Both the position numbers and the translations under genes were made by a program. From the NCBI GenBank assembly GCA_027604185.1, contig JADGKB010000085.1, forward strand, positions 1 to 62,785: a stretch of DNA of 62,785 bases, read 5' to 3'. The notes beneath the pieces were generated by a model. It did no database searches, had not been told where the DNA came from, and worked only from the letters and a program-made list of their open reading frames with translations. The DNA is from Boothiomyces macroporosus. Lineage: Eukaryota; Chytridiomycota; Chytridiomycetes; Rhizophydiales; Terramycetaceae. Shown here one piece after another: positions 1-62,785 of this stretch (position 1 is its first letter; each line of letters starts with the position of its first letter).

Positions 1-1
1 T

Positions 2-598
2 GACGCAAAACTTGGTAATCTGCCACAATTCTCTTATATCAACCCAGAATGTTGCACTTATGACTCTATGCATCCACCATCTCCAATTAGCCACGGCGAA
101 CAATTCGTTAAATCAATTTACGATGCTCTAGTGTCATCTCCACAATGGAAAGACACACTCTTCATCTTGACATTTGACGAAGCAGGAGGTTTTGGTGATC
201 ATGTCCCACCACCAGTTAACGTACCTGCTGGTGATAGCTACGCCTATCAAGAAAAAGTATTTGCAACTGGTGAAATCGCTACTTTTGATTTTACACGCTT
301 GGGAGTCCGAGTACCTACCTTTTTGATTTCACCCTGGGTTGACGCAGGAGTGGTAGAGCATGACGGCAAGAATAATGGAGGAGTATATACTCACACTTCT
401 ATTATCAAGTTCTTGAAGAATTTGTGGAACTTGGACGCTGATTTGACTCCTCGCACAGCTTGGTCTGCTACTTTTGAGCATTTGTTTAGAGACAGCCCTC
501 GGACGATCGGTCGCAGTGTAACAACAAACGGTTCAAAAAAGCCATTTTACTGTTGGATATGCATCCTAATAATTTACACAAGTATTATATTATTTTAG
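2..598 (+). CDS. Phosphoesterase (phospholipase C/acid phosphatase family), 3' part
   Basis: The reading frame is open from the left edge, so the gene starts outside the window; 198 residues are visible. The segment TFDEAGGFGDHVPPP is the conserved metal-site region of the bacterial/fungal phosphoesterase family that includes non-specific phospholipase C and acid phosphatases, and the following RVPTFLISPWV segment is also typical. These enzymes hydrolyse phosphate esters, usually outside the cell. The last 20 residues form a hydrophobic tail ending in IIYTSIILF, which could be a GPI-type signal or membrane anchor. AATAAA follows the TAG stop immediately (about 600). Substrate cannot be told. 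Confidence 0.85.
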   Translation, partial: DAKLGNLPQFSYINPECCTYDSMHPPSPISHGEQFVKSIYDALVSSPQWKDTLFILTFDEAGGFGDHVPPPVNVPAGDSYAYQEKVFATGEIATFDFTRLGVRVPTFLISPWVDAGVVEHDGKNNGGVYTHTSIIKFLKNLWNLDADLTPRTAWSATFEHLFRDSPRTIGRSVTTNGSKKPFYCWICILIIYTSIILF

Positions 599-654
599 AA
601 ATAAAAATGAGAACTAAAAGTGTGAGTTGAATGACACCAGATTGAGCTTGGCGC

Positions 655-843
655 CTATGCGTTTTTGTTCAGATTGTGGAAATAAGAGTGCAAGGTATCA
701 TTGTAACTGGCAGCAAAAAGCACTACCTTCTGATTTCCAGTATTTCCTTCAATTGTATCTTTACCATTCACCAGGAACTGTTCAATGGATAGAGAATTAC
801 AGATTAAGGTATTGACCTTCATTGTTAGTTCAATCATCCACAA
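655..843 (-). pseudogene. C-terminal remnant of a PAN-receptor paralogue
   Basis: A 62-codon reading frame contains IEQF, a GNQKVVLFAASYNDTLHSYF stretch and little else. It matches the end of the cytosolic domain of the adjacent PAN receptor (ILEQF...GNEKVFLFAGQYNDVLHAHL) in the same orientation. No upstream domains are recognisable between it and the neighbouring gene, so it looks like the surviving tail of a tandem duplicate. It could instead be the last exon of a small gene, but no partner exon is visible. Confidence 0.55.
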
Positions 844-982
844 TCAGCAGAAATAATAGCGGGAATTTCCTGTCCGTTACTTATTCATTGGGCCAGTAGT
901 TAACCCTTATTTGCAAACACCTAGCAATCGTCAAGTTATCGGGATTTCAACCTTCAAAAAGTGAACTTGAACTATATTATTG

Positions 983-3900
983 TTATTGGAGGGGGTAGCT
1001 CAAATTAATACTGTGCAACTCCTCCGCGTTTGAAATATTTGCACAGTCGATAAAGGTCCAGTTGTCAGATGCCAAGGCTTGCAAGTGGGCATGGAGTACA
1101 TCATTGTATTGCCCAGCAAACAAAAACACTTTTTCGTTCCCAGATATACTCTCCAATAGAAGGGAGAATTGTTCAAGAATTACCTTTTCAAGGCTGGAAT
1201 ACTTGATGGAAACTTGATTTGGAAACAGATCCAAGGCTATTCTGATCTTTTCATTGATTTCCAATGAACTTTTGGAAGAATTTGATTCTTTGATAATTGT
1301 TAATTCCAATCTTGGACGGTCGATACTGTCTAGAAAACTTGGAGGTAGTTTTCCAGTCGTTTTTCCATTTGAACCCCATACCTTGTTCTCCTTCATCTTC
1401 AAAATTTTGATAGAATCACCACGAGAGATTTTCAAACAACCAGGTATATCTGAATCTGAATTGCTGACAAATTCTAGGAAAAGCTTTTCCAGCAGTTTTA
1501 AACAATCTTGAGCGTTTTCCATTGTGGCAATCAAATAAATATGATGATTACTAGTGATAACATTCGTAAAAGAACTTTTCCTGGGTAGCACTGGATAATA
1601 GTTACTTTCCAAAAGCTCATTTTGCGAACCAGTATCAAATATAAACTGCCTGTCTGGGATAACTGCTTTATCTGAATATGGTATGGAACTATCTGCTGAA
1701 TCAGGATTCTTTGCTTGAGGATAAACCCATGTTGCTTTGGCTAAAAACACAAATAATATAATGTTCAATAGCGCACTCACCAATAGACCTGCTATTATTG
1801 GCGTAGTGATCTGAAATTTGGAATGGTATTGAATATTGTCGCGCAATGTATCATTCACGATGAGGGTGACGACAATCGGTTGAATTGTAGAAGTATGTCC
1901 GGTTGGTAATCCTGCATCGTTGAATGTAGAGGATGCGTTTATTCCAAAATCATTGGAGTTGCCTGCTGTATTCGTGGTAGTATCTGCAACGGGTGTTGTA
2001 GTTGGAAAGTCTGATTGTCGAATGGTGGAGTGTGCAGTTAACATGTCTATATTTATAGTAGGTGTAGTTGTAATAATCGGCGTAGTTGTCTTTGAAAGGA
2101 ACAATACAGTTGAAGATTGGTTTTGGGACAATATACTTTTATCACAAGTTACATTCATTCCTTTAATAGTACATGGCAGCCTTCCTTCGATCCATCCAGA
2201 TACTGCTCCTTTGTATGGTACCATATCACCAACTGCGACTGATGATTCATAGCTATAACAGTCACCTTCAAATACAAAGGACACAGGAGAGAACCACACA
2301 AACTGAATACAACTCTTTTGTTTGGCGCAATAATTGACACAATCAATGTATGGCCCTTTAAATGTAGTGTATTTACTAGACTTTCCTGTCCATAGATATG
2401 CCCATATTTCAAATCGACCATTCACATATGACACTAATTGCTTGCCAAAAAAGTAAGTATCTCTAACTGGGTGGGGTTGAGTTTCGTTTGTTATTGGAAT
2501 GGATTTTCCTAAAAGTTCGCTAAAGGCACATGCCGATGTTGCCTTATATCTAATACTAGATAGTCGATCCAACGCAAAAAATCTACAGATTCCATCCGAA
2601 TTGTAAGATATGTAAGGGTATACACCAAAGTTACTTTTTAATTTACCTTTATATTCATATGAGAATAATAATCTGCTTCCAACGGCAGCAGTGTAACAGC
2701 TTTGGAGGTCAACGTTATCAAATGTAATCAGTGGTTCGGTAAACTCACATTCAGGAGCGCTCCAATCGTGTAGATTTCCAAATACTTTACCCAAGCCATT
2801 TGAATTGAAATTATACCCAAGAAATCCATCAAAGACTTTAGGTGCATTTGAATAGTAAGTTTGGTTCGGCAAACCTAGATATTGCAAATGCTCATTCCTG
2901 ATTTTGTATTCAGTACAATCTTGGCAATTCTGCAACTTTAGATATACAATATAGTTTCCTGAATTGGTCAACGTGTTTAGTGTATTGTATAGCATACAAT
3001 TATTACCATCCCAGAATGAATATGAACAAGATGTGTTAAATTTGCACGGAGTAGCACAATCAGCTAAGCTGCTCGCAAGAAATGTTGTGTAAGGGGAAGA
3101 AAAACTCCAACCATTAATTGCACTGAATTCAAGGAAATCCTGACTTTGTTCAGTTTTATTACCATATGGTAAAAAACTCAATCCATTGAACGAAAAAGCA
3201 ATAGGTACTGGAGATATTTGAATCTGGCGATTTAACACTTGGACTCTATCGAGGATCACTCCACAGTAGTTATCGACTTGGCTTGCCCCACTTAATTTAA
3301 AATTCAGACCAGATCCCAGCCAGCAATAGAGATACGGTGTTACTTGTGCTATTGCAAATGCTTTACAGTCATCGAATAATGTGCATGCAGATTTGCACTG
3401 CTCTAACGTGTACAAATTAGTATACACCTGAAATATACCACTATCCAAAGCGCAAGAATAATTGTATGCAATATTTTCGGTGCTATTTACTTTAAATTCA
3501 AAGTATTGGTATTTTACAATGTCGGACGGTATTTCTTCATTTAAATCACATTGATACTGATTTCCAATTACACTGCAATTGTTTCGCTGTGGTAAAATTG
3601 AGCATGATCCTATTCTATTATTTATGTTTGTCGTAGAAGGTGCCGCAAATGTTGGGTACGTAGTGGATACTTGCACTTGGCCGCTATACAAAATACAGTG
3701 CTTTTTTGTGATATTGAATGATTCGGTTTGTAAGTGAGTGCAAGCTTGCTCTTCAACACATCTTTGCTGACACTCCAAGTTACTGGAAACAGGGAATGCA
3801 TGTAACGAACCAGAGTCATCCCAAAAGCAATCGTTATTCCAAAGGACAGTAGTGTTGTCAATGCTAGTTCCGTTCCAAGGAACAACCAAGTCGTAACTGC

Positions 3901-4345
3901 TTTGCAGACGTTTTTGAAAATCACAAAATACAATTCCAGATAACGATACTTCACAATTACTTTTCGAAAATATCATTCCAGCATACATTCCAAGTGGCGC
4001 AAATACTTGGAATCCATCATTTGGATCTCCGCCTTCGTACATTGTGCATTCCCCTATCACTTCATAGATGTTAATCCATCCTCGCGGTTCCAAACCGCGC
4101 TTCCACCCACCTCCAGTACGCTGTATAACTTGTTGCCAATTAAACATTCGACAAAAGTCGTTTTCTCTACAAAGATCCATACACTGATGGAAAAACATGT
4201 TGGAGAATGTATAGGCTCTTGTGCTACTTATCCACCCGACACTGGTTGAATATAGAATATCAGAGTCGTACGTTAGCGGCACCTCTATTCCAGGATAGTA
4301 GAAAAATGTTTGAGTGACAACACTGCTCAAAACAAAAAAAAGCAT
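983..4345 (-). CDS. Single-pass receptor with PAN/apple-like ectodomain and SH3-like cytosolic domain
   Basis: The frame extends to 4405 only with a TTG codon; the first ATG (4345) begins a clear signal peptide, MLFFVLSSVVTQ, giving 1120 residues. The ectodomain is Cys-rich with many N-glycosylation sequons and repeated segments such as ECQQRCVEEQACTHLQ, QCKSACTLFDDCKAFAI and DCATPCKFNTSCSYSFW, the pattern of PAN/apple modules that bind protein or carbohydrate. A Ser/Thr-rich stretch precedes one transmembrane helix (around residues 848-868, IIAGLLVSALLNIILFVFLA). In the cytosol, RGDSIKILKMKENKVWGS followed by LPPSFLD resembles a degenerate SH3 domain, followed by an unrecognised C-terminal module. 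Inferred role: surface sensing or adhesion. No intron is needed. A truncated C-terminal duplicate lies just downstream. Confidence 0.75.
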   Translation of the reverse strand: MLFFVLSSVVTQTFFYYPGIEVPLTYDSDILYSTSVGWISSTRAYTFSNMFFHQCMDLCRENDFCRMFNWQQVIQRTGGGWKRGLEPRGWINIYEVIGECTMYEGGDPNDGFQVFAPLGMYAGMIFSKSNCEVSLSGIVFCDFQKRLQSSYDLVVPWNGTSIDNTTVLWNNDCFWDDSGSLHAFPVSSNLECQQRCVEEQACTHLQTESFNITKKHCILYSGQVQVSTTYPTFAAPSTTNINNRIGSCSILPQRNNCSVIGNQYQCDLNEEIPSDIVKYQYFEFKVNSTENIAYNYSCALDSGIFQVYTNLYTLEQCKSACTLFDDCKAFAIAQVTPYLYCWLGSGLNFKLSGASQVDNYCGVILDRVQVLNRQIQISPVPIAFSFNGLSFLPYGNKTEQSQDFLEFSAINGWSFSSPYTTFLASSLADCATPCKFNTSCSYSFWDGNNCMLYNTLNTLTNSGNYIVYLKLQNCQDCTEYKIRNEHLQYLGLPNQTYYSNAPKVFDGFLGYNFNSNGLGKVFGNLHDWSAPECEFTEPLITFDNVDLQSCYTAAVGSRLLFSYEYKGKLKSNFGVYPYISYNSDGICRFFALDRLSSIRYKATSACAFSELLGKSIPITNETQPHPVRDTYFFGKQLVSYVNGRFEIWAYLWTGKSSKYTTFKGPYIDCVNYCAKQKSCIQFVWFSPVSFVFEGDCYSYESSVAVGDMVPYKGAVSGWIEGRLPCTIKGMNVTCDKSILSQNQSSTVLFLSKTTTPIITTTPTINIDMLTAHSTIRQSDFPTTTPVADTTTNTAGNSNDFGINASSTFNDAGLPTGHTSTIQPIVVTLIVNDTLRDNIQYHSKFQITTPIIAGLLVSALLNIILFVFLAKATWVYPQAKNPDSADSSIPYSDKAVIPDRQFIFDTGSQNELLESNYYPVLPRKSSFTNVITSNHHIYLIATMENAQDCLKLLEKLFLEFVSNSDSDIPGCLKISRGDSIKILKMKENKVWGSNGKTTGKLPPSFLDSIDRPRLELTIIKESNSSKSSLEINEKIRIALDLFPNQVSIKYSSLEKVILEQFSLLLESISGNEKVFLFAGQYNDVLHAHLQALASDNWTFIDCANISNAEELHSINLSYPLQ

Positions 4346-4676
4346 GAAAATTCGAAGGTTGAAAATCGGCCAAAATATTGTGTTTCTCGAATGACCCAGT
4401 AGCAACTGCGAACTTGCGGAACGACAAAAAGTTCATACAAATACATTTATTACCAGAACCTGTAATAATCCGAAACCCCACAGATAACAACCAACTCGTT
4501 TACAAGAGCTTTAAGGTCATTATGATTAAAGAAAAAGTCTGGTACACTCGGATTACTATCAGGTAAATTGTTTGGTCCGCAATTCAAATGCGCTTGCAAA
4601 ACAATACGACAGAATATGAATCGGGTAATGTACTGCGCCAAAAACTCGTCTTGAACAAAGGCTTTGAAGGAGAAAT
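4346..4676. other. Intergenic, 5' of the PAN receptor and 3' of SCAI copy A
   Basis: This is AT-rich sequence between two minus-strand genes. It must contain the promoter of the PAN receptor. Short frames here show no family resemblance. I see no RNA gene or repeat. Confidence 0.5.
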
Positions 4677-6172
4677 CTAAATTAATATTGAGTTACCAAT
4701 TTCGTTACGCTGCAGCAGAGATATAATGTATAATTCTATTTCCTTTAGTTTATCCATTGCATATTGCCATTGGTTTGGTTTCAATTGTTTGATATTGGAG
4801 ACAAAACAGAATGCTTTTAGTGGACAGTGCAAGAAAACAGTGAAAATCGAACTTGGATGGTCTTGTTAGATAAAAAGTACCTTTGGTTACTGGCATCTCT
4901 GGTGGGGATAATATACATAAGAACGGTTGATCAAAGGCAGCTCTAAAGTTTTTAAATGCCATGCTGTTGTCTGAATCTACAATGACAAACATGGGCTTTC
5001 TGGTGAATGAGATTAGATCATGCGGAAAGAATGTGTTGATGGTATCATGGTTTGATTTTCCAGATGGAAGTGATGCCATACTGATACCACTTGGCTGTTT
5101 AGATTGTGATCCTTCACCAGACAAATACAACAACAAGGCAGACTGATCGCTAGTCATATCTTTTTGGCAAGTGGCAAGTTTTAACGTTAAGAGATCAATA
5201 GTTGGTCTGAATAAGAGGTGTTTTTCAGGATTTCTGTTAATGTTGGTTGGTTCACTAGTCTCCAGAGATCCAGATTGAGATTGTAACTCTGGCATCTGTG
5301 AATCGCTGAATTCAGGGTCAAATTCAAGCGATTGTAGTAGCCCGTACATGTCGAGAGTTAAACCAGAAAATTTAGCCTATGTTTATCAACTACTTACGTG
5401 ATGCTCATAGTTTCCAACTACAACAATCTGTTCAAGTTTAATCTGTGGGTTAAGAGGTGTTTTGTAGGAATAGCGCAAATGAGAAGTAATTGGAAGCAAC
5501 TGTCCTTCATAATAAACATCGTAAAGTTGCTGAGCAGATATAAAACTGCTGATTTCATTGTAAAGCAATCTCCATTCAATAGCGTCCTTTTCTTCCAAAA
5601 AGAATTCATACTTTTTAATGTAGTCTTGGAATTCAAGCGACAGTTGGTGAACCAATTGGAACTTGTTGAGTAACAGACAAACAACAATGTAGCGGATATG
5701 GTAGCGCAACTTTTTAATGATCAGCGCACTTGATTTTGCTTCCAATACCTTTTCAAAATATTTGCGTTTCTGAATTGCAGAGTAAAAAGTGAAGCTTTCT
5801 TGCAGGTAAGAAGTATCAGAAGTTCTGAGATAGTAATAGTAATATAATTGTCCGATTTTCGACGCTAATTCTCCCAATTCCCATCTTTTCAGTCCATAAT
5901 ACTGTTCATTCTCCAAGACTTTTCGGTGCACTTGCTGGAATTTCCACAGTCTAGAGTAAACTTCAAAAGTAGATTGAAATAACGGTTTCCAATTCTTGCC
6001 GGTGTTTGTTGGCTCTCGAAGAGTGATAAACAGTCGGTGAGATTTTTCTAGCAGGTATTTAAATTCTGAATTAAAATTCAATGGTACCTTGAACTATTTT
6101 TTCAGGAGTGTTATCCGTAGGATACATTTCGAATGCTTCTAAGCGAATAGGGCCAGATACTGTATCATCCAT
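4677..6172 (-). CDS. SCAI: SCAI-like protein, copy A (4 exons, 3 tiny introns)
   Basis: Joining four exons over introns at 6066-6087 (22 nt), 5377-5397 (21 nt) and 4862-4880 (19 nt) gives one 477-residue frame from MDDTVSGPIR to the stop at 4677. Diagnostic segments are FKYLLEKSHRLFITLRE, a WELGELASKIGQLYYYYYLR helix, KKLRYHIRYIVVCLLLNK, RKPMFVIVDSDNS and FTVFLHCPLKAFCF. These match SCAI, in animals a nuclear repressor acting with MRTF/SRF and in DNA-break repair; its fungal role is not established. The 21-nt intron has an in-frame stop, so read-through would truncate the protein. Copy B at 18511-20169 shares all three intron positions and has three more. The start is fixed by agreement of the N-termini (MDDTVSGP) in both copies. 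Confidence 0.88.
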
Positions 6173-7655
6173 CGTATGAGGTTTTTTCAGAAAGAAAAGA
6201 AATTCACCTGAGGAAATGTGACCTGTTCGGCGTTCTTTGCTCTGAAAAGCATGACTAACAAAGCCGAAATATTTTCAATGAAAGAAAACTAAATAAAATT
6301 ATCCGGATTTAGATTTAGCTTTATTCGCTTTATTTGCTCTATTATCATTAGGTTTGAGCCGCCACCACTGATTGAAACAATGAGTTCTCTTTGATTCTGA
6401 AAATTCGTTTCAAAAGTTGGTTGGTCATGCTCCCCGCTCGTGTAACCACAAGAAATTTAGCCTAAAGATGTGGGGATAAGAATTGTTTTAAATTAAAACC
6501 CGCTTATCAATACTACAGGCACTTATTGCCAAATTATAGGTACAGCGAGGTTTAGTAATGGTACAAATCATTTTTTGCAACTGATCTTTATCTTTAACAG
6601 TCAGATGATTAAGTAAATTCTGTATTCGATTGACGCACAGTTATTTCCAAATCCACTCGCAGGAATCACTCTTTAAACCTGATGACCAATATTAGCCTAT
6701 AAAATACCAAAGATTGGTTGACGAGTGGTTTGATCTGGTCCATTCTTTGAGCACGCGAAGGGCTTGTCTCTGTTAATGTGACAACCCTTGGGTGAATCAA
6801 AAAGTTGAATTGTTACTCGCTCTATAGGGATTGCAATTCTATTAAAGAGTGAATCAACTCATCGAAAATGCTGTTACATCAACAGCAATTATTTGACTAT
6901 CCCAAATAATCTGGATTGTAAGCTATAATGGAGCCAATTAACAATACTATTAACTGATAACCAACAAGCTATTATTCTTCTTTGATGAAAAAATTATTAG
7001 TTACTATTAACCAGTAACAAACAGAGTGTAGCAAAGTTGTTTCCTGTTAATAAATAGGGAAAACCCAGAGCAAGCCTCATTCAGTTTCAAATCGCATATC
7101 TACATTAAATCGAAATTACCTATCACTTATGACAATATAATCTGTGGGCTCTAATCGTTTAGCACAAACTAGCCGATTAAAGGTGATATTTCTATCTTTG
7201 CGTCCGAGGACTTTGCCCCAAGTAAAAGAGAATGAATCTCGCATGTACACTTGGAAGCGATTCTCTGGTCTACAAAAGTAGAGATGTTTTCAAAGAATTT
7301 TTTTTCTTCAAGCGTGTTTGAGTCCCTCAGCCACACGATAAAGCATTCTTTCGTTTAAATCAGTGGTCTGCCATTAATTGTTGGATACTCAACTTGCGTC
7401 TGGCAGTAACAAGTGTTTATGGGTCCTTTTAATTTCCAAGCAATGCCAACGCAAAAGCCGACGCTATTGCATAGAAGAAACCATCGCCATCACTCCTGGA
7501 TAGTCTATAGTGGTGTGCGGCGTTATTTGGCCCAGAAAGAGACACGTTAATGTCTCAGAACTTAATGCATTTCCGTCGGCAATCAAAGTGGCGCAGCGAG
7601 AAAGTGCTGGAAGAAATTTGCTATACTTAAACTCTCGCCTTTCCTCCAATTCCAA
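6173..7655. other. 1.5-kb intergenic region without recognised gene
   Basis: It lies between the divergent starts of SCAI copy A and the first MGST3 gene, so it carries both promoters. A 72-codon minus-strand frame at 7464-7682 overlaps the MGST3 start and has no family likeness. No tRNA, tandem repeat or transposon was seen by eye. A gene fragmented by several 20-nt introns could be missed here. Confidence 0.4.
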
Positions 7656-8093
7656 ATGATCTTGCAATTGGTCCCAGAACACGGATACGTCATTCTAGTA
7701 TTAATCGGAACCGTATTTACTTTGCTCTATTTAGGAGCTAAAGTAGGTGGAGCTAGAAGAAAAGCAAACGTAGCTTATCCAAACATGTATGCAACAGCCG
7801 AAGAAGCCGAAAAGGACAAGATGAAGCACTTATTCAACTGTGCACAAAGAGCTCACCAAAACACTCTGGAAAATATTCCTGGATTCTTGATTTTGTTGTT
7901 GGTTTCTGCAATTGAATATCCAGTGATTTCTGCTATTTCCGGAGCTGTGTACTTGGCTAGTAGAGTTGCCTATGCAGGTGGATACTGTACTGGGGATCCA
8001 AAAAAGAGAAGAAGAGGATTCTTTGGTTACTTTGCCTTGTTGGCCATGTTGGGTGCATCTGGTGCAACCGCATTCAAACTATTAACTCAATAA
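7656..8093 (+). CDS. MGST3: Microsomal glutathione S-transferase 3-like (MAPEG), copy 1
   Basis: This intronless 145-residue integral membrane protein has four hydrophobic helices. Family marks are the ARRKANVAYPNMYA segment, FNCAQRAHQNTLENIPGFL (the MAPEG signature with the RxHxNxxE glutathione-site motif) and GDPKKRRRG before the last helix. MGST3-type enzymes conjugate or peroxidise lipid substrates with glutathione in ER or outer mitochondrial membranes. AATAAA overlaps the stop (caataaac). It is followed by a decayed copy (8256-8490) and an intact paralogue (8580-9017) in the same direction, a local tandem duplication. Confidence 0.93.
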   Translation: MILQLVPEHGYVILVLIGTVFTLLYLGAKVGGARRKANVAYPNMYATAEEAEKDKMKHLFNCAQRAHQNTLENIPGFLILLLVSAIEYPVISAISGAVYLASRVAYAGGYCTGDPKKRRRGFFGYFALLAMLGASGATAFKLLTQ

Positions 8094-8255
8094 ACTGTAA
8101 TAATTGACCATTTGTAGTAGCGGCAGCGCTCTGAACTAATTTGGTGAAAATGGAATTTTAAAGAGCAGATATTAGACATTTCTTTGAGAAAGGTAATGTC
8201 ATCCACAGTAGTATTCTTTCCAGCAACATAATTCTTTATACTAAAATAGTCTTAA

Positions 8256-8490
8256 ATTCGCTAGTGGTGCATATCCAATCATGTATGCGAGCGCAGAACG
8301 TACAAAAAGCAAATCTTCAATTGCGTACAAAGAGCTCATCAAAATACTCTTGAACTTGTACCTTTTGAATCTCTCTGGGATCGAATATCCCATTGTCTGG
8401 AGTACTTTAGCTGGCAGATTAGCTTTTGCAAATGGATACGCAATTGGTGATCCAGCAAAATGAAACAGAGAATCATTTGGCATTTTGTGA
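8256..8490 (+). pseudogene. Decayed MGST3-like copy
   Basis: Pieces of the MAPEG sequence occur in order but in different frames. YPIMYASAE is followed, one frame over, by IFNCVQRAHQNTLELVPF, then back to GIEYPIV and LAFANGYAIGDPAK before a stop. The N-terminal helix and the last helix are missing. The strong match of IFNCVQRAHQNTLE to the downstream copy shows recent descent from the same family, broken by small deletions. No GT-AG interval of about 20 nt repairs the frame in an obvious way. Confidence 0.8.
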
Positions 8491-8579
8491 ATGCTCGCTT
8501 GCTCCTTCGCGATTAAGTCTCCATTACGTTGAAACGTGACTTTAAATCCGACTGAAACCCGAAAGTAATTTCTTCCAAA

Positions 8580-9017
8580 ATGATTCTCACTCTCAACAAA
8601 AACCATGGATATGTAATGCTAACTCTTATTGGTACCGAATTCACCCTATTCTACCTCGGAATCCAAGTATCCAAAGCACGTACGCTTGCTGGGGTTCCTT
8701 ATCCACTCATGTATGCAACTGCTCAAGAAGCAGATCAAGACAGGAAGAAGCATATCTTCAATTGTGTGCAACGAGGACATCAAAATACTCTTGAGCACAT
8801 TCCAGGGTTTTTGATTTTGTTGGGATTATCGGCAATTGAATATCCAGTTGTATCTGCTGTCTCTGGTGCAGTTTACCTAGCTAGTAGAATTGTTTATGCA
8901 AAGTGCTATGCTACTGGAGATCCGAAAAAGAGGGCTAGAGGTGCATTCGGATACTTTGCTCTCTTGGCCATGTTGGGGTGTGCTGGTGCAACTACTTTCA
9001 AGTTATTGACTGAATAA
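8580..9017 (+). CDS. MGST3: Microsomal glutathione S-transferase 3-like (MAPEG), copy 2
   Basis: It has the same length (145 residues) and architecture as copy 1, with the signature FNCVQRGHQNTLEHIPGFL and GDPKKRARG before the last helix. The expected activity is the same membrane glutathione transferase/peroxidase. It has no introns. The stop codon overlaps AATAAA (gaataaaac). Divergence from copy 1 is spread through the gene, more in the first 40 residues, which suggests an older duplication than the pseudogene between them. Confidence 0.93.
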   Translation: MILTLNKNHGYVMLTLIGTEFTLFYLGIQVSKARTLAGVPYPLMYATAQEADQDRKKHIFNCVQRGHQNTLEHIPGFLILLGLSAIEYPVVSAVSGAVYLASRIVYAKCYATGDPKKRARGAFGYFALLAMLGCAGATTFKLLTE

Positions 9018-9347
9018 AACCTTTGAGTTGATAATAACCTTTTAGTTTGGTGAAGGTGCTGTGTTTGGCGGAGGTTAGATTCAACCTGTGGGATTGAAAT
9101 GCTGCATACAGATTCCAACTATTGGATTCACATCGACGTATTGATGCACTGCTCTTTGGAAACGCTTCAAGATCAAGCGAGCTACTACGCCCTTAAGTCC
9201 ATGATTTCATTGCGTAACCATTTCTGGAAGCATCAATGGGTTATGTTGTTTACTGAAGCACCAACTAAAAACTGAAAATGCAATTAGAATTAAAGTAATA
9301 ATTGAGGTATCTAGTGGCTGAATCATTTCATTCAATGTTATGTATAA

Positions 9348-9574
9348 GCAAACTGTTATTACAAATTCGGAGTGCCGAGTCTCATTGCCGAGTAAATTCG
9401 CCTGCCGAATAGCATTACGTGGGTATGGAAACAAATCAATACTTGATATCACTTTGCTGAGCGAAATCACTGCGACGATGTGGTTGACTATGGAATGACT
9501 AATACTAGCTCTTTGACGAAAGGTTCAAATCATTGTGGATACACAATAAATGCTTTGCCGAATTAAATACCGAG
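9348..9574 (-). repeat. 227-bp dispersed repeat, copy 1
   Basis: The reverse complement of this stretch aligns over its full length with 35592-35819 (228 bp). Shared blocks include ttcggcaaagcattt, gtatccac, a gagatttc-like block, attgatt then gtttc, and ggcgaatttactcggca. One end lies 9 bp before the TATA box of the 9618 gene. It is non-coding and may be a small non-autonomous transposable element; no clear terminal inverted repeat was found. Confidence 0.65.
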
Positions 9575-9582
9575 AATTGCAC

Positions 9583-9589
9583 TATAAAA
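9583..9589 (+). promoter_or_regulatory. TATA box of the 9618 gene
   Basis: TATAAAA stands 35 nt before the ATG. The same spacing (about 31-45 nt) recurs at many genes in this window, implying a 5' leader of only a few nucleotides. Confidence 0.6.
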
Positions 9590-9617
9590 GCGGGTTAGAA
9601 ATCGTTCAATCTACAAA

Positions 9618-10109
9618 ATGCTTGGTCTCCTATCTCTCGCTTCATTCGCTGCTGCCGCTGATCCTCTTTCCAGTTTGCCAAGTGGTCCTGGATACATCAT
9701 CCCTCGCTGTTATGGCCCTAACGGAGCATTTGCACACGAATTATGGGCTGTTAGAGACATGTCTCAAGTTTGTGTTGGAAGCGTTGGTGACTGTGGAATA
9801 GTCTCAAAATCAACAATGGTTCCCGTCCCTCAACCACCAGGTGCTTTATCAGCAATGTACACTGTAAATGGAATTGTTGGGTTAGGCTCTCCAATTACCT
9901 TCCAAACATGGAGCGTTGTTATTACTGATTCATTCTCAGCACCACATGTAGATGTATATGGCCATGCCACTGACAATGAAGGATCTTACACTCTTAAATG
10001 GGACATTCATGAATTGATAAGCGATGTCCAAGTTCAAAGGATTGCTGGCGACTGGAGCTGTGTTGTCATGCATTACATTCCTGACACTCCAACCGCTACT
10101 CAAAATTAG
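9618..10109 (+). CDS. Small secreted protein, unknown family
   Basis: A 163-residue frame starts with a good signal peptide (MLGLLSLASFAAAADP). The mature part is Gly/Pro/Val-rich with at least four cysteines and a predicted beta-rich composition (ITFQTWSVVITDSF, SYTLKWDIHEL). I do not recognise the family. A TATA box 35 nt upstream and AATAAA just after the TAG stop support a real gene. A dispersed repeat abuts the promoter. Confidence 0.7.
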   Translation: MLGLLSLASFAAAADPLSSLPSGPGYIIPRCYGPNGAFAHELWAVRDMSQVCVGSVGDCGIVSKSTMVPVPQPPGALSAMYTVNGIVGLGSPITFQTWSVVITDSFSAPHVDVYGHATDNEGSYTLKWDIHELISDVQVQRIAGDWSCVVMHYIPDTPTATQN

Positions 10110-10355
10110 AAATAAAAGCATTCAAGTAATTTTTAATTGCAGTATAAGCTCATAGAGTATTCTAAAGGAGATCAAACCCAAAAAATGTGATACACTTGAT
10201 GGAATTACACGCATGATAGAGGTATATTCAAGTGGAGATAAATATCGTGCTTTTGACAAGTATGTGAACGTCCATCATGATTTGTGAGATTTAAAAAAGT
10301 TCTAGTTGAGTGTTATACTCTCCTATAGTTGTAACAACACACCAAAGCTCAGGTG

Positions 10356-11168
10356 TTAAAATAGATCAGTTATATTGTAATTAATAGTTGCCAAAGGTGG
10401 TGTATCATTCTTTTCTAATTCCGATTTGTTGATTCTACCTGCAAACACAATCCGCTTGAGCTGGTTGAATACCAAAATCTGTACAGCTGAATGAACACCA
10501 ATCAAGCTAGAGTTGATCACGAACCAGTTTAGTACTTCTCCGGCGAGGATATACTGAGAAAAGATGGAATAAATAATCAAGTTGGTCCAATCTATCAGGA
10601 TAAAAGGAGTACTATACAGAACCATCTTTTGCAGCTCTGCGTAAGCATGCCTTTGGTTCGATTTGTACGTTAGCCAAGTCAAGTACGCAATTTGGCCATT
10701 GTCATATATCAAAGCCACTATCGGCCAAGCAACATTACCAATTAGGTATAGTATGTCCAACACGTCATTGTCATAGAAATACACAATCACATTAGGCGTG
10801 TAACAGAGCAAAAAGAATACAACTGTGCCAACGGCTGCATAGCTGACATGTCGTTTGTTGAATTTGGAATTGATGATTCCAAATATTTCCAAGATATTTA
10901 AATCAATCAGCACGTAGCCCAGAATACTAATTGGGTTGCAAAAGCTAGTGAAATAGTCTGTATAATTCCCCACGCTATCAGTTTCATCAAATGCCAGGGT
11001 GATTGAGGCGACTATCCCCAGAATATTTACAACCTGAAACGGGATTATCCACAATACATTAAATTTCCCAAAGGATTTTCTGTGAATTACAATTTTAGCC
11101 ATTGATACTAGCACTAGAAACGCTGATGCTATTCCAAAACATATTGAAAATATGCGGAATGTATTCAT
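10356..11168 (-). CDS. Seven-helix membrane protein (GPCR-like), orphan
   Basis: The open frame reaches 11285 only through a TTG; the first ATG is at 11168 (MNTFRIFSICFGIASAFLVL), giving 270 residues that start directly in the first helix. Seven hydrophobic segments can be counted: IFSICFGIASAFLVLVSMAKI, VLWIIPFQVVNILGIVASIT, ISILGYVLIDLNILEIF, VGTVVFFLLCYTPNVIVYF, ILYLIGNVAWPIVALIY, MVLYSTPFILIDWTNLIIY and LNWFVINSSLIGVHSAVQIL. The tail is short and polar. Layout is like a small 7TM receptor but no family motif is certain; length and topology resemble the tandem pair at 21277-23532. Confidence 0.65.
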   Translation of the reverse strand: MNTFRIFSICFGIASAFLVLVSMAKIVIHRKSFGKFNVLWIIPFQVVNILGIVASITLAFDETDSVGNYTDYFTSFCNPISILGYVLIDLNILEIFGIINSKFNKRHVSYAAVGTVVFFLLCYTPNVIVYFYDNDVLDILYLIGNVAWPIVALIYDNGQIAYLTWLTYKSNQRHAYAELQKMVLYSTPFILIDWTNLIIYSIFSQYILAGEVLNWFVINSSLIGVHSAVQILVFNQLKRIVFAGRINKSELEKNDTPPLATINYNITDLF

Positions 11169-11703
11169 GGGAAAACATTTCGTGGATATAAGATTGAAAA
11201 GCTTTACTGCATGGGCTTTACTCTCAAAATGACAACCTTGGAGCTGCTTGACAGGCGTCAGGTGGACGGATATAGCAGTTGTCAATGAACTTAATGAGAC
11301 ATCTCTAAAAGGTTCATTGGTGGAAAATTACCGCCGGATATAGTTATTTAATCTGAACGTATCCTTGGGGACCAGGAAATAAGTATTGGAGCCCCGAAGT
11401 TGAAAGCTTTAACAAGTAGCAGGTGCCCACAGCTGTGAAACACCTTTGATTTTCGTCCGATAATTTCCAACAAATAAGGTATCTGATGGTACACGAGCTC
11501 ACTGCTAATATCGACGGTCATATTCCACTTTCCGTCTATTTTTTTGGGCGAGCAACTAATTAATTATTGTTGTTAACGGTAAAGAGAGCCTTTAGGCCGT
11601 TACTGTTGCCCCATTTTGCACACGATAACGGTTCACTCCATAGGCGCCACCAGAAATCTATAAAACGCGATGTGGTAACGATATACCAAAGAAAAATAGA
11701 AAG
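11169..11703. promoter_or_regulatory. Divergent promoter region with TATA box at 11659-11665
   Basis: It separates the minus-strand 7TM gene from the plus-strand esterase. TATAAAA at 11659-11665 lies 45 nt before the esterase ATG. No other feature was recognised. Confidence 0.5.
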
Positions 11704-13371
11704 ATGCTCTCTAATCTTTTACTACTTGCTACTGTAAATGCCATTGCTTTACCTGCCGCTGACCCTGAACCCAAACCAGTGCCTGGAACTGTCACCTCTG
11801 GAGCAATCACTGCTATCGTTGACGAATTGGAACAATTAGCAAAGAATATTTCTATCCCAAATAGCAAGAAATTATTTGGTGGTCTGTTTCCAAATATTGC
11901 TGATCTTGCAGTAAATTTTGTGCGTCACCAAGTTGTGCAATTGCCATACGGACAAATTCGAGGTACTGTTGAACCACAGTTTTCTTCATACTTGAACATC
12001 CCTTATGCCCAACCACCAGTTGGGGCCTTGCGTTTCAAACCTCCTCAACCACCGTTGAACTTTACTGGTATCTACAACGCAACATCCTATGGAAATGCAT
12101 GTGTTCAAGCCCAAACTGGTGCTACAAACTTGGTAACTTCAGAAGATTGCCTAAACTTGAACGTGTATGCTCCAACAGTCGGTGAAAAGCTTCCAGTTAT
12201 TGTATATATCTATGGAGGCTCTTTCAACTCTGGGTACAACTCTAACCCACTGTACAATGGAAAAACTATCCTCACACACTCAAACAATGTTGTGGTTGTT
12301 ACTGTAAATTATCGTGTTGGTGCGTTTGGATTTTTGGCTGGAAATTTGTTGGCTCAAGAAGGATCATTGAATGTCGGTTTATTAGACCAAAAGTTTGCAT
12401 TCGAATGGGTGAGAAAGAACATTGCCTTGTTTGGTGGTGATCCAACTAGAGTTACTGCTGTAGGACAATCTGCCGGCGCTATCTCTTTGGGTGCTCATTT
12501 ACTTGCTCAAGGTGGTACTCAAACGCTATTCGACCGTGCCGTATTGCTCTCTGGCGGCCCAGCTTGGTTGTACCAAACTCCAGCTTCGTTTGATGGTGTA
12601 TTCACAGCTTTTGCTAATGCTGTTGGATGCTCCAGTGGTGATATTTTGGGATGCTTGCGTAATGTACCTGCACAAACTCTTTTCACTGCTGGTCAAACAA
12701 TTAACTGGTTCCCAATTGCTGATGGCTCCTATGTAAACGAAGAAGCTCTAGTTACTCTTTTGGTAGACAAAAAAGTGAGCAAAGTTCCATTGTTGATGAA
12801 CGACGATTTGAACGAAGGCACACTCTTTTCTTTTGGACAGGTTACCAGTGCTCAACAAGTAATTCCATACGATATGATTTTCCTTCCATTCTTGACCGCT
12901 GCTCAACAACAAACTGTTTCAGCATTGTACAATGTTTCCACATATCCACTTGGACCTTACCAAGCAGCTGGTGATTTCTTTGGCGATTTGCTCTTCCAGT
13001 GCCCTGAAATCTTGCTTGCATCTGTCTACCAGAGTTTAGGGGTTGAAACCTATAGGTCTTCATTTACTCATCAACCATTGATTCCTCTCTATCCAAGCGC
13101 GGCACAATTAGGTGTTTATCATGGTGCTGAACTTCCATTTGTTTGGCAAAACACTGCATTGCTAGATTCAACCGAAATTCCATTATCCAACCAAGTATTG
13201 AATAGCATTTTGAATTTCGTAAATGGTCTACAACCAAACCCAAATTGGGCTACCTATGGAAGTGGTAATCGATACAACTTTGTTAACAATGCAATGGAGC
13301 CTGATAGTGAACGTCAACAAAAGTGCGGGTTCTTTGAACAAACTGTTACATCATTCTTGCAAGGACAATAA
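11704..13371 (+). CDS. Secreted type-B carboxylesterase/lipase
   Basis: The 555-residue intronless protein has a signal peptide (MLSNLLLLATVNAIA) and the alpha/beta-hydrolase carboxylesterase fold. It shows SEDCLNLNVYAP (type-B signature 2), the oxyanion-hole segment YIYGGSFNSG, and GQSAG with the nucleophile Ser256. The acidic residue is in NDDLNEGTLF (Glu371) and the histidine in VYHGAELPF (His473), so the catalytic triad is complete. It should hydrolyse extracellular esters or lipids. About 90 residues precede the catalytic core start (LPYGQIRG), somewhat more than usual. AATAAA overlaps the stop codon (ggacaataaac). Confidence 0.93.
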   Translation: MLSNLLLLATVNAIALPAADPEPKPVPGTVTSGAITAIVDELEQLAKNISIPNSKKLFGGLFPNIADLAVNFVRHQVVQLPYGQIRGTVEPQFSSYLNIPYAQPPVGALRFKPPQPPLNFTGIYNATSYGNACVQAQTGATNLVTSEDCLNLNVYAPTVGEKLPVIVYIYGGSFNSGYNSNPLYNGKTILTHSNNVVVVTVNYRVGAFGFLAGNLLAQEGSLNVGLLDQKFAFEWVRKNIALFGGDPTRVTAVGQSAGAISLGAHLLAQGGTQTLFDRAVLLSGGPAWLYQTPASFDGVFTAFANAVGCSSGDILGCLRNVPAQTLFTAGQTINWFPIADGSYVNEEALVTLLVDKKVSKVPLLMNDDLNEGTLFSFGQVTSAQQVIPYDMIFLPFLTAAQQQTVSALYNVSTYPLGPYQAAGDFFGDLLFQCPEILLASVYQSLGVETYRSSFTHQPLIPLYPSAAQLGVYHGAELPFVWQNTALLDSTEIPLSNQVLNSILNFVNGLQPNPNWATYGSGNRYNFVNNAMEPDSERQQKCGFFEQTVTSFLQGQ

Positions 13372-13396
13372 ACACACTGCATCTGAATATATTAAA

Positions 13397-13993
13397 TTAG
13401 AATATTTCATCAAAAGGACTTGTGTCATTGAAACAATCCTGCCAAACTGAGCGTACTGCTACCTCCGCTTCTTTCTGTGTCTTTCCACTTCCTTGCATTA
13501 CGCCCATAATCGCCCTTCTTCTTACACACTCTTGGAAGTGTTTAGCAATTCCAAAATATCCTCTTTTCAATTCCCGGTTAAACTTGCACTCCCCAGATAA
13601 TGCAACTGCCCGGATTTCTGAACATGCCAAATGCCTGATATTATTCCAGTTTACATCTGCTGTCGCGTGGTCATACAAGTGCACCAGTTCGTGTGAAAGT
13701 GTATCTTCTAATTGAGATTTCTCTAGAATTTGGTTTTGACACAGTACTATTCCGTATTTAGGAGCGAATCCGCCAGACCGGGTTTCATCGCATGGTAAAC
13801 ACTTTATATTATCCACATTGAATGTAGTCCCAAGTAAGGCGATTTCTGAAAGTAGGAATTTCACTATTGGCGAAGTATGAATTAATTTGGTTTTGATTTT
13901 TTCACATTTCAATGCTTGCTTTTCAAATTCCTCTGCTGCTGAACTGAATTCTGTGAATGCCTTTAGCTCCTTTTCCGACAATTTTGATGTCAT
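13397..13993 (-). CDS. ATP23: Mitochondrial inner membrane metalloprotease ATP23
   Basis: The first ATG is at 13993 (the frame runs on to 14020 only via TTG), giving 198 residues. LSHELVHLYDH carries the HExxH zinc site with a further His four residues on, as in peptidase family M76. CLPC upstream and the conserved tail (KHFQECVRRRAIMGV) are typical of ATP23, which matures ATP synthase subunit 6 and helps assemble Fo in the intermembrane space. It converges tail-to-tail on the esterase with 25 bp between the stops. Confidence 0.92.
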   Translation of the reverse strand: MTSKLSEKELKAFTEFSSAAEEFEKQALKCEKIKTKLIHTSPIVKFLLSEIALLGTTFNVDNIKCLPCDETRSGGFAPKYGIVLCQNQILEKSQLEDTLSHELVHLYDHATADVNWNNIRHLACSEIRAVALSGECKFNRELKRGYFGIAKHFQECVRRRAIMGVMQGSGKTQKEAEVAVRSVWQDCFNDTSPFDEIF

Positions 13994-14163
13994 TTCAAGA
14001 AGTAAAATTTTTACTTTCAAGAGGATTGAAAATAACAGGATTTCATTTGGTTATTGGAAATTCAAATCCGAATAACTTTATTATTGTTCCATTAAAAGTT
14101 TAATTTACTGCGGAAACCTTAAATCAGAATATCTCCTACAGAATGGAATTGAAACGAGATTTA

Positions 14164-14961
14164 TTAGAGGTTTCTAATGATTCCTCCGTCTGCTAACCAT
14201 GACCGACCATTTACAGCGGAAGCGATTGGAGACACCATAAACACTGCGATATCGGCAATTTCTTTTGGAGTTTCAAACCTTTGAATCAAGCTAGAAGGTT
14301 CATGAGTTGCGAAATAGTCCTTGATTGCCGCATCAACACTCTTTCCTGATTGCTTTGCAATTCCTCTAATGTACTCTTCTACTCCATCTGTCCATGTTGG
14401 GCCAGGCAAGATTGAATTTACTCGCACATTAGTTCCTTTCGTAGTTTCTGCCAAGCCTCTTGCTACAGCTAATTGTGCGGCCTTGGTCATTGAATAGTGC
14501 ACCATGAATCCTTTAGAAGCGTAGGCTGCTTCACTGCTAACAAAAAGAATTGTCCCTTCGTTCCTTTCTAAAAATTGTTTGATGAATGGCTTAGATAGCG
14601 AAACGCCAGACATTACGTTAGTATTAAACATTTGGAGCCATTCTTCTGGTGATATATCTTGGAAAGGCTTGCTTTCAAAGATTCCAGTATTGTTTACCAA
14701 CGCGTATAGTGGACCAATTGCTTGTACTTTTTGGACTAGAGATTCAACTCCTTGCAGGGTAGAAATATCTGCAGCAATACCATGGATATTACCGCTACTA
14801 CCTGCTTTTAACTCCTCAACGACTTGATCTACTTTTGATTGTGAGCGTCCGTTAATAATTACATTCGCATTCTCGGCCAAAAGCGTTTTTGCAATTTCTT
14901 TGCCAATTCCAGCTGTAGAGCCAGTAACTAGAACCAACTTTCCATCCAATTTCAAGTGCAT
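14164..14961 (-). CDS. Short-chain dehydrogenase/reductase
   Basis: A 265-residue classical SDR. VTGSTAGIG (12-20) is the nucleotide-binding TGxxxGxG motif, LVNNTG (88-93) corresponds to NNAG with Ala to Thr, and YSMTK supplies Tyr156 and Lys160 with Ser142/143 upstream. It ends in GGIIRNL after WLADGG. It would oxidise or reduce an alcohol/ketone with NAD(P); the substrate is unknown. There are no introns. The lack of introns and the overall sequence would fit a bacterial-type SDR, but transfer cannot be shown here. Confidence 0.88.
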   Translation of the reverse strand: MHLKLDGKLVLVTGSTAGIGKEIAKTLLAENANVIINGRSQSKVDQVVEELKAGSSGNIHGIAADISTLQGVESLVQKVQAIGPLYALVNNTGIFESKPFQDISPEEWLQMFNTNVMSGVSLSKPFIKQFLERNEGTILFVSSEAAYASKGFMVHYSMTKAAQLAVARGLAETTKGTNVRVNSILPGPTWTDGVEEYIRGIAKQSGKSVDAAIKDYFATHEPSSLIQRFETPKEIADIAVFMVSPIASAVNGRSWLADGGIIRNL

Positions 14962-15423
14962 TTTAGATCTAATGTTAGTTGCTCATTTATACCGTTTGGT
15001 TTTCTTTCTCGAAAATTCTGATATTGAGTCTAATTGATTCATGCGCCACGAGTATACAACTTGGGTAACCAAACAAACTAAATGGATAGTGGTTTTACAT
15101 GAATTGGATATGAAATCTTACGGATAGTTATATTCTTGCGGTCCGATAACTAATCAATATGCACGTTCTAATTGCTAGCTGGTAAGGTTTAAATTGAAGC
15201 AGGGATATCGTTAACTACACAGTCATTTGAGATAAGCAGGCCCAGTCGAATGGCCTAATTTAGGGTGACGTCATTTCTGCAGATAAAGAATTTAAACTTC
15301 TTCCAAGGTAAGAGCAGCTAAATCAACAGCCTGGTATTCGCAAACATCTTCCTGGCTTGATGAGCTCATTAGGCAGCCAGCCTGAGCCAAATTTCTTTGA
15401 AAAACAAAAAAAAATAAATTCGA
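14962..15423. promoter_or_regulatory. Divergent promoter region between the SDR and WDR3
   Basis: This 460-bp stretch holds the promoters of two divergent genes. An A-rich tract lies just before the WDR3 start. No gene or repeat is seen. Confidence 0.4.
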
Positions 15424-18237
15424 ATGGTCAAAGTTTATCAGAGATATAAGCTACAAAAATCATTTGGAGTAATTGCAAGTTCTTCTTCAAACGCCGTATT
15501 TAATCATGACGGAACTTCTTGCTACGCACCATCCTTGGAAAGCGTTACATTGTGGAATTTAAAGCAAGGAACAGTTATTAAACAACTGCAGGATGGTAAT
15601 TCGCAAACGACTTGCATTGCGAGGTACAAGGACCTACTAGCGGTTGGGTAGATTTTATCTAATGTAGTTTTGCGGATGGTTCCATTCGAATTTGGGATAA
15701 TGGGGTAGTTACAGTATTTAATGGACATCGTGCGCCGGTAACATGCTTGGCTTTTGATTCTAAAGGTGCACGGTTAGCATCTGGGTCTGCAGATACAGAT
15801 GTCATTTTGTGGGACGTGGTTGCTGAAATTGGGTTGAACAGATTTAAAGGACACAAAGACCAGGTGACATGTCTGGCATTTATTGAAGGTACTTTATGTC
15901 TAAAAAGACCAAATTCCTAATTCTACAAATAATTTAAATCACTTGATTTCTGGATCAAAAGACACTCTTGTAAAAGTTTGGGATATTACTGCAGAGTGCT
16001 GTGTGGAAAATATTGTATCTCATAGAGGAGAAGTCTGGGCCTTGGCTGTGCAAGGATCCATGCTTCTCACTGGGGCTGGGGATGGCCAGTTAAGACTATG
16101 GGAAATCAACTTTGAAAACCTCGCAAAGAAGCTTATTGATAATGCCCAACAAGAATCTGCTGAAATTGAAAAATCAATAGAGCTTGTCGGAAATATTGAA
16201 AAGCAAAGTAAAGAAAGAGTAATGTCCATTAAATTCCACTCTGATGAATTCTTTGGAGTACAAGGAAACGATAAATTAATAGAAATCTTCAAGATTAGAA
16301 ATGAACAAGAGTTGAAAAAGCGGCTAGCTAGAAAGAAGAAGAGAGCAAAGGATGATATGGAGGTAGAATTGGAGCTGTCTGACAAAATTTCCGTTTTCAA
16401 CACGATAAAGACTTTTTCCAAAATCAGATCTTTTGATTTGGCAAAAGGGGCAAACAAAAACCAACTAAGAGTATTGGCGCATCATTCCAGTAATATTTTG
16501 GAGCTTTACCAGTTGGACCTGGACGAAAAAGAACCAGCAAAGCTAATTTCGTCAATAGATCTGCCAGGACATAGAACTGATATCCGCACTCTATGTCTGT
16601 CTGAGGATGATGAGTTGCTGGCATCTGGCAGCAGTGATATGATCAAAGTATGGTCTACGAAAAACGGGAACTGTATTCAAACACTCGAATCTGGCTACGC
16701 ATTATGCAGTGCATTTTTACCTGGTGGAAAACACTTGATTGTTGGAACAAAGCAAGGTGAACTGCTCCTATATGAGTTGTCGTCATCATCATTAATTGAA
16801 ACCATCCAAGGTAAATATATACTAAATTAGCTCATGACGGACCTATTTGGGGAATGCAGATACTTCCAGACAAACAAGGAATGGTTACAGGAAGTCAAGA
16901 CAAAACTGTAAAGTTTTTCAAGTTTGGATTGATTGAAGACGAAAATTACTCTAAAATTGCAAAAAGAGCGACTGCGGTGCATTACAGAACCTTAAAACTT
17001 ACAGATGATGTACTAAGTGTCCGCGTTTCTCCTGATGGCAAGTTATTGGCAGTTGCCTTGCTGGATTTAACTGTAAAAGTGTTCTACATTGATTCCCTAA
17101 AGTTCTTTTTATCTCTTTACGGACATAAATTGCCAGTCAATTCTATGGATATTTCCAGTGATTCTCGTATTATTATCACAGCGTCTTCTGACAAGACTGT
17201 AAAAATCTGGGGTTTGGACTTTGGTGATTGTCACAAAAGCATTCTTGCACACCAGGATAGTGTAATGCAATGTCAATTCGTATGGGGAACGTACTACTTC
17301 TTTACAGCCTCCAAGGATAAAACAATTAAATACTGGGATGCGGAAAAGGTATTTTTACTTTAATCTAGTTTGACGAAATTAGCAAGCTTGAAGGGCACTT
17401 TGGAGATATTTGGGCACTAGCAGTTGGAAAATACGGTAATTTCGTTGCCTCAGCCTCCCATGATAAATCAATCCGAATTTGGGAGAAAACAGATGATCAA
17501 TTTGTACTTGAAGAAGAACGAGAAGCTAGGCTTGAGCAACTTTACAATGATTTGGATGTCCAGGATGAAAAATACACCCAAGAAATCGGTTCTGGGGTTG
17601 AAGGCTATGAAGAAAAGGAAAGCAAACAACTGGAACCAGCGACTAAATCTACAATGGAAAGTTTAAAGTCTGGTGAATTGCTCTCCGAAGCACTTGTTAT
17701 ATGGCAAAAAGAAAACGAAGACTTTGAAAAATATCAACAGGTTACTTTATATTAACAAAGATGGTAAAGTCAAATCCAGACGCCGCTAAACCTGCAAGAC
17801 ATCCAATTGTCATTTCAAGTGGGCTAAAAGACAAATCACCAGAAGAATACATTCTACATGTCGTGAATTCAATCAGACCTTCTCACCTGAACGACGCCCT
17901 ATTAACTCTTCCGTTCCACCAAGTCATTACGTTACTAGAATGTCTAGCGAAGCTAATCGAAAAGCAACTAGACCCAATGCAGACGCAAAAGATTCTAATA
18001 TTCTTATTGAAGCAGCACCATAATGAAATTACTAGCACCAGATCGTTGAAGCCTGTTGTTGAACGTATCCAAACATTATCGAGAAAACAGTTAAAGAACG
18101 AACGGGATGTTATTGGGTACAACGTGTATTCGTTGGGTATCTTGCTGAGAGAAAAGAAACAAGGAAAAGAGAGTTACTTTGGAGAGCCGGTAGCTGAAGA
18201 ACGTGGCGAGAAACGCAAACGTATCGTAGTAAAATAA
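15424..18237 (+). CDS. WDR3: WDR3/Utp12, SSU processome WD40 protein (6 exons)
   Basis: Six exons joined over introns at 15648-15667 (20 nt), 15889-15907 (19), 16811-16830 (20), 17349-17368 (20) and 17741-17760 (20) give 904 residues, the usual length of WDR3/Utp12. Two WD40 propellers are visible (for example SGSKDTLVKVWDI, ASGSSDMIKVW, TASSDKTVKIWG, ASASHDKSIRIW), with a charged insert around RKKKRAKDD. The C-terminal Utp12 domain includes IRPSHLNDALLTLPF. The protein is part of the nucleolar UTP-B complex for 18S pre-rRNA processing. Every junction restores a conserved segment, such as VG-FADGSIRIW over the first intron, which makes the intron calls firm. The stop overlaps AATAAA. Confidence 0.95.
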
Positions 18238-18510
18238 ACCTCCAGAAAACATTTTTATTGACTTTCAAATTGATATAAACTTGATACACCTGTAATTTGT
18301 ACCAAATCGTTTACAAGGCTGATTAGCTCTGGATTGCTGGTTAAAGAGGTTGGGAGAGGCGGATTACTTACAGGATGATGCTAGGGTTAACCAAATGTAC
18401 TTTAGACTCTTTGAAAGCTTGGTGAGCTTTCAATAGGGCTGAACATAAAACAAATCTAACAATGAATTGTCTAAGGAAATCATCAGTAATAAATCTCTTG
18501 TAAGATTTGT

Positions 18511-20169
18511 CTAAGTTAGTAATTTCTTGCCTAGAGTCTGATCTTGTTCAATCAAGTCAGAAATAAATTGTTCAATTTGCTCAATCTTTGTAATACTAGT
18601 TTCCCAAACCTCCTTTTGGATTTGGGTTAAATCACTAATAAAAGCAAATGCTTTTACGGGACAGTGCAGGAATAGAGAAAACAAGCTCCCGATTTGAGTA
18701 GTGTCTATATGAGAGGGTATATACCTTTAATTGAAGTTGGGTATTCAACTGGGGACATTAAACAAACAAATGGTTGGTTGAACACCTTGTTAAACTCTTT
18801 AAACGCGGTACTGTTGTTTGAGTCCACAATCAAAAACATTGGTTTTCGAGTAAATGGTATTAAATCTTGTGGGTGGAACGTATGAATCAAAGCACTTTGG
18901 TCAGCATCAATCTTTTCAGGGGCTTTTCTGGTGTAATTAACCGCTGTAGCAATTCCTCCGACATATTCTGTATTAGTTAAATGTACCATTAGGACTTCCT
19001 TCCTTTACTTGTCTCTTTGAACCATCTGCACTAATATAGATTAATAGACAGTTGTTTTCTGTGATATCCTTGAAACAAGTGGCCACGTACAGAGCAAGTT
19101 GAGCAAACGTTGGTCGATAAAGCAAGTGTTTACGTGGATTTGATCTTTTTGATTTTGCATCCTCTTCAGGTTCTTTTTCAATAGAAGTCATTCCAACCCC
19201 AGATGTGGTTTGATCTGCAGGTGGAGCCTGTTGAGGAACTGGCTTGGTGAAACCTCCTGATAACGAAGGCTCTCTTTCTAGAGACTGAAGCATACGATAC
19301 ATGTCCAAAGTCAATTCAGAAAATTTAATCTTGAATTAGGTAATATTACTTGGTTTTGATAGTTTCCAACTAGAATAGCTTCCTGCAACTTTAATCTTTG
19401 GGTATTGTCATTTTTGGCGTATTCATACTTTAATCTTCCAATGCAAGTTAACGGGTTTCCTTCCATATCTACTGGAGCAAGCTTCTTTTCAGCTTCCAAA
19501 AATGTAGAAATTTCAGACAATACGACATTCCATTCTGCATAATCGCTCGGTTTAAATTGTGCATTATAATCTTCCACATACTGCGCTAGTTGTTCCATCA
19601 GCTTTTTGATCATTGCGCTCTTGTTCAATAGCAAACAAACAACAATGAATCTGGCATAGTAACGCAATTTCTTTACCATCAGCGCAGGGCTAGGTTAATG
19701 AATGCTCACTTTTTGGTTTCAAGAACGTCTTTGAAATAGTTTCGGTCTCTTATTGCTTCGTAAAAAACGTAACTTTCATTCAAGTAATTTGTTTCGCTGG
19801 TGCGAAGGTAGTAGTGATAATATAACTGGCCGATTTTCGAAGCCAACTCTCCAATTTCCCATCTTTTCAAATCATAGTATTCCTTGTTTTCCAGTACTTG
19901 TCTACATTAACTTTAGGGACCTGTTGTGCTGCTGAAACTTCCATAAGCGAGTATACACTTCAAATGTACGTTGAAAATGCGGTTGCCAGTTTCTTCCAGT
20001 GGGAGATAATTCCCTCAGCCCTACAAAAAGCTGGTGACTCTTTTCACTTAGATAGCGAAATTCTAGGTTATGCTGGTGCTGTACCTTCAACGATTTTCGC
20101 CGGAGTGTTGGCTTGATGTACTGTTTCTGGGTGTTCGTTTCTAGCTGGTCCTGAAACGGTGTCGTCCAT
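18511..20169 (-). CDS. SCAI: SCAI-like protein, copy B (7 exons, 6 tiny introns)
   Basis: Introns at 20063-20084 (22 nt), 19902-19920 (19), 19690-19709 (20), 19330-19349 (20), 18968-18986 (19) and 18705-18724 (20) join into a 512-residue frame from MDDTVSGPAR. It aligns throughout with copy A: FRYLSEKSHQLFVGLREL, KRWEIGELASKIGQLYYHYYLR, KKLRYYARFIVVCLLLNK, RKPMFLIVDSNNS and GSLFSLFLHCPVKAF. Three introns are at the same places as in copy A and three are found only here. It has an extra linker rich in charged residues after the DMYRMLQSLE segment. The duplicates are 12 kb apart in the same orientation. SCAI function in this lineage is unknown. Confidence 0.9.
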
Positions 20170-21276
20170 CTCAAAAAGATTGTTTTGCGCGGAGAAAGAA
20201 ATTCTGCCTTAGCCTTAAATTAAAGCCATTGCATGTCGAATATGCCAACCAATCATTTATTCTCACGAAATTAATTCGAAATTTTCTATTATTGATGACC
20301 AGGGTTTTTACGGCATATCAGCCTCCTAGGGTTATGATATTCGATTTCCTAGGTTTCCTTGACCAGAGGCATTAAATATTCATTCTTGTTGGATTTCTTT
20401 TACCGTACAAACAAGTGATTTACGAAACTGAATCTCCGAATCAATCTGTGGTGCTAATTATTTGATTAAGCTCTTTCTCATTTTTGAAAACTGAATAAGC
20501 TGGAATCCTACTAAAAGAAATGTGTCGGAATCCTACTGATGTCATCAGTCATTTCAGAACGAGCGCGAGTGACCATTTCAACTATTAAATTCGATTATAC
20601 AATTTCAAGACCGATTTACAAGATGTCTGTGCCATTCAAGAGATAATCTTCAACTTAATGCTAATCTAAAGACATTTATATTTGTATAGAGTGGTTTCAT
20701 GGACGGCTGTTACTTGATTGAAGTGCCATTATTAAATAACCTGCCAATTCAGTTTAGTATTTAGAAAATATTGACAAGACAGATTTCTTTAAGGCTTTAA
20801 TTGTCCAATTACAAGTGAAATTGCAAAAGTGTGATACCCACGTATAACTGTTATTCGCACTCTAATAAATCATATTTGTCCTATATTCTTTAGGCAATTA
20901 CCAAACTATATCCGCCAGGTTCCGTCTTACACCAAAAGTTAGATTGACGACTTTTTATTCAATAATTGTGGGTAGCCCAATGTCCAGGATTCTCTGCTTC
21001 AATCTAAGAGTAGACGCGTAGATGAAAGAAATGAAATGATCCACCAACGCGATTGTCCATTAAGAAACACGTCACCCAGTTAGCCTTTCAAATTAATTAT
21101 ACTCTGGAGGCAATAGGATAATCAGAGTACTTTTAATTAATGCAAGCTAAGTTTGTTGATTTACTTTCTAATCTATGCAAAGGTATCACAGATGAACGTA
21201 ATTAAACACACCAACTATACTTTGAAACGTCACCCAGTAAAAACTATATAAACACAAAACAGCAAACCTCAAGCAA
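20170..21276. other. 1.1-kb intergenic region
   Basis: AT-rich sequence between divergent genes. It contains the promoter of SCAI copy B and, at 21245-21252, the TATATAAA of the first tandem 7TM gene (32 nt before its ATG). I see no coding potential or repeat. Confidence 0.45.
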
Positions 21277-22114
21277 ATGCTTAACCGTTCTTATTTTGTC
21301 TTGTTCTGCGGTGGATTCTCATTATCTTTGGTTTTAAAACAATTGGCACTGGTACTCTCGATTCCTTCGCAGCGAAGATTTGGCTACCTGTTGCTTGTTT
21401 GGTCTGGATACATTATCATTCAATTAGTGTATACTTGGAGTACATTGCAAGGAAATACTTTATCTGGAATTACTTTGGCAGTCTCTACCTCTACTTTGTT
21501 TTACAGTGCTTGTGTTACCTGGTTGTTGTACATCTCGATGCAGCGGTAGCAAAAACTAACCTAGATACTTGGCAATCAATCATGAGGCAAAGTACAAATT
21601 GGTTATCCGTCGTGGAACAATAGCCCTAATGTTAACTATTTTTGTCATTCGGTTTGTTCGAACAATTTTGATTTACATTCAAAACTCTGGTTCTGCTGTC
21701 TTTCCTGCTGCGGCTACTATGCAAGTGATCACAATCTTTCCTATATTTATTTTGAGAATGCTATTTGATATGGCCTCATTGTTAAAGTTATTCCAGCACT
21801 TTAATAGTCTCACTCAGCAAAATAGCGCCAAACTAATTGCATTCTACCAATTGCGCTATTATCTTGTAGTAGAATTGATTCTGACATTGTTTTCTATTGT
21901 AGTTGCTGTACTCGAATCTCTCAACTATTCTGGTAATAATGTAGCGGATATGGATTGGATCATGATTTCATGGGCGATTAGTGCTTTGTTGGAACAATCT
22001 CAAATCCTATCTAAATTGTTTGCTGAAGGTAGCAGTGTGAGTGGCAATAAAGTCACTTCTACGCCAAAGAGAGCTATTGAAAAGACTGGAAATACAAGTG
22101 CCTCGGATTTATAA
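21277..22114 (+). CDS. Seven-helix membrane protein, tandem copy 1 (2 exons)
   Basis: A 19-nt intron at 21546-21564 (gtagcaaaaactaacctag) joins two exons into 272 residues; without it the frame stops just after YISMQR. There are seven hydrophobic segments, including VLFCGGFSLSLVLKQLALVL, GYLLLVWSGYIIIQLVYTW, STSTLFYSACVTWLLYISMQ, LMLTIFVIRFVRTILIYI and ELILTLFSIVVAVLES, and a short cytosolic Ser/Thr tail. The N-terminus enters the membrane at once, with no ectodomain. The topology is GPCR-like but I recognise no named family. The next gene is a close duplicate with the same intron. Confidence 0.8.
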
Positions 22115-22697
22115 AGTGAATAAAATCGCGTATTAAATGAAACACTTACTAACATTTCAATAATTGAAAGTCTTGTCGTATATCAAGTGCGAACATGTTA
22201 ATCATGCTTAAAGAAAGTATTCAGGGATCATTTACCGAATCAAAACTATTATTGTAGTATCTTCCAATACAGGATACACAAGCACAAAAGAAAGCTTGGA
22301 ATTAAAACTTTTTGTAATTGCAATTATCATTAGAGGCTTTTGGCTGCTCATTAGTGAAAATCCATATTGCTTTTGAACTAACAGAGGATAAAGTCGATTA
22401 AACAAATCCCGAATCCAGGTCTACTGTCTTTAGAAATTCCTATACGCTGGCCATTGTATGCTCACAGTGCTTCTATTGTCGGCCATTGTTCCGCCATCGC
22501 CCCTTTTCTAAAAGCAAACCCCAAAAAACAGGTTTTGCTCCTTTCGGAAATTGAAACCATTCTCCACACACAGGAATATCAGAGTCAATTTGCAAAAATA
22601 GATCTACCCTGGCGGTTACTACTCAGGAAAGAATGCAACGTCATCCTAAAGAACGTCATATATAAAAGACCAATCTAGTGAAACTAATTTTTAAAAA
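22115..22697. promoter_or_regulatory. Spacer with TATA box at 22659-22667
   Basis: TATATAAAA ends about 30 nt before the ATG of the second 7TM gene. A 74-codon frame at 22454-22678 has no family likeness and overlaps the promoter, so I do not call it. Confidence 0.45.
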
Positions 22698-23532
22698 ATG
22701 CTCAACCGCAATTACTTTGTCTTGTTCTCTGGAGGCTTCTCCCTTTGCATGATATTGAAACAATTGGGTCTTGTGATTGCCATGCCTTCGCAACGGCGCC
22801 TTGGATATCTGTTGTTGGTATGGTCAACATATCTCATGATCCAGCTGGTTAATACCTGGAGCTCGTTGCAAGTACGACCTCTCACTGGAATCACTTGGGC
22901 CGTCTCGACTTCGACTTTGTTTTACAGTGGATGTGTTACTTGGCTTTTGTACATCTCCATGCAGAGGTATTTCGTCCTAACAAAGATATTTGGCAATCAA
23001 TCACCAAAACTCTTTTGCTTTATACGTAAGGTGGGGTACAATCGGGTTGATGATTGTCGTTTTCATTATCCGCTTTATTCGTACTATTTTGGTTTACATC
23101 CAAAACTCGGGATCTTCTGTTTTCCCAGCAGCAGCAGTTATGCAAGTAATCACCATCTTTCCTATTTTCGTAATACGAATGATTTTCGACATTGCTTCGT
23201 TGGTAAAGCTGTTTCAACATTTTAGCAGTGTAACAAACCAGCCTGCAAACAAATTGGTTGCATTCTACCAACTAGGCTATTCGCTCGTTGTAGAAGTAAT
23301 TTTGACATTCTTTTCGATTGTAGTTGCCGTCTTGGAGTCTCAAAATTATACTGGTGATGATGTCGCTGATATGGACTGGATAATGATCTCATGGGCTATC
23401 GGGGCTTTATTGGAGCAATCTCAAATCTTGACTAAACTGTTCCACGATGATGGCAAAGTCAGCGGTACTAAAACCAATACTGCAAAAAAGACTATTGAAA
23501 ACACTGGCAAAGCCAGCTCTACAGATCTCTAG
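22698..23532 (+). CDS. Seven-helix membrane protein, tandem copy 2 (2 exons)
   Basis: A 19-nt intron at 22967-22985 (gtatttcgtcctaacaaag) lies at exactly the position used in copy 1, after the YISMQR segment, giving 271 residues. The protein is very similar to copy 1 throughout, with the most conserved parts being IQNSGSxVFPAA, MQVITIFPIF and DVADMDWIMISWAIGALLEQ. The tail again ends in a Ser/Thr-rich stretch. The intron sequences of the two copies have diverged more than the exons while the length stayed at 19. Function is unknown; a paired sensory or transport role is only inference from topology. Confidence 0.8.
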
Positions 23533-23921
23533 TGAATTCTTTTGCTCTGTAAATGAATCAGTCGAAATAGAATGAAATAAAAGCAAAGAACTTTTTAATT
23601 GCCAATGCTTTCTACAATCAATTTTTGCTTGGTCTTTGATGCTACTTTTTGTGGCTTAAACTTACCGAGAATTTCAGATAGTTCAACTGCTCAAACAGGT
23701 ACAGTGGTACTATTACTATTGGTGCGATAAATTGGTCCAAAGTTAGCCCAAGTGTATAGAAACACCAGAACTCCCATCAACTAAAATTCTCGCACAAGTA
23801 TATGTTGGTGACACAAGGGAGAATATTCGGCACAGCTTTTTAAGATCATTGGGTCCCTTGAAATTCTTTGTACCATTCTAAGCACAGCACTTAAAAAGCA
23901 TTGAAACTTTTCGACAGCTCT
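23533..23921. other. Spacer before the SPRY array
   Basis: It includes AATAAA shortly after the 7TM stop. A TATA-like TTAAAAAG at 23891 lies 31 nt before the next ATG. Nothing else is recognised. Confidence 0.4.
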
Positions 23922-25793
23922 ATGAGTTTTGTACCTCCACAGCATTTGTTTGGTGATGGCTATGACAGCTCTACCACTTACATTGGGAATGATACCACCA
24001 ATTTAGGCAATACTTTCTTCAACACTGACCCAGTTCTCAATTCAATAACTTTACCTCAATTTGGGAATAGAGTACTCCAAGCGTATGCTCCATTGGGCTT
24101 CAATGTGAACAATTCATTCTTCAAGGAATTCTTAAGAGACATGTTTTTTCCAATTGGAAAGATATTCACAGTGGATCCCGTTTCTTGGTGGAAAACAAAC
24201 AACTATTATATCAATGATCAAACATATTTTGAAGGGAATTTGCAGTTGCACATGGGTGGATTTTCAGCTGAAATGATCCTAAATGACTTTGAACTATTCC
24301 AAAAAATCAATAATTTGACTTCTTCCAAATCGGATCTGGATTTGAAGCTCAGTTCTCTCTTGCAGCAATATATTTCAAGCCAAACTTTTAGTGTTAAATC
24401 CGTAAATAGTACGCACGCAAGTGGTTTATTCAATGGTATTATTGGGTCTGTGAATGGTGAATTCTACAATGGGACATTTAGCTTTATGGATACTTCATTC
24501 ACCTCCAGTAACGGTTACTACCTTGAGGATAACTCATCTATTACAGTCCAATATTTGAATTTAACTAATGCAGGAAATATCAATTTTTACAATGTATCTT
24601 ATCCTACAGGAAATACCACTAATACTGATCGTTATTTTTCATTCACTGCATCTAAGGCTGTTGTACAAATTGATCTTGAAGACAACTCTTCAGATTTGAA
24701 TTTTAATGCAAACGGCACTGTTGGATTTGTTGGTTCAGGAGGTTATGCTATAGAATACACCACTTTCTTTGACCCGTCAAACAACAGATTTAGTTTCGAC
24801 AGTCCTGGTGGAATTCTACTCCTTTTTGGATCAATTATAGTGATTATTATGCTAATTGCTTATTGTGCTTCGCGACGGGAGAAAACTCCTTCAACAAATA
24901 CTCCATCGCCGATTGAATTGGCCGCACTAAACAGGAGAAAAGACATCGCACAAAAGTTTGTCAACGCCTATCAACCAGACTCTGAAGCTGGTGTTCTGGC
25001 TCTCAATGCTTCAAATGCTATTCCAGTGTCTATGGAAGGCCAAGAGAATGTTCCTACCCTATTGCTAATCAGGCAATTTGATGATTATCAGTTTGACAGA
25101 TTGCCAACGGTTGAAATTAGCAAGATTGATGAAGAAACTGGAACTCAACTAGTAGAGTTTAGCACTAGCACCGAATGTAGCATTCAAACGAATGCATGCA
25201 TGAAAGCGCATATTTTGGATAATGATGGACCGCAACCACCACCTGCATTTGACCATTTGAATGCAAGTCCAGAGTGCTACTTTGAAGTTAAAGTCGTGTC
25301 AATCGAATCTGCAAATCTTGGGATAGGATTTGCTTCTTGTCCTTATCCACCGTTTAGACTACCAGGCTTTGCCGAAACCTCAATTGGGTACCACTCAAAA
25401 AGTGGTAAAGTATACATCAGTGACTATGATGAACAAGGGAATGATTGTGGAGAGCCTTTGGTTGAAGGCGACGTTTTGGGAATCGGTTACAGAATGGTTG
25501 AAGTCGAAAGAGTAGGAGAGCATGTTCTTACTCAAACCGTATTCTTCTTTTCTCGAAATGGCACAAGAATGGGAGATGAATTCGTTACTGATGGATTCTT
25601 TTCTGACAAAATTTATCCAACTATTGGCTCGACTGGCAAGTGTGTACTTGAGGTTACGTTTGGCAAATTGCAAGATGTGTTTGATCTTCCTACCGAGTTT
25701 AAGGTGAATGTAAGTGAAGAAGGCTCGCTCTCACCTGAAGATCAAGTGCAGGAAATGGTGATTGATGTTCAACCTGAAGCAACCATCTCTTAG
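23922..25793 (+). CDS. Single-pass membrane protein with cytosolic SPRY domain (Ssh4/Ear1-like), copy 1
   Basis: The frame starts at 23901 with TTG; the first ATG, at 23922, is 31 nt after a TTAAAAAG box and gives 623 residues. About 295 residues rich in NxS/T sequons precede one helix (297-318, GGILLLFGSIIVIIMLIAYC). A linker with YQPDSEAGVLALNASNAIP leads to a SPRY domain (about 423-583): CSIQTNA, YFEVKVVSI, CPYPPFRLPGF, IGYHSKSGKVYI, FFFSRNGTRMG, YPTIGSTGKC. This C-terminal half resembles yeast Ssh4/Ear1, Rsp5 adaptors in multivesicular-body sorting, but no PPxY motif is present. The ectodomain has no cleavable signal peptide. Conserved ectodomain marks shared with the paralogues are GxxNGIIGS and YNGTF. 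Confidence 0.82.
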   Translation: MSFVPPQHLFGDGYDSSTTYIGNDTTNLGNTFFNTDPVLNSITLPQFGNRVLQAYAPLGFNVNNSFFKEFLRDMFFPIGKIFTVDPVSWWKTNNYYINDQTYFEGNLQLHMGGFSAEMILNDFELFQKINNLTSSKSDLDLKLSSLLQQYISSQTFSVKSVNSTHASGLFNGIIGSVNGEFYNGTFSFMDTSFTSSNGYYLEDNSSITVQYLNLTNAGNINFYNVSYPTGNTTNTDRYFSFTASKAVVQIDLEDNSSDLNFNANGTVGFVGSGGYAIEYTTFFDPSNNRFSFDSPGGILLLFGSIIVIIMLIAYCASRREKTPSTNTPSPIELAALNRRKDIAQKFVNAYQPDSEAGVLALNASNAIPVSMEGQENVPTLLLIRQFDDYQFDRLPTVEISKIDEETGTQLVEFSTSTECSIQTNACMKAHILDNDGPQPPPAFDHLNASPECYFEVKVVSIESANLGIGFASCPYPPFRLPGFAETSIGYHSKSGKVYISDYDEQGNDCGEPLVEGDVLGIGYRMVEVERVGEHVLTQTVFFFSRNGTRMGDEFVTDGFFSDKIYPTIGSTGKCVLEVTFGKLQDVFDLPTEFKVNVSEEGSLSPEDQVQEMVIDVQPEATIS

Positions 25794-26006
25794 AATAGAA
25801 ACCAATAAAGGAAATACTTTAACCATACCGATTAGTGATAGAAAGTTCTGATATTCAAAAATGATTGCAGGAGTAGCTACCATGATATCGCTCTTTAAAA
25901 GAGCCCATTTAATGTGTCATTAACACGAAGCTCTTTTGCAGTGCTTCGCCACAAATATTGCAGCAAAACTTTCCATTTTCGATAGACTACAAAAAATGTG
26001 GTACCG

Positions 26007-26013
26007 TATAAAA
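26007..26013 (+). promoter_or_regulatory. TATA box of SPRY copy 2
   Basis: TATAAAA lies 32 nt upstream of the ATG at 26039, which supports that start over the upstream in-frame TTG. Confidence 0.6.
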
Positions 26014-26038
26014 GAAGCCCTTGAACAGAGTAGTGGCA

Positions 26039-27862
26039 ATGTCCACATCAGTGTTTGCTTCGGGTAATACCTACTCGTTCTTTTCTTCAAACAACTTTAC
26101 CACTTCCAAAGGTACAGTAGATATCGGATCAGGTTTTACAAACTATTACTCACAATTTAAAACATATGCTGATCCACAAACTCCAGATTTGGATGTGTAT
26201 TTACCTGCCAATGTCAATATGGATGATCAATTCTTGACCAAATTCTTTGGGTGTACCAACTTGACACGACCAGTGAAAGTGTTTTACAATAACCAAGCTA
26301 CCTGGGGTGCTACAAACGGAAATATTCAGGATAATGTACTAGTTGAAGGGATCACTAACTTTACAACAAGCGAGATTTCGCTGGATATTTCTTGGCCAAT
26401 TGCTTTGAATTCTCTGATACCAGAGATATCTACTCTCTCTAATACTGCAAATGATGACGATAGATTAAACGAAATACTTTTGCAGATTGGTGAATTGTCA
26501 GTCAAAAGTCAACAATCGATAATACTTGGTTTCAAGAGTGCAGCAGAGATATCTGGTAGCTTCATTGGTACAATCGGATCCCCAAGTTCATATTCATTCT
26601 ATAACGGAACGTATACGTTTGATCAAGCGAATTTCAATGGGGGTTTGAAATTTATGACTAGTAACAATCCGTTTACGAGTTGCAAATTTCAAAATGCACA
26701 GTCAATCAAGTTTTCCAATGATATATTCAATTATACTTTATCTTTTACTGCCTCAAGCTCAACACTTGTCTATAACTACTCTGGCTCAGTTGGATTGAGC
26801 TTTACTGCAGTTGGATCTGTCACATTTAATGGATTTGGAGCTTTTGTTCTGATACTTTCATCTGGAATGACTGCAAATGGAACACTTACCCCGTTTGAAA
26901 CGTTTGTGTATGCAATCCTAGTATCATTTGTACTGCTATACTTTATCTACTCTTTTGTTTACCGATACCAGCAACTTCCTAGTAGAACTAGAAGCGGAAA
27001 TTTCAATACTAGGAGAATACTAGCGGAAAGATTTGTTGGCCATTACCCACCTGATTCAGAAGCAGCCTTGATGGCTTTAAACAAAACCAATCGTGTTCCC
27101 GAATCAATGAAAGGCAAACCAAGGTCACCAACCTTTCTGTGTTTAAGAGAATTTGAAGAATACAAGTTTGAAACAGTGCCTAAAATACGAATTGGAAAAA
27201 TGAAGCGAGATGGAAGACAAACTGTTGAATTTGTTACTGATCAAGAGTGCAGTGTTCAAACTAATGCCTGTATGAAACCACATGAGTTTGGTACAAGTGA
27301 ATTAGAACCACCACCCTTGTTTGATGATGAAAGTTCTTCTTTGGAGTGTTATTTCGAAGTTAAAATCATATCGATAGGAACTGGCAATATAGCCATTGGG
27401 TTTGCAACGAGTCCATATCCGCCATTTAGACTGCCAGGATTTGCAGAAACATCAATTGGATACCATTCTAAAGACGGTAAAGTATACTTGAACGACTATG
27501 AAGGAAAAGGGCTAGAGTGTGGGGAACCATTAGAAAAGGGAGATACACTAGGTATTGGATTCAGAGTAGTAGAAATCGAAAGAGTGGGGGAGCATGTAAT
27601 TAGCGAAACCATATTCTATTTCACCAGAAATGGAACACGAATTGGAGATGAATTTGTTACGGATGGTTTCTATGCGGATAAAATATATCCAACAATTGGT
27701 GTCAATTGCAATTGCAAACTTTCTGTTGCTTTTGGAAATGTTGATTTGGTATTCAATGCGCCAACTGATATTGAATTAGATTCGCTGAATGAGCACACTA
27801 TTGTCGAACTTGGTAATTATTTGGAGATTGAAAAGGAGGATGCAGCGATTAATTTAAATTAG
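26039..27862 (+). CDS. Single-pass membrane protein with cytosolic SPRY domain (Ssh4/Ear1-like), copy 2
   Basis: 607 residues from the ATG at 26039 (MSTSVFASGNTYSFF). The ectodomain shows ISGSFIGTIGS and FYNGTYTF, the same marks as copy 1. One helix follows at about 289-309 (FVYAILVSFVLLYFIYSFVY), then HYPPDSEAALMALNKTNRVP and the SPRY domain (about 404-571) with CSVQTNA, YFEVKIISI, SPYPPFRLPGF, GYHSKDGKVYL, FYFTRNGTRIG and YPTIGVN. Membrane-facing half and cytosolic half evolve at different rates: the SPRY part is clearly better conserved between copies. No PPxY motif is present. The stop is followed by AATAAA. A 4.3-kb transposon-like element begins 100 bp downstream. Confidence 0.82.
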   Translation: MSTSVFASGNTYSFFSSNNFTTSKGTVDIGSGFTNYYSQFKTYADPQTPDLDVYLPANVNMDDQFLTKFFGCTNLTRPVKVFYNNQATWGATNGNIQDNVLVEGITNFTTSEISLDISWPIALNSLIPEISTLSNTANDDDRLNEILLQIGELSVKSQQSIILGFKSAAEISGSFIGTIGSPSSYSFYNGTYTFDQANFNGGLKFMTSNNPFTSCKFQNAQSIKFSNDIFNYTLSFTASSSTLVYNYSGSVGLSFTAVGSVTFNGFGAFVLILSSGMTANGTLTPFETFVYAILVSFVLLYFIYSFVYRYQQLPSRTRSGNFNTRRILAERFVGHYPPDSEAALMALNKTNRVPESMKGKPRSPTFLCLREFEEYKFETVPKIRIGKMKRDGRQTVEFVTDQECSVQTNACMKPHEFGTSELEPPPLFDDESSSLECYFEVKIISIGTGNIAIGFATSPYPPFRLPGFAETSIGYHSKDGKVYLNDYEGKGLECGEPLEKGDTLGIGFRVVEIERVGEHVISETIFYFTRNGTRIGDEFVTDGFYADKIYPTIGVNCNCKLSVAFGNVDLVFNAPTDIELDSLNEHTIVELGNYLEIEKEDAAINLN

Positions 27863-27894
27863 CAATAAATTATTTATAAAGTTAACTCGTTCAT

Positions 27895-27920
27895 TCAAAG
27901 TTGAACAAATTTAAAAATGT
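27895..27920 (+). repeat. 26-bp repeat, copy 1
   Basis: The segment from 'caaagttgaaca' through 'aaaaatgta' occurs again exactly near the right edge of the window (about 62665-62690), followed by related A-rich sequence containing gtaaaaaa and atgtta in both copies. Here it sits about 40 bp outside the left end of the 27962-32269 element. Confidence 0.55.
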
Positions 27921-28016
27921 ATTAATACAGTAAAAAATATGTTACAAGCCCAAATAAATTAGGGGTCTCAGACCTTTAATATAAAAAAATTAAATCATTT
28001 TCTGGTAATTTGTTAC

Positions 28017-28146
28017 GGTCTGACTCTAATGAATTGTTCTGTTGTGGTTCACAGTGAGCAATACCCTAAGATATTTTTATTAAATTTGTTAGGGTCTGAG
28101 ACTCTTTAATGAAATTTTTATTAATTTGTTAGTGGTCTAAGACCCC
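28017..28146 (+). repeat. Left inner inverted-repeat arm
   Basis: About 130 bp that reappears as reverse complement within 31327-31540 with only a few differences, including the block ctgttgtggttcacagtgag and the end tagtggtctaagacccc. The oxidase stop codon directly abuts this arm, so the arm forms the gene's 3' flank and supplies AATAAA. Confidence 0.8.
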
Positions 28147-31100
28147 TTATTGAATTGTTGGCCAAGTAACAACATTTCCAGCCAAGTTTACCCACTGTGC
28201 CAATGCACAAGGCTTGCCATTATCAACTACCCATAGATGGTAATAGGCAGGCTGTGCGACTTCAGCGCTGATTGGAGATTGAACGGTAATAGTGTAGCTG
28301 TTTCCGTTGTTTGCAATAGAGACCACGTTCAAGACATAGTGGGAGTTGCCCATGTGGTTGTTATGAGTGACTAGAGTTAATCAATAGTTACTGAATCCAG
28401 GGTTAATCAAGCTAACAGTTACTCCACTGGTATTTCCAGATGGGATAGTGGCGGTAATAGTGTACGCAGTGTTGTAGTTCCAAGTTGAGGCTTGGACAGA
28501 TAGGATTTGTGGTGCAGCTGCACCGTTCAACAAGTATGGCGGAGAGAATGCCTCAATCTTCTTTTCGTTGATGTGCACAGTCAAAGTTGGATCATCCATT
28601 GAATCTTGGTTTGGTGTAGACCCAATAACCAATACACGCCCATCAAGCATCAGCATTGCTTCAGAGTGATACAATCGAGCGACAGAAGTTGCATTCAAGA
28701 CGGTGAATCTGCTTCCAGCTGGTGCAGAAGGAGTGTAAAGAACAGGATTCAAGGCAGCAGCTTTACCTAACCCAAATCCAGCTTTGCCAAGAGTAGCGCC
28801 GTTAATGTACAAGACGGTTTGGTCGGGAAGAGCAACCAAGTCTCCTAAAACTCTAGGAATAGGCATGGTTTCCATTTGCCATACAGCGTTAGCACCCAGA
28901 GAAGGAGTGGTAGTAACACACGTATCCAATCCAGTAGTACCATCTGATCCACCACAAATCATGATTTGCATTGGGGGATTTTGGTTGTTCTTGTCAGCAA
29001 CAAGCGGCAACATGACTGAAGAGCCCGAGTATGGATAAGACCTTCCTTCAGTGTTTGGACCTTTGAATGGAATATTCGGTAAAGAATCACGGGGAGCAAA
29101 TGTTTTTGGGTCAAACAGCTGCGATTGATAATCCGCCAGCAAGAAGATTGAGGAAGAAGCTTGGTTGGCGTCAGCAGGAATGTAGTAAACGAATGGATAC
29201 AGGTTGGCGCCCTTGGTGTTTACCAAAAGCTGGACAGTAATGATTGGGTCGTTGTTGAAGTTTGGTAAAATTTCAACGGTTGGCTCATTAGTGCCAGCAG
29301 TTGCATCAGGAGATCCGCCGACAGCCCATGCTTGGCCATTTGGTAGCAGTAATGCAGAAGGATCTATAATTAGCACTAACCTTACACCAACGAGGCTTTT
29401 GCAGTTGCATAACAGACACATCCTGTCTCCAGTCACCGTGAGGGGAAATGAAACGGATGCCTCTCAAAGAAGGACCACCGGTCCATCCACCAATGTTTAA
29501 TACAGAACCATCTGATAGCATGACGCCGCCGCTGCAGAAAATATCAGTGTATGGATGCTTTGGTGTGAAAGCCAAGGTAACTGGGTTGAATGAGTAGGAG
29601 TGATATACGCTCCACCAGCCATAAGCAATTCTTTCCAGCAACAAAACTTCGTTTGTTGTAGGAATTGGGGCAATGCCCAGCGGAGTGACCGGTCCAGTGG
29701 TCAATAGATCATACTGTCCAGGGTTTGCAACAGTAACAGGAGTAGTTACGCCGGGATCGCTTCCAGGGGTACCGAACCAGACATTGCTGGTGCTAATGTA
29801 GCAGTTGATTGCAAATACACCATTTGGTGGCTGATCCCAACAGCATCCAGCACTATAACACTGTTCATAAGTAGTGGTGTTTCCGGGACAGACACTTCTC
29901 TGATCCGGAAGGAATGGCTTTGCAGGACACGCAGCCGGCTGTTGCAGCGTGTTTGGAGTATAAACAACTTGGTTTGGAGAGCTCCACAACACGTTTCCAG
30001 TATTGTCAGCCCATTGAAGAGAGCCGTTTTCTTGTAAGGTCAGTGTGTAGCTTGCAGCAGGAACAGCTGGTGCAGGGTTTGAGGTCCACAAAGCTCTTGG
30101 CGGGACACCGGGATCAGCTCTATAAATAACAATTTGTCCGTTAGTTTGTGCAGCTAAATAACAGGTGTGTCCAGCTCCCTGCCAAGTGTTTTGGGCGTAA
30201 ACACTTGTGTATGGGTTAGTACTGTACAATACAAACTTGCAGTCTGCTTGCATGAACGCTTTGAATTGGAAGGACGGAGAAGCCAAGAAACAGCCGCCTG
30301 ATTTGCAGTCGTTGTTTAACGTGGTTCCACTTTGCATGGTGGTAACAAAATATACAGACGGATTGGTAATGTTGTAGAGACTGCTTGGCGCAACAGTCGG
30401 AACAGTTGAAGGGGCAGCACTAATAGTGGCAGTTGGGACTGCAGTAGCAGTTTGAACAACAATAGGCAAGGCAGACCACACAGGGTTGCCTTTGCTATCA
30501 GCCCAAATAAGGTTCCCATCGTTTCCAAGAGTCAAGGTATAGGTATCAGTCTTTGCCGGAGTATTTGGGTTCAGCACGAGCAAACTGGTAGATGCGCCAT
30601 TAACGGTTTCGTAAACGGCTAACTGTCCGTTGGTTTGTGCAGCCAAAAAGCATGTTGGTTGCCCGCCTTGATAAGTGTTGGTCTTGTACAGTTGAGTTTT
30701 AATATCCGAAGTATAGATGGCGAAAATACAATCGTGCTGCATTATAGCCAAGTACTTTCCACTTGGCGATTGAATTCCACATCCAAAGGAGTTGCAGTCC
30801 CCGTTCAAAGTGCTTCCAGCATTCATGACAGAGTTGTACTGAGCTGAAGGAGAAGTGAGAGTGTATAATGGTGGAACTGGCGTGACAGACCACACTATGT
30901 TTCCTGTGTTATCGCTCCATACCAGGTTTCCGTCATCTTGCATGTTTAAAGAATAGGAAGCAGCTGGTGTGGCAGGTGCTTTGTTGAAAGCATAAACCAC
31001 AGCTGGGGTCCCAGTGGCATTTTGATAGACAATCAGCTGTCCGTTTGCTTGTGGAGCCAAGAAACACTTGTGTCCGTCACCAAGATACGAAGGCGCCTTG

Positions 31101-31297
31101 AATGTCTGGACATTATTTCCAGAGCTGTAGATGGCAAATTGACAATCATGTTGCATCATTGCAAAGTATTTGTTGGAAGGTGAAGTCAGCGAACATCCCC
31201 ATGAAGAACAATCACTATACAGATTTTGATTAATCGCCAGTGACGCTTTGTAGTTTAGGCTTTGGGCTGCTGCCAAAGATACCAACAGAGAGAGCAT
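28147..31297 (-). CDS. Secreted glyoxal oxidase with three B-lectin modules and a trefoil domain (3 exons)
   Basis: Introns at 29364-29385 (22 nt) and 28371-28391 (21 nt) join three exons into 1035 residues. Order: signal peptide (MLSLLVSLAAAQS); three bulb-type lectin-like repeats at about 18-140, 150-275 and 310-445 (QDDGNLVWSDNTGNIVW and similar); a P-type trefoil module near 460-502 (RSVCPGN, GCCWDQPPNG); a glyoxal/galactose-oxidase propeller; and the C-terminal E-set domain. Copper-radical ligands are all visible: Cys in FCSGGVML (about 585), Tyr in NLYPFVYYIP, Tyr-His in LYHSEAMLMLDGR, and His in NPGFITHNNHMGN, the last two restored or framed by the introns. It should oxidise aldehydes to acids and make hydrogen peroxide outside the cell, with lectin modules targeting glycans. 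The 21-nt intron contains an in-frame stop. Confidence 0.9.
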
Positions 31298-31326
31298 TGC
31301 AGCCTTAAAGAAAATTGAGGTTTAAA

Positions 31327-31540
31327 TAAAGGGGTCTTAGACCACTAACAAATTAATAAAAAATTCATTAAAGAGTCTCAGACCCTAACAAATTTAATAA
31401 AAATATCCGAGGGTATTGCTCACTGTGAACCACAACAGAACAATTCATTAAAGAGTCAGACCCTAACAAATTTAATAAAAATATCTGAGGATCACTAGTC
31501 AGTATTGCTCACTGTGAACCACAACAGAACAAATTTTTTT
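31327..31540 (-). repeat. Right inner inverted-repeat arm with internal duplication
   Basis: The reverse complement reproduces the left arm and then repeats part of it: the block ctgttgtggttcacagtgag and the following attaaatttgttagggtctga occur twice, separated by about 15 bp of unrelated sequence. The inner edge (ctttatttaaacc on the minus strand) lies about 30 bp before the oxidase ATG and could act as its TATA element. Confidence 0.75.
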
Positions 31541-31575
31541 TGTTCTTGTCCAGAGGCCGAACAAAAAAATCTTTT

Positions 31576-32070
31576 TTAAGATGACAGATTCAAGTATTGA
31601 CCAACAATGCCTGGAATCCCAACTTGATTGTAGAAGAATTCACTTGTTTCTCTCCGTTCAGATGGGGAAGGCCAGTTTATAGACATATGTTCAAGGGATA
31701 ACAAGGCTTCAACCACTCGGGATATATACGCAATAACTGTTCCATCTCCAACTCCAAATATATCAGCAGTTTTTCCAACCGAAGCGCCATCTCCGTAGGA
31801 ACCAAATCTTGATAACGCAATCAATAACTGCAAATATGCGGGTGCTTGTTCACAGTTACTGTTATTTTGAAATACAGGGTGATTTCAAACTTGCAAGATT
31901 TTGAAATGCAGGTTTTGACATACGTGCATACAGTTTGCATTTACTATCGGAAAAATGCTGAATGATGCAAAACATTTTATGCTGCTTCGGGATTGGGATA
32001 CGATCGTCAAGATATCTAAAAGTAGCCTTTACCGTTTAGATAATAGATAGATGCACCATGAGATCAGTTC
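31576..32070 (-). pseudogene. PIF/Harbinger transposase remnant, N-terminal half
   Basis: On the minus strand the order is RYLDDRIPIPK, YARMSKPAFQNLASL, then after a one-base frame break near 31880 HPVFQNNSNCEQAP, LLIALSRFGSYGDGASVG, a helix-turn-helix-like GVGDGTVIAYISR, INWPSPSERRE and GIPGIVGQ. This is the conserved course of DDE_Tnp_4 (HARBI1-type) transposases up to just before the first catalytic Asp, which is missing. Truncation and frameshift make it non-functional. Confidence 0.8.
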
Positions 32071-32269
32071 AGTTATAGTCTGTTCAAAATAATCATCTGC
32101 AGCTCCTGCCTGCAGTTTTGCTATAATAGCGTTCTCCGAGTAATTGAGGGTTTTTGCCTGGCTGATTTCTTGGCATTTAGGAAAGAAACCCCTTGATGTA
32201 TTACTCATTCTGACAAATCATTTTCTGGTAAAATGATTTGATTTTTTATATTGAAGGTCTGAAACCCCC

Positions 32270-32750
32270 TAGTATGTCAAGCAGCTCATCATACCAAGAA
32301 TACACTGTTTCAATTTCTGGATAATTTTTATTTTTGATCTAAACCCGTGATAACTAAAACCATTTCACCCTAGCGATCTACTGAATAGTGATTTGCGCTA
32401 TTTGCAACAATATTACAAGGAAACAGTTAGTTACACAAGACAGCGCAACTGACGTGTGGCTGAACTGAAAAAGCATTTTTTGATGCCGAACCCAGCCCAA
32501 GAAAGCAAGGCGAAGAAACAATTACTGCAACTTTAAAGGTGGTTATAGAAATTGGTGAATGGCCAATCTATCAACAGTTTCCTATTCCCATGACTCTTAT
32601 ACAAAGATTCCAGTGAGACTGAACACCCTAATTTTTTTACAAGCAATTGCTTTTTTCTTTTTCATTTGGTTATAAATGGACACTGCGTGACGCCAAGCCT
32701 CACTTGGTAGCTATAAAAGAAACTGATATCCACGAAAGGTAGTTGCACAA
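32270..32750. promoter_or_regulatory. Spacer with TATA box at 32712-32718
   Basis: It is outside the right end of the element. TATAAAA lies 39 nt before the ATG of the next gene. No coding feature is seen. Confidence 0.45.
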
Positions 32751-33689
32751 ATGTCCCTTTCTGTACCGCTATTTGCATTGTATGGCAATAATTCTTATAT
32801 TTCTGACTCTGCTGTCTCTTATGGTGATGGCTACTTCAACAACAATTCTGTTCCGCAAGTGATTAATTGGCCCTCCGCTAATTTCAATTTATATGTTCCA
32901 AAAGACTACGAATACGACCTTGGTTTTTTCAGGCGCTATTTTTCAGATCTGAGTGATGGAGATACCGACAAGAAACTATTCACAAAAAACAATGTTGTGT
33001 TAGATGCAGTAGGCAAGTACAATATTTTGGATGACACTCTTGTTAGCGGAAACTGCCAGCTAACTTCTGGTACTATCAACTTGGAGTATCAAATTACAAA
33101 CAATACTCTAATTCAAGAACTAAATGCAGCCAATACCACCACTGGTCTTGAAAGCAAGTTGAACTCTGCGTTGAATCAGCTTCGATCTGTAACTTTTTAC
33201 AATGGCAGTGATATTAATGGTATTTTCACTGGTACTATTGCATCATCATTTTCAAGAGGAATATTCAATGGAACTTACAATATATCTGGCACCTCATTTA
33301 TGCAAAGCATTCGATACAGCAGTGGTGATTATATATCCTCCAACCTCAAAGTAAGCGGTATAAGCAATTACGCAACACGAAATGATAGCGGTTCCACTGT
33401 TGTTTCTTTTACAGCAAAGAATTCTAGTTTTGTACTACCAATCAATCAAGGCAAAGTTAATTGGAATATCTCCTCTAGTAACACAATCAAATTCTCCGGT
33501 AAAGGCGCTTTTGTTCTCTCGTTTACCAAAAGCGAGTCCAAAAGCTTTTTTGAAAATGTTAGTGTGTGGGTTTGGGCAATAGTTGGGCTGGCACTTTTTG
33601 CAGTCGTGTTTGGGATATTCTACTGGAGAAACAAGAAATCAAACACTGAAGTAATGGAAATGCAAACCATAAAGAAAAGCAATCTTTAA
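32751..33689 (+). CDS. SPRY-array ectodomain protein lacking the SPRY domain, copy 3
   Basis: 312 residues. The ectodomain has the family marks INGIFTGTIAS and FNGTYNISGTSF and the FFRRYF segment near residue 60, with many NxS/T sequons. One helix (about 272-294, VWVWAIVGLALFAVVFGIFYW) is followed by only about 18 cytosolic residues. The three relatives carry a 300-380-residue cytosolic part with SPRY; no SPRY remnant is found in the 258 bp downstream. It may be a truncated copy that kept its surface part, possibly a decoy or partner; that is inference. No signal peptide is visible. Confidence 0.75.
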   Translation: MSLSVPLFALYGNNSYISDSAVSYGDGYFNNNSVPQVINWPSANFNLYVPKDYEYDLGFFRRYFSDLSDGDTDKKLFTKNNVVLDAVGKYNILDDTLVSGNCQLTSGTINLEYQITNNTLIQELNAANTTTGLESKLNSALNQLRSVTFYNGSDINGIFTGTIASSFSRGIFNGTYNISGTSFMQSIRYSSGDYISSNLKVSGISNYATRNDSGSTVVSFTAKNSSFVLPINQGKVNWNISSSNTIKFSGKGAFVLSFTKSESKSFFENVSVWVWAIVGLALFAVVFGIFYWRNKKSNTEVMEMQTIKKSNL

Positions 33690-33947
33690 TATAATATCAA
33701 GGTTCCTATCTGGTGAATCTTATTTGAAAGCTTAGACAATAGAACTAAGTTCTAGATTACTTTGAGCTGGAATTCTCGTCTCGCAATTCAGATTCACAAC
33801 CAGATGATTCTCGTTCGTCAATCGCACGTACTAGCGAGACGATTTGAATGGATCCTCCAGCTTGAAACCGGAGAAATCTTCATCAGCACATGGTCATGCG
33901 CGCTCTTAAAACGCCAAACATGTGAATTTTAAAAAAGTTTCAAAAAA

Positions 33948-35203
33948 ATGTTGAGAGCAATCAAGACCACGGCAAGATTCACTAAAAATGTAAGATATCA
34001 CTCTGGAATTGGATTCAACCTTACCACCGATCAAAAAGACTTGCAAGAAGTAGCTCGCAAATTCACTCAAGAATACATTACTCCGAACGCTGCACATCAC
34101 GATCGTACTGGTGAATACCCGGTTGAAATTTTGAAAAAGGCATGGGAAGCTGGATTGTTGAATGGACATGTTCCTGAAAAATACGGTGGTCTTGGTTTAG
34201 GTGTCTTGGATTGCGCTATCATTGGTGAAGAATTAGCCTATGGTTGTACTGGTATCCAAACCGCAGCTGAAGCAAACGGGCTAGCTGAAGCTCCTGTTAT
34301 TCTTGCTGGTAATGATCAACAAAAAAAAAAGTATTTGGGAAGAATGACTGAAGAACCATTGATGTGTGCCTACTGTGTAACTGAACCTGGTGCTGGATCA
34401 GACGTTGCTGGAGCAAAAACCAAAGCTGTAAAGAAGGGTGACAAGTATATTATCAATGGAAGCAAAATGTGGATTACCAACGGAGGTAAAGCTAATTGGT
34501 ACTTTGTTTTGGCAAAGACCGACGACACCCAAAGTGCTGGAAGAGCGTTCACTGGGTTCATTGTTGATGCAAACAGTCCTGGTATCACTGTCGGAAAGAA
34601 GGAAATCAACATGGGACAAAGATGCTCTGATACCAGAGGAATCACTTTTGAAAATGTTGAAGTACCTGTTGAAAACGTTTTGGGTAAAGAAGGACAAGGT
34701 TTCAAGATCGCCATGGTAATTACATTTAATTTAGGGGGCTTTCGACATCACTCGTCCATTGGTCGCTTCCGCGGCAACGGGTTTGGCAAGACGTGCTCTT
34801 GAAGAAGCCACTAAATACTCTTTAGAAAGAAAGACTATGGGTAAAGTCATTTCAGAACATCAAGCGATTGCCTTCATGTTGGCAGATATGGCTATTGGAG
34901 TTGAAGCTGCCAGACTACTTGTCTGGAAATCCGCAGCTATTAGAGATTCCGGAGAAAGCAACACCTACTATGCTTCCATGGCAAAGGCATTCGCTGGTGA
35001 AATTGCAAACAAGAATGCTGCAGATGCTGTACAAATCTTTGGAGGAAACGGATTCAACTCTGAATATCCAGTTGAAAAATTAATGAGAGGTAATTATTTC
35101 TAACGTAGATGCCAAGATTTTCATGATTTACGAAGGCACCTCACAAATTCAAAGAATGATTATTTCACGTCTATTATTAGACAAGACCAAGGCAGGATTG
35201 TAA
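33948..35203 (+). CDS. ACADM: Mitochondrial acyl-CoA dehydrogenase, medium-chain type (3 exons)
   Basis: Two 19-nt introns (34716-34734, gtaattacatttaatttag; 35090-35108, gtaattatttctaacgtag) give 405 residues. The N-terminus [19 protein letters not shown] is a good mitochondrial presequence. [13 protein letters not shown] and KMWITNGG are the two acyl-CoA dehydrogenase signatures, [19 protein letters not shown] is conserved, and [10 protein letters not shown] holds the catalytic Glu of the medium-chain branch. It performs the first, FAD-dependent step of beta-oxidation. Both introns restore invariant sequence ([13 protein letters not shown] and [13 protein letters not shown]). The stop overlaps AATAAA. 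It separates copies 3 and 4 of the SPRY array. Confidence 0.96.
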
Positions 35204-35477
35204 TAAATTCTTTGGATTTCGAGTATTCGCGTATTATTGTGGGTGTGCTCTTTACCGGATTGTATTTAGTGTTAGAAATTCAAATATCTGGTTATAGTTG
35301 GATTGCGCATTGCAACTCAATGATAGACAAGATTAGCTCCCCTTTATAACTTTTGTTTACGATCCACCAGCCCTAGTTCTTCTGTACTTGCTCCAGTACA
35401 CTAATAAATGATGTAGACAAGACCACTTGGTAAGCTGGAAAGAGGATCATCAGCAGCAAATGAAGTGAGGGATGAGA

Positions 35478-35557
35478 CTAAACATTTCGTAGACTAAACA
35501 TTTCGTAGAGTAAACATTTCGCAGATTAAACATTTCATAGAGTAAACATTTCGTAGA
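35478..35557 (+). repeat. Tandem repeat, five 16-bp units
   Basis: The unit is ctaaacatttcgtaga with a variable first base and single substitutions in the third and fourth copies; a partial sixth unit follows. Confidence 0.85.
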
Positions 35558-35591
35558 TTAAACGATATCTTTACCGTTTTTAAGTTGGATT

Positions 35592-35819
35592 CTCGGTCGT
35601 TCATTCGGCAAAGCATTTCCAGCCTTGGAGTATGTATCCACGATTATTTAAGCGTTCGGCCAGAGTAATCATACCTTAGGCAATCATATAATCACAGAGA
35701 TTTCACACTGTAAAGCACTATCATATATTGATTAGTTTCTATACCCGCGCAATGGTTTTCGGCGGCGAATTTACTCGGCAAACAGGCTTGGTGCTCCAAA
35801 TTCGAAATTATTGTTAAAC
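35592..35819 (+). repeat. 228-bp dispersed repeat, copy 2
   Basis: It aligns with the reverse complement of 9348-9574 from ctcggt at the left to the aattattgttaaac-like end. The two copies have the same length but are clearly diverged, which suggests an old non-autonomous element. As with copy 1 it lies close upstream of a gene start. Confidence 0.65.
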
Positions 35820-35991
35820 CACTCTAAACAATTACGTGTATTTATCCCCATACATGATGAGATCTTTAAGCGACTCCTCACTTGTAAATGTTGGAGTTTT
35901 TTTGAGTATTTGTATTGCAAAGGTCAAACCAACTTTGTACTAATTATCACGTGATGTACTTAAAAAGCTTTCAATGTGGAAATTAAAGAAT

Positions 35992-38115
35992 ATGGATCGT
36001 TCAATTACAAGGATCACAATTATGGGCCAACAAAACCCTAATGCATTGTTTGCTTCTGGAGCCGACTACAATTCCTTGGCAAACTGCAAATTCGATAGTA
36101 CTATTTGTAACACATTACCAAATTTTTACAGCAATTCTACAACTAAATACGATTCCAACACATTTAATTTAGGCATGCAAGGGAATTTAATAGTCCCTGA
36201 CACTATTACTTTTGACTCGAATTTCTTTTCCCAATTCTTTGGTTTCTCTGTATACGGAGGCCATGATTATTCAAGTTCAATTCAACTATACAGCAAATTA
36301 AACGACGCTTGGACAGCAGGAAATAACAAGTCTGTCACAGATTCTGTCGTTGTATCTGGCAATTGCCAGTTTACTACTGGGCAGATTGTTGTTTATGCAA
36401 CATGGTCCACCTTTGGTTCTCACCAGGCTTTAGTGGATGAAATTACTGCATTAACAAGAATTGCAAATCAAAATATTGATGCAAGAGTAAATAATGTCCT
36501 CGCAACGCTCTATCCCTCAGATCAGGTAATCACAGATTTGCCATACATTCTTAGATTAACAAATGGAAAGAATGTAAATGGAAAGGTGAATGGCATCATT
36601 GGATCAGCAGCTTCTCATCTTTATTACAATGGCAGTTACTCCATTTCCAATGCATCCTTTGCTGGCAATATAGATCTCTGGAGTAACAATTGTACAATCT
36701 TTCCCAACTCTAAATTAACAAATGTTACTTCACTTCAATTCCATAGCTATGCTGGAAATTACCAATTGACAATATTTGCAAACCAAAGCAAATTTGATTT
36801 GAATATTGGATCAAAAGAAGTAGATATAGTCGCAAACCTTACAGGCTCAGTGGAATTTCACGGAATGGCCGTTGCTGATATTTTCAACTCTGGATATGCA
36901 ATTGGCAATTTAAGCGGGCTTAGTGCTCAAACTCTAGTCTACACTCTCCTACCTGTAATTGTAATAATGCTGGTACTCGTTGGCGCGCGTTTACTGCAAA
37001 AGAAAGAGTTGGCAAACGAAATAGCTATAGAAAGAGAACATATTAGAAAAACTTTGGCGGACAAGTTTGTACGGACATATCAACCAGACTCGGAAGATGC
37101 AGTTTTGGCTCTAAATGCTGCCAGTGCAATACCTGAATCTATGGAAGGTATTGAAGGTGCAGTTACATGGCTACAAGTTAGACATTTTGAAGATTACCCG
37201 TTTGATGTGCTACCTATTGCTAAAATTTCAAAGATGGTAAATGGATATCAAACTCTTGAATTTGTAACCAGCAGAGAGTGCTCTATCCAGACTAATGCAT
37301 CCTTGAATCCCCATTATTTCAGTCGAACTGATCTACAGCCTCCACCATCATTCGCAGAGGATGAAGAGTCAAATGAAGCCTATTTCGAAGTAAAGATTGT
37401 GTCACTAGATAAAGGAAATATTGGTATTGGGTTTGCTACCTGCCCATATCCTCCATTTATGCTTCCTGGATTTACCTTCACATCCATTGGATACCACTCA
37501 AAGAATGGTAGAGTGTACTTGAATGACCATGACGAAAAAGGAGTGGAATGCGGTGAACCGCTGGTGGAAGGCGACGTGCTGGGAGTCGGGTTTAGGATTG
37601 TAGAGTATGATAGAGTTGGCAATCACATCTTGAACCAAACCGTGTTTTACTTTACCAGAAATGGAACCAGAATCGGCGATGAATTCATTACTGATGAATT
37701 CTATCCACAAAAGATTTATCCAACTATTGGAGCAACAGGGAATTGTGTTGTACAAGTCTCATTTGGGGAAGGCGAAAACCTGTTTTATCCGCCAACAGAG
37801 TGGAAAGTAAATGTAGCAGAAGAGAATACTGTACAAGTGCAAATAGACGACCAAGGTGACCGAAATGTTGTTCCAGCAGAACAGGCAACTGGTGAAAACA
37901 CAGTCCAGGTGGAAATACAAGTAAATAACAACCAAATGCAAGAACAACCAAAAATGGCCATTCAAGTAGAAGGAACAGCCCATATCATCCCACCAGTCGA
38001 AGCAGTTGGGAAGGATGCGATCTCACCAGGTGGTGCGAATGATAGTTTGGAAAACAACACTCCACTTCCGTTCAATATAGAAGCAATTGAAATGGTATCT
38101 CTACAAAAGAAATAA
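35992..38115 (+). CDS. Single-pass membrane protein with cytosolic SPRY domain (Ssh4/Ear1-like), copy 4
   Basis: Three in-frame ATGs are possible (35974, 35992, 36022). I prefer 35992 because it is 32 nt after a TTAAAAAG box; alignment with relatives would also allow 36022 (MGQQNPNALFASG). 707 residues: ectodomain with VNGKVNGIIGS and YYNGSYSISNASF, helix at about 314-335 (LVYTLLPVIVIMLVLVGARLL), YQPDSEDAVLALNAASAIP, then SPRY (about 429-593) with CSIQTNA, YFEVKIVSL, CPYPPFMLPGF, GYHSKNGRVYL, FYFTRNGTRIG and YPTIGATGNC. A unique C-terminal tail of about 110 residues is rich in Gln, Glu, Val and Asn (NTVQVQIDD, NTVQVEIQVN repeats). AATAAA overlaps the stop. Confidence 0.82.
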   Translation: MDRSITRITIMGQQNPNALFASGADYNSLANCKFDSTICNTLPNFYSNSTTKYDSNTFNLGMQGNLIVPDTITFDSNFFSQFFGFSVYGGHDYSSSIQLYSKLNDAWTAGNNKSVTDSVVVSGNCQFTTGQIVVYATWSTFGSHQALVDEITALTRIANQNIDARVNNVLATLYPSDQVITDLPYILRLTNGKNVNGKVNGIIGSAASHLYYNGSYSISNASFAGNIDLWSNNCTIFPNSKLTNVTSLQFHSYAGNYQLTIFANQSKFDLNIGSKEVDIVANLTGSVEFHGMAVADIFNSGYAIGNLSGLSAQTLVYTLLPVIVIMLVLVGARLLQKKELANEIAIEREHIRKTLADKFVRTYQPDSEDAVLALNAASAIPESMEGIEGAVTWLQVRHFEDYPFDVLPIAKISKMVNGYQTLEFVTSRECSIQTNASLNPHYFSRTDLQPPPSFAEDEESNEAYFEVKIVSLDKGNIGIGFATCPYPPFMLPGFTFTSIGYHSKNGRVYLNDHDEKGVECGEPLVEGDVLGVGFRIVEYDRVGNHILNQTVFYFTRNGTRIGDEFITDEFYPQKIYPTIGATGNCVVQVSFGEGENLFYPPTEWKVNVAEENTVQVQIDDQGDRNVVPAEQATGENTVQVEIQVNNNQMQEQPKMAIQVEGTAHIIPPVEAVGKDAISPGGANDSLENNTPLPFNIEAIEMVSLQKK

Positions 38116-38155
38116 AACTATCCACACATATTTTTATTTAGTTTGTTTGAAAGAC

Positions 38156-38389
38156 CTAACGAGATACATAGAAATGGAACCCAATAGATATCAAAAAGAA
38201 AATAACTATAATTACAATCAGCGTAGTGCAAAGCATAGTCCTGTGCCTTTTTTTGGGGTGTCGTGGAAGTGTATGATTTTCAATTGCAGTGAGTCTCATG
38301 TTGGTTTCTATATTTACCGGTGGTGAATATGGAGGTGCTCGGGTAGTGTTACTGTAAGCTGGCGGGTCTTCAATATCAAGTGGTTCCAT
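38156..38389 (-). CDS. Small PPxY-bearing single-pass membrane protein
   Basis: 77 residues, absent from any family I can name. The N-terminal part is Pro-rich with DPPAYSN, a PPxY motif that binds WW domains of Nedd4/Rsp5 ubiquitin ligases, and APPYSPP. A basic stretch (HPKKRHR) precedes one C-terminal helix (LIVIIVIFFLISIGF). AATAAA follows the TAG stop by about 20 nt and is shared, back to back, with the convergent SPRY gene. The layout recalls small Rsp5 adaptors. Its position next to Ssh4-like proteins that lack their own PPxY is suggestive only. Confidence 0.6.
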   Translation of the reverse strand: MEPLDIEDPPAYSNTTRAPPYSPPVNIETNMRLTAIENHTLPRHPKKRHRTMLCTTLIVIIVIFFLISIGFHFYVSR

Positions 38390-38572
38390 TCAATCAAATT
38401 GGTAATTGAAAGAATCTTTGTACTTTTTAAGTTTCGAGCTTGTGGAACAAACCGCTTGGCCACAACCATCGACCAATCCCTAGCTTGGAACCAATTCCAG
38501 CTACTTGCACTTACCATCTGGTACAATTACGTCTCAATACTACTGCAAACAAAAATCAAAGGCCAAATAGCT

Positions 38573-41323
38573 TTATTTACCGACTTGATAGTCTTTTCTT
38601 TCGACTAGTTGCTCGATTTGAACCAGTGCTTCCTTGTATCCAAGCTGCAAGGATTTCGAGAACAATTCTATAGCCTTTTCATAATCTTTAGGAACACCAA
38701 GGCCATCCCGATACATGCATCCCATATTTGTGAATGCTGCAGGTACGTTTTTTGTCATTGCTCGTTCGTACCAAAACTTTGCCCTACTATAATTCTTTTG
38801 CCTTTGGCAGATTGTACCGAGATTGTTTTGAGATAGGGCGTGTCCATATAGTGCACATTTTTCATACCATTCGTATGCTTTATCTTCATTTTTGGGGATA
38901 TCATGGTATCCTTTGAAATAAAATGTCCCAACGATAAACTGAGCTTCAAAATCACCAGCCTCAGCGGCTTGAAAATACAGCTTAGTTGCTTTGGCAATGC
39001 TTTTTTCTACCCCTTTACCTTCCATAAACATCCTTGCCAAATTGCAAGTCCCAGAACGGAACCCACGTTCATAAGATCTCCTAAAGTAGTAAAAAGCACG
39101 TTCGTGGTCTTGTTCTACACCCTTTCCAGTTTCATAAAGCATCCCAAGATTATTTAGAGCTGTTCCGTGGCCGTGGTTTGCAGCTTTTTCATAATATTTG
39201 AAAGCCTTTTCGTAATCCTGTTCACCACCTAATCCTCGAGAGTAAAATACGCCCAGCCAAAAAGATGCATCTGATAATCCTCCTTTTGCTGCTTCCATAA
39301 ACAACTCTTTTGCCTTTTCTTCATTCTTTGCCACTCCTTTTCCATCTTTGTATAATAGAGCTAGATTCAACTGAGCAACTCCATATGGGTGATTTGCAGA
39401 TTTCTCTAGCCATTCAAAAGACTTTTTAAAATCTGGCGAGCGACCTGTAACTGAAACACCTCCTTGGTAAAGCATTCCGAGATTATTTTGGGAGACGTAA
39501 TGCCCTCTCTTTGCTGCCATCTCATACAATTCCATCGCTTTCTGCACATCTTTTTCGCAACCGTGCCCGTTATAGTACATCCAAGCTAACCAGGCTACTC
39601 CTTCTAGATTTCCTTGACCAGCAGCAAGATCATAATATTGAAATGCTATTTTGTAGTTGATTGCAACCCCTTCTCCGTCCTTGTACATATTTGCAAGATT
39701 AACCTGGGCGATTCCATAACCTTGGTTTGCAGATTTCGTCAGCAATTCAACTGCTTTAAGGAGATCTTTCTTTACTCCCTTTCCATTTTTGTAAAGCATA
39801 CCAAGATTATTTTGCGCTAAAGAAAACCCTTTCTCGACTGCTCTGGTGTAGTAGATTACAGCTTGTTCAAGATTTAACTCTACTCCTTTCCCATTACAAA
39901 ATCCCCAACCAACCCAAAATAATCCTTCGCCGTTATTGAGAGCGGCAGCTTTTTGATACCATTTATGGGCTTTGCGCAAATCTGGAGGTACCACTTTACC
40001 GTTTTTGTACAAATGCCCAATATTGCAGTACGATTTTGCAAAGCCAGAGTCTCCAGCTTTTTTTAGCCAGCACATGGCAACAGAGTAATCTGGAATTACT
40101 CCTTTTCCATCCAAGTATAGAATCGCAATGTTGTTTTGGGCGGCAGCATATCCCTTTTCCGCTGCTATCAAGTAAAAAGAGAACGCAGAGTGATGGCACT
40201 GTGGGACACCTCTTCCTGTAGCATGAGACATTCCAAGCCAAAAATAGGCTTCGATACTCCCGTGAAAAGCAGCATTCTTGAAGCATTCATAAGCCTTTGC
40301 GTCATCTTTCTTGACTCCAACTCCATTTCTATAAATAGCACCCAATCTCAAATGCGCCAACTTGAAATCTTGTTCTGCAGCTTTTGAAAACCAGTAAAAT
40401 GCAAGATAAGGGTCTTCAAGTACTTCATGGCCTTTTGAATACATAAGTCCAACGTAATACTGAGCACCAGCTACTCCATAATTTGCAGCATCTTGAAAAT
40501 ATTCAAATGCTTTGGTATAATTCTTTTCCACTCCACTCCCAAAATAATAGTACCAGCCAGCCCAATACTTGGCATTACCGACTCCTTTGGCAGCAGCTCG
40601 TCTGCAATGTTCAAAGGACTTGAAATGGTCCAGTGTAACTGCATTACCATCCTTGTAGATTTTGCCAAGATGAGTATTGGCTGCTGGGTTGCCCTGTTTA
40701 GCCGCAGCTTCAAACAGAAATAATGCACGGTCATAGTCTCTGTCCACGCCTAATCCAAAGCAATGTAACAGCGCAAGATTAGTTTGCCCATCCCCTAGTC
40801 CTAATTTCGCTGCTCTCTGGTACCATTGACCGGATTTAAAATAATCTTGCTCAACTCCAAGTCCAATTTCATAAAAAACTCCCAGGTAATTTTGGGCAAC
40901 TGCATTTCCCTCCTCTGCTGCTTTCAAAAACCACTCTATCGCCTCTTCCAAATTATCATCCAGATAGTGCTTGAATCCAATTCCAAGCTGCGCTTCAGTT
41001 GCATTTCCTTCCAAACCTTTTTGAAACCATTCTTCAGCCTGTGCAACATTTTTTGCAACTCCATTGCCATTGAGGTAAAGCAAACCCAACATTCCCATTG
41101 CCCCATGATGACTTTTTTGTGCTGCTTTGGTATAAAAATCCATTGCTTTCAAATGATTAGTTTCCACACCTTGAGAATGGTCGTACATGTATCCCAAGCG
41201 GAATTCACCCTCCGTTAACCCAGCATTGGCCGCTCTTTCGATATATGGGAGAGCTACTTCGAATTCCTGCTGGTCGTAATGTGATATCCCAATTTCGTAG
41301 TCTTCAAACTTGTCAAAGTGCAT
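38573..41323 (-). CDS. Sel1-repeat protein 1 (about 24 repeats)
   Basis: The first ATG is 41323 (MHFDKFEDYEIG); 916 residues without intron. The whole protein is built of 36-residue Sel1-like repeats of the type A-W-Y-x-K-A-A-x-x-G-x-x-x-A-Q-x-N-L-G-x-x-Y-x-x-G-x-G-V-x-x-D (for example AQNNLGMLYKNGKGVKKDL). Such alpha-helical solenoids act as scaffolds, as in Hrd3/SEL1L and chitin-synthase activators. There is no signal peptide or helix anchor. AATAAA overlaps the stop. It is the first of five neighbours of this family on the same strand. Confidence 0.92.
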   Translation of the reverse strand: MHFDKFEDYEIGISHYDQQEFEVALPYIERAANAGLTEGEFRLGYMYDHSQGVETNHLKAMDFYTKAAQKSHHGAMGMLGLLYLNGNGVAKNVAQAEEWFQKGLEGNATEAQLGIGFKHYLDDNLEEAIEWFLKAAEEGNAVAQNYLGVFYEIGLGVEQDYFKSGQWYQRAAKLGLGDGQTNLALLHCFGLGVDRDYDRALFLFEAAAKQGNPAANTHLGKIYKDGNAVTLDHFKSFEHCRRAAAKGVGNAKYWAGWYYYFGSGVEKNYTKAFEYFQDAANYGVAGAQYYVGLMYSKGHEVLEDPYLAFYWFSKAAEQDFKLAHLRLGAIYRNGVGVKKDDAKAYECFKNAAFHGSIEAYFWLGMSHATGRGVPQCHHSAFSFYLIAAEKGYAAAQNNIAILYLDGKGVIPDYSVAMCWLKKAGDSGFAKSYCNIGHLYKNGKVVPPDLRKAHKWYQKAAALNNGEGLFWVGWGFCNGKGVELNLEQAVIYYTRAVEKGFSLAQNNLGMLYKNGKGVKKDLLKAVELLTKSANQGYGIAQVNLANMYKDGEGVAINYKIAFQYYDLAAGQGNLEGVAWLAWMYYNGHGCEKDVQKAMELYEMAAKRGHYVSQNNLGMLYQGGVSVTGRSPDFKKSFEWLEKSANHPYGVAQLNLALLYKDGKGVAKNEEKAKELFMEAAKGGLSDASFWLGVFYSRGLGGEQDYEKAFKYYEKAANHGHGTALNNLGMLYETGKGVEQDHERAFYYFRRSYERGFRSGTCNLARMFMEGKGVEKSIAKATKLYFQAAEAGDFEAQFIVGTFYFKGYHDIPKNEDKAYEWYEKCALYGHALSQNNLGTICQRQKNYSRAKFWYERAMTKNVPAAFTNMGCMYRDGLGVPKDYEKAIELFSKSLQLGYKEALVQIEQLVERKDYQVGK

Positions 41324-41770
41324 CCCTTTGAACAAATATCACCAGTTCAAAAATTTAAGCAAAAAAATAAGCGCACCAAAATCTCACTTTGGATATTCCA
41401 GCACTCTAGTGGTATGGAATGGGGGGCTCAAACTAGTAATCTCCTAGCGATATATTAGTGGTATGAAGTTTTAGGAAACGGTGCTGCGTTGTAAGACATA
41501 CCTCGTGGAGAAACAAACTCGTTCAAAGGGAAATGTAGAAAATTGCTTTAGAACTATTGTGGATATGAGGAATTTCGGCTGATGTTACTTCCAAGAGACT
41601 GGTTTTTAGCATACTTTTGAATAGTGCAATTGACGGCTCTGTCTGGCTTCATCTGGCGCTTTGGCAGGTTCAAGTTGGCCTCAGTTTAGACTTGCCTCAC
41701 CAGCCAAACTACTAAAGTTACAATCAACTCCATTTTGTAATCATTATATTATTCGAGATTCAATGATAAT
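41324..41770. other. Spacer between Sel1 genes 1 and 2
   Basis: 447 bp with no recognised coding sequence or repeat; it should carry the promoter of Sel1 gene 1. Confidence 0.4.
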
Positions 41771-42874
41771 TCAAAAAGGCAGAATAACGGTATGGTCTTT
41801 GAACAGATCGTCCTCCGAGAATCCATTATCTTCTGCTTTCTGATACCATTCTTGTGCATTTGCCTCATCTTTTCCAACGCCCTTTCCATATTGGTATATA
41901 TACCCGAGAGTGAACTGAGCAGTAGCAAATTGGTGGTTTGCAGCTTTTTCAAAAAAGTAGAGTGCTTTGTTGTAGTCTGGCTGGCCATCCAAATGCTTCC
42001 CAGTAAAATACATTGCTCCCAAGTTATACTGTGCTACTGGATAATCCTGTTCAGCTGCAATTGTGTACCACTTGTATGCTTTGAAATAGTCACAAGTTGC
42101 GCCTTCTAGTTCATACAGCATACCAAGATTGTTCGCTCCCTCCTTAATGCCCTTTTCTGCTGCTTTCTTTGACCACCTGTAAGATTCAAACAAATCTTTC
42201 TCCACACCTTTGCCTTCCCAATATAGCATCCCTAAATTAGCATAAGCCGAAGGCAGTTCTTGCTCGGCAGCTTTGAGAAACCATTCATATGCTTGAGCAT
42301 AATTGGCAGGATAGCCTGTGCCTCCATATAGGAGCAGTCCAAGTCTATTTTGCCCCATGGGAGATCCTTCTACAGCTGCTTTCAAGAACCATTCGTATGC
42401 CTTTGACGTATCCTTTTCTACACCCCACCCATTTTCATAAAAATTACCTATCATAACTAAGGCATTCAGATATCCTTGTTTTGTCGCTTTTTCGTACCAA
42501 GCAAAGGATATATCATAACTTTGCTCAAAGAATCCTCCAATATAATACAGATATCCAATCCCTGATTGTGCTTCTGGAGCATTTCCTTCTAGCCCTTTCT
42601 CAAACCACTCGTTGGCCTTCTGGTACTCTTTCTCTTCTACATACAAGTAGCCAATCATTGCCATTGCTGAATAGTTATTTCGTTCAACTGCTTTTTTGTA
42701 CCAGTACATTGCCTTTTCATTGTTCTTTTCTAAACCTTCGGAATGGTCGTACATCCATCCCAGTTTGTATTCAGCTTCAGGGTTTCCATCGTTGGCAGCT
42801 TTTTCAAAGTACTCTAGCGCTTTACTAAAGTGCCTATCTTTGTAAAATTGCATTCCTAGCTCGTAGTCGTTCAT
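41771..42874 (-). CDS. Sel1-repeat protein 2 (about 10 repeats)
   Basis: The open frame reaches 42910 only with a GTG; the first ATG is 42874 (MNDYELGMQFYKDRHFS), giving 367 residues. About ten Sel1 repeats fill it (AEYKLGWMYDHSEGLEKNN, AQFTLGYIYQYGKGVGKDE). The N-terminal ten residues match the start of the other cluster members (xDYExGxxxY), which supports this start, although an upstream tiny exon as in Sel1 gene 3 cannot be excluded. Function is unknown; a scaffold role is the family expectation. Confidence 0.88.
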   Translation of the reverse strand: MNDYELGMQFYKDRHFSKALEYFEKAANDGNPEAEYKLGWMYDHSEGLEKNNEKAMYWYKKAVERNNYSAMAMIGYLYVEEKEYQKANEWFEKGLEGNAPEAQSGIGYLYYIGGFFEQSYDISFAWYEKATKQGYLNALVMIGNFYENGWGVEKDTSKAYEWFLKAAVEGSPMGQNRLGLLLYGGTGYPANYAQAYEWFLKAAEQELPSAYANLGMLYWEGKGVEKDLFESYRWSKKAAEKGIKEGANNLGMLYELEGATCDYFKAYKWYTIAAEQDYPVAQYNLGAMYFTGKHLDGQPDYNKALYFFEKAANHQFATAQFTLGYIYQYGKGVGKDEANAQEWYQKAEDNGFSEDDLFKDHTVILPF

Positions 42875-42966
42875 GGTAAAGTTCAAGCTGAGCCGTCGAA
42901 CCTGAGACACAGAAATTATTAAGGCTGTACTTGAAAATCATATGCACAATAAATTGGCTGTGCTGT

Positions 42967-45532
42967 TTATTCAGAAAGAGCGTCAAATGCCTCTTGAGCG
43001 CTTTCACTCCCAAGGGCTGCAGCTTTTTTGTACCATTTCAGAGCCATGTCAAGATCTTCGCTGACACCATATCCCTTCTCGTACAATAGTCCTAAATTTC
43101 CCATCGCTGACGGCAATTCCTTATCCGCAGCTTGTTTAAAGTAATTATAAGCCTTTGAATAATTGACTCGAACGCCATTACCTTCAAGGTATAGCATTCC
43201 AAGGTTATTCATTGAAATTGCATGACCCTTGTCGGCTGCCCGCTGGTACCATTCAAATGCTTTCAAGTAATCTTGAGGTACACCCTTGCCATCTTCATAC
43301 AACGACCCGATTAAACAGTAACCCATAAGATCACCTTTATCTGCAGCCATCTTGCAGTATTTGAACGCTTTTTCAAAATCTTGGAATGGCGGCTCCGCAT
43401 GTTCATACAATAGTCCAAGGTTTATGATTGATTTTTCAATTCCGTGGTCAATTCCATACGAGAATAATTCGATTGCCTTTTTGCAATCTAATGGAACTCC
43501 TTTTCCATATTGATACAGCATGCCTAAATTATTGTGCGCGGTTGGATGTCCCTGATCCGCTGCTTTCTGATACCATTCGGCAGCCTTTGAAAAATCTTGA
43601 TTTACACCCTTTCCTTCATTATAGAACCAGCCAATCCAGAATTGAAAGTCTGCGCTTTCGTCGTCAGCAGACAATTTCATCAGTTCAAAAGCCTTTTCAT
43701 AATTTTGCTCAACACCGGTGCCATCACGATACAGCACGCCGATATTGGACTTTGCACCAACTAATCCCTGTTCGGCGGATTTTCGATACAACTTTAGGGC
43801 CATTTCATAGTTTACTTGCAGTCCAGCATTTCCAAAGTGGTAAAAATTGCCCAAGTTATTTTGCGCTACAGCATGTCCTTTATCAGCAGCAATCTGGTAG
43901 TACTCCAACGCCTTTCCAAGATCTTTTTCTACCCCTTTTCCTTCAGAATAGAACCATCCCAACTTAAAAATTGCATTAACATTCCCTTTCGAGGCAGCAC
44001 GGCTAAAATAGTCGTAGGATTTGGCATAATCAACTTTTACACCAAGCCCATTCTGATACATTAGACCAATATTGCAAAGTGCGATTTCATAATCTTCTTT
44101 TGCAGACTTTTCCAACCATGGAAGTGCTTTGGCATAATCTTGTTCCACGCCATTTCCAGTATAGTACATCATTCCTAAATTATTTTGCGCGACAATATGG
44201 CCACGTTCAGCTGCATTCAAATAATATTCATATGCAACTTTACAGTCTCGAAGATCCCAGTCAACTTCTGCGCACAAATACCCGATCCAAAATGTCGAAA
44301 TAATATTTCCTTGGTTTGCGGATTCTTTATACCACTTGAGAGCCTCTTCAAGATCTTTACTCACCCCTGTTCCTTCCTTGTAAAAGGTAGCGATGTTTAA
44401 TTGAGCCATATCATACCCTTTTTGTGCAGATTTTAAAAACAATTCAAAGGCCTTTTCATCATCATGTTCCACAAAATGTCCTTCGTTGTACATTATACCC
44501 AAATTATTTAGCGCAACTTCATGTCCCAAGTCTGCTGCTTTCTGGTAAACTTCAAAAGATTTTGCATAATCTCTTTCATCCCAATCTTGACTGTAGATCC
44601 AACCTACCAATACCATAGAATCAATGGAATCTCGTTCTGCAGCCTTTTCAAACCAATATAGTGCCTTGTAGAAGTCTTGCTCAACCCCTTCTCCATCTTT
44701 ATATAAATAACCCAAGTTATACATTGCCACCTCGTATCCAAGATCAGCCGCCCTCGTAAAATATGAAATAGCTGTATCATAACATTGTTCTACACCAGTC
44801 CCTTTCATGTAGAAAAGACCTACATTGTTAATTGCAGTTGCGTTATCCTTTTCTGCAATTCTTTCGTAACGCTCTAAAGCTTTTGATACATTTGCTTCAA
44901 CTCCTTTACCTAGCTCATAGAAAGATGCAATACAAAGCTCAGAGTCAACATAACCTTGTTCTGCGGCTTTCTGGTACCATTCAAAAGCCTTTAGGTAATC
45001 TTGCTCAACTACTAGTCCGTTTTCATAGCAAAATCCAACCTTATCTTGGGCTTTCATATATCCAAGCTCTGCTGCTTTTAGATAATACTCGTAAGCCTTC
45101 GTTTCTGATTCATCAACAAAACTGCCTTCTTCATACAAAAGACCCATTCCATACAGCGCTTCAGGAACTTTTGTCTCCACTCCCTTGTCGAACCAAAGCT
45201 TGGCATTCGGATAATCCTTTTTGTCGTGAAATAGCAGTCCTAGATTGCCTATTGCTTTTCTGTGGCCCTTTTCTGCAGCTTTAAGGTACCAATTCATCGC
45301 ATTTTCCAAATCTTTGTTTGTCCCATACCCGTTTTCATACAATTCTCCTTGCAAATACTCTGCTTCTGTCACTCCATCTCCAGCTGCTAATCCGATATGC
45401 TTAAGCGCACTCGAGTATTCGCCATTTTTCAGCTCCTCCAATCCCAACAAATAGTTTGGATTATCAACTAAAGGATCCTGTATTAATTACGTTTACAATC
45501 GTTAGAGCTGCGAATTGATTCTCCAAGGTCAT
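42967..45532 (-). CDS. Sel1-repeat protein 3 (about 22 repeats, 2 exons)
   Basis: The main frame begins with a TTG, so I looked upstream. A 12-codon first exon (MTLENQFAALTI) followed by a 19-nt intron at 45478-45496 (gtaaacgtaattaatacag) joins in frame to DPLVDNPNYLLGLEELKNG. The result is 848 residues with about 22 Sel1 repeats, such as AQNNLGMMYYTGNGVEQDY and AHNNLGMLYQYGKGVPLDC. Several repeats are more alike within this gene than across the cluster, suggesting internal duplication. No targeting signal is visible. Confidence 0.88.
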
Positions 45533-45863
45533 TGCAATATTTTGGTCAAAGATTCATGCTTCATTTGCAAAGCCACCCGAGAAATGAAATCACCATAGAA
45601 GAATATCAGCCCAAAGGTGAAGCATCTATGGCTGGTAATCTGAGCAAAGAAATCCCGTTGCGAATAATCAATAGTGAATAATCAGTCGCGTTTGAATACC
45701 AATGGTATCTCTATTATTCAAAGCTGGGCTTAATTACCAGGCAATCCAACACAAAACTACGATGTTGCAAATAGAAGCTGGCTAACTGCAAGTCATTCAA
45801 CTATTTTCTGAACAAATCAATCACCCCACGCGTTCTTTGTCCTAAATCATTATTGCAAAATGT
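45533..45863. other. Spacer between Sel1 genes 3 and 4
   Basis: 331 bp; no coding or repeat feature recognised. Confidence 0.4.
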
Positions 45864-47291
45864 TTATTTTCTTTTAAATAGCGGTAACAGTTTTTTTACA
45901 TCCTTCCACTTGGAGTTCTTGATAGTTTTCACAGGTAGTTCAAATCCCAGTAGTTTGGCTCGCTCTATATACTCCAACCCTCTCTTCTCATCTACAGGTA
46001 CATGTCTCCCTTCTAAATAATACAACCCCAAGTATCCTAGCGCAATAGGATTTTCCCGATTTGAAGCATCAACAAACAAATTGAACGCTTTTCTGTAATT
46101 TTTGGTGGTTCCTTTGCCATCATTATACAAGATGGCAAGTCTAGTTTGACAATTAGAATTGCCCAGCTCTGCTCCCTTTACATACCAATCAATAGCTTGT
46201 TCATAGTTCTGCACTAAATATCCATTTTCATAGTAGTATCCTATCCAAGAATATGCTTCAGGATTACCATTTGCAGCTGCTTTATTAAGCCATTCTAGAG
46301 CAAACTGGTAATCCTGCACCACACCACTACCATTATGGTATAACAATGCTAAATCCAATTGTGCATGACTATCATTTTGAACAGCAGCTTTGAGGAACCA
46401 GTCATATGCCGCATCATAGTCATACATACCACCTTTTCCTGTATTGTAGTATTTTCCAATCCAATATTGGGCATTGGCATTTCCTTGGTTTGCTGATTTC
46501 ATGTACCATTCGAAAGCATTTCCTTTGAATATCCCGTGTTCGTAATACATGGCTATATATAATTGAGAAATTGGATGTTTTGACGATATCATAAACCACT
46601 GAAATGCTTTAGTTTGATCTTTAAAAGTACCATTACCACAATGATAGAGCAATCCAAGATTATATTGCGCTTCAAGTACTCCAAAAGTGGCAGCCTTTTT
46701 CATCAACTCATAGGCGATAGTGTAGTCTTTGTTGACTCCTTTCCCATTCAAGTACAGTTCACCAATCCGGTACATTGCCTTTGGCTCGTCGTCACTCGCT
46801 TTCAAGTACCAATCCAAAGCCTCCATATAATCTTGCTTTACACCATTTCCGTAGTAAAACAAATCACCAATAAACATTTGAGCTATAGAACAGCTTGGTG
46901 CTTTGAGATAACATGCCATCGCCTCGCTATACTTTTGTTGCTTTGAGTGCAAGAAACCAATCCCAGCAATCGAATACAATGATGTCTTGCTTTTCATGAA
47001 CCATTCCATTGCTTTTTCATCATTTTGCTCCACACCTTGCCCATCAAGATACATCCAACCGATCATTGCTTTTGAATCAGGAGTGCTGGATTTCAAGTAA
47101 TACGATATCGCTTTATCATAATCTGATGGAATCCCTAGTCCATGATGGTACATGAAGCCTAGTTTGTATGTGGCATCTGCATTCCCGCTTGTGCTTGCTT
47201 TGCCAAAGTGTATAAAGGCATTGGTGTAGTGTTTCAGGCTGTAATTGTACAGACCGATATCGAAATCATTTCTGGTAATCGTGCGATTCAT
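45864..47291 (-). CDS. Sel1-repeat protein 4 (about 12 repeats)
   Basis: 475 residues from ATG at 47291 (MNRTITRNDFDIGLYNYS). It has about 12 Sel1 repeats, more diverged than those of its neighbours and with shortened units (for example SIAGIGFLHSKQQKYSEAM). The C-terminus is a basic tail (NSKWKDVKKLLPLFKRK) not seen in the other members. No intron is needed. Likely a cytosolic scaffold. Confidence 0.9.
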   Translation of the reverse strand: MNRTITRNDFDIGLYNYSLKHYTNAFIHFGKASTSGNADATYKLGFMYHHGLGIPSDYDKAISYYLKSSTPDSKAMIGWMYLDGQGVEQNDEKAMEWFMKSKTSLYSIAGIGFLHSKQQKYSEAMACYLKAPSCSIAQMFIGDLFYYGNGVKQDYMEALDWYLKASDDEPKAMYRIGELYLNGKGVNKDYTIAYELMKKAATFGVLEAQYNLGLLYHCGNGTFKDQTKAFQWFMISSKHPISQLYIAMYYEHGIFKGNAFEWYMKSANQGNANAQYWIGKYYNTGKGGMYDYDAAYDWFLKAAVQNDSHAQLDLALLYHNGSGVVQDYQFALEWLNKAAANGNPEAYSWIGYYYENGYLVQNYEQAIDWYVKGAELGNSNCQTRLAILYNDGKGTTKNYRKAFNLFVDASNRENPIALGYLGLYYLEGRHVPVDEKRGLEYIERAKLLGFELPVKTIKNSKWKDVKKLLPLFKRK

Positions 47292-47941
47292 GTTTGGCCC
47301 TTGTAATGGGTATATCTAAATGGAAGGTTTCCTTTCATGTACCAAAGAAAAATACCGAGCAGATGATTTTGCAAAAATTAAAGAGATGTAGCTGATGTGG
47401 ATTTACTGTAGCGGTTGATATTTACTGTAGGGGTGTTGGTTTACGAAATTACAGTAAAACGCAGAGTACAAATACTAAACAAATGTTCGGAAATGATAAA
47501 TGCAGACTGAACTCTCAACTCCATTGAAAAGGCTGCGGATAATATCACTCAACTATCAACTGTGGTTATGCAAATCAATGACAATGATCACTCTGACAAC
47601 TACGGTATAAAAATGGTATTGAAGTTGAATGAAGAGCACACTCAAAATACCAAACAATTATCGGATTTATTCGCCAGGATCGCCATCCACTCTGACGATA
47701 TTGTCAGCAGTGGACAATGATAATTTCCAATGGAATTTCTTCAAAAATGGGTTAGCTTTACAAAACCACTTGGGCGATAGTTTCTTGTATGAATAAATAT
47801 TAGTTTTTACCTCAAGTATTTGGCTTCCTTTCAATAATACGTGAAAAACAAGCTAGTATTAATCCACCAATTCCAATCAAATCACTTAAAAACATTGCCG
47901 AAAATCATTTATTCTCAATTATATTCACAGATTGTAGATAA
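47292..47941. other. 650-bp spacer with TTTACTGTA motifs and a possible small gene
   Basis: Three copies of a 9-10 bp motif (atttactgta twice direct, ttacagtaaa once inverted) lie at 47401-47458, about 110-170 bp before the start of Sel1 gene 4. Further right, 47504-47719 on the plus strand reads as an amphipathic helical peptide (SIEKAADNITQLSTVVMQI...) without an ATG at its start, and another frame follows to a stop with overlapping AATAAA near 47793. It may be a small gene whose tiny introns I could not place. Confidence 0.35.
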
Positions 47942-50050
47942 TTAAGCACTTTTAGTCTTTGCTTTGGATGACCATTCATCCGCAAGCTTCAAATCTACTG
48001 CAACGCCAGTACCAGTACGGTACATGTTTGATAGAATCATTGCGGCTTTCGGGTTTCCTTGTTCAGCTGACCTTTTCATGACTTCAAACGCTTTTGGTTC
48101 GTCTTTGGCAGTTCCAATACCATTAAGATAAAGCATTCCAAGAATATACTGGCCATTGGGATGACCATTATCAGCAGCCTTTTTGAACCATTTGAAAGCT
48201 TCGGTAGAATTTTGTGGTACTCCTCTGCCTTCATTATGCATGATTCCTAAATACACTTGCGCGTCAATTATTTGATCTGCAGTTTTGTTGAACAGCTCCA
48301 ATGCTTTTGGGTAATCTATTGGTACCCCTTTACCTTCAAATGACATGATTGCGAGATTGAATTGGGCAACAGGGTGGTTTAGTTCACTTGCTTTGTTTAG
48401 CCATTCTAATGATTTCTTGTAGTCAACTTGTGGCTCTCTGCTGTAAATCATCCCTAAATTGTTTTGTGCATCAGCATTACCCTGTTCTGCAGACTTTACA
48501 TACAATTCGATTGCTTTGTCAGTGTTCTTTTCTACTCCAAACCCATGATCATATATTCTACCTAGTGAATACTGAGCATCGCTGTTCCCTTGCTCGGCAG
48601 ATTTTAGGAACCAGTCATGAGCCTGTTTGGAATTGTTTTGGTCAGAATCATTATACTGATAATACATCCCAATAAAGTATTGAGCCTTGTCATACCCATG
48701 ATTGGCAGATTTCAACAGCCATTCAAGAGCATTGTCTTTGCTTTGTTCAACACCTTTTCCTAAGGAATATAGATTTCCAAGTTTGAATTCTGCGACAGGA
48801 TGTCCACTTTCTGCAGCTTTTGTGTACCATTCAAAAGCTCTAGTAAAATCTTGATTAACCCCTGTTCCTTCTTCGTATGATAATCCAGTCCAGAATTGAG
48901 AGTCTACATTTCCTTGCTCTGCAGCCTTCTTGTACCATTCAAAAGCTTTTGCTAGATTTTGATATTCGCCACCGCTGTAAATATTCCCAAGGTTAATCTG
49001 AGCAATATCCAATCCTTGCTCAGCAGCTTGTTCAAACCAATATATGGCATTCTTTAAATCTTTTTCAACGCCATTCCCTTCCAGATAAAGCCATCCCAAG
49101 TTATTTTGCGCATTTTGCTGGCCCTGACTGGCAGCAAGTGAATACCACTCGAAAGCTTTCTTGTAATCTTGATCAGCACCAATACCATTCGCATATTGCC
49201 ACCCTATCCAGTACTGGGATTCTTTGTAGCCTTGGTGGGCTGATTTTTCAAACCACTTTAACGCTTCATTCGCATCTTGATCCACTCCTTCGCTATATAA
49301 ATAACTAAGGGCTAAACTATACTGCGCGACCGGTTCACCTTGTTCTGCAGCTTTTGTATACCATTTGACTGCTTCTTTCAAATTTTGCTCTGTGCCCATG
49401 CCTCTGCGATATAAACTGGCGACCATCAATTGCCCGACTCGATAACCTTTTTCTGCAGATTTTAAACCCCATTGAAATGCCAATTCACTATTTTGTTCAA
49501 CTCCCCTGCCCGTAAAATATAAATCAGCAAGTAATCCTTGGGCTACATCATTCCCTTGTTCTGCAGCTTTACTATACAGCTCAAAGGCCTTTTTGTAGTC
49601 TGGTTCGCCGTCATATCCGTTTTGTATAAAATACCCCAGCCCAGCTTGTGCATGGGCAGAATTCCCTTCCGCTCCTTTAACAAACCACTCTTTAGCTTTC
49701 TGGTGATCTTGCTCAACGCCATTGCCATTGAAATACAGCCATCCAATTAATCCCATTGCATCATAATGGTTCTTTTCAGCAGCTTTCAAGTACCATTCAA
49801 AGGCTTTTTGATAATCTGGTTCAACACCGTTAGCGGTATCATACATGTACCCCAAATGGAATTCTGCATCCTTGTTTCCAGATTGGGCTGCCTTTTCCAT
49901 TAGCCCAAATGCTTTTTCAAAATCCTTGTTTCTAAAGTGGTGCAAACCAGTCTGGTAATCATTACGCAAATGCGCGCTTGAATAGATTGGTCTCTGTAAC
50001 CGAGCCAACGGAACAATTCGTCGGATATGCCCAAGTCTTACTCTGTTCAT
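47942..50050 (-). CDS. Sel1-repeat protein 5, probably mitochondrial (about 18 repeats)
   Basis: The frame continues upstream to 50200, overlapping the GNAT gene in another phase; the likely start is the ATG at 50050, 20 nt after the GNAT stop. The resulting 702-residue protein begins MNRVRLGHIRRIVPLARLQR, Arg-rich and without acidic residues, a plausible mitochondrial presequence that the other four cluster members lack. About 18 Sel1 repeats follow (AQNNLGWLYLEGNGVEKDL, AQYSLGRIYDHGFGVEKNT). It ends in a short Lys/Ser tail. Confidence 0.9.
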   Translation of the reverse strand: MNRVRLGHIRRIVPLARLQRPIYSSAHLRNDYQTGLHHFRNKDFEKAFGLMEKAAQSGNKDAEFHLGYMYDTANGVEPDYQKAFEWYLKAAEKNHYDAMGLIGWLYFNGNGVEQDHQKAKEWFVKGAEGNSAHAQAGLGYFIQNGYDGEPDYKKAFELYSKAAEQGNDVAQGLLADLYFTGRGVEQNSELAFQWGLKSAEKGYRVGQLMVASLYRRGMGTEQNLKEAVKWYTKAAEQGEPVAQYSLALSYLYSEGVDQDANEALKWFEKSAHQGYKESQYWIGWQYANGIGADQDYKKAFEWYSLAASQGQQNAQNNLGWLYLEGNGVEKDLKNAIYWFEQAAEQGLDIAQINLGNIYSGGEYQNLAKAFEWYKKAAEQGNVDSQFWTGLSYEEGTGVNQDFTRAFEWYTKAAESGHPVAEFKLGNLYSLGKGVEQSKDNALEWLLKSANHGYDKAQYFIGMYYQYNDSDQNNSKQAHDWFLKSAEQGNSDAQYSLGRIYDHGFGVEKNTDKAIELYVKSAEQGNADAQNNLGMIYSREPQVDYKKSLEWLNKASELNHPVAQFNLAIMSFEGKGVPIDYPKALELFNKTADQIIDAQVYLGIMHNEGRGVPQNSTEAFKWFKKAADNGHPNGQYILGMLYLNGIGTAKDEPKAFEVMKRSAEQGNPKAAMILSNMYRTGTGVAVDLKLADEWSSKAKTKSA

Positions 50051-50069
50051 AATTTTTTTCAAAAAAGTT

Positions 50070-50889
50070 TCAATCAGCTTTATTGAGGTCAATGTCGATT
50101 GCCCGCCTTTTTTCCTTGTAACCAATCTTTTGATAAACAGAGTTGGAAGAAGGATTTGCCATGTCAGCGTAGAGCAAGACACTGGTGCAGCCCAAATCAA
50201 AGCATTTGAGTCGTTACGGAAACGATTGACGATGCGTATCCTTTCTTTCGGACTGATTTCAATGTATAAACAAAGCCAACACGGTACATGTTGCCGGTCG
50301 GATTTTTCCTCAAACCAGCAATGCTCACTACCCTTTCCTTGCCATCAACAGTATCCATCCATGCAAAGAACTCGTTGTTCAGCAGCTCCCGCATTGTATC
50401 CTTGCTTTGTATTGGAAAGTGTAATTCCAATTCTTTGTTGAATGCAAGGCGCAATTCAAGGACTTGATCTACAATTTCATCTGTAATTGCTTCTACCAAG
50501 TGCCCAGCATAGGTACAGAAATTGAACTCTGGTTTATCCAAGACATAAACACGTAGTTGCGATTTGATACTGTAATTCATTCTATACCGTCGACAATACT
50601 CTTGTGCAAAGCCTTCCGCTGTATTGATTTCACCATTGATTCCTTTGATGTTTTCAATCTTGCTCACCAACTCTGGAAGAACAATTGGGTCAATATATGG
50701 CAGTATTACGGTTTGTCTGATTGGGTCATGCATCACTACTCCTTCTACTTTGTCTCCTTTAATCAGAAACCAGCTTATTTGGTTGTTGGAGACATGGGAA
50801 GCCATCACATTACATTCTTCCAAATGCTCTTTGATCCACGGCAGTCCAAGTATTTCAATGTCTGTATTGTCTACTTTAGATACTATCAT
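50070..50889 (-). CDS. GNAT-family acetyltransferase with a +1 frameshift at CUU-UGA
   Basis: The first 230 codons (50889 to 50200) encode a GNAT: VSIAGLRKNPTGNMYRVGFVYT is the beta4-beta5 core and VRKKGYASSIVSVTTQML the acetyl-CoA-binding loop. The frame then meets TGA at 50197-50199. Skipping one T of ctttga continues directly as DLGCTSVLLYADMANPSSNS and VYQKIGYKEKRRAIDIDL, the conserved end of the domain, to a stop at 50070-50072. No AG occurs in the interval that would allow an intron. Either translation shifts +1 here, or this is a recent mutation or an assembly error. The substrate is unknown. Confidence 0.78.
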
Positions 50890-51334
50890 GGACTGGAAAC
50901 TTTTTCTGTATTTTTAAACCACTTATGACTCGACTGAATCACTGACCTAGACAGAATAGGTTGTTTATAAGTAGTGCTGGTGAGTGTAGGAGGGTCTTTT
51001 TGAGTTAGTAATTCTATTTGTGCTGATGCAAACTGAGAATGGTGGCACTATGCAATGGAGCGCTAACTACTTAATGACAAGCTTGGAAATCTATAAAGTT
51101 GCTAATCTAATGGGGCAATTTAATGGTACTTTTGGATCACAAACATCTCTATGGCTCCTACACGATTTCAAGTACTGGTGTTTCGATCACCATAGATCCA
51201 ATCACTATCTAATGCCAAACTACCCGAATACATCCGCATCCTCAATCCCATTCAGGAAACGGATTCATCTCTATGTTGATTTTTGTAGTCATGCAATTGA
51301 CCTTGACTGATGAGTGGAAAATTCTTTGAGAAAG
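50890..51334. other. Divergent spacer
   Basis: A 96-codon plus-strand frame (51020-51310) has no family likeness and no clear promoter or poly(A) signal, so it is not called. The region should carry promoters for the GNAT and the globin-like gene. Confidence 0.35.
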
Positions 51335-51697
51335 ATGTTGTATGACAAGCTGGGAGGAGAGCCAGCCCTCTTAATAATAACAGAATCGTTATCGCAAGCA
51401 ACGCATATCCAGCACAAGCTTCTTTTCCAATATTTCGACTCTTTAATCAGAACCAAAGAAATTCAAAAACCGTTCAGCAAGATGACTGATACCGAATTTG
51501 ACCATTTCCAAAATACTCTGGAGCTGGTGCTCAAAGAAAAACGGATTCCGCTTCATTTGATTCAGGAATTCCTCGATGTGTTTGAAGATCAGAGGATTGT
51601 ATTTGTAACAAAGAAAAACAATGTGGAATACCTGGGAATGTCTGTATTTATTCCGCTGGTTATAGTGTGTCTCTTTGTGTTCAATAAATTGGATTAA
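51335..51697 (+). CDS. Tail-anchored protein resembling a shortened truncated globin
   Basis: 120 residues from ATG at 51335; the open frame begins at 51314 only with GTG. The start MLYDKLGGEPALLIITESL looks like the first helix of group I truncated haemoglobins (YDKLGGE). FQYFDSLIR followed by MTDTEFDHFQNTLELVLKEK and IPLHLIQEFL fits their later helices. The segment between is short, and the position expected for the haem-binding histidine seems to be Pro or Phe. A hydrophobic C-terminus (MSVFIPLVIVCLFVFNKLD) would anchor it in a membrane. Family assignment is tentative. Confidence 0.45.
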   Translation: MLYDKLGGEPALLIITESLSQATHIQHKLLFQYFDSLIRTKEIQKPFSKMTDTEFDHFQNTLELVLKEKRIPLHLIQEFLDVFEDQRIVFVTKKNNVEYLGMSVFIPLVIVCLFVFNKLD

Positions 51698-51886
51698 ATT
51701 ACCATAGGGATTATCCTACAACATCCAGATTTGGTATTGAGGAAAGCGGGATTTTCCAGATATTGCTATTCACGGTCACCGCTGACTCTTTGCGAATCAC
51801 GAGATGTGTTTATATGCATCACCTTGTCGTGATATGATTTGAGCTTTTCGCTGACTCATATGTTGACAGGACAATGAACGTGGAAC

Positions 51887-51894
51887 TATAAAAA
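51887..51894 (+). promoter_or_regulatory. TATA box of the 51925 gene
   Basis: TATAAAAA stands 38 nt before the ATG, matching the spacing at other genes of the window. Confidence 0.5.
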
Positions 51895-51924
51895 AAGATT
51901 GTGCCAAGAACGTGCCAATAAAAA

Positions 51925-52251
51925 ATGTACAAGCCGCCAAGGTATATACTGCTTCTACCCTCTCCTACTCTAAGCAGAACCGCAATGAAGTCATTGACAA
52001 TTTACTATCTTCCATACCCGCTTGCACTGATATACAATCACTTGACATTTTACTTTTTGAATACACTCAGATCCATTTCAATACTATTTGGGTTGCGGCC
52101 GTTCGGACCTGTTTGGACAAGCCCTTACGGATTACTGATACATTGTAGTATCTTGTCAATGATATTTATCTGTATTGTTGTTCAGCTGCGGCTACGGATA
52201 TCACTCTCAATTATGTTTACTTCATTGATTTTTGCAATCTGCGTTAAATAA
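51925..52251 (+). CDS. Small multi-helix membrane protein, unknown
   Basis: 108 residues with about three hydrophobic stretches (LTIYYLPYPLALIYNHLTFYF, YGLLIHCSILSMIFICIVV, LSIMFTSLIFAICV) and several Arg/Lys between them. I recognise no family. Support comes from the TATA box 38 nt upstream and AATAAA overlapping the TAA stop, the arrangement typical of this genome. An overlapping frame at 51912 is considered a shadow. Confidence 0.5.
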   Translation: MYKPPRYILLLPSPTLSRTAMKSLTIYYLPYPLALIYNHLTFYFLNTLRSISILFGLRPFGPVWTSPYGLLIHCSILSMIFICIVVQLRLRISLSIMFTSLIFAICVK

Positions 52252-52332
52252 AGCGATTTCAAATCGTTGTTGTCAGAATTTACTATGCTCTCTCTAAAGT
52301 ACACATTAGATTTAAACCAAACGTGCCACCCT

Positions 52333-55300
52333 TTATAAATTTTTATTTGAAGGAAACTTAAAGTTGGCAAAGGCTGCTAGGCACTTGTCTCTGGAAGCTT
52401 CGTCTTTGAACCGAATAGTAATTCCGACCTCCTTTTGAGTTTGATGGCCAACTGTCTCGCCTTTCTTTTCCTCTTGAATAAGACTGTAAATCATAAACTT
52501 GCCCTGATCACGTTCAGTTTCAGGTTCATCAATCTTTTCTGCGCTCTTTATATTGAATGAGGTCATGATTGCCTGGTCTTTTCTGAATTTACGAATAAAC
52601 GCCAACTTTGATCCTGGGAATATGTATATTGAAGCTATTTCCCAGACTGAGAGGCCTTTGCCTGATATTTTAACGTATACATTGATCAATTGGATACCAT
52701 CCACAGTGATTACCACTTGGTCCAAGGCAGTTGCGGTTTCATCTTCAGCGATAAATACGGTTGGAGCTCTTTGTGGTACTACAGCGGGTCCATTTTGACT
52801 TTCCATTGCTGATGCTGCAACTTTGGATGTCCTTGAACTTTTAGAACCACCTGTTTTTGAGCTTCCTCCTTTAGATCCGCTTTCTTGATTCTCAATGAAT
52901 TGACGGTAGAGTATCTTTCCGGTAGTAATGACTGAAATATAGATTGTAAAGATGTTCAACAACAGACCTTGTACAAAATCAACTGCAAACTTGTCATCAA
53001 TAAATCCTTGGAGTAAGATGATAAGAACAAACAATGCTAGAGCTTGATAAATGGATTTCAAAGTGCCGTCAAAGTCAATAAATGCAGGAGCAGTGTCTTT
53101 AAGAGAGTAGCAAAGATAAAGTGAGACAAAGGCTATCAGGATAAGATATACAGACAACACTGACTCGAAAATAGAGTCGTAGCTACCTGTGCCTCCAGCA
53201 CTAAAACAGCCAATATAGTGCGATCCAGAATTCATTTGTACAAGAACCGCAGTGGGTGCTGCTACCTGAGACCAAACAATAAAAACAACCGCTGGCAATA
53301 CTAGAGCGACGCCAATAATCATGTACAGAATATACTGCGGAGTGACTTTACCAATTTGGAAACTGTTTACGAAAAAGATTTCATACAGCCTGTAGTGCTT
53401 GATTAATCCTGCAGCGACAATCAATGTTAAAGCCTCCACTAAAAGGATGGGTTTGATCATACAGATTGTATTGTTTGCAACCAATGGAAGGAACGCCGTA
53501 TAAATGTGTAAAATAATGTATCCTAGAACAATCAAACTGGTAAGGAACACATCAGACGATCGAATGATCTTTCCGTTTCTGTACAATATCAATACAGCTA
53601 GAACCGTAAATTGGAATACAATCCCAATTGCAACAGTTGCAGAGATTCCTACCCCATAAGGATTGGATAGGGATGTACAGGTAGAGTTCATGCTGGGAAC
53701 TAGAGAAATTGTTCCAGAGGGGCAAGCAGCGCAAGTATTTGACGTTGGATTCAAGTATTGCGCAGGTGGACAGTAGATATCAATAGATATTGCTGTATTT
53801 TGGGATGTGTACAAACCGTTGGAAACAGAGTACGAGAACTTGTTGGCTCCATAGCCAGCCTGTGGAACTAGAGGTTGGAAAACTACCGTTGTCGACTTAT
53901 ACCCTCTTGCAAAATACACTCGTGACCCATTTACCAATTGGTTTCCACTAGTATCATAAAGGTTGCCGGACAAAGAGTTGAAAGAAGTCAAATCTAGGAT
54001 GGCGTAAAGGGTTGGATCAAACATGTTACTCGCGCCATACAATGTAATTGTAATATTTGCCTGAGAAGAGTAAGTGATGGCGGTTTGATTAGTATGATAT
54101 CCCCCAACTGGAGCTGAAGAAACTAATATTTGCGGGTTAGAGGCCTTTAATACAGATTGCTGCCCTGGTACGACGTAACAAGGAACATCTGGGTACTTGT
54201 ACGCTATGCAGTCATTACCAGCCGTGGTTTCACAGAAAGGTGGTGCGTTAGGGACACATGCGCTGAATTGAATATCATTGTGGAAAGGACCAGAGTCTGG
54301 AGTTACTACAATGGTATCATTTCCTTCTCCTTTAACTGTATATATCGTATCAAAGTTGTAGTAAGTAACCAAATTTGCTTCTTGGCTAGCATCTTTGATA
54401 GCTCTGCTCATGCTGTTTCGGATTTGAGTTTGACTGATCGACGTGTTGTAAATCCTAAACTCATCCATAAAGCCCTTGAATGCATGCATTCCTTCACCCC
54501 AGAATGGCCAGTGACACAACCACAATCCATTGATATTGTTAAAGTTTGTTTGATATCCTCCGAAAGCTGGAACCGACACTACCAAATCACCGTCAATGTA
54601 AAGCTTCAATGTAGACAAGTCATCCACCATCGCAACATGGTACCAGACTCCGTATTTTGCAAATGCATCAATGGTAAAGCTTCCGTTATTTGATAATTGA
54701 TCCCAGTTGGAGTAGCCAATTAACTAGGTTAGAAAGGAATTACAGTAGATGCTTGTCCATTTGGAACCCAGATAGAGTATCTTCCGTTGCAGAAAAAGCT
54801 ATTGGCAAAGTTCAAGTTGCTGTTCAATCCCCGACACCAAGAATTTTGAAATGAAACTTCTTGATTGCCCAAAGAATAGATTACACCTTCGACGCTGTTT
54901 GACAGGTGATAAATCCACGCAGAAACTGTATAAGGACCAGTTATTCCTACTTTGGCAGCATTCCATTTCGGAGCAAACAAGTAATCGTAATTGCCATCGC
55001 AAAACAGCATGTTTCCAGCTGGTCCAGGAGAGGCTTTCGCCACGAACGCTGCCTCTATTTGGAAAGAGCCAGAGCTGACACCTGCAACGCCTTGAACGCT
55101 AAAGGTGCCTTGAAAATAGTCTTTCTTTGAAATACCAGTCGCAGTTGTTTCAACGCTCAGCGGTAAACATAATGGCACTACAGAGCCCACTACAACTTGA
55201 GTATTTCCATTCCATAAAGTAACACCAGGTATGGTTTGGTCTAGAGTTAGAATTGTGCCAGTTTGAGTATTGTCAATGTTTTCTTTGGCACATGTTTGCC

Positions 55301-56348
55301 CACCAAGGTACATGCTTGCTGGGATACCACGATTGACTTTTACACCAACAAAAACAGATTGAATGGGTGCGTCAGAAATATCAACTATAGGTGCGAGCCT
55401 CTCTCGGTATTTAGAGTCTGTATCGCTGGCTGTAAAAGGAATGCCAATAGAAATATCAAACACACCTTTGGAGTCTGGAAACACCTGCTTTAGAGAATCA
55501 GGATTATCAAAATTCAAGTAACTTACAAGATTTGGCTCATTTTGCGGAACCAAGGGAGCATACATGTGTTGTTGAATTTGTTGCTGAGTTCGTTCCACAC
55601 TCCATATTCTGACTTCATCGTACCAGCCTTCAAAAACTCCAGGATAAATCGCTTTTCCAAGAATAAGATTTCCTCCTTGAATAAGCAGGGGCCCAGCACT
55701 AGGGGTACAGTTTGTAACTTTGTATACATTACCATCAACGTAAATTGTTTTCAGGCCAGTAGAAGAGTTGTAGGATGCGGCATAGTGATGCCAGTTACCA
55801 TCGTAAAAAGTATTGTATAAATTCGGAGCAGTCAAATCGCCGTTTGTTAGCGTACATACTGACGGCGCGGTTCCATTAAACCCAGTGGTAGTCAAGTCAA
55901 GACCATAGTTGTTGTACAAACCAAATGCAAAATAGTTTGTACTGAATCCATCTACAAAGGTAGTAGAGCCTAGAAATCCCCAGCAACAGCTTTTACTAGC
56001 ACTGCCCATCTTGTCAGGAGATACAGATTTTGCCCATATTTCAACAGTTAGAGACCCTTGGCCATTGCCATTAGTAATTTTATCGCTCCAAGTAGTATCT
56101 TTCATCCCACCATGGTACCAGGCATAATTATCTATATCAGTATCTTGCTGCAGCATGTTATTCTGCGCTTTTTCAGTAGGATAAATGTATATTTCTGGTT
56201 TGCTGTATAATGCAAACCCACCGCCTATGCCATAGCTCGAACTGTTCAATGCCTGTACAGGCAGAATCAATATTAGAAGCATTTGGTAAGCGCGTTCTAA
56301 TTGCGTCAAGATTATGGATGTTTTGTCACGCGAGCAGATGATAAACAT
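52333..56348 (-). CDS. Family C 7TM receptor with two LamG-like ectodomain modules (2 exons)
   Basis: A 20-nt intron at 54724-54743 (gtaattcctttctaacctag) joins 535 and 796 codons, 1331 residues. ATG 56348 is about 30 nt after a TTTAAAA box; a signal peptide-like stretch starts at residue 23 (MLLILILPVQALNSS). Two LamG/concanavalin-like modules are seen at about 60-290 (LTVEIWAKS, NWHHYAASYNSSTGLKTIYVDG, GWYDEVRIWSV) and 440-690 (WYHVAMVDDLSTLKLYIDG, GFMDEFRIYNTS). A Cys-rich linker (CPPAQYLNPTSNTCAACPSG) leads to seven helices at about 893-1146 of the GABA-B/family C type, with the third-loop-like LKDTAPAFIDFDGTLKSIYQ. A cytosolic tail of about 185 residues ends the protein. Probably a surface glycan or matrix receptor coupled to G protein. 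Confidence 0.85.
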
Positions 56349-56615
56349 TACCCGCCCAGAGATGCAATATTCTCATTTTAAATGGATAGTTTAGAACTGA
56401 TGGAAACAGCCCAACGTGTGTCTTGTGCAAAATCTATTTTTATATTTGCAACAGATCAATCGTATGAGTAGCATAGCCGCTTACATCACTAGAAATTGTA
56501 TCACATGGTTTTCAGTTTCGCGTAACAGTACTTTCTTTTAGATTCAACTGATCCAAACGTGTTCATTAAAATATCCGCATGAAATAATTTTTGGTATTTT
56601 ATTCCTTAAGGAATT

Positions 56616-57684
56616 CTAATTTATTGTCGGTGCCTCGGTTCTCCTGTATGCTCTCAACTTGGCACTTCTACTCCGTTTGTTGTTTTCGATTTCTTCTTGA
56701 CTAGGAACAACTAGGTTAATAATACTTACCAACGCGTTTAGTTAGTTTTTCAAAGCTTCCCTTATTATTTGCCATTGGCTCTCTGTAATACTCCTCTTCT
56801 TCTTTTAGTCTGTTTACCTGTCTCCTTATTCTATAGTAACCTTTTGATTTGCTGTAATCATCCATCGTCATTGGTTTGCTATTTATGCAGTTTAAAAAGA
56901 ACCTTTTAACAAGCCTGTCTTCCAACTGGTGGAAGGACACTATGGTAACCACACCACCAGGTTTAAGCAGCTTTTCAGTAGCCAACAAAGAGTTTTGCAG
57001 CTGGTTTAGTTCATCATTGATGTATATTCGAAGTGCTTGAAAAGTCTTTGTTGCTGGGTGACTTCCTTTCCAATATCTCCCTTTAACGTCCATTACTAAA
57101 TCAGCAAGTTCAGTCGTTGATTCAATCATTTTGGTTTCCCTATGCTTGATAATCCTCGAAGCAATTTTCTTTCCCAATCGCTCTTCTCCATACCGTGTAA
57201 ATATTTCTGATAGTTTATCATGCGAGTAATTGTTTATGATTGCTTCTGCAGTAATACTGCTGTCTATAGCTGGATCAAACGAATTGGTTATGGAAATATC
57301 GTTGGGTGAGTAATTATGCATTCGCATATCCAACGGCCCTGTTCTCCAATGCGAAAACCCACGGATAGGATCATCCAATTGGTTAGAAGATACTCCAATA
57401 TCATACAATATTCCATCAACTTTATGTTGAACATGTTTGAGTAAATCTCCAAAATGGCCATGAACTGGAATCAATCGTTCATTGTACTTTAGTTTCAGTT
57501 CCATCATTCGTTTGATTGCCAAAGGGTCTTTATCTATCGCAATGACTTTACAATCAAAATTATCCAGCAATGCAGAAGTGTAGCCGCCTTGGCCGAATGT
57601 GCAATCAACAAACACTTGGTTTTTAGTTTTGTTTAGGAATGAGAGCGATTCTGAAAGTAGGACTGGGATATGTTTGATATTCAT
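56616..57684 (-). CDS. METTL15: RsmH/METTL15-type rRNA cytosine-N4 methyltransferase (2 exons)
   Basis: A 19-nt intron at 56711-56729 (gtaagtattattaacctag) adds a second exon that completes the conserved C-terminus (VVPSQEEIENNKRSRSAKLR). Total 349 residues. HIPVLLSESL at the N-terminus, DCTFGQGGYTSALL (SAM-binding loop), DGILYDIGVSSNQLDDPIRGFS and PLDMRMH are typical of MraW/RsmH. In eukaryotes the homologue METTL15 methylates mitochondrial small-subunit rRNA. No strong presequence is visible. AATAAA follows the stop closely. It shares a promoter region with no close neighbour; VMA10 lies upstream on the same strand. Confidence 0.94.
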
Positions 57685-57849
57685 TTTTTCTTGTTTTCAA
57701 AAAAAAATATAAGCTATCTGAAGGATGGTGTCTAACGAATCTAGTATTAAAAATGAACCGCAACAAGAAGAAAATCACATAATTTCGAACTAGTTCGCCT
57801 CCTCATATTACCGCATTGAGACAAATTTGATTCAATGAACTACAAGATT

Positions 57850-57958
57850 AAAACAGGAATGCCAGAAATAGTGTTTTAAACAGGAATGCCAGAAATAGTG
57901 TTTTAAACAGGAATACTAGAGATAGTGTTTTAAAACAGGAATACTAGAGATAGTGTTT
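57850..57958 (+). repeat. Tandem repeat, about four 28-bp units
   Basis: The unit reads aacaggaatgccagaaatag then tgttttaa; two copies have gaatgccagaaatag and two gaatactagagatag. It lies directly at the 3' end of the V-ATPase G gene. Confidence 0.85.
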
Positions 57959-57959
57959 A

Positions 57960-58390
57960 TTAAGCTGCTTTTTTGATATTTGCATGAACCTGAATTAAAT
58001 CCATTTACTTGAGGCTTGCAGTCGCCAATAGTCTTTAACAACAAATCAACTACTTTTTCCTTATTAGCTTCAAAATCCTTTGTAATCTGTGCAATCTGTT
58101 TTTGTGTTTCGATTTCGGCGGTTTTTACATTCTCGCCAACATCCCCAGCAAACTCGTTAACAAAATCTTACTTTCTTTTCATATTCAATAAACTCTTGGT
58201 TCTTTACTTTCTTTAAATCTTCAATTTCCTTTTGCGCTTCTTGTCTGGCATCTTTTAATCTTTGAACACGATCTACATTAATATTGGTTACCTATTGTCA
58301 ATAGGAATTACATGATTTTGCTTTTGCTACTATTTTGGAGGCTTCTTTTTCTGCTTCCAAGAGTGTTTGGATTCCTTGGTTTGATGCCAT
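57960..58390 (-). CDS. VMA10: V-type ATPase subunit G (4 exons)
   Basis: Four exons give 117 residues, the normal length of subunit G: MASNQGIQTLLEAEKEASKI, then coiled-coil RVQRLKDARQEAQKEIEDLK, FAGDVGENVKTAEIETQKQI and LLLKTIGDCKPQVHANIKKA. The N-terminal IQxLLEAEKEA motif is diagnostic. The subunit belongs to the peripheral stalk of the proton pump. Introns are at 58273-58311 (39 nt), 58153-58171 (19, gtaagattttgttaacgag) and 57990-58008 (19, gtaaatggatttaattcag). The 39-nt one splits exactly into two complete GT-AG introns, 58292-58311 (20 nt) and 58273-58291 (19 nt), with no exon base between them. The stop overlaps AATAAA. The longest unspliced frame is far below usual ORF limits, so it is easy to miss. 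Confidence 0.93.
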
Positions 58391-59011
58391 TTCGCGAATT
58401 TGAAAACTTTTAAGCAAGGATAGAGTTGTCTGACGGGGATCAATAAAAGAAATGGTTCGACTCTATGCGGATAAATATGTATCTATTAAGGATGTTTACA
58501 GACTGCCTACACAAACAAGGTTATAAAACTTGGATATGAGTGAATTTACAAAACTTGGATTCAAGTGAGTTTATAAAACTAGGATTCAAATCAATTTACA
58601 AAACTAGACTCCTACTCTGGATAACCACTTAATTGGCTCAGATCAAGTGTAACGAATCATCGTCCTCCATCTTAAATGTGGCCTCCATCTCATTGATCAT
58701 CATCGCCCGAGTTGGATCAAGTAGCTGTAGTATATCTAGGATAGCAAGATATACTATAGTTACTGTATCCGAAAAGTTCAACTAATACTGTCATTTTAAT
58801 TTACAGATAGTGGTATTAGTACATCGCGAAATTATCACACAAGGAATCATCACAAAAACTGAAAGCTGAAAATGAACATACTATTCAACCATGACTCATT
58901 TACGCTTTTGTCAAATCTAGGGCTAGGGCTGAAGGAGAAAATTCTCCGGAGTGGCGCAGCATTTTTTTTGTTGAGGAATTGAATATTGAAAATCTTTACA
59001 CTAAAAGAACA
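58391..59011. promoter_or_regulatory. Divergent spacer VMA10-RPL3 with repeat and a GGGCTA box
   Basis: A 25-bp tandem repeat (58521-58606) occupies the middle. At about 58918-58931 ctagggctagggct occurs, about 80 bp before the RPL3 start; its complement AGCCCTAG resembles the Tbf1-type RCCCTAA element found in ribosomal protein promoters of many fungi. Assignment is by analogy only. Confidence 0.4.
58521..58606 (+). repeat. Tandem repeat, three and a half 25-bp units
   Basis: Units are of the type ttataaaacttggattcaag plus tgagt, with substitutions (ttacaaaact, ctaggattcaa). Confidence 0.75.
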
Positions 59012-60178
59012 ATGTCTCACTGCAAGTTCGAACAACCACGTCATGGTTCCTTGGGTTTCTTGCCTCGCAAGCGTGCCCGCAGATATAGAGGAAAAGTAAA
59101 GTCATTCCCAAGGGATGATGCCAAGAAACCAGTCCACTTGACTGCATTCATGGGTTACAAGGCCGGTATGACCCACATTGTTCGTGATTTGGAAAGACCA
59201 GGTGCCAAGATGCACAAGAAGGAAATTGTTGAAGCTGTTACCATCATTGAAACCCCTCCAATCGTCGTTGTCGGTGTTGTTGGTTACGTTGAAACCCCAA
59301 GAGGTTTGCGCTCCCTTGCTACCGTCTGGGCTGAACACTTGTCTGAAGACATTATCAGAAGATTCTACAAGAACTTTTACAGAAGCAAGAAGAAGGCTTT
59401 CACCAAGTACGTCAAGAAATATCAAGACGGCGGAAAAGCCATTGAACAACAATTGGAAAGAATTGTCAAATACTGCCAAGTTGTCCGTGTTATCGCTCAC
59501 ACTCAAGTTCGTAAATTGAACATTGCTGGACAAAAGAAGGCTCACGTCATGGAAATCCAACTTAACGGTGGATCAGTTGCAGACAAAGTTCAATGGGCAA
59601 AGGAACACTTTGAAAAGGAAGTCTCTGTCACTTCCCTCTTCGAACAAGACGAAATGATTGACGTTATTGGTGTTACCAAGGGTCACGGTTACACTGGTGT
59701 TACTGCTCGTTGGGGTACCAAGAAGCTTCCAAGAAAGACTCACAGAGGTTTGCGTAAGGTTGCTTGTATCGGTTCATGGCATCCATCCAGAGTAAAGTAC
59801 TCTATTCCACGTGCTGGTCAAGACGGTTACCACCACCGTACCGAAATGAACAAGAAGATCTACAGAATCGGAAAGGGTGACGACAAGGCTTCTGGTTCTA
59901 CCGAATTCGACTTGACTGAAAAGAAGATTACCCCAATGGGTGGTTTCCCACACTATGGTGAAATTAACCACGACTGGGTTATGATTAAAGGCTCATGCCC
60001 TGGTGTCCGCAAGCGTGCTTTGACTTTGAGAAAGTCCTTGTTGGTCCACACCAAGAGATCTGCTCTTGAACAAGTTTCTCTTAAATTCATTGATACTTCA
60101 TCCAAATTCGGACATGGTCGCTTCCAATCTTCTGCTGAAAAGGCTGCTTTCTATGGTACTTTGAAGAAGGATTTGTAA
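59012..60178 (+). CDS. RPL3: Ribosomal protein L3 (uL3)
   Basis: The frame opens at 58979 through TTG; the genuine start is the ATG at 59012 ([20 protein letters not shown]), giving 388 residues, the full eukaryotic length. The sequence is collinear with fungal and animal uL3: [56 protein letters not shown] (with the histidine that is methylated in yeast), and [10 protein letters not shown] near the end. No intron. Codon choice is noticeably more C-rich at third positions (ttc, atc, aag, tac) than in neighbouring genes, as expected for a highly expressed gene. AATAAA occurs about 15 nt after the stop. Confidence 0.98.
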
Positions 60179-60403
60179 GCATATTGCTGAATAAAAAGTA
60201 CATTTTATTATGTCGATTAAATTATTTTGCATTACTGGTAGCTCTTGTGTTTTAGTCTACGTCCCTAGATGTTGGAATTCCTCTTGGATTAAAGGTGCCC
60301 AGATTTCAAGGAATAATTCCTGTGTCATACATTAGTTCAACCCAAACGTAGGCGGTAAATACAAAAAACTTGTTCCAGGAAATAAGATTTTTCAATGGAA
60401 AAT

Positions 60404-60631
60404 TTATTCTTCACTTCTATCGCAACATACCCATTTAAATTCAGAGCTTTGGCAATAAGCACTGCATTCGCGTTTAACCAGATCTGCTGTTGCTGGAAGC
60501 CCGTCAGGAATCTTTCCGATTAATTCTCTTCTGTCGCAGCATATCCATTTTCCATCTGAACCGATGCAGTAAGCGGAGCAAGCAAGAGTAGCGGAGATTT
60601 GAAGCAAGGCAGCGATGATTGGGAATTGCAT
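60404..60631 (-). CDS. Small secreted Cys-rich precursor with two peptide repeats and a KR site
   Basis: 75 residues. A signal peptide (MQFPIIAALLQISATLA) is followed by two copies of a module: CSAYCIGSDGKWICCDR and CSAYCQSSEFKWVCCDR. Between them lies DLVKR, a typical Kex2 processing site immediately before the second module (E-CSAYC). Each module has four Cys (CxxxC...CC). I do not know the family. TATAAATA on the minus strand at 60657-60664 and AATAAA overlapping the stop support expression. Processing into two small disulfide-rich peptides is inference. Confidence 0.72.
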   Translation of the reverse strand: MQFPIIAALLQISATLACSAYCIGSDGKWICCDRRELIGKIPDGLPATADLVKRECSAYCQSSEFKWVCCDRSEE

Positions 60632-61112
60632 TTTGGAAATACGTAATATTTCAATCTATTTATAGCTGGAAGACCGTTTGTACTAATAGTACAATGGCTT
60701 AGAGTAGGTTACACAATATTACGAGGATATATTAAAGTTGGCTGTCTAAAAGGCTTTCAATATTAGAAAAAGATCACGCTGTAGGACAAGGCGTCTTATT
60801 GACTTGTTACGTTAGGCGTATGCCAAGAATGGACGAAAAAATCAGTAATCTGGCGACAATAGTATTCCTGCCATATAGCGGTCAGCGCCACATTTCCTGT
60901 TATTAATTTCCTATTGAATAGACTGTCTCAATAACTCCAAAAGAGATCAAACAATATCGCAAGCTGCTCAATGGAAAATAACAGTTATTTCTGACTCTTG
61001 GTGCATGAGAAGATGGATGAGAATGCAATCTTTGTACTAGTCACAAAAGCCAACCTACCACATGGCATTTGGTGGTACAATCAATAATTTTTTCAGTTGA
61101 ATTCTTTTCAGT
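60632..61112. promoter_or_regulatory. Divergent spacer
   Basis: Contains the TATA element of the Cys-rich precursor (60657-60664). The rest is AT-rich without recognised features and includes the promoter of the thioredoxin-fold gene. Confidence 0.4.
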
Positions 61113-61915
61113 ATGACAGTTGAATCATTCGATCGTTCCATTTTTGATAGTCTTCCAATTTCAGGTGATGCTTCAAAATTAAAAGCATCTCTTCTGGTAA
61201 TCACCACAGAACCAGCAACTCTCGTAAACCTTTCATTATCGGACAATACTGGCATTATTGTTGTTGGTGCCAAACCAGAAGGCTTTGTTTCTACCCCAGA
61301 ACTACCTGGTTTTGATGTTCCATTGTTAGTTGTTAACGCAGAAGACAAGATAATATACAATGGGAATGTTCAGGATGGCATCGATAGTATCAAAATGAAT
61401 GACCAAATTTATGCCAAGATCAAATTTGCACGTCGTGGGTGGCAATCACCAGTTCTAAAAACCAAATTCGATTATTCTTTGGTAACAGATTTGGTATACA
61501 TGAGCGATATCAAACTCGACAGAACCGCTACTTTACCACGCATTCTGTATATTGAAAGTAGGTTATTATTTACTTAGGATGGTTCAAAAGTTGTTCACCT
61601 TGCATCGAAATGTGGCCCAAACTTTGCCAATTACAAGATGAATGGGGATCCAAGGCTGTTGTGCTCACCATATCCAGAGATATTCCCAAGAAGGACGATT
61701 TCAGTGATATTTTAGAGTCTTTGCAGGGGATTGATCATGGCAGGGTGATGAAAGCTGTTGATTTAGATGGAAAGTTTGAAAAATTCCAGCAACAAAGTGA
61801 GTTTATGGGTTACCCTTCTTGTTTCATAGTTATTGATGGAGTAATTGAGTATGTTGGAGTTTCCAAGCCAAAAAGTTTTGAACTTGTAAGAGAAGCAATC
61901 AAGCTGCTCGAATAA
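61113..61915 (+). CDS. Thioredoxin-fold protein with CSPC motif (2 exons)
   Basis: A 20-nt intron at 61558-61577 (gtaggttattatttacttag) joins two exons into 260 residues. The junction restores LYIERWFKSCSPCIEMWPKL, the active-site region of a redoxin/thioredoxin (Cys154 and Cys157), at the start of a complete thioredoxin domain ending in GYPSCFIVIDGVIEYVG (cis-Pro loop). The first 140 residues look like a second, degenerate thioredoxin-like module without a CxxC pair (ASLLVITTEPATL, VPLLVVNAEDKIIYNG). Probably a thiol-disulfide oxidoreductase; compartment unclear as no signal is evident. The stop overlaps AATAAA. Confidence 0.78.
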
Positions 61916-62785
61916 AGAGAATTCGTTAACTTTCAGACATAAAAACAGGCTCACAGTCTATTGGGATAAAGATAATCTGACGATCTGGAATCGGGTTTCC
62001 AATAATGGTTGACTCTGAACTCATTTTAAATAAAAGCGATAATTTATTAACAATAGTGCCTCTGTTCATCTGATTCTGTTGTATCTCTTGGCATTCTTTA
62101 ATTACTACCTGATTTCAAGGGACATTAATTTTTAGTCATATGAGCAAGTGACTGAAAGAAAATGGCTACCAATTTAGCTTCATCAGATCTGAAAAAGATT
62201 CACCTGAATGTGTTTCTAATATATTTCCTATGGCAAGATAATGCTGTAGCCTCACCCATTAGCTAGCTCACGATACTCTGCATTTACATCTATCTTGAGT
62301 ATCATTCTAATATTCTACAAATGGTGATCATCTACTGGTATTTTGCAGTTTCAAATCTATAATAAAGGAGTTGCGAACGATGCGCTCGATCAAACCACAT
62401 GAAATTGTCAGTTGGACAAGTGACTAAAGAACTGTGGAAAATAACAGGAATTATAGGCTCAATTACAAGTGCAAATAATTTCAAGTTCAATATAATAGAA
62501 ATAACAGTAAATACCTATTGAGGCGAGTCTCAATTGGACAGCAGATTCTGATTCTTGTTAATATCTAGAATAAAGGATTGGAGAATAAATCCGCATGCCG
62601 TCTGTTTAGTTGACCAGTCAGAATCATTTCTTATCGAACGGCTTTGACACCATATTTGGGGTTTCAAAGTTGAACAAATTTAAAAATGTAAAGTAAAAAA
62701 AATGTTAAAGTAAAACCCAAAATCATTCACTTCAATTTTTAACGAATTTAAATGGGACTGTAATAATGGGTAATCTACCAATGTT
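61916..62785. other. Right-edge region with a 26-bp repeat copy
   Basis: About 870 bp with no recognised gene. The 26-bp repeat described at 27895 recurs at about 62665-62690. A 32-codon minus-strand frame (62024 to 61926, MSSESTIIGNPIPDRQIIF...) ends 10 bp from the thioredoxin gene's stop and could be an exon of a gene, but support is weak. Confidence 0.35.

Follow-up and report, generated by a model that had tools for sequence, protein, structure and literature searches.

Probable spliceosomal introns of 19-22 nt, some in back-to-back arrays, in the chytrid Boothiomyces macroporosus

The window, i.e., the whole stretch of 62,785 nt, comes from the assembly of Boothiomyces macroporosus, a chytrid of the Rhizophydiales, and forms one contig there. 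In 11 of its genes 29 introns were placed (Table 1), all of them 19-22 nt long (19 nt, n=12; 20 nt, n=12; 21 nt, n=2; 22 nt, n=3) and bordered by GT-AG in 28 cases and GC-AG in one. An earlier note had given 27 introns in 11 genes, all but one at 19-22 nt; the present count takes its 39-nt case as 20+19 nt and includes the intron at 4677-4696, outside the range of that note, the VMA10 intron with a GAG acceptor (58153-58171) and the GC-AG intron of the second SCAI gene (18511-18530). Conserved proteins are regained by exact removal of these segments, with support from homologues for ACADM, WDR3, VMA10 and the proteins with Pfam matches, and from paralogues for the SCAI pair and the membrane-protein pair. 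Three of the 29 junctions rest mainly on frame (4677, 18968 and 61558), the second because the surrounding stretch is absent from SCAI paralogue A and the third, by frame evidence only, because the protein has no Pfam match at 1e-5. Three longer joins were rejected: 47 nt at 50241-50287, 76 nt in VMA10, which resolves to a 19-nt intron, and 55 nt in SCAI gene B, where 19 nt was preferred.

Table 1. Introns placed in the window, with strand and supporting evidence.
Intron	Position	Strand	Evidence
SCAI gene A, 22 nt	6066..6087	-	gene model, paralogue alignment, Pfam SCAI
SCAI gene A, 21 nt	5377..5397	-	gene model, paralogue alignment
SCAI gene A, 19 nt	4862..4880	-	gene model, paralogue alignment
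SCAI gene A, 20 nt	4677..4696	-	gene model, open frames joined; frame basis
WDR3/UTP12, 20 nt	15648..15667	+	ungapped vs PDB 5oql and 7mq8
WDR3/UTP12, 19 nt	15889..15907	+	5oql/7mq8 alignment, variable-loop edge; preceding residues absent from public protein P0241
WDR3/UTP12, 20 nt	16811..16830	+	5oql/7mq8 alignment; preceding residues absent from P0241
WDR3/UTP12, 20 nt	17349..17368	+	5oql/7mq8 alignment; preceding residues absent from P0242
WDR3/UTP12, 20 nt	17741..17760	+	5oql/7mq8 alignment
SCAI gene B, 22 nt	20063..20084	-	paralogue alignment; site equals gene A 6066-6087
SCAI gene B, 19 nt, GTC donor	19902..19920	-	12 residues regained, aligning with paralogue A
SCAI gene B, 20 nt	19690..19709	-	gene model, paralogue alignment
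SCAI gene B, 20 nt	19330..19349	-	gene model, paralogue alignment
SCAI gene B, 19 nt	18968..18986	-	gene model, mainly frame
SCAI gene B, 20 nt	18705..18724	-	gene model, paralogue alignment
SCAI gene B, GC-AG, 20 nt	18511..18530	-	spotted by eye; tail after removal aligns with paralogue A
Membrane protein paralogue 1, 19 nt	21546..21564	+	after coding base 269, as in paralogue 2; ungapped there
Membrane protein paralogue 2, 19 nt	22967..22985	+	paralogue 1 position, differing sequence
Glyoxal oxidase, 22 nt	29364..29385	-	within single continuous Glyoxal_oxid_N match
Glyoxal oxidase, 21 nt	28371..28391	-	within single continuous GO-like_E_set match
ACADM, 19 nt	34716..34734	+	junction residues match chytrid homologues
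ACADM, 19 nt	35090..35108	+	junction residues match chytrid homologues
Laminin-G membrane protein, 20 nt	54724..54743	-	within one Laminin_G_3 match
METTL15/MraW, 19 nt	56711..56729	-	within one continuous PF01795 match, residues 2-342
VMA10 tandem array, unit 1, 20 nt	58292..58311	-	gene model, array pattern, frame, 3j9t alignment
VMA10 tandem array, unit 2, 19 nt	58273..58291	-	gene model, array pattern; spliced protein ungapped vs subunit G 3j9t
VMA10, 19 nt, GAG acceptor	58153..58171	-	gene model; ungapped vs 3j9t
VMA10, 19 nt	57990..58008	-	gene model, frame, 3j9t alignment
Thioredoxin-like protein (named by eye), 20 nt	61558..61577	+	two open frames joined

Public gene models of Terramycetaceae drop conserved residues at ultrashort introns, as found for WDR3 of three strains and U2AF65 of one. 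In the public WDR3 of Boothiomyces macroporosus, Boothiomyces sp. JEL0838 and Terramyces sp. JEL0728 there are five missing stretches of at least three residues, all five ending within about one residue of placed intron sites, while the public Globomyces WDR3 has none.

The length distribution was obtained from the window and 20 further 10-kb stretches, together 1.7% of the assembly. The main gene model was motif-blind with intron lengths flat at 10-200 nt, a second version allowed lengths up to 500 nt, and stop-free 21-nt introns are undercounted. At 10-200 nt, 96 of the 276 GT-AG joins fall at 19-22 nt, against 9 for GC-AG, 7 for GA-AG, 13 for CT-AC, 12 for TG-GA, 7 for GT-TG and 14 for AT-AC as control pairs. 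With lengths up to 500 nt, 81 GT-AG joins were found at 19-22 nt versus 7, 6, 8 and 8 in four controls, and no other length bin rose beyond the controls. Coding introns up to 500 nt in this sample thus cluster tightly at lengths under 25 nt, with no second group of longer ones, and their density is about one per kb of coding sequence. A GT-AG-specific peak was also given by a simpler scan; the window by itself is less telling when scanned in a simple way (34 joins at 18-23 nt versus 14-28 in nine controls). The earlier claim that ultrashort introns run through this fungal-type nuclear genome, for which a length histogram had been proposed as a check, is thereby borne out for the 1.7% of the assembly sampled.

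A further class of longer, normal introns that exists alongside the ultrashort ones and was missed by the frame-based method is very improbable. In its favour, the method covers coding introns of up to 500 nt, and a motif-aided model, trained on 19-22 nt seeds and then run with flat lengths, called 143 of 214 introns at 19-22 nt and the other 71 outside this size. These 71 joins are read as false because unaided control pairs yield more such joins; some genuine longer introns may be among them. However, between 23 and 500 nt the GT-AG joins stay within the control range in every bin of the sample, every window intron has 19-22 nt, and the introns modelled in the U2AF65, SF1 and Slu7 genes have 19-24 nt under a learned length prior. 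Passes with such a prior presuppose the lengths that they return, and the same holds for their division of 39 and 57 nt into units; a trained pass without raised intron penalty over-called (2,207-2,911 introns) and was discarded for the raised-penalty pass.

In the motif-blind calls the usual place of the branch A is 13-14 nt past the first base of the intron and 5-6 nt ahead of its last base. Of the 96 calls, 63 carry the motif TRAY 5-6 nt ahead of the final G, and 22 lack it at 3-9 nt. The donor is GTA(A), the intron end mostly TAG, and exon flanks lean to AG/G (slash at the junction). No polypyrimidine tract was seen in the 19-22 nt introns; both the branch-point distance and the lack of room for a tract are as the earlier note had described them. 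Short DNA elements are excised in ciliates, and by analogy the segments could be developmentally removed DNA, or else sites of ribosome bypass or assembly insertions. Such non-intron readings are extremely unlikely in view of the GT-AG borders, the branch motif, the flank preference, the encoded splicing machinery and the paralogues that share an intron position with different sequence. The features are those of U2-type introns: GT-AG or GC-AG borders, a branch motif that can pair with U2, and a restored protein.

Six back-to-back arrays were found, each consisting of two to four complete units that adjoin directly; they span 39-82 nt and comprise 16 units altogether. One with four units (L038) is in a USP7-like gene. 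The 39-nt exception, suspected earlier to be two joined introns, is the VMA10 array and resolves into complete units of 20 and 19 nt with their own motifs. A search with the array pattern gave five matches, one being the window array on which the pattern was built and four lying beyond it, versus none with the reversed pattern; array L016 was found independently of this search. Tandem duplication as origin was rejected, since the inner six bases agree at 1.87 of 6 positions in 15 within-array pairs versus 1.98 in random intron pairs, giving no sign of recent duplication.

The arrays could alternatively be single introns of 39-82 nt that are removed in one step, the inner motifs being chance or relics. 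This is rather unlikely. In its favour, the sequence demands no more than whole-array removal, and the flat-length model called two arrays as single introns of 39 and 57 nt. In five of the six arrays a long open frame appears only after removal of the whole array; for array L039 only whole removal works in the modelled phase, but another phase is open after removal of two of three units. Against one-step removal, none of the 16 units lacks a donor, branch motif or acceptor of its own, all with the usual spacing. By a motif model trained on this genome, all 16 rank within the top 0.2-4.4% of 6,513 GT..AG 19-22-mers, a set with real introns among them. The sample shows no surplus of joins at 23-60 nt, and the array pattern gave five matches, four apart from the array behind it, versus none for its reverse. 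Stepwise removal, unit by unit, would be the more likely reading. Recursive splicing with zero-length exons occurs in Drosophila within very long introns; as there, an AG is directly followed by a putative new donor in the six arrays, and the units here are of about 20 nt.

The assembly encodes SF1, U2AF65, U2AF35, Slu7 and Prp18. The pairing elements of U2 and U6 are preserved, with GUAGUA intact in both U2 copies, and a U1 candidate with an intact 5' end scores 68.8 bits, just under the cut-off of 69.5. A search for U2AF65, U2AF35, SF1 and snRNA genes had been suggested in the earlier note together with its prediction of an altered spliceosome (for example U2AF or SF1), a prediction that is weakly supported: the factors, U2, U6 and the U1 candidate are present, and what speaks for it is RNP1 of U2AF65 RRM1, which reads KEHCHVEF and has lost both aromatics. 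Among the best 120 of 1,415 homologues, both are kept in 118 of the 119 others and lost likewise in one. A spliceosome remodelled to suit an altered or missing U2AF or SF1 is nevertheless improbable, as U2AF65, U2AF35 and SF1 are encoded, the RRM2 RNP motifs of U2AF65 are intact, its C-terminal domain matches that of solved U2AF65, and SF1 retains SF1-HH, KH and zinc knuckle. A search for RED_N returned no match, with the control equally without match. SPF45/RBM17 is described as a U2AF substitute in the excerpted text of PMC8363638.

Very probably, judging from sequence features, spliceosomal introns of U2 type have shrunk to 19-22 nt across the B. macroporosus nuclear genome; two distances would serve as rulers, and arrays are most likely cut unit-wise. 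The donor would be read by U1 and then U6, the branch motif would pair with U2, and the acceptor would be the first AG just beyond the branch point; in such a scheme the two short distances would act as rulers, and U2AF65 would have no tract to bind. From an array the units would most likely be lost singly, and every such step would bring the next donor up to the exon. A stronger version, which we regard as possible and little short of an even chance, is that the spliceosome can remove nothing but pieces of about 20 nt, a size dictated by the two fixed branch-point distances, with lengths quantised in steps of about 20 nt and U2AF65 RRM1 without pyrimidine grip. Longer introns would then survive only as chains of complete 20-nt introns, separated by exons of zero length and excised successively. 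Introns of 19-22 nt are among the shortest known and raise the question how an apparently ordinary splicing machine excises such small pieces. Work on the minimal intron size and its limits has drawn on ciliates, relic nuclei and reduced parasites, and here an intron-rich chytrid fungus nears the limit with apparently conventional splicing factors. The branch motif could be mutated in mini-genes, and through the back-to-back arrays stepwise splicing is open to direct test.

The chlorarachniophyte nucleomorph has 18-21 nt introns that are numerous and narrowly distributed (PMC10245619, in part), and the excerpted text of PMC2483917 reports no branch-point signature and a donor largely restricted to GT(A). 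The size range is almost identical, but the nucleomorph is a relic algal nucleus, whereas here a fungal nucleus shows a clear branch motif at near-fixed distance; the missing branch signature reported for the nucleomorph and Paramecium does not apply, and the likeness to these two lies in size. In the heterotrich ciliate Stentor, introns have 15-16 nt and the branch A is in most cases nucleotide 10 of 15; snRNAs are conserved, and the available portion of PMC9505925 gives no strong branch consensus, lists Slu7 and Prp18 as not found and reports changed Cwc25 and Isy1. The branch A thus lies 5 nt ahead of the end in Stentor and likewise here, with snRNAs conserved in both; by contrast, donor and branch A are 13-14 nt apart here, and a loss of Slu7 and Prp18 as in Stentor was expected and both were found. 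In fungal stwintrons, two introns lie at one exon junction and are excised consecutively (PMC9024468, PMC5639578; both in part). In a stwintron the internal intron sits within a splicing element of the external one, whereas in the arrays complete units adjoin, up to four in number. The parts of PMC13391722, PMC5364385, PMC12316389 and PMC3629993 that were available give no intron sizes for relatives. Mikrocytids, parasites with a reduced spliceosome, have 224 introns of 16-17 nt according to the excerpted text of PMC10245619; uniform ultrashort size is common to both, with about one intron per kb here. They are a published comparison that the earlier note did not name.

A GT-AG-specific excess of 19-22-nt joins was found in a sample of the B. 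macroporosus assembly (15.2 Mb, 216 contigs) that consisted of one 10-kb stretch from each of the contigs C1-C20 and of the window, contig C85 (262,785 bases, 1.7% of the assembly). The gene model was blind to splice motifs, using codon usage only and flat intron lengths of 10-200 nt, and placed 276 GT-AG joins; those of 19, 20, 21 and 22 nt number 26, 39, 20 and 11, respectively. Six control pairs, i.e., other dinucleotide borders run through the same model and sample, yielded 9, 7, 13, 12, 7 and 14 joins of 19-22 nt. All other length bins showed GT-AG inside or under the control range, such as 101-200 nt (95 versus 92-128). With lengths extended to 500 nt, 81 GT-AG joins of 19-22 nt compare with 7, 6, 8 and 8 in controls, and the 201-500-nt bin holds 108 versus 97-121. 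A joined-frame scan of the sample agrees with the gene model (120 GT-AG cases at 18-22 nt versus 22-64 in nine control pairs); in the window alone its signal is weaker (34 at 18-23 nt versus 14-28). The earlier note had described nearly all introns as 19-22 nt long and named a length histogram as the check; in this 1.7% sample the histogram bears it out with a GT-AG-specific peak of 96 of the 276 joins. Motifs trained on 19-22-nt seeds with lengths kept flat placed 143 of 214 calls in this class, the rest being 2 shorter, 6 at 23-30, 18 at 31-60 and 45 at 61-200 nt. A learned length prior, a pass that is circular for length, put 257 of 278 introns, or 222 of 240, at 19-22 nt and the intron density at 1.1-1.3 per kb coding sequence. 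Among the matches listed from literature mostly outside subscription journals, no description of 19-22-nt introns in a chytrid or other fungus was found.

The anatomy was read from the 96 motif-blind calls. The donor has A as its third base in 88% of them and as its fourth in 61%, is weak further on, and the last three bases are TAG (67), AAG (13), CAG (13) or GAG (3). The branch motif TRAY lies within 3-9 nt in 74 of the 96 short calls versus 40 of 163 longer calls. Its A precedes the last G by 5 nt (39) or 6 nt (24), as had been claimed from the window, and in 65 of the 74 it follows the first G by 13-14 nt. The branch distance is 5 in 19 of the 26 19-nt introns and 4 in four of them, 5 (18) or 6 (13) in 20-nt introns, mostly 6 (9) in 21-nt introns and scattered in 22-nt introns. 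These distances would fit two short rulers, donor to branch and branch to acceptor.

The single 39-nt exception, which in the earlier note looked like two introns joined, resolves into 20+19 nt in VMA10. Under the learned length prior the sample contains three zero-length exons, at VMA10 and in a methyltransferase gene in stretch L016 (19+19+19), and no exons of 1-18 nt; flat lengths called both arrays as single 39- and 57-nt introns. An array pattern built so as to include the window array matched five loci in the whole genome, VMA10 and the four tabulated, and the reversed pattern none. At L035, L036, L037 (VMA10), L016 and L038 a long open frame results only if the whole array is removed. 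At L039 this holds in the modelled phase only, and in another phase a long frame is also open with two of the three units removed. Alignment at the array is ungapped for L036 versus a solved synthase and has a small gap for L038 versus USP7. All 16 array units rank in the top 0.2-4.4% of 6,513 GT..AG 19-22-mers, real introns among them. Around the 143 called introns, unit-like sequence occurs downstream once at offset 0 and twice at offsets 1-59, and upstream never at offset 0 and twice at offsets 1-59. The units would be removed stepwise.

Coordinates and composition of features (window, the contig studied; L numbers, other analysed stretches of the genome)
Feature	Location	Strand	Detail
Array	L035		20+20, genome pattern
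Array, polyprenyl synthetase	L036		20+20, genome pattern
Array, USP7-like	L038		four units, 20+21+21+20 as read by the model, genome pattern
Array, bromodomain protein	L039		20+22+19, genome pattern
Junctions supported mainly by frame	window 4677-4696, 18968-18986, 61558-61577
ACADM gene	window 33948-35203
U2AF65 and upstream gene	L001 433-2551		about 60 nt apart
U6 gene	L031 1501-1606	minus	62.2 bits
RNase MRP RNA gene	window 7058-7275	minus	52.4 bits, gathering 50
Two related 145-residue open frames	window 7656-9017		apparent decayed copy between, by eye
Membrane proteins with similar tails	window 23922-38115 (at 23922, 26039, 36022)		by eye; no introns placed by gene model
Inverted repeat	window 28024-28148, 31329-31453		125 nt, 97% complementary
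Several large open frames	window 38573-50344

Homologues were used to check the junctions. With its five introns removed, WDR3 aligns to Utp12 (5oql) over residues 1-897 and to WDR3 (7mq8) in two pieces, the second intron falling at a variable loop. VMA10 shows no gap versus 3j9t across either the array or a GAG-acceptor intron, and both ACADM junctions match chytrid proteins (best named matches among those listed, from at least 7,996 candidates, include Gorgonomyces 86%, Globomyces 83%, Kappamyces 82%). Two membrane proteins have an identical, ungapped intron position with differing intron sequences, and the SCAI paralogues A and B have most intron positions in common; removal of a GC-AG segment from gene B gives a tail aligning with gene A. 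In METTL15, glyoxal oxidase and a laminin-G protein, Pfam matches continue through the intron sites.

The public B. macroporosus WDR3 (HK103_007160) matches the spliced window protein at 97% and agrees with it at three of five introns, so ultrashort introns are partly on public record already. It lacks LAFIED and QGELLLYELSSSSLIETI, while the proteins of Boothiomyces sp. JEL0838 and Terramyces sp. JEL0728 lack YKDLLAVG plus a 29-residue stretch and CIARYKDLLAVG, respectively; all five stretches end within about 1 residue of window intron positions. Globomyces WDR3 misses no stretch, and Gorgonomyces WDR3 misses two, one from the second intron site and one elsewhere. In public U2AF65 the residues MFLLPCHLLKG, which directly follow a 19-nt intron, are missing, and the protein is fused to the upstream ribosomal-type one (PF17136). 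At the protein level, the missing WDR3 and U2AF65 residues indicate that these introns are probably common to the family Terramycetaceae and sometimes mis-modelled. As none of 120 ACADM matches listed is named B. macroporosus, this gene may be broken in public annotation. Two metagenome ACADM relatives, P0015 and P0020, have C-termini just past the second window junction; their stop is formed by bases 12-14 of the would-be intron, as in the unspliced window gene, where the branch TAA of a 19-20-nt intron would fall. This is suggestive at most.

The prediction of a spliceosome altered in, for example, U2AF or SF1 is weakly supported. U2AF65 (342.8 bits after splicing versus a cut-off of 310.3), U2AF35 (in L040, where its gene model is partial; 180.6 bits against the solved U2AF 23 kDa subunit) and SF1 with SF1-HH, KH and zinc knuckle are all encoded, as are Slu7 and Prp18. 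U2 is present in two copies with GUAGUA in place, and the one U6 gene found keeps ACAGAGA and departs from the family consensus by a single added base that separates GGC from CCCUG. A U1 candidate starting AUACUUACCUG scores 68.8, just below the cut-off of 69.5. What may be altered, by its sequence, is RRM1 of U2AF65, in which RNP1 reads KEHCHVEF; both aromatic residues are lost here but kept in 118 of 119 other homologues listed (best 120 of 1,415), and metagenome protein P0124 is the lone exception among these. The RRM2 domain of the B. macroporosus U2AF65 is intact.

Elsewhere in the window, the large open frames look, by their pattern, like Sel1-type repeat proteins. The inverted repeat flanks the glyoxal oxidase gene, with which it possibly forms a mobile or duplicated cassette, and shorter direct repeats adjoin one of its arms.
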